A stretch of DNA of 64,000 nt from Candidatus Rifleibacteriota bacterium (GTDB lineage Bacteria; Muiribacteriota; Ozemobacteria; Ozemobacterales; Ozemobacteraceae). A program made the translations under genes and the position numbers. The notes below the pieces were generated by a model, which ran no database searches, was not told where the DNA came from, and saw nothing but the letters and a program-made list of their open reading frames with translations. The stretch lies in assembly GCA_018818125.1 (NCBI GenBank), contig JAHISQ010000152.1, positions 62,001-126,000 of the forward strand. Reading direction: 5' to 3'. Every line of letters starts with the position of its first letter. Position 1 is the first letter of the stretch. Positions 1 through 64,000 of this stretch are shown here, piece by piece.

Positions 1-1626
1 ATACCGTTCAAAGTAACCTTTACTGAACCAATCGCCACAAGTTCTTTTGCTCTGGTTGATATCACCGTAAGTGGCGGAACTGCAGCTACTTTGACGACTG
101 TGATCGATGGCCTGGAATACGGGTTTACTGTGACGCCTTCAGCTAACGGAACAGTCAGTGTAGGCATGGCAGCGAACCTGATCATGGACCTTGCCGGCAA
201 CTTCAATCTGGTAGCCACCCAGTCCAGCGTGGTGTACGACACAGTACAGCCGGCGGTAACTCTGATGTCCGACAAGACCTGGACTAATGCAACATTTACA
301 GTTACCATTACTTTCAATGACGTAATAGACCCATTGACGTTTGATGTAAACGATCTGTTGTGTGGTAATTGTGCTGCGGATATTGGAACTTTTCAGGCTG
401 ATCCCAACCCCGCAAATGCAGGCAGAGTCTGGACCGTTGTCATGACGGCAACCACTGACCCCGCAACGGTCAAAATCAATGCTGGCACGGTAAAAGACCT
501 GGCCGGCAATGATAACACCGTGTCTAATGAGATCACCGTGCGCTATGACAATGGAAATCCGGGTGTTACCCTGACGTCAACGGCGCCTGACCCGACCAAC
601 GTCAGCCCGATTGTTGTGACCGTAACCTTTACCGAAGCGGTAACTGGTTTTGCAGCCGATGACATGGCTTTGACAAACGCAACGGCCGGAGGTATTACAC
701 CTGTTGTTGCCGGTACAACCTGGAATGTGAGTGTGGTTCCTGCCAGCACCGGTCCAATAACGGTAACGGTCGGTCTTAATGCAAACGCAGTAACAGATCT
801 GGCCGGCAATTTTAATGCTCCAGCTGCTCCTATCACCAGGGACTATGATGCCGTACGCCCGACTGTCGCAACTGTCTCAAGCGGCCTTTCCGGGACATTC
901 TCTGTTGGCGGCTCGATAGACATTGTGGTTGCTTTCAGCGAAACCGTTTTTGTTACCGGCACGCCGCAGTTAACTCTCGAGACCGGAGCCACTGACAGGC
1001 CGGCAACTTATGTCAGTGGTCATGGAACCTCTGCGTTGACATTTACCTACACTGTCCAGCCCGGCGACAATTCGCTAGACCTTAACTACAACAGTATCAA
1101 CGCTTTGCAGTTAAGCGGCGGAAGTACGATTCGCGATAATGCTGGCAATAACGCCATTATTACTCTTCCAGCGCTCGATGCAGCCGGATCGCTCAAAGAC
1201 AATTCCGCTATCATAATCGATGCTGTTGGTCCAAGAGTCATCCGCGTCAGGTCATCTCCTGCCAATACTACATATACTACAGGTTCGTTCAATATTCAGG
1301 TTGAATTCGATGAAGCTGTTACTGTGTTGGGTCTTCCCAATTCAACGCTATTGTTGAACGTGACTAATATCAACCCAGGGGTGGTTGCCAGTGCAACTTA
1401 TTTGAGCACAGCTGGAACAACTCTTACCTACGTATATGCTGTAAGGTCAGGCGACAAAACCACTACTCAGCCAAACGGTTCTCTGAATTACACCGCTACA
1501 AACGCTCTTAAGGCTAATGATAGCGTATTTCGTGACATCTATGGTAATACATCGACTTATACATTACCGCCAACAAACAGTGTGGATGCTCTCATTACCA
1601 GCGGGATTGTCGTAGTAGCTCCCTGA
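1..1626 (+). CDS. Partial Ig-like repeat surface protein (C-terminal part)
   Basis: The frame is open from base 1, so the gene begins upstream of the window; internal TTG/ATG codons are not real starts. The visible ~541 residues consist of tandem ~100-residue bacterial Ig-like domains. Each ends in a D-L-A-G-N turn (for example LMDLAGN-type, VKDLAGN, VTDLAGN, IRDNAGN) followed by a Y-D/I-D strand and the next domain's T-V-T-V-x-F core. The first three repeats are of one type; the last two (from about residue 285) are a longer variant with P-Q-L-T-L and Y-x-V-x-x-G-D strands. There is no sorting signal or transmembrane segment at the C-terminus. It is probably a secreted or surface-displayed adhesin-like protein; the ligand cannot be inferred. 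A strong terminator follows. Confidence 0.85.
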   Translation: MPFKVTFTEPIATSSFALVDITVSGGTAATLTTVIDGLEYGFTVTPSANGTVSVGMAANLIMDLAGNFNLVATQSSVVYDTVQPAVTLMSDKTWTNATFTVTITFNDVIDPLTFDVNDLLCGNCAADIGTFQADPNPANAGRVWTVVMTATTDPATVKINAGTVKDLAGNDNTVSNEITVRYDNGNPGVTLTSTAPDPTNVSPIVVTVTFTEAVTGFAADDMALTNATAGGITPVVAGTTWNVSVVPASTGPITVTVGLNANAVTDLAGNFNAPAAPITRDYDAVRPTVATVSSGLSGTFSVGGSIDIVVAFSETVFVTGTPQLTLETGATDRPATYVSGHGTSALTFTYTVQPGDNSLDLNYNSINALQLSGGSTIRDNAGNNAIITLPALDAAGSLKDNSAIIIDAVGPRVIRVRSSPANTTYTTGSFNIQVEFDEAVTVLGLPNSTLLLNVTNINPGVVASATYLSTAGTTLTYVYAVRSGDKTTTQPNGSLNYTATNALKANDSVFRDIYGNTSTYTLPPTNSVDALITSGIVVVAP

Positions 1627-1692
1627 GATGGCTATACTGGTTATGGTTAAGCCAATTGGAGTTCTTTGGCAAATCTTAACTTGATTTCGTCA

Positions 1693-1729
1693 GGCGCCTT
1701 GAATCTATAGGATTCGAGGCGCCTTTTTT
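1693..1729 (+). terminator. Rho-independent terminator after the Ig-repeat gene
   Basis: A 13-bp stem (GGCGCCTTGAATC pairing with GATTCGAGGCGCC, one G-T wobble) with a 5-nt loop TATAG is followed directly by six T residues, 67 bp after the stop codon. Confidence 0.9.
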
Positions 1730-1818
1730 GAGTGTGGATTTGTCTCAAGTGATGAGGATACTTACGAAGCTGATGACCAGTATGATAAAGCCGGCGATGA
1801 AGGGCAGGGAAATCTTAG

Positions 1819-1956
1819 GCAAACGCAAAATTTAAACAGACTCTTGACCTTGTAGCTAACAATGAAAAGCTACTGCCAAAGCAGATCATAGATTTTTTGT
1901 TCCGCCAGGAATATTTAATTAAGCCATTCCCATCTGAGACTGAATCTTTACACTGA
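1819..1956 (+). pseudogene. Possible gene remnant without a start
   Basis: A 45-codon open stretch begins right after a TAG and ends at TGA. It has plausible protein-like composition (L-D-L-V-A-N-N-E-K-L-L-P-K-Q-I-I-D-F-L-F-R-Q-E-Y) but no ATG/GTG/TTG with a ribosome site. It could be the 3' end of a decayed gene or chance. The rest of the 1730-2007 gap shows no gene. Confidence 0.2.
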
Positions 1957-1972
1957 GCAGCTTTGTCGGGTC

Positions 1973-2001
1973 GTGACAAAACTCAGGGGCTGTGCTAAAC
2001 T
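1973..2001 (+). promoter_or_regulatory. Putative sigma70 promoter of the DUF2877 gene
   Basis: GTGACA and TAAACT are separated by 17 bp. The -10 box ends only 6 bp before the ATG at 2008 and there is no Shine-Dalgarno sequence, so the transcript would be leaderless or nearly so. Confidence 0.4.
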
Positions 2002-2007
2002 CTGGGC

Positions 2008-2859
2008 ATGAAAGAAAAGACAAGATATTTTGCGGGGGTCGAAGCCGTTGACGCGAAGCTGTTGCAGGCGCCTGCGGCGGGTGCGATATATTCGTTGCGC
2101 CATCGTACGACTGATCGCATAGTTTTGGTTTCGCTCGACGGCCACATGGTCAATCTGGTCAGCCCCGATATTGGCTGTGGGCCAGATTTTATCGTGTGTC
2201 GCCAGTTGCCGCCGCTTGATCAGCCGTTGGCCGAAGATGGCTGGGCGTTCGCCGACAGTTGCCTCAGGATACCCTTTTTGACTCAGCTCAAGCTGACTGG
2301 TGGGCAACGTTTTGAATCAGCTGAGCGCCTTGTGGTCAGAGATTTTCCCGGTCACATGAAGAGTCTTATCGCCAGGCAGATCCGCAAGGCAAAAGGCGCT
2401 GAACTGAAAGAACTTGATGGGCGACTTAAAATTCTGTCGGCGACCATTCAAATGCATCTTGTCGAATTGTCAGAAATTCCGCTGCTTGGCGTCATTGGTT
2501 TTGGCACCGGCGAGCCCGGTATTGGTGATGCGGCTTTGTGCGGGTTGTTGTTGACGGCACGGAGCATGGCACTGGGTCGGCGCTTCAAGGTGGGCTGGTA
2601 TAAGCGCTTAACTGTAGAACTGCGCCGGTTTTTGCATCGAACTGGGGTTTACGGGCAAAGTTGGCTTAATCACGCCATTGAAGGTCGCATGACCGAGCTG
2701 CAGCAGCACTTTTTCCATGCCATGACCAAAGATTTTGAATGCTCAGGTGAGATTGTAGTGAAAAAAATTGCCGCTGATCAGCTGATCAACGGCACGGCTT
2801 TTCTGATGGGAGTCAATCTGACTCTCGATATGGTTCAACCAGGATTTTTCAATCCCTGA
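2008..2859 (+). CDS. DUF2877-family protein
   Basis: This is a 283-residue soluble protein. Around residues 166-185 it carries a glycine-rich segment with a G-x-G-x-G-E-P-G-I-G-D pattern, resembling the G-x-G-x-T-P-S-G-D-D core of DUF2877 (AllH/YlbF-type) proteins. Some members of that family work with FdrA/oxamate carbamoyltransferase in purine or allantoin catabolism. No fdrA or arcC partner is visible here, so the pathway is open, and the core differs from the usual TPSGDD. No signal peptide is seen. The start is the ATG just after a putative -10 element; no ribosome-binding site is seen. The gene converges on the next one with a 6-bp gap. Confidence 0.55.
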   Translation: MKEKTRYFAGVEAVDAKLLQAPAAGAIYSLRHRTTDRIVLVSLDGHMVNLVSPDIGCGPDFIVCRQLPPLDQPLAEDGWAFADSCLRIPFLTQLKLTGGQRFESAERLVVRDFPGHMKSLIARQIRKAKGAELKELDGRLKILSATIQMHLVELSEIPLLGVIGFGTGEPGIGDAALCGLLLTARSMALGRRFKVGWYKRLTVELRRFLHRTGVYGQSWLNHAIEGRMTELQQHFFHAMTKDFECSGEIVVKKIAADQLINGTAFLMGVNLTLDMVQPGFFNP

Positions 2860-2865
2860 GCTGCT

Positions 2866-3390
2866 TTATGCGGCGGATAGGCCTTTAATCGGGTTGAAGT
2901 TAGAAGTGGTCTGAAAGAAAATATCTTCAGGTGATCGCAGACGCGGAATTGCCTGCTGCTTTTTGGTCGGGTCGGGTTCTTCGTTTTTCTGATTGGCGAG
3001 CATCTGCTCGAAATCGTTGAAGAATTTTTCGAGTTCGCCGCTGCTTTTTCCTTGGACAGACGGATGCTCTAATACCTGTTTTTTGAGTTCGCCGATTTCT
3101 TCGGGTGAGAAGCGGTTGCTGACATTTTTCATGAATGACTGGTTTTCATCGGTCATGCCCTGTTTCATTATGCGTCCGGCAATGACAGTGGCGGCAAAGG
3201 CTATCTGGTTTTCTCTGGGCATTGAGTCGGTCATGTTCCAGAACTTGTTGACCAGGTTGTCATTTTTTTGTGCAGTTTCTCTCAGCCTGTGTTCATCAGC
3301 TTCAAAGCTGATTCTGGTTTCTGGTTTATTATTGTTTTTGGCGCTGTTTGGGCGACTATAGAGATCCTGATTTATATTACCTAAGTTCAT
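2866..3390 (-). CDS. Hypothetical charged helical protein
   Basis: This 174-residue protein is rich in Asn, Gln, Glu and Lys, with no signal peptide or membrane segment. A polar, Asn-rich N-terminus (NINQDLYSRPNSAKNNN) precedes a predicted helical region (residues 30-130) and a Pro/Lys-rich C-terminus. I do not recognise the family. The start is well supported by GGAGGTAG a few bases upstream of the ATG. It stands alone, convergent with the DUF2877 gene and followed on its upstream side by a 367-bp spacer. Confidence 0.7.
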   Translation of the reverse strand: MNLGNINQDLYSRPNSAKNNNKPETRISFEADEHRLRETAQKNDNLVNKFWNMTDSMPRENQIAFAATVIAGRIMKQGMTDENQSFMKNVSNRFSPEEIGELKKQVLEHPSVQGKSSGELEKFFNDFEQMLANQKNEEPDPTKKQQAIPRLRSPEDIFFQTTSNFNPIKGLSAA

Positions 3391-3526
3391 TATGCTACCT
3401 CCATGAAATTCTTTTCTTCGTTAATTATCGGAAGAAAGCCCCACATAGTTTAGTCCCTAAATTCAACCCTGCATCTAACCGCCTAAAGCAATTCTAAACG
3501 TGGCCAAAAGAACAAACTAAGAAGGT

Positions 3527-3614
3527 CTCGCACAGAGCCACGAAGACGCAAAAAATGCAAAGTTTGAGATCTCTCCCTTCGGTCGAGATGACATGCTTTG
3601 TGGCTTCGTGCGAG
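3527..3614. repeat. Imperfect inverted-repeat element of about 88 bp
   Basis: The ends CTCGCACAGAGCCAC and GTGGCTTCGTGCGAG are near-perfect inverted repeats (13 of 15). A smaller inverted pair ATCTC/GAGAT flanks CCTTCGGTC inside. A related stretch (GACGCAAAGAAT...GAGATCTCTC) occurs at about 14037-14064, suggesting a dispersed REP-like family. The rest of 3391-3708 holds no gene. Confidence 0.45.
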
Positions 3615-3669
3615 TATGTTTGTTTCTCATTGGATTGTTATAAGAGCACAGACAAGGAACCAAGATGTG

Positions 3670-3691
3670 GGTGTTCAACATGTTGAACACC
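3670..3691. repeat. Perfect 22-bp palindrome
   Basis: GGTGTTCAACA followed immediately by TGTTGAACACC is self-complementary over all 22 bp with no spacer. It lies just beyond the hisS terminator, in the gap between the ends of hisS and the start side of the hypothetical gene. It could be a dimeric regulator site or a cruciform-forming sequence. Confidence 0.6.
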
Positions 3692-3708
3692 TGCTGGATT
3701 GACAGAAA

Positions 3709-3739
3709 AAGCGGCTCTGCAGGTTATGCAGAGCCGCTT
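3709..3739 (-). terminator. Terminator of hisS
   Basis: A 13-bp perfect stem (AAGCGGCTCTGCA/TGCAGAGCCGCTT) has a 5-nt loop. Read on the minus strand it is followed by TTTTT-C, 19 bp after the hisS stop. Confidence 0.88.
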
Positions 3740-3757
3740 ATGAATGGCTGGAAAAGG

Positions 3758-5110
3758 TCAGCGCCGGTTTATGCGTTCGGCCGCCTCTTTGTAGTTGAGT
3801 TGCTGTTGCTCGCCAGAAGTCAGATTTTTAAGCGAGAGTAGCTTTTCGGCAGCTTCACTTGCGCCCATGATGGCTACCCACGCCGCGCCGATGCTTTCGG
3901 CATACGCGATCTGTTTGCCGAGTTTGGGGGTTTCCGGGTAAATCTCGACTTTGACTCCATGTTCGCGAAGGTTGCTGGCGGCTTCGAGAACGGCTGCATC
4001 AGCAACATCGTCAAAGTGGCAAATAACCACGTCTGGGCCACAGGCAAGCGTTCCAAAAAGTCCTTTTTCTTCGAGAACCAGCAGCAGTCGCTCGAATCCG
4101 ATCGAAAAGCCAACTGCTGGAATTTCACTGCCTTTGAACATGCCGATCAGCCCGTCGTAACGGCCCCCGCCGCCCAGACTTCCGGAAAAGTCTGACGAGC
4201 GAATCTCAAAGATCGGGCCGGTGTAATAACCAAGCCCACGAGCCAGAGATGCATCTATACTGTAATGTCCTGCTGCTTTTGAATTGTTCAAAAGCAGGCA
4301 AAGCTCGGTCAGTTGAGTAATTGCTGCGACAGCCTCGTCGTTTCCGGCCAGCGCATTTTTAAGACGCAGCAGTTCACCAGTTTCATCAATGCCGCATGGA
4401 CGTTGAATCAGTTTGAGCAGTGCAGTAGTTTGAGCTGCGCTGATGCCGCGTTGTTCGAGTTCTTTTTCGACGCCTTCGGCGCCGATTTTATCAAGCTTAT
4501 CAACTGCGACCAGAGTGATCGCCTCATTCTCAAGTTCGATCCCGGCTGCTTTAATCAGGCATTTAAGAAGCTGGCGGTGATTGAGATGAATCTCAAAGTT
4601 GCTGAAACCAAGATTCAGCAACACTTCAGCCACTGCTGAGCAGACTTCTGCTTCAGCAATCAGTGACTTGCTGCCGGTGATATCAACGTCGCATTGCCAG
4701 AATTCTCTGAAACGGCCACGTCCGGGGCGATCGGCGCGCCAGACCGGCTGGATCTGGTAGCGTTTAAAAAACTTTGGTAATTCAGGATTATTAGCGATCA
4801 GACGCGCCAGCGGCACAGTCAGATCATAACGCAGGCCGAGATCGGCCAGATCTTTCTCGCTTACTTCCGGATTTTCAAGCGCTCTGACGAGCTTGTCACG
4901 ACGATGCAGGATTCTGAACAGGAGCTGATCACCTTCATCGCCGTATTTGCCGAGCAGGGTTGAAAGATTCTCGATTGAGGGGGTTTCGACCGGCACAAAT
5001 CCGTATTTTTCGTAGGTTTGCTGAATTGTGTTAACAACAAAGCGGCGTCGCACGAGTTCTGCCGGCAGGAAATCGCGCATACCACTGGGCGGTTTGGTTG
5101 AAATGGCCAT
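3758..5110 (-). CDS. hisS: Histidine--tRNA ligase
   Basis: This cytoplasmic class II aminoacyl-tRNA synthetase charges tRNA-His with histidine. The 450-residue length is normal for the family. It shows the N-terminal P-P-S-G-M-R-D-F-L-P signature, motif 2 (R-P-G-R-G-R-F-R-E-F-W-Q near residues 127-138), the histidine-specific LARGLGYYTGPIFEI segment and the GGGGRYD loop of motif 3, followed by a C-terminal anticodon-binding domain from about residue 350. A 44-codon ORF ends 7 bp upstream of the ATG, so translation may be coupled; the hisS ribosome site (GAGAA) is weak. A strong terminator follows. Confidence 0.97.
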   Translation of the reverse strand: MAISTKPPSGMRDFLPAELVRRRFVVNTIQQTYEKYGFVPVETPSIENLSTLLGKYGDEGDQLLFRILHRRDKLVRALENPEVSEKDLADLGLRYDLTVPLARLIANNPELPKFFKRYQIQPVWRADRPGRGRFREFWQCDVDITGSKSLIAEAEVCSAVAEVLLNLGFSNFEIHLNHRQLLKCLIKAAGIELENEAITLVAVDKLDKIGAEGVEKELEQRGISAAQTTALLKLIQRPCGIDETGELLRLKNALAGNDEAVAAITQLTELCLLLNNSKAAGHYSIDASLARGLGYYTGPIFEIRSSDFSGSLGGGGRYDGLIGMFKGSEIPAVGFSIGFERLLLVLEEKGLFGTLACGPDVVICHFDDVADAAVLEAASNLREHGVKVEIYPETPKLGKQIAYAESIGAAWVAIMGASEAAEKLLSLKNLTSGEQQQLNYKEAAERINRR

Positions 5111-5117
5111 GTTTTTC

Positions 5118-5252
5118 TCAGCGTCCGCGCAGTAGACTGGCTCCTTCGCTACGATGCCAGCTCGAAGTATTGATAAGCGTGTTTCTTGGGGTTTCGATCA
5201 CTTTGTAACTGCCGTCGATTCCGATGCTGAACTGGTTCTGAGAAGTATTCAT
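5118..5252 (-). CDS. Small 44-aa ORF immediately upstream of hisS
   Basis: The ORF starts ATG-AAT-ACT with a good ribosome site (CAGGAG, 7 nt from the ATG) and ends TGA 7 bp before the hisS ATG. The product reads MNTSQNQFSIGIDGSY..., ending in SLLRGR; it is polar, with no membrane segment. It has only one histidine, so it is not a classical His attenuator leader. It may be a genuine small protein or a leader that couples translation to the weak hisS start. An opposite-strand ORF over the same bases has no ribosome site. In the gap 5253-5433 I see only a possible minus-strand -10 (TATAGT). Confidence 0.5.
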   Translation of the reverse strand: MNTSQNQFSIGIDGSYKVIETPRNTLINTSSWHRSEGASLLRGR

Positions 5253-5433
5253 GTTTTTGCTCCTGAAAATGGTTTTCACTATATCTATCGGAACAAAATC
5301 ATTTATTGCTTAACTCACCCTTATAATCCTGTAATCGATTCTATTTTTTGATTAAGAGAGAAACCTGCCTGCGCCCTTATAATGTTTTTAAATTGTTCAT
5401 GTTGCTTACGTCGGGCTCTCGGAAAATTGTTGG

Positions 5434-6189
5434 TCAGCTTTTGAGACGGTCGATGACGGGTTTGAGCTTAATGGCTGCAGCTACGGCAGCGAGGCCGATA
5501 CAGCCGGCAAGTGAGAGTGGCATCCAGAGCTTGAAAGAATATTCTCGGTTATAATGCTCGAACAGCTCGATCTCGTGGGGATTACCAGCTGTCAGGTCGG
5601 CGGTTTCGAGTTTGAGCAGAATTGCGCTGCAGTCGTCGCCATCATAAACAGCGGTTGTCTGTTGGGAAAATGCTTCAAATCCAGTTGCATCGCTTTGCTC
5701 AATCAGGATATTGAGTGCTGGTTGGAGTTGTTGTGAACTCAAGGCGGCAGCTGTTCCTTCAGATGTCAGCAGCAACGACATGCCGGTGTGGGCTGGCATC
5801 TCTATTTCGCGTTGTTCAAGCCAGTCGCTGGTGTCTGACTGAGTGCTGAGCAGCCGGCAAGCGCCGGTTGCAAATATAGCGACTGTGCCACGGTTTGTCC
5901 ATGCTGCAGCGATGTCACAGCGACTTTGTGTGGTGAATTGCTCGTTGCAGGCTTTTTGTGCAAGCTCGTATGCTTCACGCAAACGGTGCAGACTTTCGCC
6001 GTCGCCGGTTACCGGTGCAATCTCGCTCAGGCGCTGGTGGATAGTTGAGGCGGTGAGCATGGCGGCCGCCCTTCCATCTGGCCCATGGCCATCGGCAATT
6101 AGTGCAAAGCGCAGTTCAGAGTCGACCAGCAGGTGATCCTGATTATCGTCTCTGATACTGCCGGTTTTCGAGAAAGATTGGACCTGCAT
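5434..6189 (-). CDS. PP2C-type serine/threonine phosphatase with C-terminal membrane anchor
   Basis: A 251-residue protein of the PPM/PP2C fold. The R-D-D-N-Q-D motif near the N-terminus, A-D-G-H-G with its metal-binding Asp at about residue 34, and the C-terminal D-G-D-D-C-S-A metal-site motif are present. The helix L-W-M-P-L-S-L-A-G-C-I-G-L-A-A-V-A near residues 224-243 would anchor it in the inner membrane, leaving the catalytic domain cytoplasmic. The ATG at 6189 is chosen because it follows the gspE stop by one base (TGA-G-ATG), implying translational coupling; a longer in-frame start inside gspE is less likely. It probably dephosphorylates Ser/Thr proteins, and its coupling to gspE suggests a role in secretion or pilus control (inference). 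Confidence 0.82.
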   Translation of the reverse strand: MQVQSFSKTGSIRDDNQDHLLVDSELRFALIADGHGPDGRAAAMLTASTIHQRLSEIAPVTGDGESLHRLREAYELAQKACNEQFTTQSRCDIAAAWTNRGTVAIFATGACRLLSTQSDTSDWLEQREIEMPAHTGMSLLLTSEGTAAALSSQQLQPALNILIEQSDATGFEAFSQQTTAVYDGDDCSAILLKLETADLTAGNPHEIELFEHYNREYSFKLWMPLSLAGCIGLAAVAAAIKLKPVIDRLKS

Positions 6190-6190
6190 C

Positions 6191-9100
6191 TCAGATTCCG
6201 GCAGGCGCTTTATGGTCGAGCATGCGGGTGTGAGTGGCGACAAGCTGCTGAACTTTTTCGACGACGTCAAGCAGGCCTTTTGAGCGCAGTCCGGCGATCA
6301 GAGCGTCTACGAATACCAGTTTGACCTTTGGGTGGGTCGGTTCGACATAGCCGGTGCCGCGGTCGTCACCGAGAATCCAGTAGGTCAGGCGGTCGCAGTA
6401 GGGCACCCAGTTTGAAAAGTCGCTGAAGTCAGAATAGGCGCTGAGCTTAGGTATGACAAGCTGCGGTACATACTCGATCTGGTTGGCGGCGTTGATGTAA
6501 ATGCGCTCGTTTTCAGGCACAATTGGTGCGATTTTCAGATTAGGCAGAGTGACCTTGAATCTGGCCTTGCCAAAGTGATTGATTGCGATTTTTTCGGCGA
6601 TGGCTTCCCATTTGGCGTTGATTTCGCGCACTTCGTGAGCGTAGTTGAACAGCGCCTTCTGGAAAATCTCGTTGCTTTTAAGCTCTTCGATGCAGTTCTC
6701 AAGTGCCATGAAATGCGAATGATTGAACAGGCTGCCGAGCATCTGACCGAGCCCGTTGTTGATGAAATGGCGGCGGGTCAGGTGTTGTGCCGCTTTTTCT
6801 GGAGTAAGGTGCAGACGATCCTTGATCAGCCATTCGGTTGCCTGTCGGGCGATTTCCATGGCTTCGGAAGATCTCCAGAGTTCAGCCTGTTCATTGAACT
6901 GCCATGGTTTAAACCTGCCGGGATAGGCATTTTCAATGATCATGGCGAGATTCTGGTTAAACAGATCAAGCAACTTTGACAGGCCGTTTGTGTGAAACTC
7001 TCTGATCGAGATGCGCTTGGGAATTTCTTCGACGGGCATTCCGAGACGTTCTTCGATCAGCCAGCGGGTGGCGTTGCCGGCGACTTCGAGCCGGTCTTCC
7101 TGAAACCATATCAACGGCTCTTCTTCGGCAAACTGCCAGGGTTTGAAGACTTGCGGGAATATCTGATTTACCAGCTGATAGCACGAATCATTGAACTTTT
7201 CGAGTATGGCACCGAGTCCATTGTCTTTAAAGATGTTTCGATTCAGCATTGTGGGCAGATCGCCACGGCTGCATCCCAGTTTTTCGCTCATCAGCCATTC
7301 AAGGGCTTCACGAGCACAGGTGTTGATGTCGTTGCTTTCGAGCCAGCGTTCGGTTTCAGCGAACTGCCATGGTTTGAACTTGCCTGGTGCAGCCAGTTCT
7401 AACATGGTAAATCGGCTGCGATCGGCCCAAAGATAGACCTGTTCGAGGCCAACATCAATAATAAACTGTTCGTTGAAATATTCTGGCAGTTCTTCCGGTT
7501 TTTGTACTCTGTGGCGTAATTTTTCGAGAGCAGATTTGAGGGCGAGGGTCGCCCATATCGGTGCCTGTGTTTCGTTCTGAAAGATGAAGCCTGGTATTTC
7601 ACCGTGTTTTTCGAGTATCATGGCGATCACATCGGCGACGTCGGTTTCACTCATTTCTTCGGGGTTTTTACCGAAATAGTGGCTGAAGCCTTCCTGGGTG
7701 CGATACAGATTCTGCATTTGCATGAGTTCGCGGATCTGAATAGTCGGCAGATGAAGTTTTTCAGCGAGTTTTTCGTCGTTGAAAAACAGATATTCCTTTT
7801 CGAGCGCGGCAATAATGGTTTTGATTACCGGGTCGTTGAGATCTATGGGTGCCCGCTTTTGTTGCATGACCTGAGCCCCAGCCGTTGTCGATTGCATGTT
7901 GCCGGACTGCATTGCGGCTGACATTGGCTGCATCTGAATTGGCATGATGATGTTTGATCCGCCCTGTCCGCCAAAGAGTCCGCCAAGCGGTATTCGTCTT
8001 TCGTCGTCGTCAGAAGGAGTGACATAGACAACTTCTTCGAGCGTAGATTCACCGGTAATTGCGAGGTCGATCGCCATTTCTCTCAGGGTGCGCATGCCTT
8101 CGAGGCGGGCAACTCGCTTGATTGACATTTCAGTGCCGCCCTCCATGATTACATCTTTCATTGAGGCAGTAACCAGCATAGTTTCGTAAACACCTGTACG
8201 ACCAAGAGTTCCGGTCTGATTGCAATCCCGACAGCCGTTGCCTTTGTAAAATCTGGTGCCGATAAGTTTGCCTGGATTGAGGTTAAGGCGCTGAATGATG
8301 CTTTGTGAAGGTTTATATTCAATTTTGCAGCTCGGGCAGATGCGGTGCAGCAGTTTTTGCGCAACCACGACTCTTACCGCTGCCGTAACCAGATAGGCCG
8401 GTACGCCCATGTTGATAAGGCGGTTGATACTGGCCGGGGCATTGTTAGTGTGCAGCGTTGAGAGTACCTTGTGGCCGGTGAGTGACGCTCTGAAGGCAAT
8501 TTCAGCGGTCTCTAGATCGCGGATTTCGCCGACCAGAATGACGTCTGGGTCTTGGCGAAGAGCTGCGCGCAGCCCGCTCGCAAAGTCGAGGCCGATTTTA
8601 TCGTTGATCTGAACCTGAGTAATGCCGGGTATTCGGTATTCAACCGGATTTTCGATGGTGAAAATGTTGATCTCGGTGCTTGAAAAATATTTGAGCATGC
8701 CGAACAGGGTTGTGGTCTTACCGGCACCAGTTGGCCCGGTAACCAGGATCAGGCCATAAGGCTCGTCGAGCGCGGATTTCAGGCGTATCAAGTCGTCCGG
8801 AAAGAAGCCAATGTTATCGAGTTCAAATTTTGATTCTCGTTGCAGGACGCGCAGAACCGCCTTCTCGCCGAGCAGGCTGGGTACTGTGCTGACGCGGAAG
8901 TCGATTTCCTTTTCCTGCATTTTAACCTTGAGACGACCATCCTGAGGCATGCGACGCTCGGCGATGTCGAGATGAGAGAGAATCTTGATGCGGCTTATCA
9001 GTGGCGCAATAAGACTTTTGGGGCCGGTCATCGCGTCATGCAGCATGCCGTCTACTCTGAAACGCACGAGCAATATGTCTTCGCGTGGCTCGACATGGAT

Positions 9101-9697
9101 GTCGGAGGCGCGTTTAAGAATTGCCTGCTTAAAAACAGCGTTGAGAAACTGCACGACAGCACTTTGCTCGGAAGTTTTGCGAACTACTTCGATACCAGAG
9201 TCAGCAGCTTCCTCAAGCTCGCTTTTGGTCTCATCGCCGCCGATTGAAAATCCTTCCCATGAATAGAGCTGTCGAATGGCAAGTTCTATCTGGTTTTTTG
9301 GGGCAATCAGCACTTCGAGTTTGCACTGGGTAAGAAACGCGATCATGTCGGTGCCCATGATGTCGAATGGGTCGGCCATGACAACGGTAAGCTTGTTGCC
9401 TTCGCGCTTGTAGGGAATCATCTTGTATTGTTTGGCCTGATATTCAGGAACCAGCTGCAGAATCTTGGCATCGACTTTGATATTCGTGAGGTCGACGACC
9501 GATATGCCGAGAAATTCGGCCCAGAGATCGAGTATCTGACGTTCAGAGAGAAGGCCGAGTCTGACAATAATATTTTCGAGCCGTTCGAGGGTCTGCGCCT
9601 GAATTATTTTGGCCTTATCGAGCTGTTCTTCGCTCAGCAGACCTTTTTGCAGCATAAGGCGCTCGACGGTTTGCTTGGTTGTTGCGATGTTATTCAT
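6191..9697 (-). CDS. GspE/PilB-type secretion ATPase with a repeat-containing C-terminal extension
   Basis: A 1168-residue protein, roughly twice the usual ~560. Residues 1-150 are an MshEN-type N-terminal domain. Residues ~170-560 are a complete type II secretion/type IV pilus assembly ATPase: Walker A G-P-T-G-A-G-K-T-T-T near 320, the Asp box, Walker B with V-G-E-I-R-D, the His box L-S-T-L-H-T-N-N, and a zinc-binding CPSC...CRDC tetracysteine near 453-480. After a Met/Gln-rich linker (~600-630) comes a ~550-residue extension with three ~78-residue repeats. Each begins F-K-P-W-Q-F (near residues 775, 852, 930) and contains a W-L-x-x-x-L-x segment and an F-x-x-N-G-L-x-x-x-L motif. An AGGAGGAA ribosome site precedes the ATG. 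It lies in an operon with the upstream secreted protein and the downstream PP2C phosphatase. Confidence 0.93.
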   Translation of the reverse strand: MNNIATTKQTVERLMLQKGLLSEEQLDKAKIIQAQTLERLENIIVRLGLLSERQILDLWAEFLGISVVDLTNIKVDAKILQLVPEYQAKQYKMIPYKREGNKLTVVMADPFDIMGTDMIAFLTQCKLEVLIAPKNQIELAIRQLYSWEGFSIGGDETKSELEEAADSGIEVVRKTSEQSAVVQFLNAVFKQAILKRASDIHVEPREDILLVRFRVDGMLHDAMTGPKSLIAPLISRIKILSHLDIAERRMPQDGRLKVKMQEKEIDFRVSTVPSLLGEKAVLRVLQRESKFELDNIGFFPDDLIRLKSALDEPYGLILVTGPTGAGKTTTLFGMLKYFSSTEINIFTIENPVEYRIPGITQVQINDKIGLDFASGLRAALRQDPDVILVGEIRDLETAEIAFRASLTGHKVLSTLHTNNAPASINRLINMGVPAYLVTAAVRVVVAQKLLHRICPSCKIEYKPSQSIIQRLNLNPGKLIGTRFYKGNGCRDCNQTGTLGRTGVYETMLVTASMKDVIMEGGTEMSIKRVARLEGMRTLREMAIDLAITGESTLEEVVYVTPSDDDERRIPLGGLFGGQGGSNIIMPIQMQPMSAAMQSGNMQSTTAGAQVMQQKRAPIDLNDPVIKTIIAALEKEYLFFNDEKLAEKLHLPTIQIRELMQMQNLYRTQEGFSHYFGKNPEEMSETDVADVIAMILEKHGEIPGFIFQNETQAPIWATLALKSALEKLRHRVQKPEELPEYFNEQFIIDVGLEQVYLWADRSRFTMLELAAPGKFKPWQFAETERWLESNDINTCAREALEWLMSEKLGCSRGDLPTMLNRNIFKDNGLGAILEKFNDSCYQLVNQIFPQVFKPWQFAEEEPLIWFQEDRLEVAGNATRWLIEERLGMPVEEIPKRISIREFHTNGLSKLLDLFNQNLAMIIENAYPGRFKPWQFNEQAELWRSSEAMEIARQATEWLIKDRLHLTPEKAAQHLTRRHFINNGLGQMLGSLFNHSHFMALENCIEELKSNEIFQKALFNYAHEVREINAKWEAIAEKIAINHFGKARFKVTLPNLKIAPIVPENERIYINAANQIEYVPQLVIPKLSAYSDFSDFSNWVPYCDRLTYWILGDDRGTGYVEPTHPKVKLVFVDALIAGLRSKGLLDVVEKVQQLVATHTRMLDHKAPAGI

Positions 9698-9718
9698 GAT
9701 TTCCTCCTGCTGTAGCCG

Positions 9719-10474
9719 CTACTTAACTTCAATGCGGTAGGAACGGCGCTCGAGTGAGCTGGTTTCGTCTGTTGTTTCATAAAAGGCATATAAATTGAAT
9801 TCGACATGGCCAACCCGTTTCGGGTGAAATGTGACCACGAATTTGTCTTTGACTTTGCTGACTGAGTGAATAGAAATGCGGTTGTCGTTATAGACGTAGT
9901 CGATTTTCCAGTCGAGTTCTCGCAGGTTTGAATAGCGCGGCAGTTCAATGTCGAAATACTGATTGAGTCTGGTTTCAATTATTTTCGTTGGCTTGATTTC
10001 TGCAGGTAGCAGTCTGACCTGACAGTCGCTGGAAACCAGAAAGCGCGGCACAGTCATAACCATACCATTTGCAGTGTAGATTCCTTGCGGCAGTGGTACG
10101 CCGTTTCGGTCGATGGTTAACCATGTCAGCTTTTCAGAGCGGGTTTCGCCGCTTTTGAGTGGGATAGTGTGCGGAGAATCAGCCCATATTGTACCTTGAG
10201 ACCATCGGTATATCTGAATCTTGTTGTGGTAGGTGGCGAAGTCCCATTGCTGCCCGGTGGGGTAGTGAATGTTAACGGTCTTGTCGGTACGATTGCGGAT
10301 AGTAATTGTAAAAGTGGCGACCGTGCCCGCGATAATCTCTGGTTTTTCGGTAGTCATGGTTATCTGCAGATCCGCTGGGTTGATAAACTCCCATTTGCGG
10401 TATTTTTCTGCGCGCAATGTGCATGCTGGCAGCAGCATCATAATAATTACAATTAAAAGATGTTGGTTTTTCAT
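9719..10474 (-). CDS. Exported protein with BsuPI-like domain
   Basis: This 251-residue protein has a hydrophobic signal (MKNQHLLIVIIMMLLPAC). The LPAC could act as a lipobox, or cleavage could follow L-R-A. Residues ~40-140 resemble the BsuPI intracellular-proteinase-inhibitor fold: F-T-I-T-I-R-N-R-T, then G-Q-Q-W-D-F, then I-Y-R-W-S, ending G-I-Y-T-A-N-G. The C-terminal ~90 residues form another beta-rich domain, loosely like an I42/chagasin inhibitor but lacking its N-P-T-T-G motif. The ATG at 10474 is preferred over a further upstream in-frame start because the signal peptide begins there. It ends 21 bp before gspE, suggesting an operon. The function is unknown; the domain can also serve as a generic protein-interaction module. 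Confidence 0.65.
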   Translation of the reverse strand: MKNQHLLIVIIMMLLPACTLRAEKYRKWEFINPADLQITMTTEKPEIIAGTVATFTITIRNRTDKTVNIHYPTGQQWDFATYHNKIQIYRWSQGTIWADSPHTIPLKSGETRSEKLTWLTIDRNGVPLPQGIYTANGMVMTVPRFLVSSDCQVRLLPAEIKPTKIIETRLNQYFDIELPRYSNLRELDWKIDYVYNDNRISIHSVSKVKDKFVVTFHPKRVGHVEFNLYAFYETTDETSSLERRSYRIEVK

Positions 10475-10834
10475 ATTCAAGATGATACAACACCTGCCCG
10501 ACTCTGCAAAGCACTTGCTTGATGAATTTGTTGAATACTTGAGCAAACAGGCAATGGTTTCTCTATTTTGTAAAAGTAATGTGGCTTCATTTCTCACTTG
10601 CCTGCCTGACATCATTCAGGCTCGTCATAAGCTTACGTTTACGCAAATTCTCGCGAGGCTCGGTTTTTGCTACCTTCAAATAAGTTGCTCGAAAACGTTA
10701 AGCAATTTATTGCGTTGCTTTGTGGTTTTTTGTCTTAGCGTGAGTATGTCTGCTGCGCATGAGATTGGTATTATAAGCAGGTATACTGAGTGAACGCGAA
10801 ATAAATTTCGAAATAAATATGCAGCGGTGAGGCA

Positions 10835-10863
10835 TTGACACTGTGCTGATGGATTCTTATAAT
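10835..10863 (+). promoter_or_regulatory. Consensus sigma70 promoter
   Basis: TTGACA, 17 bp, TATAAT: a perfect match to the housekeeping consensus, 61 bp upstream of the ATG of the secreted protein at 10925. The remainder of the 10475-10924 gap contains no convincing gene. Confidence 0.85.
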
Positions 10864-10924
10864 TGGGAGGTAATTGTACCGTTTGATTTGAAAGTCTCTT
10901 TGTTCAAAGAGCGGAGGAATAAAT

Positions 10925-12514
10925 ATGAAGCTGTTTAATACCAGGACGCTACGCAGACTCTCACTGATGACAGTGATTATGTTCGTATTGTCAACTTTCG
11001 GTGCCTACGCGCAGACCCCGCAGGTGACCATTCCGGTTGCCGGCAATCAGGCCGTAGATATCTCAATTCTCAACAATGTTCTGCCTGAACTCAACAACCT
11101 GCAGAGCAATCTGAGAACTGCGCAAAGCACGCTGCTGAGCCTTGAGAAAGTTTCTACCCCGCTGTATAACCAGATAGCCCCTAGCAATATGGAGGCCATG
11201 AGTATCAGTGAGCGCCTTAAGGCAATCATGGGTAATGCCAAGTCGCTGTTGGGAACTACTCTTGTTAATTCTGGTGCGCAGGCAAATGCTGCGATTGAAG
11301 CTGGTGCTTCGCCGATCGCGCTCTCATACGATCAACAGCTGGCATATGGCGTTGAACAACTTGGTGCTCAGGCCTCAAAACTTCAGAGCAATGGGAAATT
11401 TGCTGCAGCAACCGAAAAACTCAAAGCAATTCTTGTCCTGGTTAAAGAAAATATGCAGAGGATTATTACCGCGATCCGGGCTAAAATTTTTGCAGTTGGA
11501 CAGAAGGTTGGTCTGATCAGCAAAGACAAAACCTTTGAGAATGGCAAAGTCAAAGATTCTGATGGAAGTGGCGACAAGATGCTGTTGAGCGCTTCTGCTG
11601 ACGTGCAGTATGCCGATACCTTTTCTGGTAAATTGGCTAAGGGTGTGACTGAAGGCACGCAGAACGCCAAGACTTCGCTCAAAAACAGCTTTTCGTTCAC
11701 CAATCTTGCAATCACAACTACGGTTGCTGTAGGTACTAATCTGGCAATCGACATGATTCATGGCAACAAACCATCGTTTTCAAAAGCGGTTAAATCAGTT
11801 GCTACTCTCGAATTTGCCGGCAATGTGGTTGGCTCGGCCCTTGGTGCCGCTGGCGGTCAGTTTGCTTCAACTCTGGTTAAGACGTTTGTTCCAGGCCCGA
11901 TTGGCGCGCTGGTTGGTTCGGTTATCCCGATAATGTTCGCTTCTGCGTCCGGCCAGATGGGCTCTAATCTGATTAGCGGCCTTAAAAGTGGCGAATTTTC
12001 AGTCGCCAAGGCATTCAAGGCGATTGACAAAGTTGATCTCGTGGGTTCTTCAATCGGTTCTGCAATTGGTATGGCTCTGGGTGCTCCGATTCCGGTAATT
12101 GGTCCGATTATCGGTGGTATCGTCGGTGGTTTCCTCGGAAGTCGTGTAGCCAAACTGATTGCTGGTTTTGCCAAGGGTGGCAAGATTTCAACAATCTTTA
12201 GTAAGGGCAGCAGCGTTGCAGAGAAGACAACCAGCAATGCGGGTTTTCCGGTCTCTATTGGTTCTGTTGCTGGCGGCGGTAGGGGCACTGGCCCTGTAGT
12301 CATGGGAAGCGCAATGGCTGATTCGTCATCGATAGCGGTGTCTGGTTCAGCTGCGGACCTTGAACAGGTTGAAAAGAAGTATTATGATACTTACCTGGAA
12401 TACAATCGCATGGTTGAAGCCAATGATCAGGAAGGTGCCAAAAAGGTATTCGAACAGCTGAAGAAATATTCAGATGAATACACTGCACTCAAAAAGCAGA
12501 TTAAGGGCGAATAG
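10925..12514 (+). CDS. Secreted glycine/alanine-rich protein
   Basis: 529 residues with a clear signal peptide (hydrophobic stretch to F-G-A-Y-A-Q, cleavage after about residue 29). Residues 30-220 are helical and polar with coiled-coil character. Residues ~255-420 contain several Gly/Ala-rich hydrophobic segments of the glycine-zipper kind (G-S-A-L-G-A-A-G-G, G-P-I-G-A-L-V-G-S, G-P-I-I-G-G-I-V-G-G-F-L-G). The last ~55 residues are a charged helix. The ribosome site GGAGGAAT and the perfect consensus promoter suggest high expression. A role in membranes or the cell surface is possible from the segments; I do not recognise the family. A GC-rich hairpin follows. Confidence 0.8.
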   Translation: MKLFNTRTLRRLSLMTVIMFVLSTFGAYAQTPQVTIPVAGNQAVDISILNNVLPELNNLQSNLRTAQSTLLSLEKVSTPLYNQIAPSNMEAMSISERLKAIMGNAKSLLGTTLVNSGAQANAAIEAGASPIALSYDQQLAYGVEQLGAQASKLQSNGKFAAATEKLKAILVLVKENMQRIITAIRAKIFAVGQKVGLISKDKTFENGKVKDSDGSGDKMLLSASADVQYADTFSGKLAKGVTEGTQNAKTSLKNSFSFTNLAITTTVAVGTNLAIDMIHGNKPSFSKAVKSVATLEFAGNVVGSALGAAGGQFASTLVKTFVPGPIGALVGSVIPIMFASASGQMGSNLISGLKSGEFSVAKAFKAIDKVDLVGSSIGSAIGMALGAPIPVIGPIIGGIVGGFLGSRVAKLIAGFAKGGKISTIFSKGSSVAEKTTSNAGFPVSIGSVAGGGRGTGPVVMGSAMADSSSIAVSGSAADLEQVEKKYYDTYLEYNRMVEANDQEGAKKVFEQLKKYSDEYTALKKQIKGE

Positions 12515-12537
12515 TAACTACTGATTCAGTTCTTTTA

Positions 12538-12575
12538 CCGGGGCAGCTCTGCGAAGGGTTGCCCCGGTTGCTTTT
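12538..12575 (+). terminator. Terminator after the secreted glycine-rich protein gene
   Basis: An 8-bp stem CCGGGGCA/TGCCCCGG with a 14-nt loop is followed by TTGCTTTT, 24 bp past the stop codon. Confidence 0.75.
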
Positions 12576-12679
12576 AGCTATGGGCTATTCATTGAAGTGA
12601 CTCGTTCGTCGGCCATACTTAGCTGGGAAGTGCTTTAAATGCGCGTGCTGAACAGGAATTATACGCGTGAAATATAGTC

Positions 12680-12708
12680 TTGACGCAGGTTTTAAAGAGT
12701 AGTATCAT
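12680..12708 (+). promoter_or_regulatory. Sigma70 promoter of the purD-like gene
   Basis: TTGACG, 17 bp, TATCAT, ending 40 bp before the GTG start at 12749. An apparent upstream in-frame start at 12680 coincides with the -35 box and is therefore not used. Confidence 0.7.
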
Positions 12709-12748
12709 ATTGCAACTTGCTTATCTCTCGCTTTTTTTGAGGTGTTTT

Positions 12749-14011
12749 GTGAATATACTTGTGCTTGGTTCTGGAGCCAGAGAGCATTCGATGGTACACG
12801 CTCTGGCGCGATCACCCTCGGTGCATCAGATTATTGCCTGTCCAGGTAATGTTGGCATGAGTGGCATAAGTATTTGTCGTCGCGTTCCTTTTAAAGATAA
12901 TGCAGAACTGGTGCGCTATTGCAAAGACAAAGTTGTTCTGGCAGTAGTTGGCTCATCCAAGTATGTCGAAGATGGCACTGTTGACGCTCTGGCATTGGCT
13001 GGGATACCGGTGATTGGTCCCGCTGAAGACGCTGGTAGAATAGAGACCAGCAAGGCTTTTGCCTCTAAATTCATAGCGCGACATCATCTGCCGGCACCAC
13101 GCACTCATATTGTTGTGAATGCTGTCGAGATTGCGGCAGCTTTTAAAGCTGATCCAAAGATCCGGGTGGTCAAGTGCGATGGATTTTCGCATGGATTAGG
13201 CGTTGCTGTTGCCGAAACTCTTGAAGATGCTAAAAGCGCTGCCTTGAAGTTTCTCAAGCGTCACGGCGCACCTCTGATTCTTCAGGAAAGACTCGAAGGC
13301 GTCGAGTGCTCCTACACTATCCTGACAGACGGGCAGCAATGGGTATCGTTCAGTTCCTGCCGCGACTATAAACGCGCTGATGATGGCGAAACCGGCCCGA
13401 CAACTGGTGGTATGGGCGCAGTGAGCCCGTCACCTGATCTTACCCCCGAACTCGACCGCAGGATTGTTGAAACTATTGTACAGCCGGTGGTAAATGGTAT
13501 GAAGGCAGATAACCTGCTTTACCGCGGTTTTCTTTCGATTCAGCTGATGTTGACGGCAGAAGGTCCAAAGATTCTTGAATTCAATGCTCGACTTGGTGAC
13601 CCTGAAACGCAAAGTATTCTCACCCGTTTTCGTGGTGATCTGGCTGGTTTGCTCAAGGACTGTGCCATGGGTTGTCTGACTTCAGTCGGTTCAGAGGTTG
13701 CTTTTGGCAGACACTCTGCTGTTTCTGTAGTTGTTGCTCGCGAGGGCTACCCGGACAATGAAGCGACAGATCCTGTTGTCAGAGGATTCGACAAAATTTG
13801 TGACTCTCTGGTTTTTTTCTCGAACTGCCGCAGATCTGAGAATTCAGAAGATTACCGTTTTAAAAGTGGTCGACTGATCAGCGTTACCGCTGTTGGCGAA
13901 ACCCTCGAAGAAGCCCGTGATAAGTGTTATAAAGATATTGCTCGTCTCGAACTTGATCGAGTTAAATATCGTCTGGATATTGGGCAGGCAAATGGCTCAG
14001 GTCTAGAATAA
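12749..14011 (+). CDS. purD: Phosphoribosylamine--glycine ligase, divergent
   Basis: 420 residues, the usual PurD length. PurD joins glycine to phosphoribosylamine in purine synthesis, using ATP (ATP-grasp fold). Visible are the N-terminal N-I-L-V-L-G-S-G-A-R-E-H motif, G-P-T-T-G-G-M-G-A near residue 216, and the ATP-grasp metal motif L-E-F-N-A-R-L-G-D-P-E-T-Q. Two normally conserved segments differ. The P-E-A-P-L motif reads G-S-S-K-Y, and the glycine-rich ATP loop (usually K-A-D-G-L-A-A-G-K-G-V) reads K-C-D-G-F-S-H-G-L-G-V, losing the lysine. It may be a divergent PurD or a paralogue with altered substrate. The GTG start has GAGGTG 5 nt upstream. It is a single-gene unit with its own promoter and terminator. 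Confidence 0.8.
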   Translation: MNILVLGSGAREHSMVHALARSPSVHQIIACPGNVGMSGISICRRVPFKDNAELVRYCKDKVVLAVVGSSKYVEDGTVDALALAGIPVIGPAEDAGRIETSKAFASKFIARHHLPAPRTHIVVNAVEIAAAFKADPKIRVVKCDGFSHGLGVAVAETLEDAKSAALKFLKRHGAPLILQERLEGVECSYTILTDGQQWVSFSSCRDYKRADDGETGPTTGGMGAVSPSPDLTPELDRRIVETIVQPVVNGMKADNLLYRGFLSIQLMLTAEGPKILEFNARLGDPETQSILTRFRGDLAGLLKDCAMGCLTSVGSEVAFGRHSAVSVVVAREGYPDNEATDPVVRGFDKICDSLVFFSNCRRSENSEDYRFKSGRLISVTAVGETLEEARDKCYKDIARLELDRVKYRLDIGQANGSGLE

Positions 14012-14120
14012 TCTTTTCAAACTCTTCTGCATAAGACGCAAAGAATATGAGATCTCTCTATCAGATTGTATTCAGGCGAAGCGTCAGAGAGTGATTTGAT
14101 AAATATTTCCGATCTATAAA

Positions 14121-14156
14121 AAAACTCCCGTCTGGATAAACCAGACGGGAGTTTTT
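14121..14156. terminator. Bidirectional terminator
   Basis: A perfect 12-bp stem ACTCCCGTCTGG/CCAGACGGGAGT has a 5-nt loop, flanked by A-tract and T-tract. It serves the convergent purD (+) and phospholipase D-type (-) genes. Confidence 0.9.
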
Positions 14157-14167
14157 GGCCGGTTCAG

Positions 14168-16411
14168 CTAGATGATCTTCTTGAGGAAAGTGAGCTTTGA
14201 GAGGATTTTGAGCAGCCAGAATTTTTTGCCTGGCAAATCGTCAGGACCGTGAACGGCCTGGACGTTACCTTTGGAATCGAATTCAACTTTGTATTCGTCT
14301 GATTTTGCGATGTCTGTGAAGATCCCGCTGCGCAGCTGGTTGGCAAATTCATCTGATTTTATGGCAGCGACAACCTCTGAGTTGATTTCTTCGCTCATGT
14401 AATCAAGGTTATAGGTGCCAACTACACCAATTTTGCGGTCGAAAACCCAGGTTTTGGCGTGCAGTTTGTTTGCGCCTTTGTAGACAAAGATTCTGATATT
14501 TGGAATCTCGGCAAAAATCTTTTTCCAGTCTGCATAAAACATGGCCTGAGTCGCAAGGCTGTCTGTAGAAGCAGGACTGTTTGTGTGCATCATGATGGGG
14601 ATTCCGCGCTTGCCCGCTCGTTTGAGAGCGTTGAACATGCGTTCGCTGAGCACTACATAGGGGTTTTGAATGTCGATTTCTTTGCGGCAGCCATCTATAT
14701 AGCGAATCATCTGATCGGTAATGTCGTTACGCGGCCCACCAAGAGAGTGTTTGTCGATGATTTTGACCGGAGCCTCAACTGCGTTCGCGAAGCGGTCAAA
14801 GCCTGTGAAATCACGCAGGTTGTTGTAGGGAGCAACTTCTTCCATATAGGTGGTAGCTGCTTTGATATATTTTTTATTGGCATCGCGGGGCATAACGAAT
14901 TTTTCGTTGTTTATGTGGCTGTCCATTACATCGTAAGCAGCAAAGAGCTGGTCTGACATAACGTCGATGTTACCCCAGAGTTCTTTGGTGATCGAATAGG
15001 TTTTGAGCTTGGTAAACTCTTCATCAAAGGCGAAAGACAGCTGTTCGCTGATCTCACGGCTTTTAACTATTACGTCGCAATCGCGGTAGGCTCCAGAATG
15101 ATCTTCTGGTTCAAGAAAATAATCCATGGAGACGTTACGACCACCAATAATCGCGTATTCATTATCGACAACGATGATTTTGTCATGGTTCGACGCCATC
15201 AGTTTGCGCGGATCCTTAAAAACTGCGAACAGATTGGCATGAACCGGGTTGAACACCTTAACCTGAACATTTGGATATTCGGTCAGTTCCTGCAGCAAAT
15301 CCTGCCCGAGCATCTTGCGGGTCAACTCTTTGGTGCCGCGTGCATCAAGAAGAAGTCTGATTTTCAGGCCATCTTTTGCTTTTTTAAGAAGTTGTCCCAC
15401 CAATGAGCAGCCAAAGGCATCTTTTGCCATGATGAAATATTGTATGTCAATCGAATGACGGGCTTCATTCAGAGTCTTCCAGCGGGTATACCATGCCTTT
15501 GAGTTGCTGTAAAGCAAGCTTACTTCGGCATTGTCAGCGTTGCCGCCACTGGCGACCTTAAAACGGTCAAAAGTGATTTCTACCGGCGGTGCAAATTTAG
15601 CTCCCATTTCTTCATACCAAACCTGGAACTTGATAAAATCGCTCTGGGTCTTGTCAAAGTTAAACATTTTGCCGGCATAGCCGATCCAGCGAGTTATCTT
15701 GACCGGAATCGCCAGCCATGAGGTATTGCGATATTTCGTGTAGCTTTCCTGAGAAATGCCGTAAGTCTTGTTAAGAGCATCTTTCCATTGTTTATGTTGC
15801 TTGCCGGCATTGAGATAGTTGATGCGCTCTTTTGCCATTACTGCCAGACGAGAATTTGGGTTGTTGCGGCCGATTTGCGATAAGATTTTGGCAGCAGATG
15901 TTTCGTCGTCCTTTAGAAGTTCATAGGCCTTAGCCATCTCATAGCGTGCGACATCGGCATATTGTGAGCTGCTGTTCGAGTCAATAAAGGTCGAAAGCAA
16001 TTTCATTGCCTGGTCGGGGGTCTTGCGCCCTGAATCTGACCAGAGCTGATCGAGAATTCTCTGCAATCCGACCGGAAGCTGTTTGCTGGTTGTAGCAGAA
16101 AATTCACTGTCAGCTGGGTTAACTGCGGTGGTAGCAGCTGCAGCTGGCTGCTGCTGAGTCGTGACAGCCTGGGGTGTTACCTGCGCGGTCGGGCGATTCA
16201 GCGAGTTTTCATAGGTTGCTTTAGCGTTTTGGTAATCGTTGAGAAGCGACAGAATTTCAGTAGCTGGCTTCTTTTCGTTTACAGCATTACGATATGCATT
16301 GTAGGAAGAAACATATCCTTCATAGTCCGCACGAGGATCGGCCAATAAAGATGCGCTTCCTGCAACGAAGAGCAGGTTGAGCAATAGTGTCAGGCATAGC
16401 AGCTTTTTCAT
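14168..16411 (-). CDS. Secreted phospholipase D/cardiolipin synthase-type protein
   Basis: 747 residues with a signal peptide (cleavage near S-L-L-A-D, residue ~25). A Gln/Ala/Pro-rich linker follows (residues ~75-100), then a helical TPR-like region (~110-215). The PLD-type half carries two HKD motifs: N-H-D-K-I-I-V-V-D near residue 407 with G-G-R-N downstream, and L-H-A-K-T-W-V-F-D near 651 with G-T-Y-N-L-D downstream. Both are intact, so it should be active on phosphodiesters, probably phospholipids in the envelope or outside the cell. Compared with standard cardiolipin synthases the N-terminal exported extension is unusual. Ribosome site GGAGG, 7 nt from ATG. A single-gene unit. Confidence 0.88.
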   Translation of the reverse strand: MKKLLCLTLLLNLLFVAGSASLLADPRADYEGYVSSYNAYRNAVNEKKPATEILSLLNDYQNAKATYENSLNRPTAQVTPQAVTTQQQPAAAATTAVNPADSEFSATTSKQLPVGLQRILDQLWSDSGRKTPDQAMKLLSTFIDSNSSSQYADVARYEMAKAYELLKDDETSAAKILSQIGRNNPNSRLAVMAKERINYLNAGKQHKQWKDALNKTYGISQESYTKYRNTSWLAIPVKITRWIGYAGKMFNFDKTQSDFIKFQVWYEEMGAKFAPPVEITFDRFKVASGGNADNAEVSLLYSNSKAWYTRWKTLNEARHSIDIQYFIMAKDAFGCSLVGQLLKKAKDGLKIRLLLDARGTKELTRKMLGQDLLQELTEYPNVQVKVFNPVHANLFAVFKDPRKLMASNHDKIIVVDNEYAIIGGRNVSMDYFLEPEDHSGAYRDCDVIVKSREISEQLSFAFDEEFTKLKTYSITKELWGNIDVMSDQLFAAYDVMDSHINNEKFVMPRDANKKYIKAATTYMEEVAPYNNLRDFTGFDRFANAVEAPVKIIDKHSLGGPRNDITDQMIRYIDGCRKEIDIQNPYVVLSERMFNALKRAGKRGIPIMMHTNSPASTDSLATQAMFYADWKKIFAEIPNIRIFVYKGANKLHAKTWVFDRKIGVVGTYNLDYMSEEINSEVVAAIKSDEFANQLRSGIFTDIAKSDEYKVEFDSKGNVQAVHGPDDLPGKKFWLLKILSKLTFLKKII

Positions 16412-16442
16412 AAAACAGCCTCCAGTTTAACTTAATGGTACA

Positions 16443-16471
16443 ATTATACTGACTGAAGACTGATAATGGAA
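16443..16471 (-). promoter_or_regulatory. Putative promoter of the phospholipase D-type gene
   Basis: On the minus strand, TTCCAT, 17 bp, TATAAT. The -10 is perfect and the -35 weak; the -10 lies about 31 bp before the ATG at 16411. Confidence 0.5.
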
Positions 16472-16614
16472 GTGCTGTCTTAATGTTTTTATCATCTGCC
16501 ATTATCGCGCTGGAAGCAATTATTCGCAGACTATACCGTCTTTACCGGCGTTGCGTTGATTCTCTGGTGCCACAGAATCGTTATGATTGCATCATTATGT
16601 CATAAAGGGCGGAA

Positions 16615-17166
16615 TTAGACCTGGTTTTTATCAGAAATTGCCCGCGGCTTGCTGAAGGTGAAACTGAGAATAAGCATAATAAATCCGGCGATGAATGGCA
16701 GAGCAAGCATTCTTGCAACAAAAGGCCCCTGGTAGAAGAATACTTTGGCCCGTCCTGGGCGTTCCTGGGTCAGACGCACCAGGTAGGTGCCCTTACCGCT
16801 GTTTCTGGCGTTAAAGCTCTGCCACTTTGCTGGGTTGGGCATCAGTGTTGCAGGATATTTGCGCAGCGCATAGCGATTCCGCAGAATCATCTGCCCGTCA
16901 GGTGCGAGAACCTCAAGTTCGCCGCCAAAATCGCCGAGTTCAGATTTAAGGTCGATTTTGATAGAATCAATGCCATCGGCTGTGACAGATATTTCAGTGG
17001 TCGCTGGCATGTCGTAGCCATCTTCGGCGGTAACACCGAGGTCGCCTTCGCCGATCGGGTTGTCGAGGTAGGCCGGGTCTATTATTGCACCGCCAACAAT
17101 CATCAAAATTGTCAGCCCGAAGGTCGAGGCGATTTTTCTTGTCCAGGTGCCCAGAAAGAAGTTCAT
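16615..17166 (-). CDS. Two-transmembrane protein with extracytoplasmic domain, downstream of clpB
   Basis: 183 residues. A first membrane helix (about residues 13-31, S-T-F-G-L-T-I-L-M-I-V-G-G) is followed by a ~110-residue beta-rich extracytoplasmic domain, then a second helix (about 152-172) and a short basic tail. The outer domain has regular alternating strands ending in G-K-G-T-Y-L-V-R-L, reminiscent of carbohydrate-binding or pre-peptidase C-terminal folds, but I cannot assign a family. The ATG has AGGAGG upstream, and the gene begins 24 bp after clpB ends, suggesting co-transcription. It may be a stress-related membrane protein by association only. Confidence 0.7.
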   Translation of the reverse strand: MNFFLGTWTRKIASTFGLTILMIVGGAIIDPAYLDNPIGEGDLGVTAEDGYDMPATTEISVTADGIDSIKIDLKSELGDFGGELEVLAPDGQMILRNRYALRKYPATLMPNPAKWQSFNARNSGKGTYLVRLTQERPGRAKVFFYQGPFVARMLALPFIAGFIMLILSFTFSKPRAISDKNQV

Positions 17167-17190
17167 GATCGTAGCCTCCTGATAATAATA

Positions 17191-19791
17191 TTATGCAATC
17201 GCAGGCCGGTCCTGGCGAATAATGATAATAACATGCGAGCCGTCAGCGATGCTGCCACCAATCATGGCGCGTGCCAGCAGAGTTTCAATTTCTTTCTGCA
17301 ACAGCCGTTTGAGAGGCCGTGCGCCATATACCGGGCTGTAACCTCTTTCGGTAAGCCACTCGCGTGCATCCGCACGGACTTCGAGTGTGATGCGACGCTC
17401 GGTCAGCCGTTTTTGAATAGCCGCAATCTGCAGGTCGATGATTTTGTCCAGTTCACCTCGTCGCAGCGGTGTGAACATAATAATATCATCAACACGGTTA
17501 TAAAACTCGGGTTTGAAGAACCTTTTGATTTCGGCCATAACCTCGCTGCGGGTAACTTCGGAAATTTCTCCGTTGCTGCCGATTTCGGAGATCAGGGTCT
17601 GTGCGCCAATATTGCTGGTCATAATAACCACGACGTTGCGAAAATCGACGGTGCGGCCCTGAGAGTCGGTAAGTCTCCCATCATCGAGAATCTGCAGCAG
17701 AATATTGAATACATCAGTGTGGGCTTTTTCAATCTCGTCAAAAAGCACTACTGAATAGGGTTTTCTTCTTACCGCTTCGGTCAGCTGACCGCCTTCGTCG
17801 TAGCCAATATAGCCCGGGGGGGCACCGATCAGGCGCGAGACTGAGTGCTTTTCCATGTATTCGCTCATGTCGATGCGCACCATATTCTCTTCACTGTCAA
17901 ACAGTGATTCGGCAAGTGTTTTGGCGAGTTCAGTTTTGCCGACGCCGGTCGGGCCAAGAAAGATGAATGAGCCTATTGGTCGATTAGGATCCTTAATGCC
18001 GGCCCGCGAGCGGATAACTGCGTCAGTAACCAGATTTACCGCTTCATCCTGTCCGATGACTCGCTTGTGCAGATGCTCGTCGAGATGCAGAAGCTTCTCT
18101 TTTTCGCCTTCCATAAGTCTGGTGACCGGTATACCGGTCCAGCGGCTCACGATGTCGGCGATTTCTTCTTCAGTCACTTCTTCGCGCACGAGTTTGCCAG
18201 TGCTCTGCTTCTGTTTGATCTCACCTTCCATTTCTTTAAGCAGACTCATAGCTTCGGGTAAGCGCCCGTGTTTTAGCTCGGCTGCGCGGTTTAGATCATA
18301 GGCGCGCTCAGCTTCGTTGATTTCCTGATGCAGTTTTTCGATGAGTTCGCGCTGCGTCTGAACTCTTTTGATGACGCCACGTTCGCTTTCCCACTGGGCT
18401 TTCATTGAGTCGCCACGATGGCGCAGATCGGCAAGTTCTTTGCGCAGAGCTTCGAGCCGGGTCAGACTGGCGTCGTCTTTTTCCTTGACCAGCGCAGCTT
18501 CCTCGATTTCGAGTTGCATGGTGCGGCGCATAACTTCGTCGAGCTCGGCCGGCATTGACTCTATTTCGGTTCGAATCATGGCGCAGGCTTCATCGACAAG
18601 GTCGATTGCCTTGTCTGGGAGAAAACGATCGGAAATATAGCGATGCGAGAGAGTTGCCGCCGCCACAAGCGAGCGGTCCTGAATATGTACGCCGTGAAAG
18701 ACCTCGAAGCGCTCTTTGAGACCACGCAGAATTGAGATCGTGTCGATGACATCTGGTTCCTCGACGAGAACAGGCTGAAAGCGGCGCTCAAGCGCAGCGT
18801 CTTTTTCGATGTGTTTGCGGTATTCGTCGAGGGTGGTGGCGCCGATGCAGTGCAGTTCGCCGCGAGCCAGCATGGGTTTGAGCATGTTGCCGGCGTCCAT
18901 CGAACCTTCTGTGCGCCCGGCGCCAACTATAGTATGTAGCTCGTCAATGAACATGAGAATGCGTCCGTCACTACTTTTAATCTCGGCAAGAACCGCTTTG
19001 AGGCGCTCTTCGAACTCGCCCCGAAATTTGGCGCCGGCAATCAGAGCACCCATGTCGAGCGAGAATACTGTTTTGTCACGCAGACTTTCTGGTACATCTC
19101 CCTGTAGTATACGTTGTGCCAGGCCTTCGGCGATCGCGGTTTTGCCGACGCCTGGTTCTCCGATAAGTACCGGATTGTTTTTGGTTTTTCGGCTCAGAAT
19201 ACGAATTACACGACGAATTTCGGCATCGCGACCAATTACCGGATCAAGCTTGCCGGCACGCGCCATGGCAACGAGGTCGCGACCGTATTTTTCGAGTGCT
19301 TCGTAAGTCTGCTCAGGGTTTGCCGAAGTAACGCGCTGATTACCGCGTATTGCGGTGAGTGCCTGTAGAATCTGATTGCGGTCAAGATTCAGTTCGGCGA
19401 ACATTTTGCTGACAGCCGTGGAAACTGGACTCTCGATCATTGCCAGCAACAGATGTTCGACCGAAAGATACTCGTCTTTCAGCGCCTTCATCTCTTCTTC
19501 GGCTTTGACCAGTATTTGTGAGAGTTCACGGCTCATGTAGAACTTGTCCGGGGTCATACCAGGCCCAGATATTCTTGGTAGTCTTGAAATCAGATCATTT
19601 GCACGTTCTTTGATGGTTTTGAGCGGAACGTTGATGTTGTTAAACAACCGAGGTATCATTCCGGCTTCATCAGCCAACAACGCAGACAACATGTGCTCTG
19701 TGGTGATTTCCTGATGCCCGTGCTGAATGGCTAGGTTTTGGGCGGCCTGGAGCGCTTCCTGTGACTTTTGCGTCATCTTGTTGATATCCAT
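17191..19791 (-). CDS. clpB: ATP-dependent chaperone ClpB
   Basis: An 866-residue hexameric Hsp100 disaggregase that extracts polypeptides from aggregates together with DnaK. Two Clp N-terminal repeats (residues ~1-145), a first AAA+ module (Walker A G-E-P-G-V-G-K-T near 208), a coiled-coil middle domain (~410-520) and a second AAA+ module (Walker A G-P-T-G-V-G-K-T near 612) are all present. The presence of the middle domain distinguishes it from ClpA/ClpC. The start M-D-I-N-K-M-T has GAGGTAAT upstream. No CIRCE element (TTAGCACTC-N9-GAGTGCTAA) was found in the 349-bp upstream spacer, so its heat control is unclear. Confidence 0.97.
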
Positions 19792-20140
19792 CTGATTACC
19801 TCATGTCTACTTTTAGGTTCGTTGTGAATTTTTTGATAAAATCGTCATTCGGTCGCACATTGTGCAAATGATAATTCAATCTGATTAGTGCAATCTGCGT
19901 GCCAGATTTGCATAATCGTCAGTCGGTGCGCTATAGCGCGGCAGTGGAGTTGGTTAGTGCTAGCATAAAACCTGGCAGAGCGTCGCAGTAACGTCGCAGA
20001 TTACTTGTTGGTTGCGACAAATGTGTCGCACGATTCTTTGCCAGATAGCTGCGTCATAGTATCGCAGAGGATCAATCTAAATTCAGGAAATGAGTCTGAA
20101 TATTTCATTAAATCTGGTCGAAAGCGTGACGCTACGATCT

Positions 20141-21244
20141 TCAATCCAAGCTCGCTGCTGCTTGATCGATACTGGCTGATAGTGTGTTCAGGCGCGTTGC
20201 GAGTCCGGCTTCGCGGCATTGTCTTTGAAAATTATCGGTGACAGTCTTGCCTGTATCCTGGGCAACTGTGCTCAAAAAGCGCGCAAGCAGCAGGCCGGTC
20301 AGCATAATTTGCGGCGCGAACTCATCCTCTGCGTTCTTAAATTCTGATTGTGGCTCATTTTTGGCGAGCAGGCGTTCGATATGCTTCACCCATTCTTTTT
20401 GAGAAACCGGTTTAAGTGAGATTAACGAAAGTATATCGGCTGCTTTTTCTCGATAATCTTGGAATTCAGGGTGCAGGGTCATGGCAGTGGTCAGGGTTTC
20501 TTCGACCAGAAAGGTGTAATGTGTGAGCTTGGCTTCCATTTTCTGCTGAATCCGTTTAAGGTGCTCAGCTGAGACATTAAGTTCCTGGCCAAATTTTACG
20601 AATATTTCTCTTTCGGTTTCATCAGAACCGTCGCAGAGTGCCAGTCCCCAACATCCTGAAAGGATCTGCTCTTTTTCACTTTCATTGAGATCCTTGCTGG
20701 GTTCAAGCTTTTGATAGCCGTCTGGAGACTCAATAGCTGTAAGCCATTGCAGTTTTTCTTCGCTCGACGCCGGAATAAACTCGATAATTGTGCGCAGACT
20801 GGCAAGTTCCTGGTCAGAGATAACACCATCGGCGTTTTCCATGCGCAGAAGGTAGTGCAGGAAGGAGCGAAAGAATCTGGCGTCTTTGCCTGCTTTAAAT
20901 ATTCCGTAAATACTGTCAGAAATCAGGTAACTGCCGAGAATGCCAAGAGCGGCACCAGGTATGACCCAGAAAAAACCTGTATACAGGCCCAGCCAATAGA
21001 GAACAGCAGCTGGCGCTGCCTTAAGAGTTGCCTGTGCTTTTTTAACGCCTTCTGATGGCAGATTGCCGAGATTCTTTGCCTCCAGGGCAAGCGCCTGGCA
21101 CTTTTGCGGCAGGTCTTTTTCCCAGCTGGCGCTGTTTGATTCGTTCAGAATCCACCTGATCATTCCGGCAGTAAAATGCTCGCGACGTTTTTCAGCGCTG
21201 ATTTGAATCACAGTCTCTGCTGCCGTCTGCTGATTTTCGCTCAT
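20141..21244 (-). CDS. TerB-like domain membrane protein
   Basis: 367 residues. A short hydrophobic hairpin at about residues 80-118 (L-Y-W-L-G-L-Y-T-G-F-F-W-V-I-P-G then G-I-L-G-S-Y-L-I) precedes a TerB-like helical domain (about 125-245) with the acidic D-G-V-I-S-D-Q-E-L pattern and a second acidic D-G-S-D-E-T-E-R pattern. TerB-type domains bind metal and occur in stress-response proteins. The C-terminal ~100 residues are helical with no known match. Ribosome site GGAGGG. The gap 19792-20140 downstream has a small inverted repeat TGCGACA/TGTCGCA near 20014-20031 but no gene. Confidence 0.65.
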   Translation of the reverse strand: MSENQQTAAETVIQISAEKRREHFTAGMIRWILNESNSASWEKDLPQKCQALALEAKNLGNLPSEGVKKAQATLKAAPAAVLYWLGLYTGFFWVIPGAALGILGSYLISDSIYGIFKAGKDARFFRSFLHYLLRMENADGVISDQELASLRTIIEFIPASSEEKLQWLTAIESPDGYQKLEPSKDLNESEKEQILSGCWGLALCDGSDETEREIFVKFGQELNVSAEHLKRIQQKMEAKLTHYTFLVEETLTTAMTLHPEFQDYREKAADILSLISLKPVSQKEWVKHIERLLAKNEPQSEFKNAEDEFAPQIMLTGLLLARFLSTVAQDTGKTVTDNFQRQCREAGLATRLNTLSASIDQAAASLD

Positions 21245-21399
21245 AGTTGCCCTCCAGCCAATGTTTTCGCTCTTTGCACAGACTAACCTTTCAGATGAGA
21301 TAAATCAATCTCTATGCAAAATGAAAGGCTCACAGATCAGGGAGTTGAATCAATGTGCCCTCAAGACCGTTTATTGAGTTCACAATGGGCAAATGATGA

Positions 21400-22680
21400 C
21401 TACCTTGGAGTGGTATTGTCTATTGCGTAAACCTCTTTTTTTCCGGTTAACAGATTTTCTATCTCAATAGAATCATTGGAAATGGCGAGAATGCGAATCG
21501 ATTCATCGACAGTTTCACCGACACTTACAACGAGGTATCTGAAATGAAAGGGTATAACTGCAAAATACTCACCGTTTCGCTCCAGAGTCCTTTCCAGTTT
21601 AAGCTCAAAGCTTTCGCTGTTTGCAATAATTCGTTGATGCCAGTCTTCCATTGATTTGGCTAACCGCGGATCCATGTCGGTGATATCACGTTTGAATTTG
21701 TTTTGCAGGAGATCAAATACTTTCTTGTTCGCAGGATTATTAGAATCAAAAACAGTGATACTGTTGGCATCAATAGTTTCTACCTGGATTCCTGCATTGA
21801 TTTTTTCTCCGACTCCAACAATTTTAAATTCCTGGTTTGACTCGACATATGCTAACAAATCATCTTTTCTTTCTAATACATAATTTAATCGAACTGAAAG
21901 CGGTCTTGGTGGCGCAGCGCCGGGACGGGCCGGACGATTTCCATTTGCTGGTGGAGTAACTCTAGGTTTGGGTGGCTGCTCTGCCAAAGAAGCTGTTTCC
22001 TGCTCGGCATCTTCGGCATTAATAGTTTGATTTTCTTCGATGACGGCATTGCTTAGAAAGTTTGCAGCTGGTAACTCTGTAATCTTACCGTGGATCGAGC
22101 ATTCAAGAATTGCTTTGTCTTTATCAAGAGTGATTCTATGGGTTCCTTTGGCCGGACAGCCTTTATATGCTTTGCTTAGTGAGTCAGCTGCTTTAAGCGT
22201 ATCGATGAAATCATCAGGAGATAGCCGAACTCCTGGATTATCCATTGAATATAGTTCAATCGCGCCTGTAATCGATATTCCCATTGCATAACAGGCCAAT
22301 TTATTCGTTTTATTTGAATCGGTTCCTTCTTTTGGTGGCGGCCCTTTCTGGATAACTTTCTTTAAGTTGGCCTCAGCTTTTGCATCGATTTTCCCCAGCC
22401 GTTCCTGAATTTGCAAAGCCTTTGAAGAATTTCCAGAATAAACAAAGCTGATTCCAAGAAACAAAAGCGTTTTGGCATGATTGGGTTCTTCAGCAAGAAT
22501 ACCTTCAAAGACTTTTATGGCTTCAGAATACTGCCCTTTTTTCCCAAGCATGCGGCCATTTTCAAATCTCTCATCAATGCTCCCTTTAGAATTAGTTTGG
22601 GTGTACCCTGTGGTGATAGCGAATAAGAGCATTATCATGCAAATGCCATAAATAACTGTGCTGAACCTGGCTGTTTTCAT
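21400..22680 (-). CDS. Exported TPR protein with pseudopilin-like and PilP-like segments
   Basis: 426 residues with an N-terminal signal or anchor helix (residues 8-26). TPR-type helices follow (~35-105, with A-I-K-V-F-E-G-I-L-A-E-E-P-N-H-A). The middle (~128-200) closely follows the globular domain of major pseudopilins: A-C-Y-A-M-G-x-x-x-x-G-A-I-E-L-Y-S-M-D-N, then a G-C-P-A-K-G and an E-C-S-I-H-G, but with no prepilin leader. A Pro-rich linker (~225-255) leads to two C-terminal repeats of the form V-G-E-K-I/V-G-E-T-V ... G-I-Q-V-x-x-I-x-x-x-S-I, like PilP/GspC homology regions. It may act in pilus or type II secretion assembly (inference). No partner gene is adjacent. Confidence 0.6.
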   Translation of the reverse strand: MKTARFSTVIYGICMIMLLFAITTGYTQTNSKGSIDERFENGRMLGKKGQYSEAIKVFEGILAEEPNHAKTLLFLGISFVYSGNSSKALQIQERLGKIDAKAEANLKKVIQKGPPPKEGTDSNKTNKLACYAMGISITGAIELYSMDNPGVRLSPDDFIDTLKAADSLSKAYKGCPAKGTHRITLDKDKAILECSIHGKITELPAANFLSNAVIEENQTINAEDAEQETASLAEQPPKPRVTPPANGNRPARPGAAPPRPLSVRLNYVLERKDDLLAYVESNQEFKIVGVGEKINAGIQVETIDANSITVFDSNNPANKKVFDLLQNKFKRDITDMDPRLAKSMEDWHQRIIANSESFELKLERTLERNGEYFAVIPFHFRYLVVSVGETVDESIRILAISNDSIEIENLLTGKKEVYAIDNTTPR

Positions 22681-22770
22681 TTAATAGATCTCCCAATTGT
22701 TGCTATAATCATATTACTTTTTTATTGATACTGAAAACAGCATATTTTTATTACCAGTTATGTCATCAGG

Positions 22771-22932
22771 ATGGTCCAATTTTTTTCGGCCCAGCATGAT
22801 TTGAGGCTGCTTTTGCTGAGTGATATCTGGCGTATTTGTCGTTTCTTCTTCTGGCTGCCGCCATTTTATTTCGAGCAGCTCGATCAGTTTGAAAAACTAT
22901 ATGACCATCTATCTAAGAAGTGTTTGCAGTGA
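22771..22932 (+). CDS. Possible 53-aa ORF
   Basis: An ATG-to-TGA frame with aromatic and leucine-rich content (L-R-L-L-L-L-S-D-I-W-R-I-C-R-F-F-F-W-L-P-P) and a charged end. It has only AGG directly before the ATG, so translation is uncertain. It may be a remnant or chance. It is the only candidate gene in the 22681-23121 gap, which otherwise holds the promoter at 22966. Confidence 0.2.
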   Translation: MVQFFSAQHDLRLLLLSDIWRICRFFFWLPPFYFEQLDQFEKLYDHLSKKCLQ

Positions 22933-22965
22933 TTCTCTGTCCAAAAAGTGAAGAAAAGGCTTCCC

Positions 22966-22994
22966 TTGACTCATAAAAAAACGAGTGGTATCTT
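22966..22994 (+). promoter_or_regulatory. Promoter with inverted repeat in spacer (copy 1)
   Basis: TTGACT, 17 bp, TATCTT. The spacer holds ACTC...GAGT overlapping the -35 end. The sequence from the -35 through TATCTTC is nearly identical to that at 25593. It lies 127 bp upstream of the GTG of the CHASE2 phosphatase gene. Confidence 0.65.
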
Positions 22995-23121
22995 CGGGCA
23001 AGAATTGCAATTTCTGTCAAATTCCTTGATAGAATAAAGCATGATATAGAAAGTTACGTTACTATCTTGCGAACAGAGAACCAAAGTATTTGCCGTCAAA
23101 CACTTCATCTGAGCTGCTGAT

Positions 23122-25557
23122 GTGAAACGACTTCGCCTCGTAGAGGCTGGGATAGTCGTCTTTTTTTTCGCAGTTTTTACCGTTCTTCTGCTGCATGGTT
23201 CTCTTGACGGTCTCGAAAATAGAACGCTTGACTGGCGCTACCGCGCCAGACCGAAGCAGAAATCGAAGACGAAAATTGTTCTGATTCTTATTACCGATGA
23301 ATGTTTGACGCGCATCGGAAGTTGGCCGTTTTCACGCAAGCTGTATGCGTCAGTTATCGACTGTCTTGCGTCGGCAGGGGCAAATGCTGTTGCATTTGAT
23401 GTAATATTTGAAGAAAATTCCACTGCGGATCCCGAAGGTGACGAAGAATTCGTTGCGAGCTGCCGCAGATACGGAAAGGTTGTTTTTCCTCTTGTGTTCT
23501 CTGAGCTGCAGGTGTTCGATAATCTTGCGTCTCCACCGACGATTTTGATTGAGGAGGCCCGGCTTCCGTTTCAGACTCTTGCCGATGCCGCGGCCGGTTT
23601 TGGCTATGTTAATGCTGATTTCGATTACCTCAATCCTGATGGTGTCATTCAAAAAACGTTTCTGATGCACCGATTCGAGGATCGCTGGATCCCAAGTTAC
23701 TCGCTGGCAGTCGCAGAGCAAGTTGCCGGTCAGCAAGCTGTTGTCACGGACCAGGGCATAACCCTCTGCGGCCGGCCGGTTCCGCTAATCGATCTGCCCC
23801 CCTGGAAACCGATCAAAAACTCCTGGCATGCAGCTACTGGTAAGGCGGTTTACATCAATTACCTGGGTGCCAGGCTTCAGGAGCCATTTCTGATATATTC
23901 TTTTGCTGATATCATTGAGGGAAAGTTCAATCTGGAAGATTTTCGCGAGGCGATTGTTTTCGTTGGCCCCTCAGCTGTGGGGCTTGGCGATCTTCGACTG
24001 ACGCCGCATGGCTTGAAACCTGGTGTTATTGTCCATGCGAATCTTCTCGAAAATATTCTGGCATCGAATTTTCTCGAATCCCCTACAATGAAAGGCCAAA
24101 TTGGTATTATTGCAATTTTCGCGCTTATTACCTTTGCCATTCTTTGTTGGGAAGGCGTGTTCATACTTTCGACGACATTCTTTGGCGTATTTTTGGCCGG
24201 GTATGTAGCTCTCTGTTATATGGCCTTCTCCAGTCGGCAACTGATTCTACCGATGACAGTTCCGCTGCTGATGGCTGTAATACAATATGTCGTCGTCAGA
24301 TTTGTGCAATTGATTGCCAATCTTAAGCTGGCGAACGCCAATCTCAGAGGACAAAATGTAAAACTTGATCAGAAGGTTCAGGAGCTTACGATTCTTCACA
24401 GTGCCGGGAGCAAGTTTCCGGCGATTCTAGAAACGAGTATTCTTGCAAAAGAAGTCATTGCTAGATTCTGTGAATTGCGCGGCGCAGATTATGGACTTCT
24501 CGTCTACTTTGAAGCGAAAACCGGTCAGCCTCAACCCCTCGGGCAGGTGGCTGGCGTGCGGGGTGATGCGTATCTTCATGATTGTCGCAATGAACTCGCG
24601 GAGCGCCTGAAATCGGTTTTTGACGAGAAAAAACAGGTGACAGTTCCTGGTTCTCCGGTATACTCAATATATCTGCCGATTCTTGTCGGCAATTCCTGCT
24701 GGGGCGCTGTTTGTCTACATGAATCAGAGATGCGTCAGAAGCCCTGGCAAAGCGAATTTTTCTGGACAACTCTTCTCGGCATATCTGGCACGGCCCTGGA
24801 AAATGCCAGACTGTATGAGATGGCGCGAGAGGTGTCGCTTGCACGGCAGGTGCAGGCTAGTTTTCTGCCTCAGAAGCCTCTTGAACTTAATGGCTACAGA
24901 GTTTTCGGAAATTCCCGACCAGCCACTCAGCTTGGCGGTGACTATTTCGATTATTTTATCGTCGACAATAGATATCTGGTAGTATTAATCGCTGACGTCA
25001 TGGGACACGGTGTTCCGGCAGCGCTCGGGATGACGATCGTGAAAACATCTGTCCTGCAAAGGGTGGTAGAGAATTTTTCGATCGAGAAGCTTGCAAACAC
25101 AATCAATGATACTCTCTTGAACAGCCAGGAGCGAAAACTCATGGTTACAGCACAGTTTACTGTTATCGATACCCAGCAACACACCAGTATGATTTACCAT
25201 CGTGGTCATGTTTTCCCGTTTCGGAGAGCATTGGACGGAACATGGTCACAACAACACTGTATTATTGCCCCTCCGCTCGGGATTAATAGACGTACTGCAA
25301 CCCCTGGAACGCCTGTCGAAATCAATCCGGGCGACCGCTGGGTATTCTATACCGATGGCCTGTATGAGTCACTTGGAGAGGGTGATGAGAACGAAATGAA
25401 GATTGCGTCTCTGCAGGCCTATTTCGAATCACGACCGATTATTCCAATTATCGATGCCTGCGCTGATATCCTCGATCATCATCCGTCATTCTTGACGGGC
25501 CAACCTCAGCCAGATGACTACACGGTTCTTTTGCTTGAGCGTGAGCCGCCAGCATAG
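23122..25557 (+). CDS. CHASE2-GAF-SpoIIE/PP2C membrane phosphatase
   Basis: 811 residues. One N-terminal membrane helix (~8-26) precedes a CHASE2 extracytoplasmic sensor domain (~30-330, with L-D-W-R-Y-R and W-P-F-S-R). Three closely spaced helices (~330-400) and a coiled coil follow, then a GAF-like domain (~435-585) and a C-terminal SpoIIE-type PP2C domain (~595-805; G-G-D-Y-F-D-Y-F, D-V-M-G-H-G-V-P-A-A, Y-T-D-G-L-Y-E, Q-P-D-D-Y-T-V). SpoIIE/RsbU-type phosphatases typically dephosphorylate an anti-sigma antagonist, but no STAS antagonist or RsbW kinase is seen nearby. The start is GTG with no good ribosome site. The gene directly precedes an ECF sigma operon that shares a near-identical promoter. 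Confidence 0.88.
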   Translation: MKRLRLVEAGIVVFFFAVFTVLLLHGSLDGLENRTLDWRYRARPKQKSKTKIVLILITDECLTRIGSWPFSRKLYASVIDCLASAGANAVAFDVIFEENSTADPEGDEEFVASCRRYGKVVFPLVFSELQVFDNLASPPTILIEEARLPFQTLADAAAGFGYVNADFDYLNPDGVIQKTFLMHRFEDRWIPSYSLAVAEQVAGQQAVVTDQGITLCGRPVPLIDLPPWKPIKNSWHAATGKAVYINYLGARLQEPFLIYSFADIIEGKFNLEDFREAIVFVGPSAVGLGDLRLTPHGLKPGVIVHANLLENILASNFLESPTMKGQIGIIAIFALITFAILCWEGVFILSTTFFGVFLAGYVALCYMAFSSRQLILPMTVPLLMAVIQYVVVRFVQLIANLKLANANLRGQNVKLDQKVQELTILHSAGSKFPAILETSILAKEVIARFCELRGADYGLLVYFEAKTGQPQPLGQVAGVRGDAYLHDCRNELAERLKSVFDEKKQVTVPGSPVYSIYLPILVGNSCWGAVCLHESEMRQKPWQSEFFWTTLLGISGTALENARLYEMAREVSLARQVQASFLPQKPLELNGYRVFGNSRPATQLGGDYFDYFIVDNRYLVVLIADVMGHGVPAALGMTIVKTSVLQRVVENFSIEKLANTINDTLLNSQERKLMVTAQFTVIDTQQHTSMIYHRGHVFPFRRALDGTWSQQHCIIAPPLGINRRTATPGTPVEINPGDRWVFYTDGLYESLGEGDENEMKIASLQAYFESRPIIPIIDACADILDHHPSFLTGQPQPDDYTVLLLEREPPA

Positions 25558-25592
25558 AGGTGTTTTCTCCAAGTCAGGAAAATAAGCTTTTC

Positions 25593-25621
25593 TTGACTCA
25601 CAAAAAAGTGAGTGATATCTT
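25593..25621 (+). promoter_or_regulatory. Promoter with inverted repeat in spacer (copy 2)
   Basis: TTGACT, 17 bp, TATCTT. The perfect inverted repeat ACTCAC-AAAAAA-GTGAGT overlaps the -35 end and spacer, as expected for an operator. It is a near-copy of the element at 22966 and lies 197 bp upstream of the ECF sigma ATG. Confidence 0.65.
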
Positions 25622-25713
25622 CAGGCCGTTAGCATGGTGGTAAATGGCATTGGACCACGAATCATATTTTAAAGAGCTTTTAAAAAGAGGTTTTCCGAGT
25701 TCACAAATTCTGT

Positions 25714-25742
25714 TGTCACAAATTGTGTCAGAATTCCGTATT
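25714..25742 (+). promoter_or_regulatory. Putative ECF-type promoter of the sigma gene (TGTCACA-N16-CGTATT)
   Basis: TGTCACA, 16 bp, CGTATT, 76 bp before the sigma ATG. The same pair occurs upstream of three other envelope genes in the window. TGTCACA with a CG-starting -10 resembles known ECF promoter patterns, so autoregulation is likely. Confidence 0.65.
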
Positions 25743-25817
25743 CAATATCAGTAAGAGGTATAGCTGTTAGTTTGCATTCGTATTTGCATTCTTGATCTGG
25801 TGTAAGGTGGTTATTGC

Positions 25818-26345
25818 ATGTCCTCTCGGGAGCAGTTGACTGATTTTTCTATTCTGGTAAAAACGCACTTGAACAGCGTCGTCAGATATGTGAGGTTCCT
25901 CACCCATGGAACCGAAGACGCAAGAGATATTACCCAGGAAGTATTTTTGAAAGCATGGCAGCAGTTTGATCCACAGAGAAAAAGTTCTTTTCGAGCCTGG
26001 ATCATGACAATCACACGAAATATGGTAATAGACACCTTTCGTCGCCGGGGACCGTCGATAAAATATACGGGAACACATATAGATACAGCTGCTTCCAATG
26101 CAACTGAAAATGGGAATTGTGTTGGATCTGATAGTGAGTTTTGTCCAGAAGGACTTCCAGCTTTTGCAAAATTGCCGGTTCAGCAAAGGGAAATTGTTTT
26201 CATGCGATATGTAGAACAGATTTCCTATGGGGAAATGAGCCAGATTACTGGCAAATCAGAAGAAGCTTTGCGGAAAATTGTATCGAGAGCCGTTTCGGCG
26301 ATTCGAAAGGAGGTGGACAATGAAACCTTGCAACAGGGTGAATGA
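25818..26345 (+). CDS. ECF-family RNA polymerase sigma factor
   Basis: 175 residues with sigma region 2 (residues ~15-85, D-A-R-D-I-T-Q-E-V-F-L-K-A-W and an R-A-W-I-M-T-I-T-R-N segment) and region 4 (~112-165, L-P-V-Q-Q-R-E-I-V-F-M-R-Y and the S-Y-G-E-M-S helix-turn-helix). A ~35-residue polar linker separates them. AAGGTGG lies 8 bases before the ATG. The stop overlaps the next gene, an anti-sigma candidate. The upstream TGTCACA/CGTATT pair suggests it drives its own gene and the cell-wall genes listed below (inference from motif sharing). Two promoters, housekeeping and ECF-type, are stacked upstream. Confidence 0.93.
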   Translation: MSSREQLTDFSILVKTHLNSVVRYVRFLTHGTEDARDITQEVFLKAWQQFDPQRKSSFRAWIMTITRNMVIDTFRRRGPSIKYTGTHIDTAASNATENGNCVGSDSEFCPEGLPAFAKLPVQQREIVFMRYVEQISYGEMSQITGKSEEALRKIVSRAVSAIRKEVDNETLQQGE

Positions 26346-27402
26346 ATGGCTAGAACAGGATCCACCCCCAGATTTGACAAAAATTCCAGGTTCTCTGGCA
26401 GATCACATCAGTATCTGTCAGAGCTGCTGCAAAACAGTAGGCTTTTTTCGAAATTTCTCCCAGGATAAAAATCTTGCAGGTCTTTCTTTGCGCGAAACAG
26501 GAGAATTTATGAAATCATTTCAGAACAAAGCTCTTGCAAATTCTAAGACATCTGATTCACGTGCTCTTCCGAAAGCGTCCATTTTCGCCTGGTTAGACAT
26601 GAAATGGTCATTAGCATTGGCTATGGTCGTTCTTTTACTTGTGATTGGATTTTCCTTGTTTTTTAAGCAAACCTCTGTTTCAGTAACAGAAGAAGTCCTT
26701 TCATTCGCGGTTCTCAAGGGGAAGGCAACCATTCTTTCCACTGACGGAAAAGGAGCAATTGTCGCTTCGAATGCGGAGCAAGTGCTAGTTCAAGAAGCTG
26801 GAATAAAGTTCGACTCAGATTCTGAACCAGTCGAAATTCAATATAAAAATGGTGGCAAAGTCTTTTTGACCGGACTTGGTCAGATGAAAGTATTGAAAGA
26901 CGGCATCAACGTCGAAACCGGTAAATTCAATGCCAAGTTCAAGAACCTTGGCGGCGTTTTGAAGGTTCGAGTCCCGTGCGCGGTACTTGCTATTCGTGGA
27001 ACGGAGATTCAGTTTGATATTCATCCGCCAACAGCAGAAATACTGCTGGTTGAAGGGGCAGCTGATCTGATTCCTGAAAATACTTTGCTGAAAACCATTC
27101 GGTTGGAAAGAGGGAAGCGGGTTATTCTTGCCAACAATACATGGGCTTTGCCTAAGTCTGAACTGCAGAATATCCCGAAGAATGAACCCCCTGTATCCAT
27201 TGCCTCTGATTCTCAGCCTCAGTCTAAGCCTGCCAGTGTAACCGATCTGTTGAACGCTCCAGAACAGGGGTATGAAGAAGACCCGGCTGCTTCTGAAGAT
27301 CCTGCATCTTCTGAAGAAGATATCGATACCGATTCCACAACAATCGGTGGTGATGGCGAAGAACGTAGCCCGATTGGCAGTGAAGATTTTGGAGATAACT
27401 GA
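26320..27402 (+). CDS. Anti-sigma factor: zinc-finger plus FecR domain
   Basis: 360 residues. The ATG at 26320 follows a perfect AAAGGAGGTG and overlaps the sigma gene by 26 bp; an in-frame start further upstream lacks a ribosome site. Residues ~28-36 contain H-I-S-I-C-Q-S-C, the H-x3-C-x2-C of zinc anti-sigma (ZAS) domains. A membrane helix (residues ~92-115) follows, then an extracytoplasmic FecR domain (~125-265, V-R-V-P-C-A-V-L-A-I-R-G-T-E). The tail is an acidic Ser/Glu/Asp-rich region. The layout, cytoplasmic ZAS, helix and outer FecR, fits a membrane anti-sigma factor that senses an envelope signal for the adjacent ECF sigma. Confidence 0.88.
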   Translation: MKPCNRVNEWLEQDPPPDLTKIPGSLADHISICQSCCKTVGFFRNFSQDKNLAGLSLRETGEFMKSFQNKALANSKTSDSRALPKASIFAWLDMKWSLALAMVVLLLVIGFSLFFKQTSVSVTEEVLSFAVLKGKATILSTDGKGAIVASNAEQVLVQEAGIKFDSDSEPVEIQYKNGGKVFLTGLGQMKVLKDGINVETGKFNAKFKNLGGVLKVRVPCAVLAIRGTEIQFDIHPPTAEILLVEGAADLIPENTLLKTIRLERGKRVILANNTWALPKSELQNIPKNEPPVSIASDSQPQSKPASVTDLLNAPEQGYEEDPAASEDPASSEEDIDTDSTTIGGDGEERSPIGSEDFGDN

Positions 27403-27440
27403 CGGCTTTACGCGAATTCTTTAAAATGGAAAAATGACCA

Positions 27441-29615
27441 ATGATACGAAGATGCTCTGGCGTAACAGATAACTTTTCGCCGGTTAATTTAAACTCCTGG
27501 CGGATCAGGCAAGGGTTCGTGTTGCCGCTTGTTTTTGGGGCAATGGCTGTGCTGACTCTGTTCTTTTTTATCATGAGCTTTCTTTCCAGCGGCCAGACCC
27601 AGGTAGCAAGTCACTTTGTTGATTCCGCACACTCTCTTGCCATTGCCCGAGCTGGCGCAGAATGGGCTGTGACGAAGTATGCCAGTGGCTCTTATGAGTT
27701 TAATCCGACCAATAAGATATCCGATCTTTTTTTTGGAACATCAACAAAGGAAGACGAATTTGAGCTGCAATATCCGGTTGAGCTGCTTCGCTACTTAGAA
27801 GACGAATTGAATGGTGGAGAACTTGTAGTGAAGATGAGGATCTTCGACATTACTCCTATGCCTTTACCGGATAAATTGGAGGGGTTTAAGCCAGATCCGA
27901 TCGAAAAATCTGGAACTGTTGAGTTCACCGCTATTGGCAAAGTAGGAAAAGCCAGTCGAAAAGTTCGTATCAGAAAAGGTTTTAAGGTCGTCATGATGGT
28001 TCACCCTGTTCTTTCAAAATTTACGCTTTTCGTAAGAGAAATGCTGAATAATCAGGAGATCAACGTTCTTGAACTAAAAACAAATTCTTCTGATTTCGAA
28101 AATGGTTGTCGTCCCATTATTTTGAACAATCAGGGATTTGACGAAACAGGAACAAACCGTTCCTTCGGCGTCGTCAAGAAGCCCTCACGAGAATTTGATT
28201 TGTCACTAGTCACAAAGAATGGTTTTGCACAACTTGTCGCGGATTCGGGATGGGTATTCCTTAACTCAAAGTCACCCCAGCCATGGATGCTAAACCTCGT
28301 AGGCGGAGGAAACCGTAGCGATTACGACGACAGGCTCCTGCTTCGCCTGGGTCTCTACGAAAGAACAGATCTGGAAGCAAAATATCATCTTAAAAACAAA
28401 CAAACCTCTACAGGAGAAGAAATAACGGCGTTATGGGAGAGTTTTCAGGGGATAAAATCAGATTATTATACGGTTCGAAAAGGTGCAAACGTTCTGGCAA
28501 GGCCCGATGATGTGTTGTCTACTAAAGCTCTTTTTGGTATGCCTAGTCCCCCCAGATGCCCTTCGCCAAAATGCGCTTTAATCAGGCCATTTGGAACTGG
28601 TCTGCATTTTTCTCCCACTCTGATGTTCGGACCAGTTTACATGCAATATCTGGTTTTTCGAGGTCTTGACGTCAAATTTGATTATGGTGCATTCTATCCA
28701 AATGTTCTTATTCCTGGATTTTTGGACGAATCTGATTTCGCATCGGCATTTTATCCGCTTCCAACAGTGAACAATATTCTGGCCCAATTCGGCAAATTTC
28801 TGGATATTAACAACCCAAACAATGTGAGTTCTCAATATTCCGATTATTCCGAGATCATGACCACAATCGACACCAGACTATATCTTGATGCGCTTGATTA
28901 TATCTTTATGAAAGAACGTGAAGGCGGAAGCATGGATGCGCCAAAATCAGCGACTTACACGACTCCATTGAAAAAGATGATCGAAGAGACAACTCCTTCG
29001 CTCGATATTCGACCTTGGGTAGGCGATCGTGGTTCACTGCAAACAGCCAGTGGAATCTTTGGAATGGATACACCGATTTTTGCAGGGAGCCTTGCTAATA
29101 TAAAAGGATGTAGGGAATTTCAAGCCAAGATAACCGCTGTATTCGCATCTTTCAAGGAACTGGAAGCCGGTTTTCTTGAAAAAAAGACCTCACAGCTTCG
29201 CCTGCCGGGAATCGTATATATTGGCGATACCGATCTAATACTCGACAAGGATCTTGAAATCACCAGTCCTGGAATAATTATCTGTGGCGGGAATGTTTGC
29301 ATCAAATCTGCGATAAAATCAAAGCATCCTGTAACTATCGTTTCTCTTAAAGATATCACCGTCGAAACGAGTCAACTCATCGAGGCACATCTGATCTGTC
29401 TGATGGGAACGTTTCGAGCGACCAATGGCTTTAACATCATAGGTGGACTGGCTGCCTGTTCAATTGACACTTCAAACATGAAGACAGGTGAAAAGAATAT
29501 CACTTTTGTGTCTGCACATGATCCATACTCCACCAAGGATAAATGGGATAGGAAGGCTGCTTATCGCTATCAACTGTCTCAAGAGGAGGAATATTTTATT
29601 GAAGGCGGAAAATGA
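27441..29615 (+). CDS. Large PilX-like membrane-anchored protein
   Basis: 724 residues. The N-terminus R-Q-G-F-V-L-P-L-V-F-G-A-M-A-V-L-T-L-F-F-F-I resembles a prepilin-type leader and helix (Gly before Phe) but without the usual Glu at +5, as in PilX or GspK-like minor pseudopilins. The region after the helix, A-R-A-G-A-E-W-A, also matches that style. The ~680-residue outer part is unusually large; it has no recognised enzyme motif, and its end (~590-690) is beta-helix-like with repeated I-x-I/V-x-x strands. It follows the FecR gene by 38 bp and overlaps the next prepilin gene. It likely belongs to a pseudopilus or pilus-tip complex (inference). Confidence 0.7.
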   Translation: MIRRCSGVTDNFSPVNLNSWRIRQGFVLPLVFGAMAVLTLFFFIMSFLSSGQTQVASHFVDSAHSLAIARAGAEWAVTKYASGSYEFNPTNKISDLFFGTSTKEDEFELQYPVELLRYLEDELNGGELVVKMRIFDITPMPLPDKLEGFKPDPIEKSGTVEFTAIGKVGKASRKVRIRKGFKVVMMVHPVLSKFTLFVREMLNNQEINVLELKTNSSDFENGCRPIILNNQGFDETGTNRSFGVVKKPSREFDLSLVTKNGFAQLVADSGWVFLNSKSPQPWMLNLVGGGNRSDYDDRLLLRLGLYERTDLEAKYHLKNKQTSTGEEITALWESFQGIKSDYYTVRKGANVLARPDDVLSTKALFGMPSPPRCPSPKCALIRPFGTGLHFSPTLMFGPVYMQYLVFRGLDVKFDYGAFYPNVLIPGFLDESDFASAFYPLPTVNNILAQFGKFLDINNPNNVSSQYSDYSEIMTTIDTRLYLDALDYIFMKEREGGSMDAPKSATYTTPLKKMIEETTPSLDIRPWVGDRGSLQTASGIFGMDTPIFAGSLANIKGCREFQAKITAVFASFKELEAGFLEKKTSQLRLPGIVYIGDTDLILDKDLEITSPGIIICGGNVCIKSAIKSKHPVTIVSLKDITVETSQLIEAHLICLMGTFRATNGFNIIGGLAACSIDTSNMKTGEKNITFVSAHDPYSTKDKWDRKAAYRYQLSQEEEYFIEGGK

Positions 29616-30012
29616 CCGACTGCAAAGTAATCGCAAGGCAGGTGTAACACTCGTTGAAGTCGCTGTTGTCGTCTGTATCACGGCAATCTTGTCTGGAGTG
29701 ATATATCGAATGTTCGGGCAACAGGTCGATCAGGTGAATAACAATAGCAAATCCTCCCAATACTATATGGATCTTGGAGTGTTTACCGAGACGCTCAAAA
29801 ATGATCTGGCCATGTCTAAAGCTGTTCAATCAAATCCAGACGGAATGAGTCTACTCGTCAACCCAGATGGAAATCCTGGGTCGATTACCTATTCATTGCA
29901 AGGTAACAAAATTGCTCGAGAGTTTAGAGGATTAGAGAAGATATTTAGATTTACAAATCCGAATCAAAAAGAGAGTCCTTTTATTTTTCGAATTGAAGAG
30001 GTGAACCCATGA
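29599..30012 (+). CDS. Prepilin-type minor pseudopilin
   Basis: 137 residues. The TTG at 29599, with AGGAGGA 8 nt upstream, is chosen over the longer in-frame ATG at 29488, which would run deep into the previous gene. The leader ending N-R-K-A-G is followed by V-T-L-V-E-V-A-V-V-V-C-I-T-A-I-L, the class III prepilin signal with Glu at +5. A short globular C-terminal domain follows. The gene overlaps the large PilX-like gene by 17 bp and the OmpA-type gene by 4 bp (ATGA), so the four genes are tightly coupled. It is expected to be processed by a PilD-type peptidase, which is not encoded in the window. Confidence 0.8.
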   Translation: MKAENDRLQSNRKAGVTLVEVAVVVCITAILSGVIYRMFGQQVDQVNNNSKSSQYYMDLGVFTETLKNDLAMSKAVQSNPDGMSLLVNPDGNPGSITYSLQGNKIAREFRGLEKIFRFTNPNQKESPFIFRIEEVNP

Positions 30013-30749
30013 ATAGGCACACTTTCTTTTTTTCCTCAAAAAGAACCATGAGAACGGTAGTGCGGTTTTCGTTAAAACTGGCAGGTGCCAGCCTCATTTT
30101 TTTATGCCTTATTATGTCAATCTGTGAAGCAAAATCGTACAGAGTCATTGTCGGCTATGAAAACGAAGAAATGGAAATACCTCTTATACCTGGTCGCATC
30201 ATTTTACCGAATGGTAAAATGCCTTTGCCCAGTTCACCACAGATGAATACAGCCTTTCCACCTTCAGCTAATATCCCGACTGTTGTTCCAGCACCCAATC
30301 CCGCTCCTGTTCCAACAACCTATATTCCCGGGAAATACGTTGATCCGATTATGGACGGCTTGCCAAGTGACGAAGTAACCCCTGAGAGTCTGCAAATTGC
30401 GCTTGATTCTATCGGCAGGGTCATTTTATCAGGAGTAACCTTCGATTTTGACAGTTCAAACCTCACTGCCGATTCGACTCCTTCTCTTGAAGCGGCTTTG
30501 GTATATCTGCAAAATAATCCCGAGGTTCGGATAGCCATCGAAGGGCATTGTGATACATCTGGGGATACCTCTCTCAACCCTGCCATTTCACAGGCTAGAG
30601 CTGATGCCGTAAGAGACTGGCTGATAGATCGAGGAATCGGTGGTTCACGGCTTAGGGCTGTCGGAATGAGTGATACTAAACCAATTGCTGATAACGGAAC
30701 GGAGGAGGGACGGGCAAAAAATCGCCGCGTGGAGCTGGTAAAAGAATAA
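30009..30749 (+). CDS. OmpA-domain peptidoglycan-binding protein
   Basis: 246 residues. A signal sequence or anchor (helix about residues 20-38, M-S-I-C-E-A-K-S cleavage region) is followed by a Pro-rich linker (residues ~75-105) and a C-terminal OmpA/MotB domain (~135-246). That domain has V-T-F-D-F-D-S-S-N-L, I-A-I-E-G-H-C-D-T-S-G, the R-A-D-A-V-R-D-W-L helix and K-N-R-R-V-E, the usual residues contacting diaminopimelate. The start overlaps the upstream stop as ATGA. Placed between prepilin genes, it may anchor the pseudopilin assembly to the cell wall (inference). Confidence 0.88.
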   Translation: MNRHTFFFSSKRTMRTVVRFSLKLAGASLIFLCLIMSICEAKSYRVIVGYENEEMEIPLIPGRIILPNGKMPLPSSPQMNTAFPPSANIPTVVPAPNPAPVPTTYIPGKYVDPIMDGLPSDEVTPESLQIALDSIGRVILSGVTFDFDSSNLTADSTPSLEAALVYLQNNPEVRIAIEGHCDTSGDTSLNPAISQARADAVRDWLIDRGIGGSRLRAVGMSDTKPIADNGTEEGRAKNRRVELVKE

Positions 30750-30819
30750 TTGCAACATTCATAGTGGTGTCTTAGAATTGATAAAAAGCAGGCATTTTGT
30801 GTGTAAGACGAGGGAAGTT

Positions 30820-31242
30820 TTGTCAGATAGAAAGAAGTTTGCAGGTTTCACCATGATCGAGATTGCCATCGCGATGATAATTCTCGCTGTGTTTCTCTTG
30901 CCTCTAACGCAGCATTTCGTTCGCACTCGCAGGGTTTCTCTCGCCGCCAGAGATGCCGTTATTGTGAATTCCCACCAGACATCATGCATTGGAGAGTTTT
31001 GTCAGCTTGACTATCGCGATCTGTCGTCAGCAACAGGTGCAACATTTACCCGAGTTCTCAAAAAGTATGCTGGCAAGAAAATAATTAACAATCTCGATAT
31101 CGAGACGCGAATTGACATCAATGAGATTGTCGAAGCGAGAATGATTTCGATTGATGTGAAATCTGAGTTTCGCTTCCCGGGATCTGATGATCAGGTGAGG
31201 CGAGAGGTTTGTATGCGTGGTTATGCATTCCCAAAACCTTGA
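30820..31242 (+). CDS. Prepilin-type pseudopilin
   Basis: 140 residues from the TTG at 30820 (GAGGGA 5 nt upstream; leader M-S-D-R-K-K-F-A-G). An upstream in-frame TTG at 30778 is possible and would add 14 residues. The cleavage motif F-A-G followed by F-T-M-I-E-I-A-I-A-M-I-I-L-A has Glu at +5. The rest is a small soluble domain with two Cys. The next prepilin gene starts 10 bp after this stop, and the OmpA-type gene ends 70 bp upstream. Confidence 0.8.
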   Translation: MSDRKKFAGFTMIEIAIAMIILAVFLLPLTQHFVRTRRVSLAARDAVIVNSHQTSCIGEFCQLDYRDLSSATGATFTRVLKKYAGKKIINNLDIETRIDINEIVEARMISIDVKSEFRFPGSDDQVRREVCMRGYAFPKP

Positions 31243-31252
31243 AGGAACTCTT

Positions 31253-31924
31253 ATGAAACAAGTCATTTGTAGCAGACGTGGAATGTCGGTCGTTGAACTT
31301 GTTCTCTACGCTCTTGTGGCTAGCCTGATCCTGGGATTCTTCATTTTTTTCTTCTGGAGAACTCGGCGAGTACATGAACAGCAAAATCTTGAAATAATCT
31401 ACCAGGGCTCTTTTGCTAAAATCTGTGAACAATTAGAAAGAGACCTCTCCGGTTGCAAAAGCTGGGAGCTTCAAAATGTCATGGGCTCAGACACTTTTCT
31501 TCTTATTACCAGGCTTGAAGGCGACATTACCTATGATGCCAAGTTTGAAACCGGGGATATTAAACGAAATATGAAAGAAAGCTCTTCTACATTTAGCTTC
31601 AAAGGTGAACGGGAAGGCTTTTTGAAATATATCGGGTTCGCTGAATATCCTGACAAGCCGAATATCTTGAGCCTGAAGATTGATCTGGAAACCGTTCCGC
31701 CCATCAAATTGACACATGATTTTTCCGTGCGCATCAGTGCCAACGACGATTCTGGTTTCTTTAGGGGAACACCAGATCTGCACGACCCAGAAATAGAGGC
31801 CGGGGCAAAGGCCGGAATCGGGATAACGATAGTGCCAAAGCCAATGATATCGCCAAAACCAACGATATCGTCAGGGCCCTCATGCCCAAGGCCAGGGGGA
31901 GGGCAAAAGCCTGTTGGCAGATAA
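31253..31924 (+). CDS. Prepilin-type pseudopilin with Pro-rich tail
   Basis: 223 residues from the ATG at 31253 (AAGGAA upstream; a longer frame would overlap the previous gene). The leader M-K-Q-V-I-C-S-R-R-G is followed by M-S-V-V-E-L-V-L-Y-A-L-V-A-S, matching the prepilin consensus with Glu at +5. The outer domain resembles GspJ-type minor pseudopilins in size. The last ~30 residues are Pro/Gly/Lys-rich (P-K-P-M-I-S-P-K-P-T-I-S-S-G-P). It is the last of the clustered pilin genes. Confidence 0.78.
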   Translation: MKQVICSRRGMSVVELVLYALVASLILGFFIFFFWRTRRVHEQQNLEIIYQGSFAKICEQLERDLSGCKSWELQNVMGSDTFLLITRLEGDITYDAKFETGDIKRNMKESSSTFSFKGEREGFLKYIGFAEYPDKPNILSLKIDLETVPPIKLTHDFSVRISANDDSGFFRGTPDLHDPEIEAGAKAGIGITIVPKPMISPKPTISSGPSCPRPGGGQKPVGR

Positions 31925-31974
31925 ATTGGGTAAGAATCAGGCTTATGTCTTTGAAGGAATTGTAAAAAGCTGGT

Positions 31975-32002
31975 TGTCACAAATAATGTGTTTTTTCGTA
32001 TT
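31975..32002 (+). promoter_or_regulatory. Putative ECF-type promoter (TGTCACA-N15-CGTATT)
   Basis: TGTCACA, 15 bp, CGTATT, 36 bp before the ATG of the SH3-M23 gene. The sequence is conserved with the promoter of the paralogous transglycosylase gene (42111-42138). Confidence 0.65.
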
Positions 32003-32037
32003 TTATTATGAACTCAAACATTAAGGAGAAAACCTCA

Positions 32038-32973
32038 ATGAAAATAAAGACTTTAAGTGTCCTCTTGTTGTCTTTCTTTGTGATCATGGTTTTATTTGGC
32101 CATGACGTATTTGCTGAAGAGGAAGGAGATGCGTGGGGCCCTGTGCAAAACGCAGAACCGGAAGGCACCGAAGGGTTCGAAGAGAGCATTGTTTCCCCGC
32201 CAACGGATGAGAGCTCAGCGACTGAATCGGCTCAAATCGAAGTAATAGAAAATGGTTCCGCTACTGAATCGGCTCAACTCGAAGGAGTTGTCGATGTTGA
32301 TACCTATTTGAATATTCGCACCAGTCCTTGGGGAAAAATTGTCGGTGGTTTGCGCTCCGGCGATAAAATCACAATTCTTAGTAAAGAAGGCGACTGGTTC
32401 AAAATTCTCAACGGCGACGAGGAAGCATACATTCACGCCTATTATGTGGATGCCCCAGGCTTTCCGTCGCACCAGGGCGTTGAGCCCCCGATTTGCGGCT
32501 CTGATGAATCTCCTGCTACTGGAGACCCGGGTTCCAGCGCAACTGTCGATAATGGTACATTTGGCGCCGAGCCCTGTACTCCAATGCCGTCCTCTGTCAG
32601 CTCAGATTTTGGCCCGCGCGATATAAGCGTCGGTAGCAGTTATCATGAAGGAATCGACCTGCCGGTTTCGAATGGAACACGCCTAAACGCTCTTGGCAAC
32701 GGTGTCGTCACTGAGTCTGGGTGGAGCGATGGCGGCGGAAATTTTGTGAGAATAAGATATGACAATGGATATTCTTCCTTCTATTGTCACCTTGAGAGCA
32801 CAAGTGTAACAGAAGGTCAGAGAGTCGCAATTGGTCAGGATGTCGCTCTCTCCGATAACACCGGTGAGTGGACAACCGGCGCACATTTGCACATGGGAAT
32901 TACTGATTCTAGCGGAAATAGTGTGAATCCGCGCGATGTTCCAGGCCTGGAATTTCCCCCACTCGTGGAATAA
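32038..32973 (+). CDS. Secreted SH3-domain M23 endopeptidase
   Basis: 311 residues from the ATG at 32038 (AAGGAG upstream). A signal peptide ends at about V-F-A-E. An acidic Ser/Glu linker precedes a bacterial SH3 domain (residues ~85-140, L-N-I-R-T-S-P-W-G and a W-F-K-I-L strand), then a lysostaphin-type M23 domain (~190-300) with the zinc ligands of H-E-G-I-D and H-L-H. It should cleave peptidoglycan cross-bridges in the envelope. The SH3/linker half is closely similar at DNA level to that of the transglycosylase gene at 41180, showing recent module duplication. It is first in a likely operon with the following gene (13 bp). Confidence 0.92.
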   Translation: MKIKTLSVLLLSFFVIMVLFGHDVFAEEEGDAWGPVQNAEPEGTEGFEESIVSPPTDESSATESAQIEVIENGSATESAQLEGVVDVDTYLNIRTSPWGKIVGGLRSGDKITILSKEGDWFKILNGDEEAYIHAYYVDAPGFPSHQGVEPPICGSDESPATGDPGSSATVDNGTFGAEPCTPMPSSVSSDFGPRDISVGSSYHEGIDLPVSNGTRLNALGNGVVTESGWSDGGGNFVRIRYDNGYSSFYCHLESTSVTEGQRVAIGQDVALSDNTGEWTTGAHLHMGITDSSGNSVNPRDVPGLEFPPLVE

Positions 32974-32986
32974 GGAATAAGAAAAA

Positions 32987-34000
32987 ATGAAAAACATTAT
33001 AATTGGTTCTCTGGTTGTAATTTCTCTGGTTTTCTCCGGTGCTGCCTCTGCAAAGACTTCTAGCGTTCTGGTAAATGGGTTGCAGTATGAAGCTGGCTTG
33101 GCCTCTTCTGCCATTGCTCACAAAGACATTTGCTCAATCGCATATGGCAAGGCTGATAACAATGTGGGTGGTGATGAACAATCATCTGCAGAGCAGCGCA
33201 TAGGTGGCGCGCCCACAGCTTACAATCCTCTTGCTGACGGGTCTTTCTGGGTTCTTGATGCGATAAATCAGAAAGCAAAACACTTTGCTACTAATGGAAG
33301 CTTGATTTCTTCATTTGCATTCCCAGGAAGCAGTTTAAAGCAGTTTATTAATATAACAGACATGGCTGTAATTCCGTCTGGTGGCTTTTATCTTTATAAC
33401 TCAACACAGGGAATTGTTGTTCGCGCCGATAATAAAGGTCTCTCGCAAGTTCAAATCGAAGGTTTGCCGGATTCTAAAGATATCGGCGTTGATAGCAAGG
33501 GAAATCTGCTGGTGGCAAATCCAGTCATGCGCAGCCTGCTGCGCTTCAACCCCGCCGGCGAATTGATTGAAAGATATGCTGGTCAGGATCTCTCTACTAT
33601 TGTTGACGCTTCTGACAAACCGCTTGGTGTGAAATTTAACGATCTGGAAGCAGAGCTGTTCCGGGCTGACAAAGCTTCACCTACAGTAAACGTGACAATC
33701 GCTAAATTTCCGCTTCAGACGCCTAAGGAACGGAAGGCACATTATACTTCGGCAAAGCTGATTGGTTCTGATGCAAAAAATAACCTGTATCTAGAGCTGA
33801 TTGCCTGTGACAAAGCCGGCGTTATTCACCAATACCGCGTTCTACGCCTCAACAGCGCAGGCAAAATTCTAAGTCAGGCTGATTTGCTTGTAATTCCATT
33901 CCTCGCCCCCAGAAAGAAAATGATCACTCCTGACGGCAAAATATTCGGTTTCAGAAGTGACAAAAAATCCTGGTTCCCGATTGCGTATACGCTGCCCTGA
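32987..34000 (+). CDS. Secreted NHL/propeller-like protein
   Basis: 337 residues with a signal peptide (I-I-I-G-S-L-V-V-I-S-L-V-F-S-G-A-A-S-A-K). The body has repeated patterns of G-S/G-G-F-Y-L-Y, then G-V-D-S-K-G-N-L-L-V-A-N, then V-L-R-L-N-S-A-G-K-I-L, as in NHL or six-bladed propellers. No catalytic motif is recognised. It starts 13 bp after the M23 gene and is probably in the same transcript. A long hairpin follows. It may bind wall fragments or proteins. Confidence 0.65.
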   Translation: MKNIIIGSLVVISLVFSGAASAKTSSVLVNGLQYEAGLASSAIAHKDICSIAYGKADNNVGGDEQSSAEQRIGGAPTAYNPLADGSFWVLDAINQKAKHFATNGSLISSFAFPGSSLKQFINITDMAVIPSGGFYLYNSTQGIVVRADNKGLSQVQIEGLPDSKDIGVDSKGNLLVANPVMRSLLRFNPAGELIERYAGQDLSTIVDASDKPLGVKFNDLEAELFRADKASPTVNVTIAKFPLQTPKERKAHYTSAKLIGSDAKNNLYLELIACDKAGVIHQYRVLRLNSAGKILSQADLLVIPFLAPRKKMITPDGKIFGFRSDKKSWFPIAYTLP

Positions 34001-34020
34001 GTTGTCACCAGAATAAGACA

Positions 34021-34056
34021 TTAACCCGAAAGCATGACAACATGCTTTCGGGTTAA
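34021..34056. terminator. 16-bp perfect hairpin after the propeller-like gene
   Basis: TTAACCCGAAAGCATG pairs exactly with CATGCTTTCGGGTTAA around a 4-nt loop ACAA, 20 bp past the stop. There is no T-run, so it may be an inefficient terminator or an mRNA 3' stabiliser. Confidence 0.55.
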
Positions 34057-34245
34057 ATGGCCGAATAATTCCGTTATATTAAGCGTCGTTGTAGTTATTC
34101 AGAGAGTGTCTTCAAAAATATGCAACATTGCTTCTTTATGAGGATCTTTGAATTACTGCAAGTTGATTGCCAGATTTCTTTTGATCTTTAAGGAATTTTT
34201 AATTAACACCAGCTCAAAAAGAGTTTGAAACAATCGGAGGTTCTT

Positions 34246-35316
34246 ATGAACAGATTTTATCGAAGACTGATTGCTTCGTTTACAATGGTTGCTTTTTTTC
34301 TGCAACTGTTCACACCGATTGTAGTTTTTGCTCAAGATACCCAGAAAGCACAAATTCAGCAGGCAATAGATGAATTTCAGGGAACCTATGATGAGATAGA
34401 GGCCGTCAAAGAAATTGAACTTGGCTCTATTACATCAGAGATTCTTAGGATGATCGAGAACTGCGAAAATTACATTGCAATTCCAAGAGACGATAAGGGG
34501 ATAACCACTCCCGAGCAATCACGTGAATGGGCTGCAAAAATGCAGGCTCAACAAGAAAAAGCAAAGCTTGAGGGCTACCTTGCCCAGATCGAAAAAGCTA
34601 ATAAAGATATAGCACAGATCAAGTGGGATGCCTGGAAAACAATGAATTCTTTGAAAAACGGTTCATTGGAAGAAGCGGCAAAGACGGATCCCACAAAAGT
34701 CTATAATAGTCTCGACAAAAACGCCAGCGCATTGGCTGTCTATCAGGACGCGTTGAAAGGGGCCGGTGATTCTCTTCTTGCCGCCGCCGCCGCGCTTGAA
34801 AATGCCGCAATGCTGCTTGGTTTTGTTACAGAAGCTTGCGTTGCGATTTCCGCAACAGTAGCACTAGCTCCATTTACTGCGCCAATTGCAGCAATTACCG
34901 GACCATTAGCAGGAGTATGTTCAGCATCTGCACTTGCAATTAAAATAGCAGGAGAATCTTTGATAGCTGCCGCTGACAACGCGATTACCAGTGATGAAGA
35001 TTATATTGAGCTAGTCGGCAATATCGCTGCTAAAGAAGGGTTAGAGTACGGCCGTGATTATGTCGTTGGAAAAGTCGGCGGTAAACTGGCCGGCGCGATT
35101 GGCACAGCCGCTGAAGACATGTGGGGAGGCTCAGAGTTTAACGAAGGGCTATCCAATCTGATTATCAAAGAATTAGTAAAGCCTACTAATTCATCCATAG
35201 ACGAAATGCTTGAAAATAACCTTGATGAAATGAACAAACACATAAGTGATGAGCCGACCGAGGAAGAAAAAATAATGATGCCGGCATTTATTAAACCCCA
35301 ATTAAACTGGGATTAA
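34246..35316 (+). CDS. Secreted Ala-rich protein with hydrophobic core
   Basis: 356 residues; the ATG at 34246 has GGAGG upstream, whereas a start seven codons earlier has none. The signal peptide is M-V-A-F-F-L-Q-L-F-T-P-I-V-V-F-A. Residues ~30-150 are charged and helical with coiled-coil character, then ~170-240 form hydrophobic Ala/Ile-rich helices (A-A-A-A-A-L-E-N-A, A-P-F-T-A-P-I-A-A-I-T-G-P-L-A-G), then a polar C-terminus. The general layout is like that of the secreted protein at 10925, but I could not recognise a family or prove homology. The gene is monocistronic as far as I can see. Confidence 0.7.
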   Translation: MNRFYRRLIASFTMVAFFLQLFTPIVVFAQDTQKAQIQQAIDEFQGTYDEIEAVKEIELGSITSEILRMIENCENYIAIPRDDKGITTPEQSREWAAKMQAQQEKAKLEGYLAQIEKANKDIAQIKWDAWKTMNSLKNGSLEEAAKTDPTKVYNSLDKNASALAVYQDALKGAGDSLLAAAAALENAAMLLGFVTEACVAISATVALAPFTAPIAAITGPLAGVCSASALAIKIAGESLIAAADNAITSDEDYIELVGNIAAKEGLEYGRDYVVGKVGGKLAGAIGTAAEDMWGGSEFNEGLSNLIIKELVKPTNSSIDEMLENNLDEMNKHISDEPTEEEKIMMPAFIKPQLNWD

Positions 35317-35322
35317 AAGTTC

Positions 35323-35532
35323 TTAAAGACCCATGATGCGCAACTTCTCGACACGGATGCCGACGCGAAATGGGCATTTGACCGCATCCGCAATAAGCCG
35401 ACCTGTCTCAGACAAACCGCTTTTTGAGCGCCAGTAACTGGAAATTGGCACCCGGGTCAGGTCTTTTTTTACGACTACCAGATAATATATCCATGATTCG
35501 GCAGCATTTTCGCCTACTGAGTTATTAAAACA
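35323..35532 (-). pseudogene. Probable gene remnant
   Basis: A 70-codon open stretch lies between two stops with no initiation codon and ribosome site. The coding-like product includes A-E-S-W-I-Y-Y-L-V-V-V-K-K-D-L and S-G-L-S-E-T-G-R-L-I-A-D-A-V. It is likely the 3' end of a decayed or deleted gene. It abuts the end of the secreted Ala-rich protein gene and the ECF-like site at 35541. Confidence 0.35.
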
Positions 35533-35540
35533 TTAAAAGA

Positions 35541-35569
35541 GGTCACAGATCGCCGGGAGTTGTCGTATC
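35541..35569 (+). promoter_or_regulatory. Putative ECF-type promoter (GGTCACA-N16-CGTATC)
   Basis: GGTCACA, 16 bp, CGTATC; each half differs by one base from the sigma-gene promoter and the spacing is the same. It points toward the DUF3592-like gene, whose ATG is 139 bp downstream. Confidence 0.5.
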
Positions 35570-35707
35570 TTGGATTAGCTGAGTTTTTCGCTTTTATATA
35601 TGCTTTTCATAAAAGATTCCTTCAATTACCTTGGGATTCATACGAATGTTGCATACTTCTACTTTTCAGTAGTTTACCGAAAATTGATAATCGGAGGGTC
35701 GCAAGAA

Positions 35708-36202
35708 ATGGAATCTGAAGAGTTCATAAAAAAATGCGGAGTCCTGGCGCTTGCATTATTACTATTCTATACCAGTTATGCCTGGATTCGGGAAGCCCCT
35801 CTTGAAAGAGCGCGTTACGCAAAAACGAGCCACTGGATTCCTGCGATTGCTACTGTAACCGGCAAGCGTATTGCACATCAATATGTTCCTGAAATCGGAG
35901 ATGAAAATATTCTGGTGTTGAACTACAGTTGGTCGGTTGGTACACAAACAATTTCAATTGAATGTGGACAAATCAGATCGATTAATATAGATGATGTCAA
36001 TAGACTTTCTGAGGAAAGACCTTTGGGCTGCGAACGAGCGATCAAGGTGGATCCGGCAAATCCGCGTAGATTTATCTTCGTAGAATTCGAAGCATTAGAA
36101 GGACATGGAGTAACGTTAACTTACATGATAGGAATAGTATATTTTGTGCTCGGGTTATATTCTCTCAAAGTTGTTTTTTCCCGAGAGGAGTCGAATTATT
36201 AG
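35708..36202 (+). CDS. Small two-helix membrane protein, DUF3592-like
   Basis: 164 residues from the ATG at 35708, which has GGAGGG upstream; an earlier in-frame ATG at 35600 lacks one. A membrane helix near residues 10-25 (G-V-L-A-L-A-L-L-L-F-Y-T) precedes a beta-rich central domain (I-A-T-V-T-G-K-R-I, then V-L-N-Y-S-W, then V-D-P-A-N-P-R-R-F), followed by a second helix near 138-156. The V-x-Y-x-P-x-x-P strand pattern is that of DUF3592 proteins, whose function is unknown. The upstream ECF-like site places it in the proposed regulon. Confidence 0.65.
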   Translation: MESEEFIKKCGVLALALLLFYTSYAWIREAPLERARYAKTSHWIPAIATVTGKRIAHQYVPEIGDENILVLNYSWSVGTQTISIECGQIRSINIDDVNRLSEERPLGCERAIKVDPANPRRFIFVEFEALEGHGVTLTYMIGIVYFVLGLYSLKVVFSREESNY

Positions 36203-36345
36203 GTTTTTTTCATGTGCGAGCCTGAAAGAACACCTGATTGATCGAAGGGTTGAAATCCTCTTTTGCAGCTAGATTATTAAACTCGGCAATTTCTCTTCAT
36301 CTGTTGGATTTGTAAAGTTATAGCAACTTTATTTTTTCACGAATC

Positions 36346-36374
36346 TGTCACAAAAATGAACCAAATTGCGCATC
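36346..36374 (+). promoter_or_regulatory. Degenerate ECF-like site (TGTCACA-N16-CGCATC)
   Basis: A full TGTCACA, 16 bp, then CGCATC. It reads into a transposase remnant and no intact plus-strand gene follows, so it may be a promoter orphaned by insertion or deletion. In the 36203-36626 gap I see no other feature except that remnant. Confidence 0.3.
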
Positions 36375-36381
36375 CTGGTCC

Positions 36382-36576
36382 TTAGTCACAGTTGAGTTTA
36401 GAGTAAAGAGATTTCAGCTTTATTCTCGCATCTTTCGTTGAAAATCGCCATTCGACACCTTTCTGCGATTTATTCCGATCACGCGCCCATGCCATGGTTT
36501 CCTTGCTCAGTTTTAGCTCATCAATATCGGCCTGTGCAGCCTTTACGCGTTCTGGATTGGATGATGCTATGCCCAT
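36382..36576 (-). pseudogene. Transposase C-terminal fragment, IS630-like
   Basis: A 64-codon piece ends V-E-W-R-F-S-T-K-D-A-R-I-K-L-K-S-L-Y, which matches the W-x-F-T-T-x-D-A-R-I-K-L-K-x-L-Y terminal motif typical of IS630-type transposases. The frame is open a little further upstream but lacks the catalytic DDE region. No terminal inverted repeats were found. It is a relic of a mobile element between the DUF3592-like gene and the cyclase. Confidence 0.5.
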
Positions 36577-36626
36577 GACAGACTGATTAGAAGCTCGGTT
36601 TTGCCAAGGGTGGAGAGCGTCAGTTT

Positions 36627-38642
36627 TTATTCGCGCGGGAAAGTTTTCTGCAGCAGATTTGCAAGCTTTTCAAGGTCGGCGAGCTTGCGTTTGCCGGGAG
36701 CAATGAATGCGGTATCCTGGTTGTCTTCGATAGCTTGTTTAACCTGTTCTAAGATTTCGCTGGCGGCTCGGGCGGCTTTTTGCCCGATGACGGCATGGCT
36801 TTCGCTGTCAGACAACTTTGTTGGCAGCGGATTTTTGATCAAATAATCGACAGATTCTAACAGTGCTGGCACGTATGAGCTGCTCCATTGCATGCTCTTG
36901 AAATCAGCAAGATTCCGAATGTGATATTGCCAGAGTTCAGTCGGGGATGTTTCGCTTCGTGTTCCAAGTACATTGTGTGCGTTTATGCGCTGGTGGATAT
37001 CGTCAGACGTGAGGCGGTTGCTTAAATATTCTTTGAAGTGGTCGAAGAATGGCCCTGCAATCACCTGTGTTTCCGGGTCATTTTTGTCGTAGCTGTATTT
37101 TTCGAATAGTGTAAAAACTGCTGGATAAGAAGCTAACTGCGCCGCGACTTCTTTCAGAATAATTGCGTTTGTGGCATTCTCGATAAAGTAGTTAAGGGTC
37201 TCTGTGAGTTCTTTTGAATTGCGGTTGCCAGGTGAGGTAAGCAGATCGACAAGATAAAATCCTGTTTCGTCGATTGAGGTGCCTTTTTGTGACAACAGGT
37301 GCCGCGAATTGAGGCGCAGAACATGGTATTCTTCGCCGGGTTTATACAAAGCTTCCTGTAGCATTGGCACAAAGTGATCAAAGCAGTGGGTAGCGATAAA
37401 GCTTCTTACTTCGTCATAGCCATCGTTGGGTGCGACTTTCTGAAGAAACCACTCGAATTCCTTTAACACATCAGGGTTAGCTGCGAAGCTGGCCGGATCA
37501 GTAAGTGCTGCCATGTGCATGTATCTGACAGTGTGTGTCCAGTTGTAGCCCAGCCGGCTGTAGAACTTCGCGATTGTAAAGAGAATGTCGCCTCTATTGC
37601 CAGAGCGCTTCGCCAGGTCATTGAGCAGGGCGTCGGCTTCATCACGCTGCCGCTGCGCAGCGAGCAGACTGGCTCGCTGAATGGCAAGCTCAATTTCGCA
37701 GTCGAGCAGCTGAGCATCAAGAGATGAGAAGGTCGTTCGCGCTTCTTTGACAAATTCCTCCAGCTCACTCAGATTTTCCGGCGTTTTTTCGCCGACGGCC
37801 AGACGGTGCGTGACATGGCTGTTAACTGCCTGCCTGATCAGTTGAGTTGTTGCGCTGGCGGCAGGTTGCAGTTGAACCGCTTTTTTGAGACTTTCGACTG
37901 CGCCACGATAATCTTTGCCGGAAATGGCTTCGCGAGCCAGTCTCAGCTGCTTGTCGAGAGCTGTTTCTTTGAACATGAAAAAGGCCAGTGTGAGCAGAAT
38001 GACAAGACCAAGAAAATACAATGCCCGCGCTGAGCGCGGCGCTGCAGTTGGAACGATAGTTTCGGCGAGCATGCTTTTTATTTTTTCAAGCTGGCTTTTT
38101 ACAGTCCGGGTATAAGATTCGCTGTTGTCGTCGCGCACAACGCGGTAAACCCGCACTGCTTCAGGAATTCCCTTGAGACGATATTCACCGATCAGACTGG
38201 TCGGAACTTCCTGGCGGTTCATTGCAAGATAGGTCGATTCCGAAAACCAGACTTCGTTCGCATCGGTGAGGCTTTCGATGCGGCTTGCAACGTTGACCGG
38301 TTCGCCATAGACATCACCATCGCGCATGATCACTTCACCCGTGTTCATAGCTATTCTGACTTCAATTTTTTCTGTTTCGCTGACCGAAGCGTTGAATTCC
38401 TTGAGTTTTTCCTGCATCATCACGGCGCACAGCACGGCATTGGTAGGGCTGGCAAATGAGAGCAGGAAGGCATCTCCGATGGTTTTTATCAAAACTCCGT
38501 TATAGCTTTTTGCCAGTGGCAGCAGCAGCTCTTCGTGTTTCTTAAGTAATCTGCTGACAGCTTCTCTGTCGCTGTTAGAAGTTCGTTCGGTAAAACCTTT
38601 GATGTCAGTGAAAACAATGGTCAGAACTCTGGTTTCTTCCAT
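36627..38642 (-). CDS. Class III adenylate/guanylate cyclase with C-terminal TPR-like domain
   Basis: 671 residues. The N-terminal cytoplasmic catalytic domain (~1-175) has F-T-D-I-K-G-F-T (metal Asp), K-T-I-G-D-A-F (substrate Lys and second Asp) and V-N-V-A-S-R-I-E (transition-state Asn and Arg), so it should be active. A membrane helix lies near residues 207-226 (A-L-Y-F-L-G-L-V-I-L-L-T-L-A-F-F-M). The ~440-residue C-terminal part is all-helical, with TPR-like repeats at least in 235-400, and would be extracytoplasmic. This is the reverse of the usual order, sensor first and catalysis last. AGGTAAC precedes the ATG. The choice between cAMP and cGMP cannot be settled here. Confidence 0.88.
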   Translation of the reverse strand: MEETRVLTIVFTDIKGFTERTSNSDREAVSRLLKKHEELLLPLAKSYNGVLIKTIGDAFLLSFASPTNAVLCAVMMQEKLKEFNASVSETEKIEVRIAMNTGEVIMRDGDVYGEPVNVASRIESLTDANEVWFSESTYLAMNRQEVPTSLIGEYRLKGIPEAVRVYRVVRDDNSESYTRTVKSQLEKIKSMLAETIVPTAAPRSARALYFLGLVILLTLAFFMFKETALDKQLRLAREAISGKDYRGAVESLKKAVQLQPAASATTQLIRQAVNSHVTHRLAVGEKTPENLSELEEFVKEARTTFSSLDAQLLDCEIELAIQRASLLAAQRQRDEADALLNDLAKRSGNRGDILFTIAKFYSRLGYNWTHTVRYMHMAALTDPASFAANPDVLKEFEWFLQKVAPNDGYDEVRSFIATHCFDHFVPMLQEALYKPGEEYHVLRLNSRHLLSQKGTSIDETGFYLVDLLTSPGNRNSKELTETLNYFIENATNAIILKEVAAQLASYPAVFTLFEKYSYDKNDPETQVIAGPFFDHFKEYLSNRLTSDDIHQRINAHNVLGTRSETSPTELWQYHIRNLADFKSMQWSSSYVPALLESVDYLIKNPLPTKLSDSESHAVIGQKAARAASEILEQVKQAIEDNQDTAFIAPGKRKLADLEKLANLLQKTFPRE

Positions 38643-38906
38643 GCTTATTGTTACCTGTCAGAGTGATTTGTCTACGTTTGCATGATAATCTCAACTGGCT
38701 GAAATTACAAATAGAGACAACCCTTCGATTTTAATTTGCGTAGCTCTTTAATTCATGTTATTCTTGGCGGAAATACCGACTTATGCATAGCTCGAAATAG
38801 CTGTTAATCAACTTCTCCTATCTTGTAAGATAGCAAATAAAAGTTTCTTTCCGGAGAAGAAAACCCGGAATTGGAAAACAAACATTAAGAAAGGCTGTGT
38901 GAAGCT

Positions 38907-39464
38907 ATGGCGTCAGGATTTTCTGGACCTGGTGATATTTTACTTGCCGCATTTGGAATTGCCGTGGTTCTTGGAGTAGCATTCTTTTTTCTTGTATTTT
39001 TACCCGCACGGAAACGTGATCGATTAGTCAATGAGGCTATGGCATTCAGAGGCAAAAAGGACCATCTTGAAGCTGTGAAAAAGCTGCTGGCGGCATACAG
39101 TGTCGGAATTACCTGGCCCTGGCAGAATTCTATGGTTTGCGACAAACAGAAGGAAATACTGAGGTATCTTATCGATTCATACGAAAAGCTGGGAAAAGAT
39201 GCCATCAATCTCGATGGAAACAGTTATACAGAAAAAGACGTTCTTAAAATGGTTCGCGATTTTGGCAGACGCCTTATCGACAAATCTCTGGGAAAGAACA
39301 TTACCAGTGAGCCGCCAATGCGACCAATAACCCTCAAATCTGTGGTTTGTCCTGTCTGTATGAACAATCTTTCTAGAGCACATCTGGTAAGTCGCAATAA
39401 ACGCTGGCATTGTCCCGTTTGTGATCTTCCCATCTATTCACATCTGCCCGGTGGTCTGGATTGA
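38907..39464 (+). CDS. Membrane protein with C-terminal zinc ribbon
   Basis: 185 residues. One N-terminal helix (about residues 10-32, I-L-L-A-A-F-G-I-A-V-V-L-G-V-A-F-F-F-L) precedes a soluble helical domain (~38-130) and a C-terminal zinc ribbon with C-P-V-C-x-n-C-P-V-C (about 144-174). No known family. The ribosome site (AAGAAAGG) is weak and rather far from the ATG. A 16-bp inverted repeat CTATCTT-GT-AAGATAG at 38818-38833 upstream is a possible operator. No neighbour on the same strand. Confidence 0.65.
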   Translation: MASGFSGPGDILLAAFGIAVVLGVAFFFLVFLPARKRDRLVNEAMAFRGKKDHLEAVKKLLAAYSVGITWPWQNSMVCDKQKEILRYLIDSYEKLGKDAINLDGNSYTEKDVLKMVRDFGRRLIDKSLGKNITSEPPMRPITLKSVVCPVCMNNLSRAHLVSRNKRWHCPVCDLPIYSHLPGGLD

Positions 39465-39484
39465 AATCTTTTTTGAGCCTTTGT

Positions 39485-40021
39485 TCAGGGTTGGGTGGCG
39501 AGATAATATATGAATCCAATCAGGCCTGCGATCATGACAAGTGCGATGGCTCCGTTGAAAAGCAGCTTTACGTGCCATTTTGTCCGATAGGATGGTACAG
39601 ATCCGACAATGACTGACTGGATACCGTTCAAAACGGCAGATGCACCTGCAAAAGCGCCTAGGACCAAGATCTTGAAAAATTCCTTCCCCTCCGACCCGCC
39701 CTTTGTCACCATGAATATGAACAAAGCCGAAAAAACACACAACGTTGCGCCTATAGCTACGTTACGGATTCCCTGATTGTAAATTCTTTCCGGTATTTCG
39801 GTGCTGTTTTCCGCATATTTTATGATAAGGCGCATTGCGCTGAGCGGCAGGTCGGCGCATTCCCTGATTTTACTGATATTTTCGCTTTCAGGCTTCGGAA
39901 CCAGGTAAATGCCTTCTATTAAAGCGTTAAAGGTTTCTTCGCCAATTTTTCGGCGTATTTCTGGGATAGACATTACAGGTTTTGCATTTGCCTGTGACTT
40001 TCCCATGTCTGTCGAATGCAT
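39485..40021 (-). CDS. Hypothetical multi-helix membrane protein
   Basis: 178 residues; the N-terminal ~85 residues are soluble and helical, followed by three membrane helices (about 88-108, 118-137, 152-172; V-A-I-G-A-T-L-C-V-F-S-A-L-F-I-F-M, I-L-V-L-G-A-F-A-G-A-S-A-V-L-N-G, A-L-V-M-I-A-G-L-I-G-F-I-Y). I do not recognise it. AGGAGAA lies 6 nt before the ATG. It converges on the zinc-ribbon gene and stands apart from the next upstream gene by a 242-bp gap with a hairpin. Confidence 0.65.
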   Translation of the reverse strand: MHSTDMGKSQANAKPVMSIPEIRRKIGEETFNALIEGIYLVPKPESENISKIRECADLPLSAMRLIIKYAENSTEIPERIYNQGIRNVAIGATLCVFSALFIFMVTKGGSEGKEFFKILVLGAFAGASAVLNGIQSVIVGSVPSYRTKWHVKLLFNGAIALVMIAGLIGFIYYLATQP

Positions 40022-40191
40022 ACAATTCTCCTGACTGATGCTGCTACACTGACAGAAGGGCAGCAGTTGATAAACCCAGTTTTCATTAAATCAATTAGTG
40101 CTTTAAATTAATGCATTTGCAGAGCAAACGCCAGTATTTTTGGCATCTATTTTTTGCAATCTGTCTAAAATTGCCTGAAAACACAATCTAA

Positions 40192-40213
40192 AACCTTATT
40201 GGGCCATAAGGTT
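40192..40213 (-). terminator. Possible terminator of the DUF3298 gene
   Basis: An 8-bp stem AACCTTAT/ATAAGGTT has a 6-nt loop and, on the minus strand, is followed by TTTTAG. It is weak in GC, so the call is tentative. Confidence 0.4.
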
Positions 40214-40263
40214 GGCTTTTTGGCACTTCATTTAAGTCTGAGTCGATGCTGCTGCTTTCTTTA

Positions 40264-41121
40264 TTATTCCTTCAGAAATCTTCCGGCTGGGCCTTTGGCA
40301 TCGACAACGGTTTTGAGATCACTCCAGGGGATTAACACCTCGGTGATTCCCTTAGCATATGGAGCAATTTCGCATTGATTGAAGCAGAATGACATTCCAG
40401 ACTTCGAAATCAGGAAATTCCGGTTCAGTGAGAATTGGTCATTTTCGAATCGATAACCCGCTTGTTTATAGGTTTCTTGGGGTTTCATGTTGCGGATCTG
40501 GCGAAAATGGTTTTCCGCGGCTTTGGTCAGATTGCCAAGATTGGCCCTGGGAATCAGGTCGAAGAGGCTGTAAAGATTCCCTGTTTTCATGGAAAACACC
40601 AGGTAGGTGATGTTTGAAGTCGGATGTGCTCCACCGGTAAAAACCGAATGGAGGATTTTGATGCAGAACAAATCTTCATCGTAATGGTGGACGGTTGCTT
40701 TGAACTTGAGGAACCACGCGCCAGGCATTTTCGGAGTCTTTTTCATGGATTTTTCATAGTCATTGCCGAAAGTCTCCATGAGTTGTTCTACCGTTGTGTG
40801 GGTTTTCCCGTCCAACATATTCAACAATCGCCTCTGGATGGCTTCATTAATGGTTGTCACGGCAACATTTTCTCCGACCTGGCAAGACAATTCAGGAAAG
40901 CTAATATCGATCTTTGCTGCGATAGCCTTTTTTCCTGTCGCTTTCGGGGGAGGAATCACCCGGCTGAAATTTTTGACAACGGCCGAAATGGAACTGGTGA
41001 TCTGTATGGGGGCTTCATTCTGGCTATTTCCGGTAGTAGTGACAGCCCATCCGGTCCATAAGGCAAAGAGTATGAACACTGATACGAGCAACCCGATCTT
41101 GTTTCTCATCTTGTTTTTCAT
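40264..41121 (-). CDS. Exported DUF3298-domain protein
   Basis: 285 residues with an N-terminal helix (residues 8-25) for export or anchoring. The body (~55-285) has the DUF3298/PdaC-like layout: a beta strand region, an F-T-G-G-A-H-P-T-S-N motif, L-F-D-L-I, and a C-terminal C-E-I-A-P-Y-A-K-G-I-T-E-V-L-I-P-W-S-D-L. This same domain in Bacillus RsiV binds lysozyme. It is 58 bp downstream of a lysozyme-like transglycosylase gene on the same strand, so an inhibitor, sensor or partner role is an attractive inference. GGAG precedes the ATG. It lacks the short cytoplasmic anti-sigma domain of RsiV. Confidence 0.75.
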   Translation of the reverse strand: MKNKMRNKIGLLVSVFILFALWTGWAVTTTGNSQNEAPIQITSSISAVVKNFSRVIPPPKATGKKAIAAKIDISFPELSCQVGENVAVTTINEAIQRRLLNMLDGKTHTTVEQLMETFGNDYEKSMKKTPKMPGAWFLKFKATVHHYDEDLFCIKILHSVFTGGAHPTSNITYLVFSMKTGNLYSLFDLIPRANLGNLTKAAENHFRQIRNMKPQETYKQAGYRFENDQFSLNRNFLISKSGMSFCFNQCEIAPYAKGITEVLIPWSDLKTVVDAKGPAGRFLKE

Positions 41122-41137
41122 TTTGTTTCTCCACGAT

Positions 41138-41169
41138 CGCCAAGCTCTTGGCGGGATTTTTTTTTTTTT
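41138..41169 (+). other. Hairpin plus 13-T tract in the transglycosylase-DUF3298 spacer
   Basis: CGCCAAG/CTTGGCG with a 2-4 nt loop is followed, after GGA, by 13 T residues. Read on the plus strand it has terminator form, though no plus gene needs one. On the gene strand it is a poly-A tract followed by a hairpin just upstream of the DUF3298 ribosome site. It may control the relative expression of the two genes or block antisense transcription. Confidence 0.5.
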
Positions 41170-41179
41170 CGAGTCGCTT

Positions 41180-42073
41180 TTATTGCGGTGGAAACTGGCT
41201 GAGGTACTCTTCGTAGTTTCCGCGGTTGTAAGTGCTCCATGGGCTCCAATCGGAGCAGTTCGCGCTCATCTGAATCATGACGCGAATATTTGTTGCCGGA
41301 TCATACAGGTCTTCATAACAACTCAGACCATATTGCGCCATGCGTTCGGGGCCAAGCTCTCCGATCATATTAATCTGGAACAACCCGTAGGACATGTCCC
41401 CGGTTGAGCTGTCCCCGTTGAAGGCGCCAGGGTCTCCGCCCGATTCAGCCATGCCGATGGCCCAGGCCATCCGCAGTTCTTCGCCTGTGAGACCAGCCTG
41501 CTGCAGATATCCGAGAAGGGGTCCTCCTCCACTGGCTCCACCTGCGCCACCGCCGCCGGCGCCTGGGGCCTGATTAGAGCCGCAAATAGGGGGCTCAACG
41601 CCTTGATGCGACGGAAAGCCTGGGGCATCCACATAATAGGAGTGAATGTAGGCAAACTCGCTGCCGATGAGAATCTTGAACCAGTCGCCTTCTTTACTGA
41701 GAATCTTGACTTTATCGCCGGTGCGAAAACCGCCGATGATTTGTCCCCAGGGGCCGGTGCGGATATTCACATAGGTATCAACATCGACAACTCCTTCGAG
41801 ACTTGGAGCTTCAGAAGCTGAGCCTTCCGCTGTTGTCTTTAAGTCAATGTCTACTTTTTCGTCAACTTCTTCGATTTGAGCCGGTTTAGAGATTGAATTT
41901 TCCTCTGTTGACGCTGGGGCGACGCTTTCTTCAAACCCTTCTGTGCCCTCAGGCTCTGCGCTTTGCAAAGGCCCCCACGAATCTTCTGTTTCTTCAGCCA
42001 ACGCTGCAGGACCACATAAAGCCATGGTCATAAAGAATGATAACAGGAGAATGCTCCATGTTTGTATCTTCAT
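41180..42073 (-). CDS. Secreted SH3-domain lytic transglycosylase
   Basis: 297 residues from the ATG at 42073 (AAGGAG 7 nt upstream); the open frame runs far further but without a ribosome site. A signal peptide is followed by an acidic linker and an SH3 domain (residues ~92-150). The end (~185-290) is a lysozyme-like SLT domain with M-A-E-S-G-G-D, the Glu expected to be catalytic, and S-Y-G-L-F-Q-I-N. It should cut the glycan strands of peptidoglycan. The signal, linker and SH3 are nearly the same as in the M23 protein at 32038, and so are parts of the 5' DNA. It is probably co-transcribed with DUF3298. Confidence 0.9.
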   Translation of the reverse strand: MKIQTWSILLLSFFMTMALCGPAALAEETEDSWGPLQSAEPEGTEGFEESVAPASTEENSISKPAQIEEVDEKVDIDLKTTAEGSASEAPSLEGVVDVDTYVNIRTGPWGQIIGGFRTGDKVKILSKEGDWFKILIGSEFAYIHSYYVDAPGFPSHQGVEPPICGSNQAPGAGGGGAGGASGGGPLLGYLQQAGLTGEELRMAWAIGMAESGGDPGAFNGDSSTGDMSYGLFQINMIGELGPERMAQYGLSCYEDLYDPATNIRVMIQMSANCSDWSPWSTYNRGNYEEYLSQFPPQ

Positions 42074-42110
42074 AAAAATTCTCTCCTTCACAGTTAAGGC
42101 CTCATATAAG

Positions 42111-42138
42111 AATACGAAATTTTTTGGGTTCTGTGACA
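42111..42138 (-). promoter_or_regulatory. Putative ECF-type promoter (TGTCACA-N15-CGTATT)
   Basis: On the minus strand, TGTCACA, 15 bp, CGTATT, 37 bp before the transglycosylase ATG. Spacing and sequence match the site upstream of the M23 gene. The rest of 42139-42476 holds no gene that I can support. Confidence 0.65.
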
Positions 42139-42476
42139 ATCTACAGGGAGATTTTAGACACCTGCTGATTTTTAAAAACCCTCTTGAGCAGGGAAGTGGC
42201 TGCCCAGGCATGCTCACAAAAACTGGAATTCTGCCAGCCGGACTAGTAACCAACTTGTTGAGCAATACCCCTTCGCTTTTTCTACGAAATTTTGTGAAAA
42301 ATCCAATGATTAGATGCGGCCGCGTCAGTAGGGGGGCCTCTGAGCAGGGAATGCCCATCAGTCCCTTTTCATTAAAGGTAACGGTGAGTTTTATCGAGTG
42401 CTTGCGCTGACGATATATATGAGATTTTTGAAAAAAAATGGAATAAAATACAAACTCGTGGATTTAAGTATATGTG

Positions 42477-43010
42477 ATGAATAAAAACCAACAGATAATA
42501 AATCAGCAATTTGCCGGCCTGATTCAGCAGTTTCAGGGGCTGGTGTATTCGATAGTTTACGGTATTACTCTCGATTCGGTTGAGAGCTGGGATTTGACCC
42601 AGGAAGTCTTTGTTAAAGCTTTCAGTAATGCAAATTTTACTGATGCCGGGTTTAGCCAGAAGGCTTGGTTGATACGCGTTGCCCGCAACGAGGCGCTCAA
42701 GAATCGGCGCAGTCTTATGACCAGACTTCGCTATCTGGCTCGATTCTGCGGCCTGGAAAATACCAGCGAAGCAAAAGAACTCGAAAATAGCTTTATCAAA
42801 GATGAGACAGTGGCAAAGCTGAAAACTCTGCTGGAAAAGCTCGACGATGAAGATCGCCAGATTCTTACTCTCAGATTTAGTGGTGAATTGAGTTATCAGG
42901 AAATTGCCGAAGAAATGCAGCTTAAAATTGGAACAGTTATGTCGAGGCTGTCGCGATTAAAAGATCGTCTTGGCCTCGCCCTTGAGGAGGAACCGGAAAA
43001 TGCAGTCTGA
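42477..43010 (+). CDS. ECF-family sigma factor (second)
   Basis: 177 residues. Sigma region 2 (~10-80, W-D-L-T-Q-E-V-F-V-K-A-F and K-A-W-L-I-R-V-A-R-N) and region 4 (~118-168, L-D-D-E-D-R-Q-I-L-T-L-R-F and S-Y-Q-E-I-A-E-E-M) are both clear. The ATG at 42477 is adopted although a GTG sits one codon earlier; no strong ribosome site is seen. It heads a three-gene operon with overlapping reading frames. It is not closely similar to the ECF sigma at 25818, and no TGTCACA/CGTATT pair precedes it. Confidence 0.92.
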   Translation: MNKNQQIINQQFAGLIQQFQGLVYSIVYGITLDSVESWDLTQEVFVKAFSNANFTDAGFSQKAWLIRVARNEALKNRRSLMTRLRYLARFCGLENTSEAKELENSFIKDETVAKLKTLLEKLDDEDRQILTLRFSGELSYQEIAEEMQLKIGTVMSRLSRLKDRLGLALEEEPENAV

Positions 43011-43434
43011 AGAATTTAAAACTGGCTTCAAAAAGATTGCCGATGCGGCAACTGCTGAGGCTTTGCTGACGCAGCAGATCCGCGACAAAATTCAGCGTGG
43101 CGCTGGCGTAGTTCCAATGCGCGATCTGAAAAGCCTGTTCGGATATTTCGTTATGATCGCTGTTCCATTACTGGTTTTATATGCGGCTTTGAATATGATT
43201 GATGTTCAACTGCCTGCGGGGAATGATTTCGAAACAATAATTGAACAGAACCGGGCATTGAGCTGGCACACAGCTGAAATGCTTTCTGATGTTGCCCTGA
43301 CTGTCTCCTTTGTGCAGGGAGTAGTGTGGGCGTTTTTTAAACTTTTGGCGCTGACTTTCGTTCTGACTGCAGCAGTAATGCCGGTTGGGCGCCGCGAAGA
43401 AATCAAAGGAGGTTTGCCATGCGCAGACTGCTAG
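43000..43434 (+). CDS. Two-helix membrane protein, candidate anti-sigma factor
   Basis: 144 residues. GAGGAGGAA precedes the ATG, which overlaps the sigma stop by 11 bp. A ~45-residue cytoplasmic N-terminus precedes two membrane helices (about 48-65, G-Y-F-V-M-I-A-V-P-L-L-V-L-Y-A, and 107-128, F-F-K-L-L-A-L-T-F-V-L-T-A). No ZAS Cys motif is present. Its position straight after an ECF sigma suggests an anti-sigma function, but the sequence alone does not show it. Confidence 0.7.
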   Translation: MQSEEFKTGFKKIADAATAEALLTQQIRDKIQRGAGVVPMRDLKSLFGYFVMIAVPLLVLYAALNMIDVQLPAGNDFETIIEQNRALSWHTAEMLSDVALTVSFVQGVVWAFFKLLALTFVLTAAVMPVGRREEIKGGLPCADC

Positions 43435-44585
43435 ACAGATTCTATTCGCTCAGCTCCGCTAAAAGACTTGTTGTTGTGGTAATTATGCTGGTCACAGCAG
43501 CCCTTGCAACCACCGGATACAGCTTCTATGGCCTATTTCACGTAGTTAAGCCGTATTTCTTTGAAACTGGTAGTAACCAAAAGCCTTTTGTTTGTAAGGG
43601 ATTTTCTCGCCTGCTCGAAGACACTAATCAGCAGTTTGTTGACGCCGACACGAAGGCAGCGATCGGTAGCTGGTTGGAGTTAGTCGGTTATAGCGAAAAA
43701 TATCTCGGTGGCATCGTAACTAACTATCAGATCCAGGGACTGGCCGCCGAGGATGAGCAAAAAGTTATCGATTCCATCAAAACTTTCAATCGGCTTGACT
43801 GGAAAATGATGGTTCTATTTGCCAGTCCTCAGATGGATCCCTTTGGCAATGATCTGCCAGAAAGATTTTCTACCATCAGAAGTGTCGCTCGATTTCTGGC
43901 CGCCTATCAAAAACATTTCAAAGATAGATTGCCAGAAGAAGACAGCTCTTTTATCTTCGGTTCCATGCTAAAGATTGCCAGAATGACCGACTTAACCAGC
44001 CCCTTTCTGATTGGAAAAATGATTTCGATAGCCGTCGATGGCATTGCGATGCGTAGTGTGAATGGACTGATTGCATCTTCAAGTTTGCTGCCACAAGAAG
44101 CCTCGGCCTGTTACGCCGATCTGAAGATGTCACTGGCTCAGGATCGGCCGATGCAATGTGCTCTTAACAGCGAATTTATGTTCTTCAAGCACGCGTATGC
44201 CAGATTCTACATCAGTGCGCCTCTGGCTCTGTGGTTGCTTGAAAAGATATATGGTGATCCTGAAAAAGAGTATGAGCAACTTACCCGGCGAGTGTTCGAG
44301 GCTGTTGACCCTGCGCCAGTGTTTAAAGCTATTCGACACCCTCTTGTAATGCTCAGTTTTCCAAACTTCAGGCTTGCATGGAAAAAATACGAGCGCCGCC
44401 TGGCCGAGAAATCAATTGTGCTCAGCGAACTTTCGCAGATTGCTGGAGAGTTGCAGATCAGCATTGACCCTTACAATGGTGAACTTCTTAAGACGTTGCA
44501 GAAAGACGGTAAAACGGTTTTTTACAGTGTTGGCCCGGACAAAATAGATGCGCAGCTCAATGGTGATGATGTTGTTCCAGAATAG
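43419..44585 (+). CDS. Membrane-anchored protein of ECF operon
   Basis: 388 residues with one N-terminal helix (~17-38, L-V-V-V-V-I-M-L-V-T-A-A-L-A) and a long, mostly helical outer domain with no recognised motif. AAAGGAGG precedes the ATG, and it overlaps the preceding gene by 16 bp, so the three genes are translationally coupled. The Cys residues are few and scattered. It might be a sensor or target of the operon (inference from position). Confidence 0.65.
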   Translation: MRRLLDRFYSLSSAKRLVVVVIMLVTAALATTGYSFYGLFHVVKPYFFETGSNQKPFVCKGFSRLLEDTNQQFVDADTKAAIGSWLELVGYSEKYLGGIVTNYQIQGLAAEDEQKVIDSIKTFNRLDWKMMVLFASPQMDPFGNDLPERFSTIRSVARFLAAYQKHFKDRLPEEDSSFIFGSMLKIARMTDLTSPFLIGKMISIAVDGIAMRSVNGLIASSSLLPQEASACYADLKMSLAQDRPMQCALNSEFMFFKHAYARFYISAPLALWLLEKIYGDPEKEYEQLTRRVFEAVDPAPVFKAIRHPLVMLSFPNFRLAWKKYERRLAEKSIVLSELSQIAGELQISIDPYNGELLKTLQKDGKTVFYSVGPDKIDAQLNGDDVVPE

Positions 44586-44609
44586 TTGTTCGCAGAAAGT
44601 GGTCAAATA

Positions 44610-44645
44610 AAGAAGCCCGGTGGCATTTGCCACCGGGCTTCTTTA
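44610..44645. terminator. Terminator between convergent genes
   Basis: A 13-bp perfect stem GAAGCCCGGTGGC/GCCACCGGGCTTC with loop ATTT is followed by TTT on the plus strand, with A/T-rich flanks on both sides. It serves the ECF operon and probably the dehydrogenase gene on the minus strand. Confidence 0.85.
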
Positions 44646-44742
44646 TAAAGCGCGCGAATTAGTTGTCTGACAAAAGTTCTCCATGTTTCGAAGTTTTGCT
44701 GAGAGCATGACTTCAAATCGTTGAAGGACTGGGATTTTGTGA

Positions 44743-45786
44743 CTAAAAACAGCGCTTGCCCTGTTGCTTTATGCAATTACTGTCACAGCGGTAGCAGATT
44801 TCGTTGGCGAGATAACCGCCGGCAAAATATTCTTTGAAATTACTCAGCGTGGTTTGGGCTATGTTGCGCAGCGCTTCGCTGGTAAAAAAGGCTTGATGCG
44901 AGGTGACGATCACATTAGGAAAAGTCAGCAGTCGAGCCAGCACATCATCAGTGATCATTGCAGCTGATTTATCTTCAAAGAAATAATCGCTTTCTTCTTC
45001 GTAAACATCAAGTCCGGCAGTGCCAACACGCCCGGACTTGAGGCCCTCTATCAATGCAATAGTATCGATCAGTTTTCCGCGCCCGGTATTGATTATCATA
45101 ATGCCGGGTTTCATTTTTTCAATGGCGTTACGATTGATGAGGTGGCTGGTTTCAGTAGTAAGCGGGCAATGCAGAGATATAATGTCTGAAATGGCATAGA
45201 GTTCATCAAGTTCGACATAGCGCAGTCCGGTTGATTCGGCGTAGGCCTCATCAGGTCGCGGATCGTAAGCGAGAATCTGCATGCCAAAACCTTTTAAGAT
45301 CGCGATCAAGCATCTGGCAATCCTTCCTGTGCCAATTATGCCGGCAGTTTTGCCGAACATGTCGAATCCGAGCAGGCCGTTGAGGGAAAAATTGCCTTCG
45401 CGGGTGCGTAGATAGGCCTTATGGATTTTGCGGTTGAGAGTCAGCATCATCGCTACCGCATGTTCGGCCACAGCGTGGGGTGAATAGGCCGGAACCCGCG
45501 TTACGTGAATTTTCTCGTAGGCCGCCTTGAAGTCGACATTGTTGTACCCGGCGCAGCGCAGTCCGATGATTTCGACACCGTTTTCGACCAGTCGACTGAT
45601 GACTTTGGCGTTGATGTTGTCGTTGACAAACACACAGACACCTGCAAAACCAATGGTTAAATCAGAGGTCTGCGGGGTCAGTTTCGCGTCGAAGTAGCTT
45701 ATGTCGAAGCCGTAATCAGAATTCATCCCGGAGAACGATTTCTGATCATAGGGTTTTGCATCGAAAAAGGCGATCTTTTTGTTCAT
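44743..45786 (-). CDS. D-lactate dehydrogenase-type 2-hydroxyacid dehydrogenase
   Basis: 347 residues; NAD-dependent reduction of pyruvate to D-lactate is the likely reaction. The catalytic Rossmann domain is inserted in the usual way: G-T-G-R-I-A near residue 153, an Asp in A-Y-D-P accepting NAD, N-T-G-R-G with the substrate Arg, L-D-V-Y-E-E with the Glu, and V-T-S-H-Q with the catalytic His. Similarity is to LdhA rather than glycerate or phosphoglycerate dehydrogenases. The last ~17 residues (N-E-I-C-Y-R-C-D-S-N-C-I-K-Q-Q-G-K-R-C-F) add four Cys beyond the normal end. GGAGG lies upstream of the ATG. Confidence 0.88.
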   Translation of the reverse strand: MNKKIAFFDAKPYDQKSFSGMNSDYGFDISYFDAKLTPQTSDLTIGFAGVCVFVNDNINAKVISRLVENGVEIIGLRCAGYNNVDFKAAYEKIHVTRVPAYSPHAVAEHAVAMMLTLNRKIHKAYLRTREGNFSLNGLLGFDMFGKTAGIIGTGRIARCLIAILKGFGMQILAYDPRPDEAYAESTGLRYVELDELYAISDIISLHCPLTTETSHLINRNAIEKMKPGIMIINTGRGKLIDTIALIEGLKSGRVGTAGLDVYEEESDYFFEDKSAAMITDDVLARLLTFPNVIVTSHQAFFTSEALRNIAQTTLSNFKEYFAGGYLANEICYRCDSNCIKQQGKRCF

Positions 45787-46060
45787 CTGCTGCCTCCGTT
45801 AAATTATTTTTCTGTGCGGTTACAGATTGAATGTATCTATTATCTGTCGGATTGCCAATTTTTCGCAAATATCAACAAACGATTGTATTTAAAAGTCTGT
45901 TGATAGCACGGCTGTTTTTTCAGGCCAGACTGTGTGAAAAAAATCACGCACAGGTGTGGCTGTGCTTTATCTCGTATGTGGATAAGCATAGATATCTTAG
46001 AAAAACAGACAATTGGCAAGCTTGTCGCGCAAAATGTTTCATTTTGCCCTGAGACTGTAC

Positions 46061-46089
46061 TTGACATGATATTTTGATCAGATTATACC
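46061..46089 (+). promoter_or_regulatory. Promoter of the ATP-citrate lyase operon
   Basis: TTGACA, 17 bp, TATACC, 43 bp before the first ATG of the operon. The rest of the 45787-46132 gap contains two overlapping open frames without ribosome sites and nothing else. Confidence 0.6.
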
Positions 46090-46132
46090 CATATAGCTAC
46101 GAATCGATATTCTTGACGCAGGAGAAAAAAAA

Positions 46133-47410
46133 ATGGCGCAGCGAGGAATTCGCGAATATCACGGGAAAAGAATGCTGGCAAGGCATCTTGACAGTTTCAT
46201 AAAGCAAGGCATTGGTTACGATGGGCGCATAGTGCTTGTTGACAGCGAAACCGACTGGAAACAGCTCGCAAAGGATAATCCATGGCTTGCCAAAGAGAAA
46301 CTCGTCGCAAAGCCTGATCAGCTCTTTGGAAAGCGCGGTAAGCATGGTCTGGTGCTGGTTAATAAAAGTTTTGCCGAAACTCGTAAATGGGTCGAGGAAA
46401 GACTTGGCAAAAAACAGGTTGTGAACGGTATTGAAGGCACTTTGACGCATTTTATCATTGAGCCCTGTGTTAAGCATGAAGCTGAATATTATGCTGCAAT
46501 CAAGTCTGGCGCTGAATGCGACTATATTTATTTCTCACTCGAAGGTGGTATCAACGTCGAAGAGAATTGGGATAAAGTTGTTACCATCAAGGTTCCTGTT
46601 CTTGGTGGGATCGAAGCGGTTGCTAACGAGGTCGATGCGGTCATGCCAGCTGAATTGGGTAATAATAAAGCGCTGGTTGCCAATTTCCTGCGTGGTCTAT
46701 ACAGATATTTTGCTGCCATGCATTTTGCCTATCTTGAAATCAATCCGTTTGCAATTGCTGGCAAGAGCATAATTCCGCTCGATATGGTTGCCAAACTCGA
46801 TGATACTGCTGAATTCATCTGCTATGACATGTGGGGCAGTGATATCGAATTTCCGGCTGCCTTTGGCCAGCACCTTAGCCCTGAAGAAACCAAAATCCGT
46901 GAACTCGATGCGCTTTCAGGTGCTTCGCTTAAGCTTACTCTTCTTAATCCCGATGGCATTATCTGGAACATGGTTGCCGGTGGCGGCGCTTCCGTAATTT
47001 ATGCCGACACAGTCTGCGATCTTGGCTATGCAAAAGAACTGGCGATGTATGGTGAATATTCCGGCAATCCGAGCGCAAGTCTGACCTACGAATATGCAAG
47101 GATTGTGCTTGACCTGATGACACGCAAGCCAGATCCGAAAAAACGCCCTAAAACTCTGATTCTTGGCGGTGGTATTGCGAATTTTACTGATGTTGCCAAA
47201 ACCTTTACCGGCATTATCAAGGCTCTAAATGAGTTCGGAGATAAGCTTAAAAAGGTTAAAGCCCGCATTTTTGTTCGCCGTGGCGGTCCGAATTATCAGG
47301 AAGGCCTCGCTAACCTTAAGGCTGCCGCCGAGAAACTTGGCGTACCGATTGAAGTGCATGGCCCCGAGTATCACATGACCCGCGTCGTATCAGACGCCCT
47401 CAAATCCTGA
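46133..47410 (+). CDS. aclB: ATP-citrate lyase, smaller subunit (ATP-grasp/citrate-binding)
   Basis: 425 residues matching the N-terminal part of animal ACLY and the plant ACLA/green sulfur bacterial small subunit. It opens R-G-I-R-E-Y-H-G-K-R, has the ATP-grasp P-D-Q-L-F-G-K-R-G-K-H-G, the metal-binding E-I-N-P-F, and the citrate-site G-G-G-A-S-V-I-Y-A-D-T plus G-G-I-A-N-F-T-D. With its partner it converts citrate, CoA and ATP to acetyl-CoA and oxaloacetate, in the cytoplasm. AGGAG lies upstream of the ATG; the next gene begins 23 bp after its stop. The subunit naming differs between plants and bacteria. Confidence 0.92.
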   Translation: MAQRGIREYHGKRMLARHLDSFIKQGIGYDGRIVLVDSETDWKQLAKDNPWLAKEKLVAKPDQLFGKRGKHGLVLVNKSFAETRKWVEERLGKKQVVNGIEGTLTHFIIEPCVKHEAEYYAAIKSGAECDYIYFSLEGGINVEENWDKVVTIKVPVLGGIEAVANEVDAVMPAELGNNKALVANFLRGLYRYFAAMHFAYLEINPFAIAGKSIIPLDMVAKLDDTAEFICYDMWGSDIEFPAAFGQHLSPEETKIRELDALSGASLKLTLLNPDGIIWNMVAGGGASVIYADTVCDLGYAKELAMYGEYSGNPSASLTYEYARIVLDLMTRKPDPKKRPKTLILGGGIANFTDVAKTFTGIIKALNEFGDKLKKVKARIFVRRGGPNYQEGLANLKAAAEKLGVPIEVHGPEYHMTRVVSDALKS

Positions 47411-47433
47411 GAGCATAAGGAAGGAATCGCAAT

Positions 47434-49275
47434 ATGAGTCGTCCAGATTATCTGCTATTTGATAGAAACACCATTGCGCTGATTTATGGCCTTCAGACAA
47501 AGGCCGTACAGCGTATGCTCGACTTTGACTACTGCTGCCGTCGCGATATTCCATCGGTAGGCGCTATGATTGACCCGGGTAAGTCCGGCGCTGAAAAGAT
47601 GTTCTGGGGTAAGAAGGAAATTTTCATTCCAGTTTATCCAGATATCAAAAGCGCATTGCAGGCGAACCCGGCTATCGACGTGTTCATTAACTTCGCTTCG
47701 TTCAGAAGTGCTTATGATACTACGCTTGAAGCTCTGACCTTTGACCAGATGCGCACAGTCGTAGTGATTGCCGAAGGCATTCCTGAACGTCAGGCCCGCC
47801 ATCTGCGTGCCGTTTCGCAACAACATGGCAAGGTAATTATCGGGCCTGCCACGGTTGGTGGGATTGTAGCCGGCGCGTTCAAAGTCGCCAATACTGGCGG
47901 AACCATCGAGTGCATTATCGATTCAAAGCTGCATCGACCCGGTTCGGTAGGTTTTGTCAGCAAGTCAGGCGGGATGTCGAATGAAGCCTATAACATAATT
48001 GCGCTCAATACCGACGGTCTTTATGAGGGCATTGCGATCGGTGGTGACGCTTACGCCGGTTCGACGCTGCTCGAACATCTGATGCGCTTCGAGGCTAATC
48101 CCGCAATCAAGATGCTGGTCTGTCTTGGTGAAGTTGGCGGCGAAGAAGAGTGGAGTATTGTTGAAGCGGTTAAGAGTAAAAAGATAACCAAGCCTTTGGT
48201 AATGTGGGTTACCGGTACTTCGATCAAATACATGCCCAAGGGTATTCAATTTGGTCATGCCGGTGCCAAGGCCGACGCTTCCCGCGAGACTGCCGAAGCC
48301 AAAAACGCCGGGTTGCGTGAAGTTGGTGTTGTGGTGCCTGAGTCTTTTGATGATTACGACAAGGCGATCAAATCGACCTACAAAAAGCTTGTTGCCAAGG
48401 GCGTGATTAAGCCAGCTGCTGATGTTGAGCCACCGGTAATACCGATGGATTATGCTGAAGCGGTTGCGCGCAATCTGGTTCGCAAGCCGACCAGTTTTAC
48501 CTGCACTATTTCAGATGACTCGAAAGATGAACTGCTTTATGCCGGCCATAAAATCAGTAAAGTCATCGGTGAGAATTATACTGTCGGTGAAACTATCGGT
48601 CTGCTCTGGTTCAAAGAACGTTTGCCGCTGTGGGCTGCCAACTTTATGGAAATCGTGCTCAAGCTTTGTGCTGACCATGGTCCGGCGGTTTCTGGTGCGC
48701 ACAACACTATTGTTACTGCGCGTGCTGGTCGTGATCTGATGAGCTCTGTGGCCGCTGGCATGCTGACTATCGGCCCGCGTTTTGGTGGCGCCGTCGCCGG
48801 TGCAGCGCTGATGTTTAAAGAGGCTGCCGATCATGGTCAGACTCCGCAGCAGTTTATCTCGGTTATGAAGAAAAAGAACATAAAAATACAGGGTATCGGG
48901 CATCGCATCAAGAGCCTTAAAAATCCTGATCAGCGGGTTGAGCTGCTCAAAGAATATGCTCGCAAGCATTTTCCCAAAACCAGTCTGCTTGACTATGCGC
49001 TCGAAGTCGAACAGCTGACTACAGCTAAAAAAGACACTCTTATTCTCAATGTTGATGGCACAATCGGCGTTTTGTCGGTTGATATGATGCAGGGGCTGGG
49101 CTGGGACGAAACCAGAATCCAGTCGGTTGTAGACAGTGGTGGGCTCAACGGACTGTTTCTGCTCGGTCGCACTATTGGCATGATTGGCCACTACATGGAT
49201 CAAAACCGCCAGAAGGCCACTTTATACCGTCATCCGTGGGATGACATTCTCTATGACCTGCCTGAGGCTGAATAA
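47434..49275 (+). CDS. aclA: ATP-citrate lyase, larger subunit (CoA ligase/citrate synthase-like)
   Basis: 613 residues, the usual length. The CoA-ligase half carries I-Q-F-G-H-A-G-A near residue 274, whose His is phosphorylated in the family, and ends with the V-V-P-E-S-F-D-D-Y region. The C-terminal citrate-synthase-like half (~360-613) shows C-A-D-H-G-P-A-V-S-G-A-H-N-T near 411-424, and I-G-H-R-I-K-S. Both halves are strikingly close to animal and plant enzymes. The operon has a promoter and terminator of its own and no other reductive TCA gene beside it, so the direction and purpose (carbon fixation or citrate cleavage) are open. Confidence 0.93.
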   Translation: MSRPDYLLFDRNTIALIYGLQTKAVQRMLDFDYCCRRDIPSVGAMIDPGKSGAEKMFWGKKEIFIPVYPDIKSALQANPAIDVFINFASFRSAYDTTLEALTFDQMRTVVVIAEGIPERQARHLRAVSQQHGKVIIGPATVGGIVAGAFKVANTGGTIECIIDSKLHRPGSVGFVSKSGGMSNEAYNIIALNTDGLYEGIAIGGDAYAGSTLLEHLMRFEANPAIKMLVCLGEVGGEEEWSIVEAVKSKKITKPLVMWVTGTSIKYMPKGIQFGHAGAKADASRETAEAKNAGLREVGVVVPESFDDYDKAIKSTYKKLVAKGVIKPAADVEPPVIPMDYAEAVARNLVRKPTSFTCTISDDSKDELLYAGHKISKVIGENYTVGETIGLLWFKERLPLWAANFMEIVLKLCADHGPAVSGAHNTIVTARAGRDLMSSVAAGMLTIGPRFGGAVAGAALMFKEAADHGQTPQQFISVMKKKNIKIQGIGHRIKSLKNPDQRVELLKEYARKHFPKTSLLDYALEVEQLTTAKKDTLILNVDGTIGVLSVDMMQGLGWDETRIQSVVDSGGLNGLFLLGRTIGMIGHYMDQNRQKATLYRHPWDDILYDLPEAE

Positions 49276-49291
49276 AACACATACCTGCTGT

Positions 49292-49327
49292 AAAAAAGAA
49301 GAGTCGCGTCAGCGGCTCTTCTTTTTT
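49292..49327 (+). terminator. Terminator of the ATP-citrate lyase operon
   Basis: AAAAAAGAAGAG pairs with CTCTTCTTTTTT around an inner CGC-GTCA-GCG hairpin, 16 bp past the stop. The run of six T residues on the plus strand supports it. Confidence 0.85.
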
Positions 49328-49473
49328 GCCTGTTACAGTAAGCGGGTTTGAAACTAACTGCAGGATTTTTGTTATCTGGAGGCCTGTCAGCTCATATATT
49401 CATCGTTGATGACTGGACAAAAGCTGGTTTTACAATTATGCTTGGTTCGTAGCACGAAAAAAGAGTTGTATTT

Positions 49474-50091
49474 ATGAGGTTTGCAGGATCTATAGCCATT
49501 TTAGTTCTGATTATGGCGCTGGCCTTCTATTCGTATTTTGGCCATGCTGGATTTGCTGCACTCGGAAAACTTGACATTGAAGCGCTTTTCGACGCGGTCG
49601 GTGTAAAGCTTGACGAGAGTCTTCAGGCTGATATTGCGGCATACCGTGCAATCTATGCTGGCCAAGGCTTTATGGCGCTCTATCGCAAGTGTTACACCAT
49701 CGCCTTTGATTCGCAGAGATTCGATTTTGATCACCAATTTGCTGCGGTGAGCAGTCTTCTTGTTATCAGTTGCTATGAGCTGGATTCAGAGACATCGCGT
49801 GCCAGTGCCATGCGCCTGTTCATAACTTTTTGTCGTCTGAGTCTGGTTGAAAAAATCAGCGCGCTTCAGTTAAATCAGATTTCCGAAGATTATGGCTTTT
49901 TTTCTGGCAATCCGGAGATAATAAAACTTTGGGATGAATACCTGGAACATGTTTGGGTAAAAGAAGTCAGACCGCACATCAGGCGCTATGGCATAACAGA
50001 TGAGTATGACAAAAAGTTCATCGAACTCCGCGAACATTTTGCTGCTGAGGCTTCAGCGCTGATTAATCGGTTTGGCAGGAGGCAGGACTAG
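49474..50091 (+). CDS. Hypothetical membrane-anchored protein
   Basis: 205 residues with one N-terminal helix (about 5-22, S-I-A-I-L-V-L-I-M-A-L-A-F-Y-S-Y) and a soluble all-helical remainder. A few features such as D-F-D-H-Q-F and E-D-Y-G-F-F are aromatic-acidic but match no family I know. The ribosome site is weak. It stands between the ATP-citrate lyase operon and a methyltransferase gene on the opposite strand. Confidence 0.6.
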   Translation: MRFAGSIAILVLIMALAFYSYFGHAGFAALGKLDIEALFDAVGVKLDESLQADIAAYRAIYAGQGFMALYRKCYTIAFDSQRFDFDHQFAAVSSLLVISCYELDSETSRASAMRLFITFCRLSLVEKISALQLNQISEDYGFFSGNPEIIKLWDEYLEHVWVKEVRPHIRRYGITDEYDKKFIELREHFAAEASALINRFGRRQD

Positions 50092-50157
50092 AGTCGGTTG
50101 CAAAAATTGCCGAAGTTATTTTTTGATCAAAGCAATGAAGATTTTTTTTGCCTGCAC

Positions 50158-50922
50158 TCAGACCTTGTATTTTTTCAGGCCGACGCTGAAGAGCTGACTC
50201 ATTTCCGGGCTAAAAGCGTTATCGGCCATGTGAATGGTAATGTTAGGCAGTGGCTGGTGTTTGCCATTAAAAAATCTTTCGGCTTCTATTAGCGCCAGAT
50301 GAGACTGTTCGCCCTCTTTGGGCAGCACGAACTGCAGGCGCTTGAGGCCAAAGTTGCAGGGCTTGAGATACTCGAGTACTTCATAAAAGCGTGAACTCGG
50401 AATAATAATACAAAAGCGCCCGCCATATGGCAGAAGATAACTTGCGGCTTCGACAAAATCCTTGAGAGTGCCATTGAGCTCGTGTCGCGCACTTGCCCGC
50501 CCCGGCCTGGTGGGCAGACGACCGCTGCCCGCCTGAAAGTATGGTGGATTTGACACGACCAGATCGTAGCTTTCCGGTAAAATATGGGCCGGAATATCGC
50601 GCACATCAATCTGCTCGAAGCTGATGCCGGAAAAGTGCTGGTTAAGCTTGCAGTTGCGCTGCGACAGCTCGAAGAGGTTTTCTTGTAGCTCGAAACCTGT
50701 TAGTTGCAGGCCAGTGTGTCGGTATTTAATCAAAAAGGCCAGAATGCCGCTACCGGCACCAAGGTCAGCGGCACTGTTCATATCTGCGCTGAATTTGACA
50801 AAATTGGCAAGCAGCAGAGTATCAATGGCAAAGGCGGTGCCATCAATTTTCTGGATCAGTTTAAGGTCGGTGCCAGGTATGGTGTCCAGACGTTCGTCAA
50901 CGTCGATGAATGGTTGCTGCAT
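50158..50922 (-). CDS. TrmN6/YfiC-type tRNA adenine-N6 methyltransferase
   Basis: 254 residues, S-adenosylmethionine-dependent. The N-terminal E-R-L-D-T-I-P-G-T-D-L-K-L-I-Q and D-G-T-A-F-A-I-D-T-L-L-L-A-N-F segments are typical of the family. The SAM motif is D-L-G-A-G-S-G (53-59) and the catalytic N-P-P-Y is at 125-128, showing amino-group methylation of adenine. E. coli YfiC methylates A37 of tRNA1(Val); the specificity here is inferred. No clear ribosome site. The gene is alone on its strand. Confidence 0.82.
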   Translation of the reverse strand: MQQPFIDVDERLDTIPGTDLKLIQKIDGTAFAIDTLLLANFVKFSADMNSAADLGAGSGILAFLIKYRHTGLQLTGFELQENLFELSQRNCKLNQHFSGISFEQIDVRDIPAHILPESYDLVVSNPPYFQAGSGRLPTRPGRASARHELNGTLKDFVEAASYLLPYGGRFCIIIPSSRFYEVLEYLKPCNFGLKRLQFVLPKEGEQSHLALIEAERFFNGKHQPLPNITIHMADNAFSPEMSQLFSVGLKKYKV

Positions 50923-51077
50923 GCAGGCAAGAGTATAACACCCTCAGCAAATCTGCAACCAGATCATGAATATTTTCTATGGTGTAGCTGAATTTATATC
51001 TGATCTGAAATTTAGAGTCAGATCAAGGTAAATTAATTGTTTGTCATGTTATCGTACAGAAAGCAGTTGGGGATGCA

Positions 51078-52448
51078 TCAGTTGGCAGTTACTCTTTCTG
51101 CGGCGATGGCAGAATTAACCATGCGGGTAACCCAGATCAGACCCACAGTGCCAACAGTCAGGTCGGTAATCAGTCTGCCTGCAAAAATTCCTTTGATTCC
51201 GTAGTAATGAGCTCCTGCATAAGACAACGGAATGAGCAGAATCAGCACTCGCAGAACATTGAGAAGAGTTGCAGACGCAGGTTTATGCATGCCAATCATC
51301 ACAAAGCCGCAGTATCGATGCACTTCCATCATGCCGTAGCCGAATGAGATGATTCGAACATAAGAGATAAGAATCCGGCTCACTTCATGGTCATCGGTAA
51401 AGATGCCGGCCATAAATGGCGCTGCCAGATAAAATACCACCGCGATAAATCCGCCATACATAATGGCAAAGGTAGTTGCTATATTTTTTCCTTCGCGAAT
51501 TCTATCGATTCTGCCTGCTCCCATGTTCTGGCTGATAAAAGGGGTCATCGAAATTCCTAATGCCATGGGAATCACGAACGCGAACATTTCTATTCGACTG
51601 GCCGCGCCGCTGGCTGCAACTGCCTCATGCCCGTATCTGCTGAGCAGCGCTGTGATTACGGCTGCCGAAATCGGCATTAGCATCATGCTCAGGCCGCTCG
51701 GAATCGCGAAACCAAGAATGCTGCGGCATGACTGCAAAAACAGTGGCAGACTTCCAAGGCTCAATTTTAGCAGCCGATGCTTTACCGAAAGCAGATACAG
51801 TAGCCAGGTTGTTGATATGGCTTGTGAGATAATCGTTGCCAGAGCTGCGCCCATAATGCCAAGTGCCGGAAACCCGAACCAGCCAAAAATCATGATCGGG
51901 TCGAGAATGACGTTGATTGCCATTCCGAGAACCATAAAGCGGCTTGCACCTTTTGAATCGCCAGAGGCGATGAGGATTCCGTTGCCCATCATCGGTAGAG
52001 CCATAGATAAGGCGCCGAGATACCAGGTTCTCATGTAGTCACCAATAAGAGGCAGAGTCAGCGCGTCAGCGCCGAGGCGGGTAAAGACGATGTCAATGCT
52101 GTTGTAGCCGACAATTGCCATGCTTACCGCGACCATCATGGTAAACAAAACGCCATGGGTGACGATTCTGCTGGCTGTTTCATGGTCGCCCTTGCCGATG
52201 GCATGCGACGAAAGTGTGGTTACACCGGTACCGATGCTTCCCGCCACAAAAGTCAGCAGCATGACGACCGGGAAAGTAAAGCCCATTGCCGCCAGCGGGA
52301 CTGTCCCGAGCATGGAAACATACCAGGTGTCGGCGAGATTATAGGCGCTCATGGCGATTGTTCCGGCCAGCATCGGAAACGCCATGCGAAACAGCGTTCG
52401 TTTTACACTGCCATGTGTGAGTTGCGGCATTTTAGATGTTTCATTCAT
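51078..52448 (-). CDS. MATE-family multidrug/cation antiporter
   Basis: 456 residues with about 12 hydrophobic helices in two homologous halves, as in MATE exporters. The first half has M-A-F-P-M-L-A-G-T-I-A-M-S-A-Y-N-L-A-D-T-W-Y and G-T-G-V-T-T-L-S-S-H-A-I-G-K-G-D, and the second half repeats the pattern with I-P-M-A-L-G-I-S-M-T-P-F-I-S-Q-N-M-G-A. It likely exports organic cations or drugs using a sodium or proton gradient. Start M-N-E-T-S; a start six codons later at M-P-Q-L is also possible as neither has a strong ribosome site. Confidence 0.9.
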   Translation of the reverse strand: MNETSKMPQLTHGSVKRTLFRMAFPMLAGTIAMSAYNLADTWYVSMLGTVPLAAMGFTFPVVMLLTFVAGSIGTGVTTLSSHAIGKGDHETASRIVTHGVLFTMMVAVSMAIVGYNSIDIVFTRLGADALTLPLIGDYMRTWYLGALSMALPMMGNGILIASGDSKGASRFMVLGMAINVILDPIMIFGWFGFPALGIMGAALATIISQAISTTWLLYLLSVKHRLLKLSLGSLPLFLQSCRSILGFAIPSGLSMMLMPISAAVITALLSRYGHEAVAASGAASRIEMFAFVIPMALGISMTPFISQNMGAGRIDRIREGKNIATTFAIMYGGFIAVVFYLAAPFMAGIFTDDHEVSRILISYVRIISFGYGMMEVHRYCGFVMIGMHKPASATLLNVLRVLILLIPLSYAGAHYYGIKGIFAGRLITDLTVGTVGLIWVTRMVNSAIAAERVTAN

Positions 52449-52616
52449 TGAATATAACGTTCTGGCTGGAAGATGATTCTATCACACTTTGGGCAGGTGG
52501 GATATTGTGTGATCAGTCGCCAGTGGCAAAGATTCCTGATTACTAAAAGCGAAAGGATTGAAAAAATCGTCGGAAAATTAGAGTGGTTGCTTTAATATGC
52601 AGTAAAGTGGGTCTGG

Positions 52617-53732
52617 TTAAAATTCGAGGTTGATGCTGAGGGCGTGCCGGCGATCTTCTTTTTCGCCTGGTCGCTGACCGAGTTCTTCGCCGTAAGTAGC
52701 GGCCTGTAGACGCAGGTCATACCAGCTCAAGGCAAAACCGGCGGTTGGATACCCGCCGCGCAGGCCGCAGAGAAAGTGCAGGCCTTTGGCGATCTGAACC
52801 TGCATGCCAAGACGCAACTTGGTCAAGGCGGTGCCGTCGTCGCCGGTTTCCCAGTAGTCGGCGGCGAGAATGAGTTTTTCGTTGCGCTCTGGTGTTCCGG
52901 TCAGCGGTTTGATCGTTGCGCCGATTGCAAATTGACGCTCTAGTGTGCCGGCTTCTTCACTGTAATCAGTGCTTAGGACATTGCCAACAAACAGCCCAAG
53001 CGAGGTCTGCCAAGGGTTGTTCAGTTGCCAGAGTGCGCCGAGATCAAAATCAAGAGTGGTGCCGGAGCGATCGGTATTTTTAAGAACTTTGGGGGTCAGC
53101 GCAGCAAAATCGCGGGCATAATAGCTCTGATCAGTAGTTTTACGGGCAGCGACCTTCATGGTGGCTCCCCACCAGCCAATGGTGCGATCCTTAAAAAGCA
53201 TCTGTGTTTCATTGAAGCCGCGCGCAATAGAGCCAGAGAGCACAGTGTCCTGGTAAACTTCTGATTTAACTACCGGGTTGGCCGGGTTTTCGACTGAAAA
53301 CTGCTCTGAATCACGATAATAAGCGGCCATGCCAAAGCCGGTGCTGCCGAGGTAATAGCCCATGGTTGACCAGGCCTGATAGCCGGTTTTTCCCATGATA
53401 TCCATGAGGCTGTTGTAATTAGCCGTGCGTGAAGTTCCGGTATCATCATCGCTGAGACGCTTGATGCTGCCGTTTACTTTGCTGTAATCATCATTTTGCT
53501 CGGCCAATGCGTTGATGACCGAATATGAGCTCTTTGTTTGCAGGCCGAGTCCGGCCGGATTAGTTAATAGAGCCTGGTGATCGTTGGCGACTGCCACGCT
53601 GGCACCACCCATGCCTAGTGTTCTTGCGCTTTCGTAGACGAACTGGCGCGCGGCTGAAACTGGCAGTGCGGTTGAGAGCACACAGAACAAAGCAATCAGA
53701 GCGGCGGCAGGTTTTTTAGAATAGTTTTGCAT
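52617..53732 (-). CDS. Outer-membrane beta-barrel protein (UPF0164/PorV-like)
   Basis: 371 residues with a signal peptide (A-L-I-A-L-F-C-V-L-S-T-A-L-P-V-S-A). The N-terminal plug-like motif A-R-T-L-G-M-G-G-A-S-V-A-V-A-N-D-H-Q-A-L, then T-N-P-A-G-L, is typical of the FadL/PorV/UPF0164 group. The rest is a series of amphipathic strands (G-F-G-M-A-A-Y-Y-R-D, W-W-G-A-T-M-K-V-A-A-R) and ends in Phe (I-N-L-E-F), as required for barrel insertion. The ATG overlaps the stop of the upstream lipoprotein gene (TGATG), so the two are coupled. Confidence 0.82.
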   Translation of the reverse strand: MQNYSKKPAAALIALFCVLSTALPVSAARQFVYESARTLGMGGASVAVANDHQALLTNPAGLGLQTKSSYSVINALAEQNDDYSKVNGSIKRLSDDDTGTSRTANYNSLMDIMGKTGYQAWSTMGYYLGSTGFGMAAYYRDSEQFSVENPANPVVKSEVYQDTVLSGSIARGFNETQMLFKDRTIGWWGATMKVAARKTTDQSYYARDFAALTPKVLKNTDRSGTTLDFDLGALWQLNNPWQTSLGLFVGNVLSTDYSEEAGTLERQFAIGATIKPLTGTPERNEKLILAADYWETGDDGTALTKLRLGMQVQIAKGLHFLCGLRGGYPTAGFALSWYDLRLQAATYGEELGQRPGEKEDRRHALSINLEF

Positions 53733-54568
53733 CAGTTGGCTCCATCGAGGCTGACGAGTTCGCTTTTGAACTTGGCTTCTGTAACATCAAACCAGGCGTT
53801 GGCCTGTTGCAGAACAGTAGCAAAATTGCCGACAGCCAGTATCATGCTGCGATTGGCCGGGGTGTATGTGCCCTTGTGATTAACGCCCTGAATCGGCGAT
53901 ACCGTTAACCATTCGGTGCCACGTCCATCGAGAGCCTGAGTGAGCTCGATGAATGCGCGCTCAAGCGAGAATGCTGCGGTACCATCACTGAAGCGGCTGT
54001 AAAGTTGCTGCCAGCTCAGGGTTTTGTCATCGTTGGTGTCGAAGTCGATCTGGTCTGGCAGATCAAGCTTTTTGCTGAGATTGGTATCGTATTTGGCGAA
54101 CAGGCGTCTGGCCGCCGATAATGCTGCCATAAGACTTCGGAAAAGGCGATCGTCGTTGCCCGGTAGAATGAGCTTGTTCATGTCAGTTATCGCTTTTTCA
54201 AGAAGTTCGGTATCGGTTATGCTCAGTGCGGCCTTAAATATGACTGGTGATGTGTCTGGAGGCAAAGCTTCATTCTGCAGAATGTTCAGAACGCTGAACA
54301 TGTTGAAGCCGGCAAGCCCTGCCAGCGCGCCGGCCCGCCCGCGCCATATTTCGTCGTTAACTGCACTTTCATTGACCAGGCGGTCGTAAAGCTCAAAAGC
54401 TTTAGCGTAATTTGCCGATGCCAGCTCAAGCTTAGCTTCTCCGGCAATGGCAGCGTGGTCGCTGCTGGTTACGCTGCGGTCGAATCCTTCAAAGGCGTTG
54501 CAGCCGCTGATCAGCATGCTTGCCGCCAGCAGCAGCGCCATCAGGCGATATGAATTGACAGATGACAT
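53732..54568 (-). CDS. Lipoprotein, helical, coupled to the outer-membrane protein
   Basis: 278 residues from the ATG at 54568 (GGAG upstream); an earlier in-frame ATG at 54601 is less likely. The lipobox L-I-S-G-C lies near residue 23. The body is predicted helical with TPR-like segments (Y-A-K-A-F-E-L-Y-D-R-L-V-N), and a late D-T-N-D-D-K-T-L-S-W-Q-Q calcium-like loop is visible near residues 178-190. Downstream, the start of the barrel gene overlaps by one base (TGATG). It may help assemble or gate that barrel (inference). Confidence 0.75.
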   Translation of the reverse strand: MSSVNSYRLMALLLAASMLISGCNAFEGFDRSVTSSDHAAIAGEAKLELASANYAKAFELYDRLVNESAVNDEIWRGRAGALAGLAGFNMFSVLNILQNEALPPDTSPVIFKAALSITDTELLEKAITDMNKLILPGNDDRLFRSLMAALSAARRLFAKYDTNLSKKLDLPDQIDFDTNDDKTLSWQQLYSRFSDGTAAFSLERAFIELTQALDGRGTEWLTVSPIQGVNHKGTYTPANRSMILAVGNFATVLQQANAWFDVTEAKFKSELVSLDGAN

Positions 54569-54678
54569 AAGGACTCCGATAATTGATGCAATTTCAGGCA
54601 TCTATTCGGCACAAATCGCAGTATTTTGAATTTTTTTAGCAAAGAATTTTGCACCCTGTGTTAAATTGGCGAAGAATT

Positions 54679-55281
54679 ATGAATGGTCTCAAAATCGAAA
54701 ATCTCGTGTTTCTACAACGCGGGCCATACAGTTTGAGCGTGGCGCCTGGCTCAGTGCTTGGTTTGCACGGTGCTTCCGGCGCCGGGAAAACCTTGCTTTT
54801 GCGTGCTATAGCCGATCTTGACCCACACGATGGTCAGCTCTGGCTTAATCAGATAGCCTGCAGTGATCTCAGTGGCCCACAATGGCGTCGTCGTGTCGCT
54901 TATCTGTCGGCAGAGAGCCTATGGTGGCATGATCGAGTTGGCCAGCATTTCAGCGAAGACCCTGATATAAAATATCTGCAGCAAATGGGTCTCGACAGCG
55001 AAGTCATGAACTGGGAAGTCAATCGGCTGTCTACCGGAGAAAAGCAGCGCCTGGCAATTCTGCGTTTGTTGCAGCACCGCCCGCAGGCCCTGTTGCTTGA
55101 CGAACCAACGGCAAGTCTCGATCAAAACAGTATTGGGCGGGTAGAAGCCTTCATCCTGAATTATCTTAAACAAAACTCTGCACCGGCTATCTGGGTGAGC
55201 CATGATATGACGCAACTTGAGCGCTTAACCACAAACCGCATGGAAATTCTGCCCGGCGGCGAAATGCAGGTGCTGGCATGA
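54679..55281 (+). CDS. fetA: ABC transporter ATPase, FetA-like
   Basis: 200 residues. Walker A is G-A-S-G-A-G-K-T, the signature L-S-T-G-E-K-Q-R-L and Walker B L-L-L-D-E-P-T-A-S-L-D; a W-V-S-H-D-M switch His is present. It is small, typical of FetA/YbbL. Together with FetB (next gene, 4-bp overlap ATGA) it forms a putative iron exporter of the inner membrane. The ATG at 54679 is preferred to an upstream ATG at 54649, as the domain begins N-G-L-K-I-E-N. Confidence 0.8.
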   Translation: MNGLKIENLVFLQRGPYSLSVAPGSVLGLHGASGAGKTLLLRAIADLDPHDGQLWLNQIACSDLSGPQWRRRVAYLSAESLWWHDRVGQHFSEDPDIKYLQQMGLDSEVMNWEVNRLSTGEKQRLAILRLLQHRPQALLLDEPTASLDQNSIGRVEAFILNYLKQNSAPAIWVSHDMTQLERLTTNRMEILPGGEMQVLA

Positions 55282-56099
55282 ATGTAATGCCTCTTGGCGT
55301 TTTTGAACTGTCTCTGGCCAGTCTGCTCGTGCTTCTGCTGGCGTTTTTGAGTTTCTGGCACCGACTCGAAATTGAGCGTCCGCTCCTGATAGCGGCTTTG
55401 CGAACGACTGTTCAGCTGTCACTTGTTGGCATGGTTCTCAATGTTGTGTTTACTACAACTAACTTTTATCTTGTAGTTCTAATCTGGTCGATTATGCTTG
55501 CTGCCGCTGGCTGGGAAGTTATGTCGCGCCAGAAAGTCAGAGTTAAAGGCGCAGGGCGTTTTTTTATCGGCACCAGCTCGATGCTGCTTTCGTCTTTCTC
55601 GATCATGGTAATCACCCTGACGCTGATCATCAAGGTTGAACCGTGGTACAGTCCGCGCTATGCCATTCCAATCCTTGGTATGTTGCTTGGCAATACGATG
55701 AATGGCATCGCTCTGGCAATGAATACATTTACTAATCTGGCCTGGAATCGCTGGCAGGTGATCGAACAGCGCCTGGCACTTGGTCAGACTTCGTCTGAAG
55801 CTATTGAAGATATCTGGCGTGAAAGCGTTCGCACTGGACTGATTCCGATTATTAATTCGATGGCCGCCGCCGGCCTGGTGAGCCTTCCAGGTATGATGAC
55901 CGGTCAGATTCTTGCTGGTAACACGGCAGGCGAGGCTGTAAGATATCAGATTCTCATAATGTTTATGATTTCATCAGGAACAGGTTTTGGTGTTATACTA
56001 AGTTTGTGGCTTATGCGTCGCAAAATGTTTGATGCGCGCGACCGGTTGCGGTTAAAAGAAGGTTTTTATCGAGTTGAGTCGGCAGGAAGTAAAAAATAA
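55278..56099 (+). CDS. fetB: ABC transporter permease, FetB-like (UPF0014)
   Basis: 273 residues with about seven membrane helices. Conserved segments of this family are visible: R-T-T-V-Q-L-S-L-V-G, then I-P-I-L-G-M-L-L-G-N-T-M-N-G-I, then P-I-I-N-S-M-A-A-A-G-L-V-S-L-P-G-M-M-T-G-Q-I near residue 195. It overlaps FetA by 4 bp, and a nitrilase gene starts 20 bp after its end. Expected to move iron out of the cytoplasm with FetA; specificity is inferred from family. Confidence 0.88.
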   Translation: MNVMPLGVFELSLASLLVLLLAFLSFWHRLEIERPLLIAALRTTVQLSLVGMVLNVVFTTTNFYLVVLIWSIMLAAAGWEVMSRQKVRVKGAGRFFIGTSSMLLSSFSIMVITLTLIIKVEPWYSPRYAIPILGMLLGNTMNGIALAMNTFTNLAWNRWQVIEQRLALGQTSSEAIEDIWRESVRTGLIPIINSMAAAGLVSLPGMMTGQILAGNTAGEAVRYQILIMFMISSGTGFGVILSLWLMRRKMFDARDRLRLKEGFYRVESAGSKK

Positions 56100-56119
56100 C
56101 TATTGCAGGAGAGTTCGTG

Positions 56120-56914
56120 ATGAAGGCAGGTTTTGTTCAGTTTACCCCCGAATTATGCAATCTGGAAGCTACTCTCAATCGTCTGGCCAGGTTACTGAAA
56201 GAAGCGCCTGCCGCAGATTTGCTGGTGCTGCCTGAACTGAGCAATTCCGGCTATAATTTCCCAACACGAAATCACGCTTTCGATGCCGCTGAAGAGCTTG
56301 GTGATAGTCGCTTTGTCACTCTACTACATGATCATTGCCGGCGTAACAATTCTTATGTAGCCTCTGGTTTTAATGAGCGCGATGGCTTTAAGCTGTTCAA
56401 CTCGGCAATTCTGGTCGGGCCCGGCGGTTTGATTGGTAAATACCGTAAAATTCACCTGTTCCATAACGAAAAGGACATATTTTCGGCCGGCGACGTCGGA
56501 GTACCCGTCTTTGAAACGCCGATCGGTAAGATAGCGATGCTGGTATGCTTTGACTGGATTTTTCCAGAGGTGTGGCGCATTGCTGCTGTCAAGGGCGCTG
56601 ACATAGTCTGTCACTGCTCTGCTCTCGTATTGCCAGGCTTTGCGCAGCGGTCGGTGCCGATACATGCTCTGATCAATCATTTCTACGTTATCACCGCCAA
56701 CCGCACCGGCACCGAACATGGCCTGACCTTTACCGGCATGTCGACTGTCGCTAACCCAAAAGGTGAAGTCATTTACCAGGCCGGGTCGGAAACAACCGAG
56801 AGCATGGTTTTTGATTTCGATCTCGACCTGGCCCGTGACAAGATGATTACGCCACGCAACGACATCATCGCTGACCGCCGCCCCGAGATGTACCACGAAT
56901 TACTGACACTGTGA
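56120..56914 (+). CDS. Nitrilase-superfamily amidohydrolase
   Basis: 264 residues; the catalytic triad is Glu (L-P-E-L, residue ~41), Lys (Y-R-K-I-H, ~110) and Cys (V-C-F-D-W-I-F-P-E, ~143). It is a C-N hydrolase acting on a small amide; family members include omega-amidase and N-carbamoylputrescine amidase, and no choice can be made. The ATG at 56120 lies 6 nt after AGGAGAG, so the GTG one codon earlier is rejected. It is probably in the fetAB transcript, though a metabolic link is not clear. Confidence 0.88.
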   Translation: MKAGFVQFTPELCNLEATLNRLARLLKEAPAADLLVLPELSNSGYNFPTRNHAFDAAEELGDSRFVTLLHDHCRRNNSYVASGFNERDGFKLFNSAILVGPGGLIGKYRKIHLFHNEKDIFSAGDVGVPVFETPIGKIAMLVCFDWIFPEVWRIAAVKGADIVCHCSALVLPGFAQRSVPIHALINHFYVITANRTGTEHGLTFTGMSTVANPKGEVIYQAGSETTESMVFDFDLDLARDKMITPRNDIIADRRPEMYHELLTL

Positions 56915-57008
56915 ACTGCTTCAGTTTCATAAGCGTACAGACGGTAAATCTACTTTTGAATGCAGTTTACGCAATTAGACTGTCTGTTTATGGGCAAGAC
57001 TATACTGC

Positions 57009-57037
57009 TTTACAGATCGGTCGGTTTAGAATATGTT
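57009..57037 (+). promoter_or_regulatory. Promoter of the thioredoxin-like lipoprotein gene
   Basis: TTTACA, 17 bp, TATGTT, about 36 bp before the ATG at 57073. Confidence 0.5.
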
Positions 57038-57072
57038 TTGGACATATAAAATTACGGAGGTAATCATAATAT

Positions 57073-57819
57073 ATGAAAAAGTTCAGCTATTTTTTACTTG
57101 CACTCTTTTTTTTCTGTTTCGGAGTGGTAATGCCAGGGTGTAGCCAAGGCAAGACAGGTGAGGCGCCAGAAGTAAGCGCCGGCACCTGGATCAATGCAGA
57201 CAGCTTTAAACTGGCCGACCACAAAGACAAAATTGTCGTTGTAGAATTCTGGGCAACCTGGTGCCCACCATGCCGCAAAAGTATTCCGCATCTGAAGACT
57301 CTGTATCACGATTACAAGGATAAAGGCGTAGTAGTCGTTTCATTGAGCAATGAACCAGTCGCCACCATTAACGAATTCAATAAAAAAGCTGGCATGGACT
57401 GGATTGTTGGCGCTGAAAGCGAATCTGGTGCAGCTTATGGTGTGTCCGGAATTCCGAGTGCCTTCATCGTAGTAGATGGCAAAATCGTCTGGAACGGTCA
57501 CCCGATGGACGGTCTTGATGTTGAAATCAAGAAGCTTGTTGAAGCTCGTGGTGGCAGTGTCGACGAAGGTGCGAAGACTCCAGCGCCAGTTGTTGAACCT
57601 GTATCTGAACCCGTTGTAGGAAGTGTCGTGGAGCCTGTTTCTGCTCCTGTAGACATAGTTCCGGCTGGTGATGAAGATAAAATTCTCGGAGATGACATTC
57701 TCGTGGATGAAGTCGTCCTTCCTGAAGGTGGAGACGCATTAATTGAAAAGCCTGCCGCCGAATCTTCAGGTACGGCTGATATCGTTACAGATGAAGGCCT
57801 GGAAAAACTGGGTGAGTAA
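57073..57819 (+). CDS. TlpA/ResA-like thioredoxin lipoprotein with acidic tail
   Basis: 248 residues. The lipobox M-P-G-C near residue 23 marks a membrane-anchored lipoprotein. A thioredoxin fold (~38-150) has W-A-T-W-C-P-P-C-R as active site and the cis-Pro in V-S-G-I-P-S-A. It likely reduces or exchanges disulfides outside the cytoplasm, for example in cytochrome or other protein maturation. The last ~95 residues are a Pro/Val/Glu-rich low-complexity tail without a known role. GGAGGTAA lies upstream. A hairpin follows. Confidence 0.88.
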   Translation: MKKFSYFLLALFFFCFGVVMPGCSQGKTGEAPEVSAGTWINADSFKLADHKDKIVVVEFWATWCPPCRKSIPHLKTLYHDYKDKGVVVVSLSNEPVATINEFNKKAGMDWIVGAESESGAAYGVSGIPSAFIVVDGKIVWNGHPMDGLDVEIKKLVEARGGSVDEGAKTPAPVVEPVSEPVVGSVVEPVSAPVDIVPAGDEDKILGDDILVDEVVLPEGGDALIEKPAAESSGTADIVTDEGLEKLGE

Positions 57820-57863
57820 TGAAAATATCAGAGCTTAGGCGCTGATATTCCTGTTAGAACGAG

Positions 57864-57910
57864 TTTCCGTTTGTGGTCTTGAGAAGGACTATAAACGGAA
57901 ATTCTTTTTC
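57864..57910 (+). terminator. Terminator-like hairpin
   Basis: TTTCCGTTT/AAACGGAAA (9 bp) encloses a smaller TCTT/AAGGA hairpin and is followed by TTCTTTTT, 44 bp past the thioredoxin stop and 62 bp before the next start. Confidence 0.65.
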
Positions 57911-57971
57911 TGGCAGAAGCGCAAAATTGCCGATATTATAGATAAGTAAACCCAATAGTTGAGAGAGCGCG

Positions 57972-58976
57972 ATGAAAAAACAGGAAATAGAATTCAAAGT
58001 TCTCGACATCATTGAGCGCCTTGAAAAGGGGCAGCCGATAGAAGACGACATGATCGAACTCAAAGCCGAGTGGCCGCGGGATCATTTTCGTGCCGCCCGG
58101 CGAATTGGAGCTCACGCCAATGCCGCCCGTGGCGAGCCGATAATGTGGCTGATTGGTATAGATGAGAAGAAAGGCGTAGTTGGCGCCGATTTTGAAGAGC
58201 TGTCTATCTGGTTCGCCAAGGTGCGGTCACGCTTTGATCAGCTGCTTGCACCCAATCTCATCAGTCTTGCGATTCCTTATGACGGCAAAACTGTTGTCGC
58301 ACTGATTTTTGAAACCGAACGCAGCCCCTTTGTCATCAGGATTCCCGACAGCACTGGTATTGTTACGCACGAAGTTCCGTGGCGGGAAGCTAACTCTACG
58401 AGGTCGGCGCGCCGTTCTGATCTGATCAAATTACTGTATCCCATTCAGAAAAAACCGAGTCTTGAAATAATCGACGGCAGAATCGAGCTGCAACGCGCTA
58501 TTGCAGGCGTCAGTCAGATCACGACCTATCAGTGGAACCTCAGCATGAAGGTTTATGTGGTTACCTATTCATCTGAGACTCTGGTTATTCCATTTCATCG
58601 CTGCGAGATTCTTTTTCGTCCGCAGGGGCGTCCCGACGAAAAAAAATTCGAGAGCATCAGGATAGCTCCGCCAACCTCTTATTCTTCGCGTGGTCTCAAG
58701 GAAAAATCGCAGTCTCTCACGGTCAATAGTACCGAACATGAGGTTTTGATCGATACAGCCGGAATGACCTATTTGACAGCTGAATCTTTTACCGAAGAAA
58801 AGCCTGGCCCTCAACTATATGAGGAAATTGAGGTTAAGGGCTGGTTGCGCTCACATTATTCGAGTGAGCCCGTGAGTTTTGAGGCCATTTTTGAACTTCA
58901 GCGCCGCGAAAATGAAGACTCAGAGCGTATGCTGGGTGAATGGCGCTTCGCAAAACGCGAAGATCTGACAGACTGA
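57972..58976 (+). CDS. AlbA_2-domain (Schlafen-like) protein
   Basis: 334 residues. The N-terminal ~145 residues resemble the AlbA_2 domain: I-E-L-K-A-E-W-P, then A-H-A-N-A-A-R-G, W-L-I-G-I-D-E-K-K-G-V-V-G-A-D and a V-P-W-R-E-A-N-S-T-R end. AlbA_2 domains occur in transcription regulators and in some defence proteins, where they bind nucleic acid or ATP. The C-terminal ~180 residues are beta-rich and unassigned. GAGAG lies upstream of the ATG. There are no neighbours suggesting a defence island. Confidence 0.7.
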   Translation: MKKQEIEFKVLDIIERLEKGQPIEDDMIELKAEWPRDHFRAARRIGAHANAARGEPIMWLIGIDEKKGVVGADFEELSIWFAKVRSRFDQLLAPNLISLAIPYDGKTVVALIFETERSPFVIRIPDSTGIVTHEVPWREANSTRSARRSDLIKLLYPIQKKPSLEIIDGRIELQRAIAGVSQITTYQWNLSMKVYVVTYSSETLVIPFHRCEILFRPQGRPDEKKFESIRIAPPTSYSSRGLKEKSQSLTVNSTEHEVLIDTAGMTYLTAESFTEEKPGPQLYEEIEVKGWLRSHYSSEPVSFEAIFELQRRENEDSERMLGEWRFAKREDLTD

Positions 58977-59041
58977 TCAGTTCTTTCCAAGAAATCGGTA
59001 AGTTGCTCCTGATTCTGTATTTGTTGCTGTCATTTTTACCC

Positions 59042-59070
59042 TTGGGTCGTGGTGAAAATTCTGGTATAAT
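59042..59070 (+). promoter_or_regulatory. Promoter of the alpha-amylase gene
   Basis: TTGGGT, 17 bp, TATAAT with an extended -10 (TGG before TATAAT), 30 bp before the ATG. Confidence 0.7.
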
Positions 59071-59100
59071 TACTTATACACTCTGTAGGGAGCATCAAAT

Positions 59101-60429
59101 ATGAGAAGATTCCAAAAAGCAGGCGCATTCTGTCTGGTTCTGGCGATGTTTTGTCTGTTCGCAGTCCTGACACCAGTTTTGGCTGATCCGCCTGCCAAGG
59201 TCTCTGGCGGAGTGATGCTGCAAGGTTTCGGCTGGAACAGCCAGGCGCGTGGTACTCCGAGTAAATGGTATAGTCTGATCGGGCAGCGCGCAGAGAGCAT
59301 AAAGACTCTTGGTGTTGATTTTATCTGGCTCCCGCCGGTTTCGCGCTCAGTAAGTCCACAGGGCTATTTGCCCGGTGATTATTACGACCTCGGCGGCAAT
59401 GACAATCCGACTTTTTATGGCAATCAGCAACAGCTTGAAGCTGCTCTCAAAGCTCTTAACGCTCAGGGAGTGTTGCCGATAGCCGATATCGTAGTGAATC
59501 ATCGCTGCGCCGGCAAACAGGATAACAACGGCATCTGGAATATTTATCACTTTGCTTCCGGCAAGGCAAAATGGGAACAGTGGGCAGTATGTAGTGGCCA
59601 ATTTGGTGGCACCGGCAATGCTGACAGTGGTGGGAGTTATCACGCTGCTCCTGATCTAGATCACAGCAATGCAAAGGTTCGAGAAGACATCGCAGAATGG
59701 ATGAACTGGCTCAAAAAACTTGGCTTTAAGGGCTGGCGTTATGATTATTCAAAGGGTTATGCCTCCAAGTATGCAGGCTACTACGATGAACAGACGAGTC
59801 CGGCGTTTTCGGTCGGTGAAGTCTGGAACAACATGGCATTTCAGGGTTCACATCTGAATCCCAATCAGGATGCACACCGCAAGGAACTTTGTGACTGGCT
59901 TGACGCAAATCCGAGCAAGGTTGCCTGCCTTTTCGATTTTACAACCAAGGGTATATTGCAGGTGGCGGTTAATGGTGAATATGGTCGCTTGCGCGATAAA
60001 GATGGCAAACCTTCTGGTTTAATTGGCTGGTGGCCGTCGCGCGCAGTAACTTTTATCGACAATCATGATACCGGTTCGCAGCAGAGTCATTGGCCATTTC
60101 CCGATCAGAAGGTTATGCAGGGATATGCCTATATTCTTACTCATCCCGGCATTCCGTGTGTTTTCTGGGAGCACGCCTATGACTGGAAGCTATACGCCAA
60201 GATCCAGACGCTCATTGCCATCCGCAAGCAGAACAAGATCAACAGTACCAGCAAAGTTGAAATTGTTAAAGCCGAAGACGGCCTTTATGCAGCAATTATT
60301 GACGGCAAGGTTGCTGTAAAACTCGGCGGCAAAGACTGGACACCAGACGCTTCATTCAAACTGGCCGCCAGTGGCGATAATTACGCAGTATGGGCTAAGA
60401 CCGTTCCAGCTCGTAAACGGAGCAAATAA
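59101..60429 (+). CDS. Secreted alpha-amylase, GH13 plant-type (GH13_6-like)
   Basis: 442 residues with a signal peptide (L-V-L-A-M-F-C-L-F-A-V-L-T-P-V-L-A). The catalytic barrel shows I-A-D-I-V-V-N-H-R, G-W-R-Y-D-Y-S-K-G-Y (nucleophile Asp near 214), V-G-E-V-W-N (acid Glu near 240) and F-I-D-N-H-D-T-G (Asp near 322). The late segment M-Q-G-Y-A-Y-I-L-T-H-P-G-I-P-C and the final small beta domain match the plant/GH13_6 group. It cuts internal alpha-1,4 bonds of starch or glycogen outside the cytoplasm. AGGGAG upstream; own promoter and terminator. Confidence 0.93.
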   Translation: MRRFQKAGAFCLVLAMFCLFAVLTPVLADPPAKVSGGVMLQGFGWNSQARGTPSKWYSLIGQRAESIKTLGVDFIWLPPVSRSVSPQGYLPGDYYDLGGNDNPTFYGNQQQLEAALKALNAQGVLPIADIVVNHRCAGKQDNNGIWNIYHFASGKAKWEQWAVCSGQFGGTGNADSGGSYHAAPDLDHSNAKVREDIAEWMNWLKKLGFKGWRYDYSKGYASKYAGYYDEQTSPAFSVGEVWNNMAFQGSHLNPNQDAHRKELCDWLDANPSKVACLFDFTTKGILQVAVNGEYGRLRDKDGKPSGLIGWWPSRAVTFIDNHDTGSQQSHWPFPDQKVMQGYAYILTHPGIPCVFWEHAYDWKLYAKIQTLIAIRKQNKINSTSKVEIVKAEDGLYAAIIDGKVAVKLGGKDWTPDASFKLAASGDNYAVWAKTVPARKRSK

Positions 60430-60455
60430 CTCACTAGAATTTACAATATAGTTGC

Positions 60456-60497
60456 AAAAATGGGGCCGGCCACGTTTAAGTGGCCGGCCCCATTTTT
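60456..60497. terminator. Bidirectional terminator
   Basis: A 13-bp perfect GC-rich stem TGGGGCCGGCCAC/GTGGCCGGCCCCA with loop GTTTAA is flanked by AAAAA and TTTTT. It separates the amylase (+) and phasin-like (-) genes. Confidence 0.95.
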
Positions 60498-60514
60498 AAA
60501 GCTCTGAAAAGCTC

Positions 60515-60841
60515 TTACTGACCTGCGTGCATGGTCTTGGGAGTGATTGCTTTCATGGTTTCTTCGTATACCTTCTGATAGCGGGCATTGAACTTTTCCA
60601 TGTTTTCTTTGAAAACGATGTTCAGTTCTTGGTTTGATTTGGTGGTGTTGTTGTGGATTTCATGCATTAGTTCCACGTTGCGGTTCATGTGATCAAAAAA
60701 GAGTTCTACGTTCTTTTTTGTGTTGCCGCTTGTCTGTTCCATTGAGGCGTTCCAGAATTTGTTCATAACCTGGAAATTTTCGTTGATGAGCTTTGCGTAT
60801 TCGGTTGAGAATTCCATCCATTTATTCATGTTGCTGTTCAT
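60515..60841 (-). CDS. Phasin-like small helical protein
   Basis: 108 residues, nearly all helical and amphipathic, without signal peptide, with repeated N-x-x-x-F-W-N, F-F-D-H-M-N-R-N-V-E-L-M and F-N-A-R-Y-Q-K-V-Y patterns typical of phasins or other lipid/granule-coating proteins. No polyhydroxyalkanoate genes are in the window. The gene has a good promoter and AGGAG, so it may be abundant. The assignment rests on composition and length, not on a diagnostic motif. Confidence 0.6.
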   Translation of the reverse strand: MNSNMNKWMEFSTEYAKLINENFQVMNKFWNASMEQTSGNTKKNVELFFDHMNRNVELMHEIHNNTTKSNQELNIVFKENMEKFNARYQKVYEETMKAITPKTMHAGQ

Positions 60842-60906
60842 TTTTAAACTCCTATAAACTTGTAAGATTTCGAAACTCTTTAGTTTCTTTGTTTTGCTAC
60901 AAATTG

Positions 60907-60935
60907 ATTATCGCATTTTTGCTGCAATGCGTCAA
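60907..60935 (-). promoter_or_regulatory. Promoter of the phasin-like gene
   Basis: On the minus strand, TTGACG, 17 bp, GATAAT, giving a ~60-nt leader that contains the inverted repeat GAAACT-AAAG-AGTTTC (60872-60887). Confidence 0.7.
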
Positions 60936-61150
60936 GAAAAAAGTTTTAAAAATTTTAATTGCACGTAAAGTCGGCCTGTATGGCTGTCTTTTGGTTTGCT
61001 GGTCTGCAAAATATAGAGTGGTTAAATGATACTGTTTTCCAGCAGTTGCAGATACCGGGTGTCCTAATTGGCCAATCGGTGTCGGTGACCTTTTCAAATT
61101 GTTGGAGTAAGAAATCCTACCAGATTAACTTTCTATATCCTAAGGCTTGT

Positions 61151-64000
61151 TTAAAGGCTCAACAGCTCAAAGGTTTCGGCTTCAATTGATTCGTCAGACT
61201 TGAAAGAAATCACCTTAGCTCGCAGGCCACTTTCTTCAAGGCCAGCAAGAGTGGTCTTATCAATTAGAATGTTAGACTGTCTGGCATTTTTGCTCAACGA
61301 CTCAAGATGCTCTGCCCGATTCAGAGTTTTGCCAATAACCGTTGCATCAAGTTTTCCTGTCTCTGTGCCAACCCTACCAGAAATTACCACGCCAGTTGAA
61401 ATCCCAAAGCCGTTATTAACCGTAAAAAGGCCCTGCTTTTTTCTATTGCTGTTAAAAGTTTTCAGCTGTTTTTGCATCTCAACTGCAGCAACAGATGCCC
61501 TAATCTCAGATCTTTTTTTATCGGCACTTTGATAGAAAACAGCTTGAATTGCATCACCAATTAATTTGTCAATAATCCCGCCATTTTCAACAATAACTTC
61601 TGCCATTACAGTGAAATAAGAGTTCAACATTTCAACAATTTCTTCTGCCTTGTATTTCTCGCTTAAAGTGGTAAAGCTGCGAATGTCGGAAAATAAAATC
61701 GTAGCCTCACGCTTTTCTCCACCAGGCTTGAGCATGCTTGCGTCTGTACATGAGATCGCTTGCATGACATTTTCTGATACCAGTTGAGACATTTTTTCTC
61801 TCTCTAACAGCTTCCGTCCCATTATATTGAACGATTTTGCCAGTTCCTCAAATTCATCACCAGAAGAAATTTTCAATTCCCAGAGAAAATTGCGGTTTTG
61901 CACTTCATCAATTGCCTGCACAAAAGCTGGGATTGAAACAAGCAATATTCTGGCTGTTCCTTTTGCCAGAACGAAGCTTGAAATGAGAGCAAAAATTATT
62001 GCCACAAATATCAGAAGCTCCTCATCTTTGAGTAGAGCTGTTTTTACTTTTTCAGCATAAGCCATGGCAAAGACATCCTGATTAGCTATTACCTGGGTCA
62101 GGATAAGACTTGGAGGATTTTGCTCCAGGTTGTCGATTTCTGCATTCTCTGAATTTGCATATAAGGCTTTTGCAAGCTTATAAAACCTCTCATGGTCCTT
62201 CAGACTTATAATCTCATTGTCTATGCCGATTTGAGCCATAGAATTAACATTATTAGAATCGAGAGGAAAGAATGAAAGAGTTATTTTGTAGCCATTGTGA
62301 AAGAATCTTACAGGGAATTGCTTTTTGTTAATAATGTCTTTTATTGCCCTTTCCCAGGAACCTGTGTTGGAGAAAAATGAAATCAGTCCGTCCGGGACAT
62401 TTTTACTTCTAGCCAAAATAAATGCTGTAAGAGACTCACCTCTGGAGGTAATGCTGGAAGGAACCGTCTGACCTTCAAATTCCAACATATTTCTAAACTT
62501 CTCTGTTTCAACTATGCCATCCGTAATCCCAGCCATCATCTCTACTCTCTGAGCCAGTTTTTGCCTGCCATTCTCGTCTAGGTGATTAAATCCACCCATC
62601 CTCAACAAGAATTCTGTGAACGTCCCACCAAAAAAAGTTTTCATCTGTTTTTTCATAGCATCGTCAGAAGATTCCAGATCAAAACATTCCGAACCATCTT
62701 CATTTAAAAGATAGTAGCCAATGAATGGCCGGCGATAGTATTTTTCAGAATGTTCATTTGACTCTGAAGACTGTTTTAGAATGAGTGGAAATTTCTTTCT
62801 CTGTTCAAGATTCATTCGCGAAATACGGTCTGTCATAATGCTGTAGAATATTACATTTCTAGTTTTCTGAAGGGTAATTTTTTTCTCAGCTTCTTGAATA
62901 TTTTCCTTCAGAAACTCAAACATTCTTTTAGCCTCAAACTGCTTTTGGCTGTTGAGATAGGAAATACCAAACCAGGTCAGTCCAGAAAGCGGCACCATTG
63001 ATCCGGCAAAGAAAGCCAGCGTAACAACAACTTTTAACGATCTCAGGCTGGAAAAACGGCCAAGATAAATGCCAAACACTATCAAAAGGCTGAATTCAAA
63101 CAATAATTTTATTACAAAATCAATCTGTTGCTCATTTAGAAAACCAATCTTTCTTGAGTTAACAGGCAAAGATAGTCTTATTACCAGTTTTCCTTTGAAC
63201 GAACTGTGTTTATTTTCTCTGAAAATCTTCAAGAATTCTATGGGTGGCTCAAAAATGATTTCGATGCACTCAGGTGTTTGCCTTATTAATGGAAGGTTTT
63301 CTTGCAAAGAATAGCCAAAATCATGTCTGACAATGCCGTCATTGTATTTTGCCTGGGTTTTTCGCAATATGAAGCGCCAGTTCAGCAAGTTTTTTACATA
63401 GACCAGGTTTATACAGACCTCTTTGCCCGCCGCATTTGTAAACATGAATGCTAACTGATAGAGAATATCTTTTGTTCTGGTGGAAAACCTTGTTCTTAAA
63501 CCAAAAATGTCTGTTTGCATGGCGGAAAGAAGTCCCAGCCACTCTGATATCTCCATAGTATTGCTGAATCTGTTAAAATATTCAGTATCGTTTTCGCCCT
63601 GACGATGTCTCTCAATCCAGAAATTGTATGCACTCTTAAGAACTTCATAAAATTCATTTTCGGGGATCAACAATGATAATGGCTCGCTGGTTTCTACAAA
63701 ACATGAGTTTTCATCGGGACCAAAACAATAATAAGCAGAAGGAAAAATACCGATTTCATCCTTCATTCTGGCAATAAATTTTTTCGCATCCTTTTTTACG
63801 TTGCTGCTTCCCCATGGGAGTTCTTTAAGCAGAGGATGTGACAGCAGTTGTCGGCGAATCATTTCTTTGTCTAAGATCTTCCTGGTATGAGTGTCAAACT
63901 TGCCCATCCGGAAAAGCCTGTCGTATAGCAATCCTATATTGGTTTTGTCTACAAAATCAGACAGGAAAAATTCCGGTTTGAGTGATGTCTGATACTTCTG
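61151..64000 (-). CDS. Sensor class III adenylate/guanylate cyclase (partial, N-terminus off the window)
   Basis: The reading frame is open to the right edge (the last visible residues are Q-K-Y-Q-T-S-L-K-P-E-F-F-L-S-D-F), so a TTG at 63931 is not the true start and at least ~950 residues exist. A soluble N-terminal region precedes two helices (near 270-340 of the visible protein), a large ~310-residue extracytoplasmic sensor, a helix (L-L-I-F-V-A-I-I-F-A-L-I-S-S-F), a HAMP-like segment, and a C-terminal cyclase domain. That domain has F-S-D-I-R-S-F-T, D-K-L-I-G-D-A-I and the N-R-A-E-H-L segment, all needed residues. It should make cAMP or cGMP in response to an envelope or outside signal. 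The 61151 end follows a ~310-bp gap from the phasin-like gene that holds only its promoter. Confidence 0.87.
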   Translation of the reverse strand, partial: QKYQTSLKPEFFLSDFVDKTNIGLLYDRLFRMGKFDTHTRKILDKEMIRRQLLSHPLLKELPWGSSNVKKDAKKFIARMKDEIGIFPSAYYCFGPDENSCFVETSEPLSLLIPENEFYEVLKSAYNFWIERHRQGENDTEYFNRFSNTMEISEWLGLLSAMQTDIFGLRTRFSTRTKDILYQLAFMFTNAAGKEVCINLVYVKNLLNWRFILRKTQAKYNDGIVRHDFGYSLQENLPLIRQTPECIEIIFEPPIEFLKIFRENKHSSFKGKLVIRLSLPVNSRKIGFLNEQQIDFVIKLLFEFSLLIVFGIYLGRFSSLRSLKVVVTLAFFAGSMVPLSGLTWFGISYLNSQKQFEAKRMFEFLKENIQEAEKKITLQKTRNVIFYSIMTDRISRMNLEQRKKFPLILKQSSESNEHSEKYYRRPFIGYYLLNEDGSECFDLESSDDAMKKQMKTFFGGTFTEFLLRMGGFNHLDENGRQKLAQRVEMMAGITDGIVETEKFRNMLEFEGQTVPSSITSRGESLTAFILARSKNVPDGLISFFSNTGSWERAIKDIINKKQFPVRFFHNGYKITLSFFPLDSNNVNSMAQIGIDNEIISLKDHERFYKLAKALYANSENAEIDNLEQNPPSLILTQVIANQDVFAMAYAEKVKTALLKDEELLIFVAIIFALISSFVLAKGTARILLVSIPAFVQAIDEVQNRNFLWELKISSGDEFEELAKSFNIMGRKLLEREKMSQLVSENVMQAISCTDASMLKPGGEKREATILFSDIRSFTTLSEKYKAEEIVEMLNSYFTVMAEVIVENGGIIDKLIGDAIQAVFYQSADKKRSEIRASVAAVEMQKQLKTFNSNRKKQGLFTVNNGFGISTGVVISGRVGTETGKLDATVIGKTLNRAEHLESLSKNARQSNILIDKTTLAGLEESGLRAKVISFKSDESIEAETFELLSL

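Follow-up and report, generated by a model that had tools for sequence, protein, structure and literature searches.

The occurrence of one two-part motif, TGTCACA-N15/16-CGTAT(T/C), in front of an ECF sigma gene and of several envelope genes raises the question of whether this sigma reads the motif and so controls both its own operon and a set of separate targets. The preliminary description of this DNA had placed the motif upstream of four genes and proposed that the sigma encoded at 25818 drives its own gene plus cell-wall hydrolases. A sequence check of the window (the whole 64,000-nucleotide stretch of DNA that was analysed) found all four sites, each oriented towards its gene, at the following coordinates and strands:

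25714..25742, + strand: candidate autoregulatory promoter of the sigma operon, TGTCACA-N16-CGTATT; 75-nt leader from the -10 to the sigma ATG at 25818; orthologous TGTCACA-N16-CGTAG in congeners G001, G002 and G003.
31975..32002, + strand: candidate promoter of the M23-SH3 operon, TGTCACA-N15-CGTATT; 35-nt leader from the -10 to the M23 ATG at 32038; kept in G001, G002 and G003 with an altered spacer.
35541..35569, + strand: candidate promoter of a small membrane-protein gene, read directly as GGTCACA-N16-CGTATC; -10 ~138 nt before the ATG at 35708; orthologous TGTCACA/GGTCACA-N16-CGTATC in G001 and G002; fourth in rank in the window.
42111..42138, - strand: candidate promoter of the SLT-SH3 operon, TGTCACA-N15-CGTATT; 37-nt leader from the -10 to the SLT ATG at 42073.

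The four starts given here are corrected ones with good ribosome sites, that of M23 being moved from 32008 to 32038 on the evidence of its ribosome site and its orthologues.

The motif is far above chance. The window contains three exact matches to TGTCACAN{15,16}CGTATY (expected 0.02), a count that none of 100 shuffles reached. Genome-wide pattern searches with TGTCACAN{15,16}CGTAT returned only four matches in the 6.06 Mb of this uncultured Riflebacteria species (Candidatus Riflebacteria); the window holds three of these (P ~5e-6 for this grouping). A reversed-pattern control had two matches in the same genome. Both the genome-wide scan and the comparison with shuffled sequence, for which the preliminary description had called, bear out the motif. 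Tolerating one mismatch added only five genome sites, all within long open frames, as chance would predict. When a weight matrix trained solely on the sites of relatives was scored on the window, the four reported sites took ranks 1-4 (26.2, 25.8, 24.6 and 19.9 bits), and the best scores of 30 shuffles had a mean of 14.7 and a maximum of 20.7. The next match (36346+, 17.1 bits) was set aside as a further promoter because no gene lies close downstream on its strand. The 35541 site is unremarkable by score alone and is retained at its orthologues in G001 and G002. A chance origin of the motif is ruled out by the window and genome counts, the relatives' matrix and the orthologous sites.

In the three congeners, which encode sigma-25818 orthologues of 65-70% identity, sites recur at the orthologous sigma, M23, SLT and membrane-protein genes (coverage in G003 comprises the sigma and M23 genes only). 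The SLT orthologues of G001 and G002 have TGTCACA-N16-CGTATT ~140 nt upstream, and the -10 varies across the genus as CGTATT, CGTATC, CGTAGT or CGTAGC. At most orthologous sites in these species the boxes are kept and the spacers are changed. At the membrane-protein site the spacer is conserved too, and because this site is also weak alone it adds less. Genomes G004 and G005, which are without a sigma orthologue, contain zero sites and three and one control matches, in a presence/absence sample that consists of few genomes, mostly or all MAGs, and in which one of the two sigma-less genomes is 82% complete. The presence of sites at orthologues in three congeners, and their absence from the two congeners without the sigma, support the earlier proposal that the sigma probably drives its own gene and the hydrolases, and this is the reading with the best backing.

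The fourth genome match lies on contig C4, where it precedes a signal-peptide gene by 43-46 nt. The closest orthologue of this gene in G001 is directly behind the regulon's membrane-protein gene, and that in G002 is on the regulon contig. The G002 orthologue keeps TTTTTCGTATT and has no TGTCACA, so that only the -10 half is visible there. We infer that the regulon would add this one distant secreted-protein gene. Only two motif matches occur in the 6.3 Mb of G006, from another genus (g2): one precedes a distant ECF sigma (34% identity) by ~20 nt, and the other precedes a signal-peptide gene of a minor-pilin operon by 46 nt. In each of five genomes the clustering of sites has a P value between ~1e-8 and 4e-5.

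These sequence comparisons argue strongly that the two-part motif serves as promoter for the ECF sigma at 25818-26345, which would drive its own minor-pilin/OmpA operon together with separate envelope units. It is unlikely that the sites are instead read by another sigma of the same genome, either the second ECF (ECF2, 42474-43010) or a paralogue on contig C173. ECF2 is divergent from the SLT gene and 0.4 kb away from it, but G004 has an ECF2 orthologue (67%) and yet no TGTCACA-N15/16-CGTA site, an observation on which ECF2 was rejected as the reader of the motif, and the ECF2 orthologues of G001 and G002 are not on the regulon contigs. Some cross-reading by the C173-type paralogue is conceivable in view of its related promoter (GATGACA-N15-CGTATT), but this paralogue is also found in G004 and has upstream sites of its own, (G/A)ATGACA, in four genomes. 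Slightly less probable again is that the motif is not a sigma promoter but an operator for a DNA-binding regulator (a repressor or a two-component system), since, although conservation by itself is silent on what binds the motif, the fixed orientation towards genes, a spacing of 15/16 that varies by one base, the CGT-type -10 and the adjacent sigma gene are ECF-like features, unlike a symmetric operator; the hallmarks of ECF promoters are AAC and CGT (PMC8103513).

Kinship does account for part of the repetition. The M23 and SLT proteins share 68% identity over their N-terminal parts, and the leaders of the two genes can be aligned. The 5' parts of the two genes match their own orthologues less well (60% and 53%) than they match each other; these 5' regions have probably been homogenised recently in this genome. 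The M23 and SLT sites, being paralogous and probably homogenised, should not be counted as separate events, and the number of independent promoters is accordingly less than four. That the repetition reflects nothing else, M23/SLT having been copied with upstream DNA and the other sites being coincidental, is scarcely credible, as the sigma, membrane-protein and C4 genes have no homology to M23/SLT, and it is contradicted by three other species, in which the boxes are conserved and the spacers have diverged, and by the independent G006 pair.

If sigma-25818 is the reader of the motif, its predicted regulon in the window comprises the following genes, listed with one further gene of the cluster (34225..35316), the boundaries of the first (sigma) operon being assumed:

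25818..26345, + strand: ECF sigma factor, 175 aa, regions 2 and 4 only (PF04542 7e-18, PF08281 1e-9, TIGR02937 3e-24).
26320..27402, + strand: membrane anti-sigma with a HISICQSC zinc-type domain, a TM helix at ~93-116 and a periplasmic FecR-fold domain.
27441..29615, + strand: PilX-like large minor-pilin-type protein (GFVLPLVFGAMAVLTLFFF N-terminus; synteny; homologues adjoin other ECF/ZAS pairs).
29488..30012, + strand: prepilin-like protein, G/VTLVE (Pfam N_methyl 3.6e-4, 20.4 bits against a cut-off of 21.2); the true start is probably internal to this frame.
30009..30749, + strand: OmpA-family envelope protein (PF00691 8.5e-21).
30778..31242, + strand: PilV-like prepilin, GFTMIE (N_methyl 2.2e-6; TIGR02523 2.6e-4, under cut-off).
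31217..31924, + strand: prepilin-like protein, GMSVVE (sequence and synteny; no Pfam family).
32038..32973, + strand: secreted SH3-M23 peptidase (PF01551 8.5e-24, PF08239 4e-11).
32987..34000, + strand: secreted 337-aa protein of the M23 operon (synteny; elsewhere in the family paired with M23-SH3).
34225..35316, + strand: secreted 363-aa protein conserved in the cluster (synteny), with no motif or matrix match of its own in the window.
35708..36202, + strand: small two-TM membrane protein (ribosome site ggaggg, conserved start).
41180..42073, - strand: secreted SH3-SLT lytic transglycosylase, N-terminal paralogue of the M23 protein (PF18896 1.4e-18, PF08239 4.5e-8).
40264..41121, - strand: secreted DUF3298/PdaC protein downstream of SLT, RsiV-like sensor-domain homologue (PF11738 1.1e-15, PF13739 3.2e-7; synteny in G001 and G002).

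As in minor pilin operons of the fimU-pilVWX type, class III signals (G/xxxxE) occur within one operon (G/VTLVE, G/FTMIE and G/MSVVE, plus the PilX-like GFVLPL protein), and it is on minor pilins that the predicted regulon centres. The earlier view of a regulon of cell-wall hydrolases holds in that M23 and SLT are included, but these are only part of it because the first operon consists mainly of prepilin-like proteins and OmpA. The 'DUF3592-like' label for the membrane gene at 35708 is dropped, since there is no Pfam DUF3592 match even at E=1.

The regulatory pair shows two features of class I (ASDI) systems, namely a sigma limited to regions 2 and 4 (Pfam matches to PF04542 and PF08281/PF04545 only) and an adjacent anti-sigma with an Hx3Cx2C helical domain and a TM helix. 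The anti-sigma H-x3-C-x2-C (H29, C33, C36) is invariant in 13 homologues, and an AlphaFold model has helices at 3-47 and a hydrophobic helix at 93-116. Pfam FecR is matched by 10 of the 13 family members (best 1.6e-9), with a sub-threshold match (E 0.016) for the window's own protein, and a Foldseek search retrieved the FecR-type anti-sigmas 4m0h and PupR 6ovk (probability 1.00).

This system resembles FecI/FecR in the FecR-fold periplasmic domain behind one TM helix, but differs from it in the zinc-type HxxxCxxC domain, in having a promoter-like sequence ahead of the sigma gene itself, and in a minor-pilin operon in place of an iron transporter. No cognate TonB-dependent transducer gene lies beside the pair among the neighbours examined; a whole-genome search found four Plug-domain matches, none on contig C61, and a distant partner is possible. 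The TGTCACA box is known as the -35 of ECF41, where it stands with a CGTC -10 at a spacing of 16+-1 bp (PMC3426412; Wecke et al. 2012); this group includes M. tuberculosis SigJ and the Ecf41 proteins of B. licheniformis and R. sphaeroides. Sigma-25818 shares with that group the -35, the spacing and a conserved site with a CGT-type -10 before its own gene. Membership of ECF41 is nevertheless rejected, which qualifies the earlier description of the motif as a known ECF style: the -10 is CGTAT(T/G/C) here and CGTC there, and sigma-25818 has an adjacent anti-sigma and no C-terminal extension, whereas ECF41 proteins have a large fused C-terminal regulatory domain and no anti-sigma (175 aa here against 312 aa for SigJ, 5xe7) and neighbour carboxymuconolactone decarboxylase/oxidoreductase/epimerase genes. 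A predicted autoregulated sigma/anti-sigma operon with envelope targets recalls the envelope-stress ECFs (E. coli sigma-E, B. subtilis SigW/SigV), and the DUF3298/PdaC protein recalls the RsiV sensor domain. Unlike RsiV, this protein is a separate predicted target, distinct from the anti-sigma; unlike sigma-E/SigW/SigV, the predicted regulon is small, mostly local and dominated by prepilin-like proteins and SH3 hydrolases, with TGTCACA as its -35 in place of the classical GGAAC/TGAAAC.

From the sites, their rarity, position and orthologous conservation, their co-occurrence with the sigma, and the protein architecture, we infer direct recognition of the motif by sigma-25818, along with a signal and an output. 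The anti-sigma, with its cytoplasmic zinc-type helix bundle, single TM helix and periplasmic FecR-fold domain, would keep the sigma inactive until some envelope signal frees it. Once freed, the sigma would initiate at TGTCACA-N15/16-CGTAT(T/G/C) and increase expression of its own operon (the sigma and anti-sigma genes with those for the PilX-like protein, OmpA and the three other prepilin-like proteins), of the separate units (SH3-M23 peptidase and partner; small membrane protein; SH3-SLT transglycosylase and DUF3298 protein) and likewise of the distant C4 secreted protein. The output may be a minor-pilin-containing surface structure that is built or seated while peptidoglycan is remodelled locally.

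An upstream ACA-N15/16-CGT(A/T) occurs at 16 of 41 ECF loci from across the phylum, against 2.5 expected and a maximum of 10 in 1000 shuffles, and the -35 bases follow the sigma clades. This suggests that related ECF/FecR systems have ACA-N15/16-CGT(A/T) in common and that the bases before ACA are clade-specific. A more speculative reading, offered tentatively, is that Riflebacteria carry several ECF sigma/FecR-fold anti-sigma pairs per genome, each with a PilX-like/minor-pilin operon, which have this core in common and are separated by the pre-ACA bases (TGTCACA, GATGACA, TGTAACA, TGGAACA), with the residue after 'LR' in the recognition helix tracking the base before ACA (N-G, K-C, L-A).

Searches of the literature available found no sigma-factor study for this phylum and no paper combining ECF sigma, minor pilin and FecR. 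A sigma-promoter pair and a small regulon are predicted here for the phylum, and the pairing of the ECF41 -35 box with an ECF of different structure, one that has an anti-sigma, provides a clean case for the reading of the -35 by region 4. In addition, a FecR-fold anti-sigma that has no TonB receptor gene next to it is linked to minor pilins and peptidoglycan hydrolases, so the nature of the signal becomes testable, pilus assembly and envelope damage being two candidates. If the tentative reading of the family is true, the TGTCACA regulon would be one channel in an insulated set of pilin-linked envelope-sensing switches.

The two-part motif TGTCACA-N15/16-CGTAT precedes a small, conserved set of envelope genes, and we infer that it is recognized directly by the ECF sigma factor encoded from position 25818 (25818 sigma). 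The four sites reported in the preliminary description are present in the window and as described, and are listed here together with the sigma and anti-sigma genes:

25714-25742, motif before the ECF sigma gene
25818-26345, + strand, ECF sigma factor (25818 sigma)
26320-27402, + strand, anti-sigma factor
31975-32002, motif before the SH3-M23 peptidase gene (M23)
35541-35569, motif before a small membrane-protein gene
42111-42138, - strand, motif before the SLT-SH3 transglycosylase gene (SLT)

The pattern TGTCACAN{15,16}CGTATY has 3 exact matches in the window versus 0.02 expected, and a matrix built from the sites of relatives alone placed the four reported sites at ranks 1-4. The promoter-like site at rank 5 (36346-36373, TGTCACA-N15-CGCATC) has no close downstream gene on its strand. 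The genome-wide scan that the preliminary description had proposed found 4 matches to TGTCACAN{15,16}CGTAT in the 6,063,963-base assembly, and 2 to the reversed-pattern control. Three of the four are reported window sites, and the fourth, on contig C4, lies 43-46 nt upstream of a gene that has a ribosome site and encodes a signal-peptide protein of 243-245 aa, so each of the 4 exact matches in the genome immediately precedes a correctly oriented gene. Allowing one mismatch added 5 genomic sites, every one within a long open frame.

Of the five other genomes in the genus (G001-G005), three carry an orthologue of the 25818 sigma (65-70%), and in these three, as far as contigs extend, the order sigma, anti-sigma, 724-aa PilX-like protein, 174-aa prepilin, OmpA, PilV-like protein, prepilin-like protein, M23-SH3 and 337-aa protein is conserved; G001 and G002 likewise retain the SLT-DUF3298 unit and the gene for the small membrane protein. 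TGTCACA-N15/16-CGTA is found upstream of the orthologous sigma (3/3), M23 (3/3) and SLT (2/2) genes, with diverged spacers at the sigma and M23 sites, and upstream of the membrane gene in G001, its G002 counterpart having GGTCACA with an unchanged -10. In every sigma-bearing genome the motif matches are concentrated on the contig with the sigma gene (P ~1e-8 to 4e-5), and the two genomes that lack the sigma, G004 and G005, have no motif sites (reversed control, 3 and 1).

The M23 and SLT N-terminal parts in the window are 68% identical to one another, compared with 60% and 53% for each against its orthologues, and their leaders are nearly equal (35 and 37 nt), while those of the relatives' SLT genes are ~140 nt. 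The simplest reading of these sequences is that the SLT 5' end, promoter included, has been homogenised with the M23 gene here (41180-42138 and 31975-32973), which would leave fewer independent sites in this genome; the relatives' separate SLT sites are unaffected.

The C4 protein has close orthologues in G001 and G002 only, encoded directly downstream of the regulon's membrane-protein gene in the former and on the regulon contig in the latter; because of these neighbourhoods, the fourth genomic match is judged a member of the same gene set, relocated to another contig. In G006, from another genus, the whole 6.3 Mb contains two matches 7 kb apart, one ~20 nt upstream of an ECF sigma that shares 34% identity with the 25818 sigma and one 46 nt before a signal-peptide gene within a minor-pilin operon; the tree neither supports nor contradicts a sister relationship of the two sigmas.

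Among the candidate sigmas examined, presence tracks the motif for the 25818 sigma only. The second ECF sigma of the window (starting at 42474) was ruled down as reader, having a 67% orthologue in motif-less G004; it is followed by a 154-aa membrane protein lacking the zinc-type HxxxCxxC anti-sigma (ZAS) motif (42474-43434), with orthologues across the genus. A paralogous ECF on contig C173 is a less likely reader: its type is found in G004 as well, and the site upstream of it is different. This ECF/ZAS-FecR pair (L030/L191, L029, L031, L012; four genomes of the genus) is preceded by (G/A)ATGACA-N15-CGT(A/T)TT, a predicted second ECF promoter class.

More broadly, ACA-N15/16-CGT(A/T) occurs within ~330 nt upstream of 16 of 41 ECF loci in relatives versus 2.5 expected (maximum 10 in 1000 shuffles). 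The bases before ACA track sigma clades: TGTC (25818 clade and G006), GATG/AATG, TGTA, TGGA and TGTG. The recognition-helix residue after LR pairs with the base before ACA as K-C, N-G and L-A, with one K at A, and looser matches at additional N-type loci mostly read ATGACA. Conceivably this residue specifies that -35 base, which we offer as a hypothesis only, because few lineages underlie it and the pattern was recognized post hoc. Position-specific ECF-promoter relationships are an established concept (Todor et al., 2020, as cited in PMC8103513).

The preliminary description had recognized TGTCACA with a CG-starting -10 as a known ECF style, and the published ECF41 promoter combines TGTCACA, 16±1 spacing and CGTC (PMC3426412). 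In ECF41 factors a C-terminal domain is fused to the sigma and an anti-sigma is lacking, whereas the 25818 sigma has an anti-sigma and no such extension (SigJ length served for comparison). The 360-aa anti-sigma frame from 26320 carries HISICQSC close to its N-terminus, the H, C and C being invariant among 13 homologues, and this Hx3Cx2C domain places it, by sequence, among the class I anti-sigmas (PMC7406223). In its AlphaFold model, residues 3-47 form N-terminal helices, 93-116 a hydrophobic helix and 128-276 a beta domain that is confidently predicted; Foldseek matched the FecR-type anti-sigmas 4m0h and PupR 6ovk (probability 1.00), and Pfam FecR is sub-threshold here (E 0.016) and matched in 10 of 13 homologues (best 1.6e-9). 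The likeness to FecI/FecR signalling is this fold; the genome's 4 TonB-receptor Plug matches all lie on contigs other than the regulon's.

Most products of the first operon are prepilin-like (the 724-aa PilX-like protein; G/VTLVE, G/FTMIE and G/MSVVE starts), and it also encodes OmpA. Separate units encode the SH3-M23 and SH3-SLT hydrolases, which have a common N-terminal half, a DUF3298/PdaC protein and the small membrane protein. The DUF3298/PdaC protein is secreted and encoded behind the SLT gene (40264-41121); since the lysozyme-binding anti-sigma RsiV has a similar domain, it may, by analogy, bind or restrain the transglycosylase. M23-SH3 and the 337-aa secreted protein also form a conserved gene pair at other loci of the family, outside any TGTCACA regulon (L196, L197, L198). 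A CHASE2-like/SpoIIE-type phosphatase gene lies upstream of the sigma operon (23122-25557), and one also lies upstream of another ECF/ZAS/PilX operon in G010 (L192 16486-19347).

ECF/ZAS pairs, in this window and elsewhere in the phylum, adjoin PilX-like and prepilin genes at most Riflebacteria loci examined (L185-L195, window 25818-31924), several per genome. The window's genome has ~25 T2SSE/PilB-type ATPase matches, one within a 1168-aa frame (6191-9697), a sizeable complement of pilus or secretion motors, so an assembly machine is available. The 25818 sigma system would act as a switch that senses envelope or pilus state and whose output would be a minor-pilin-containing structure together with the enzymes that open peptidoglycan for it.
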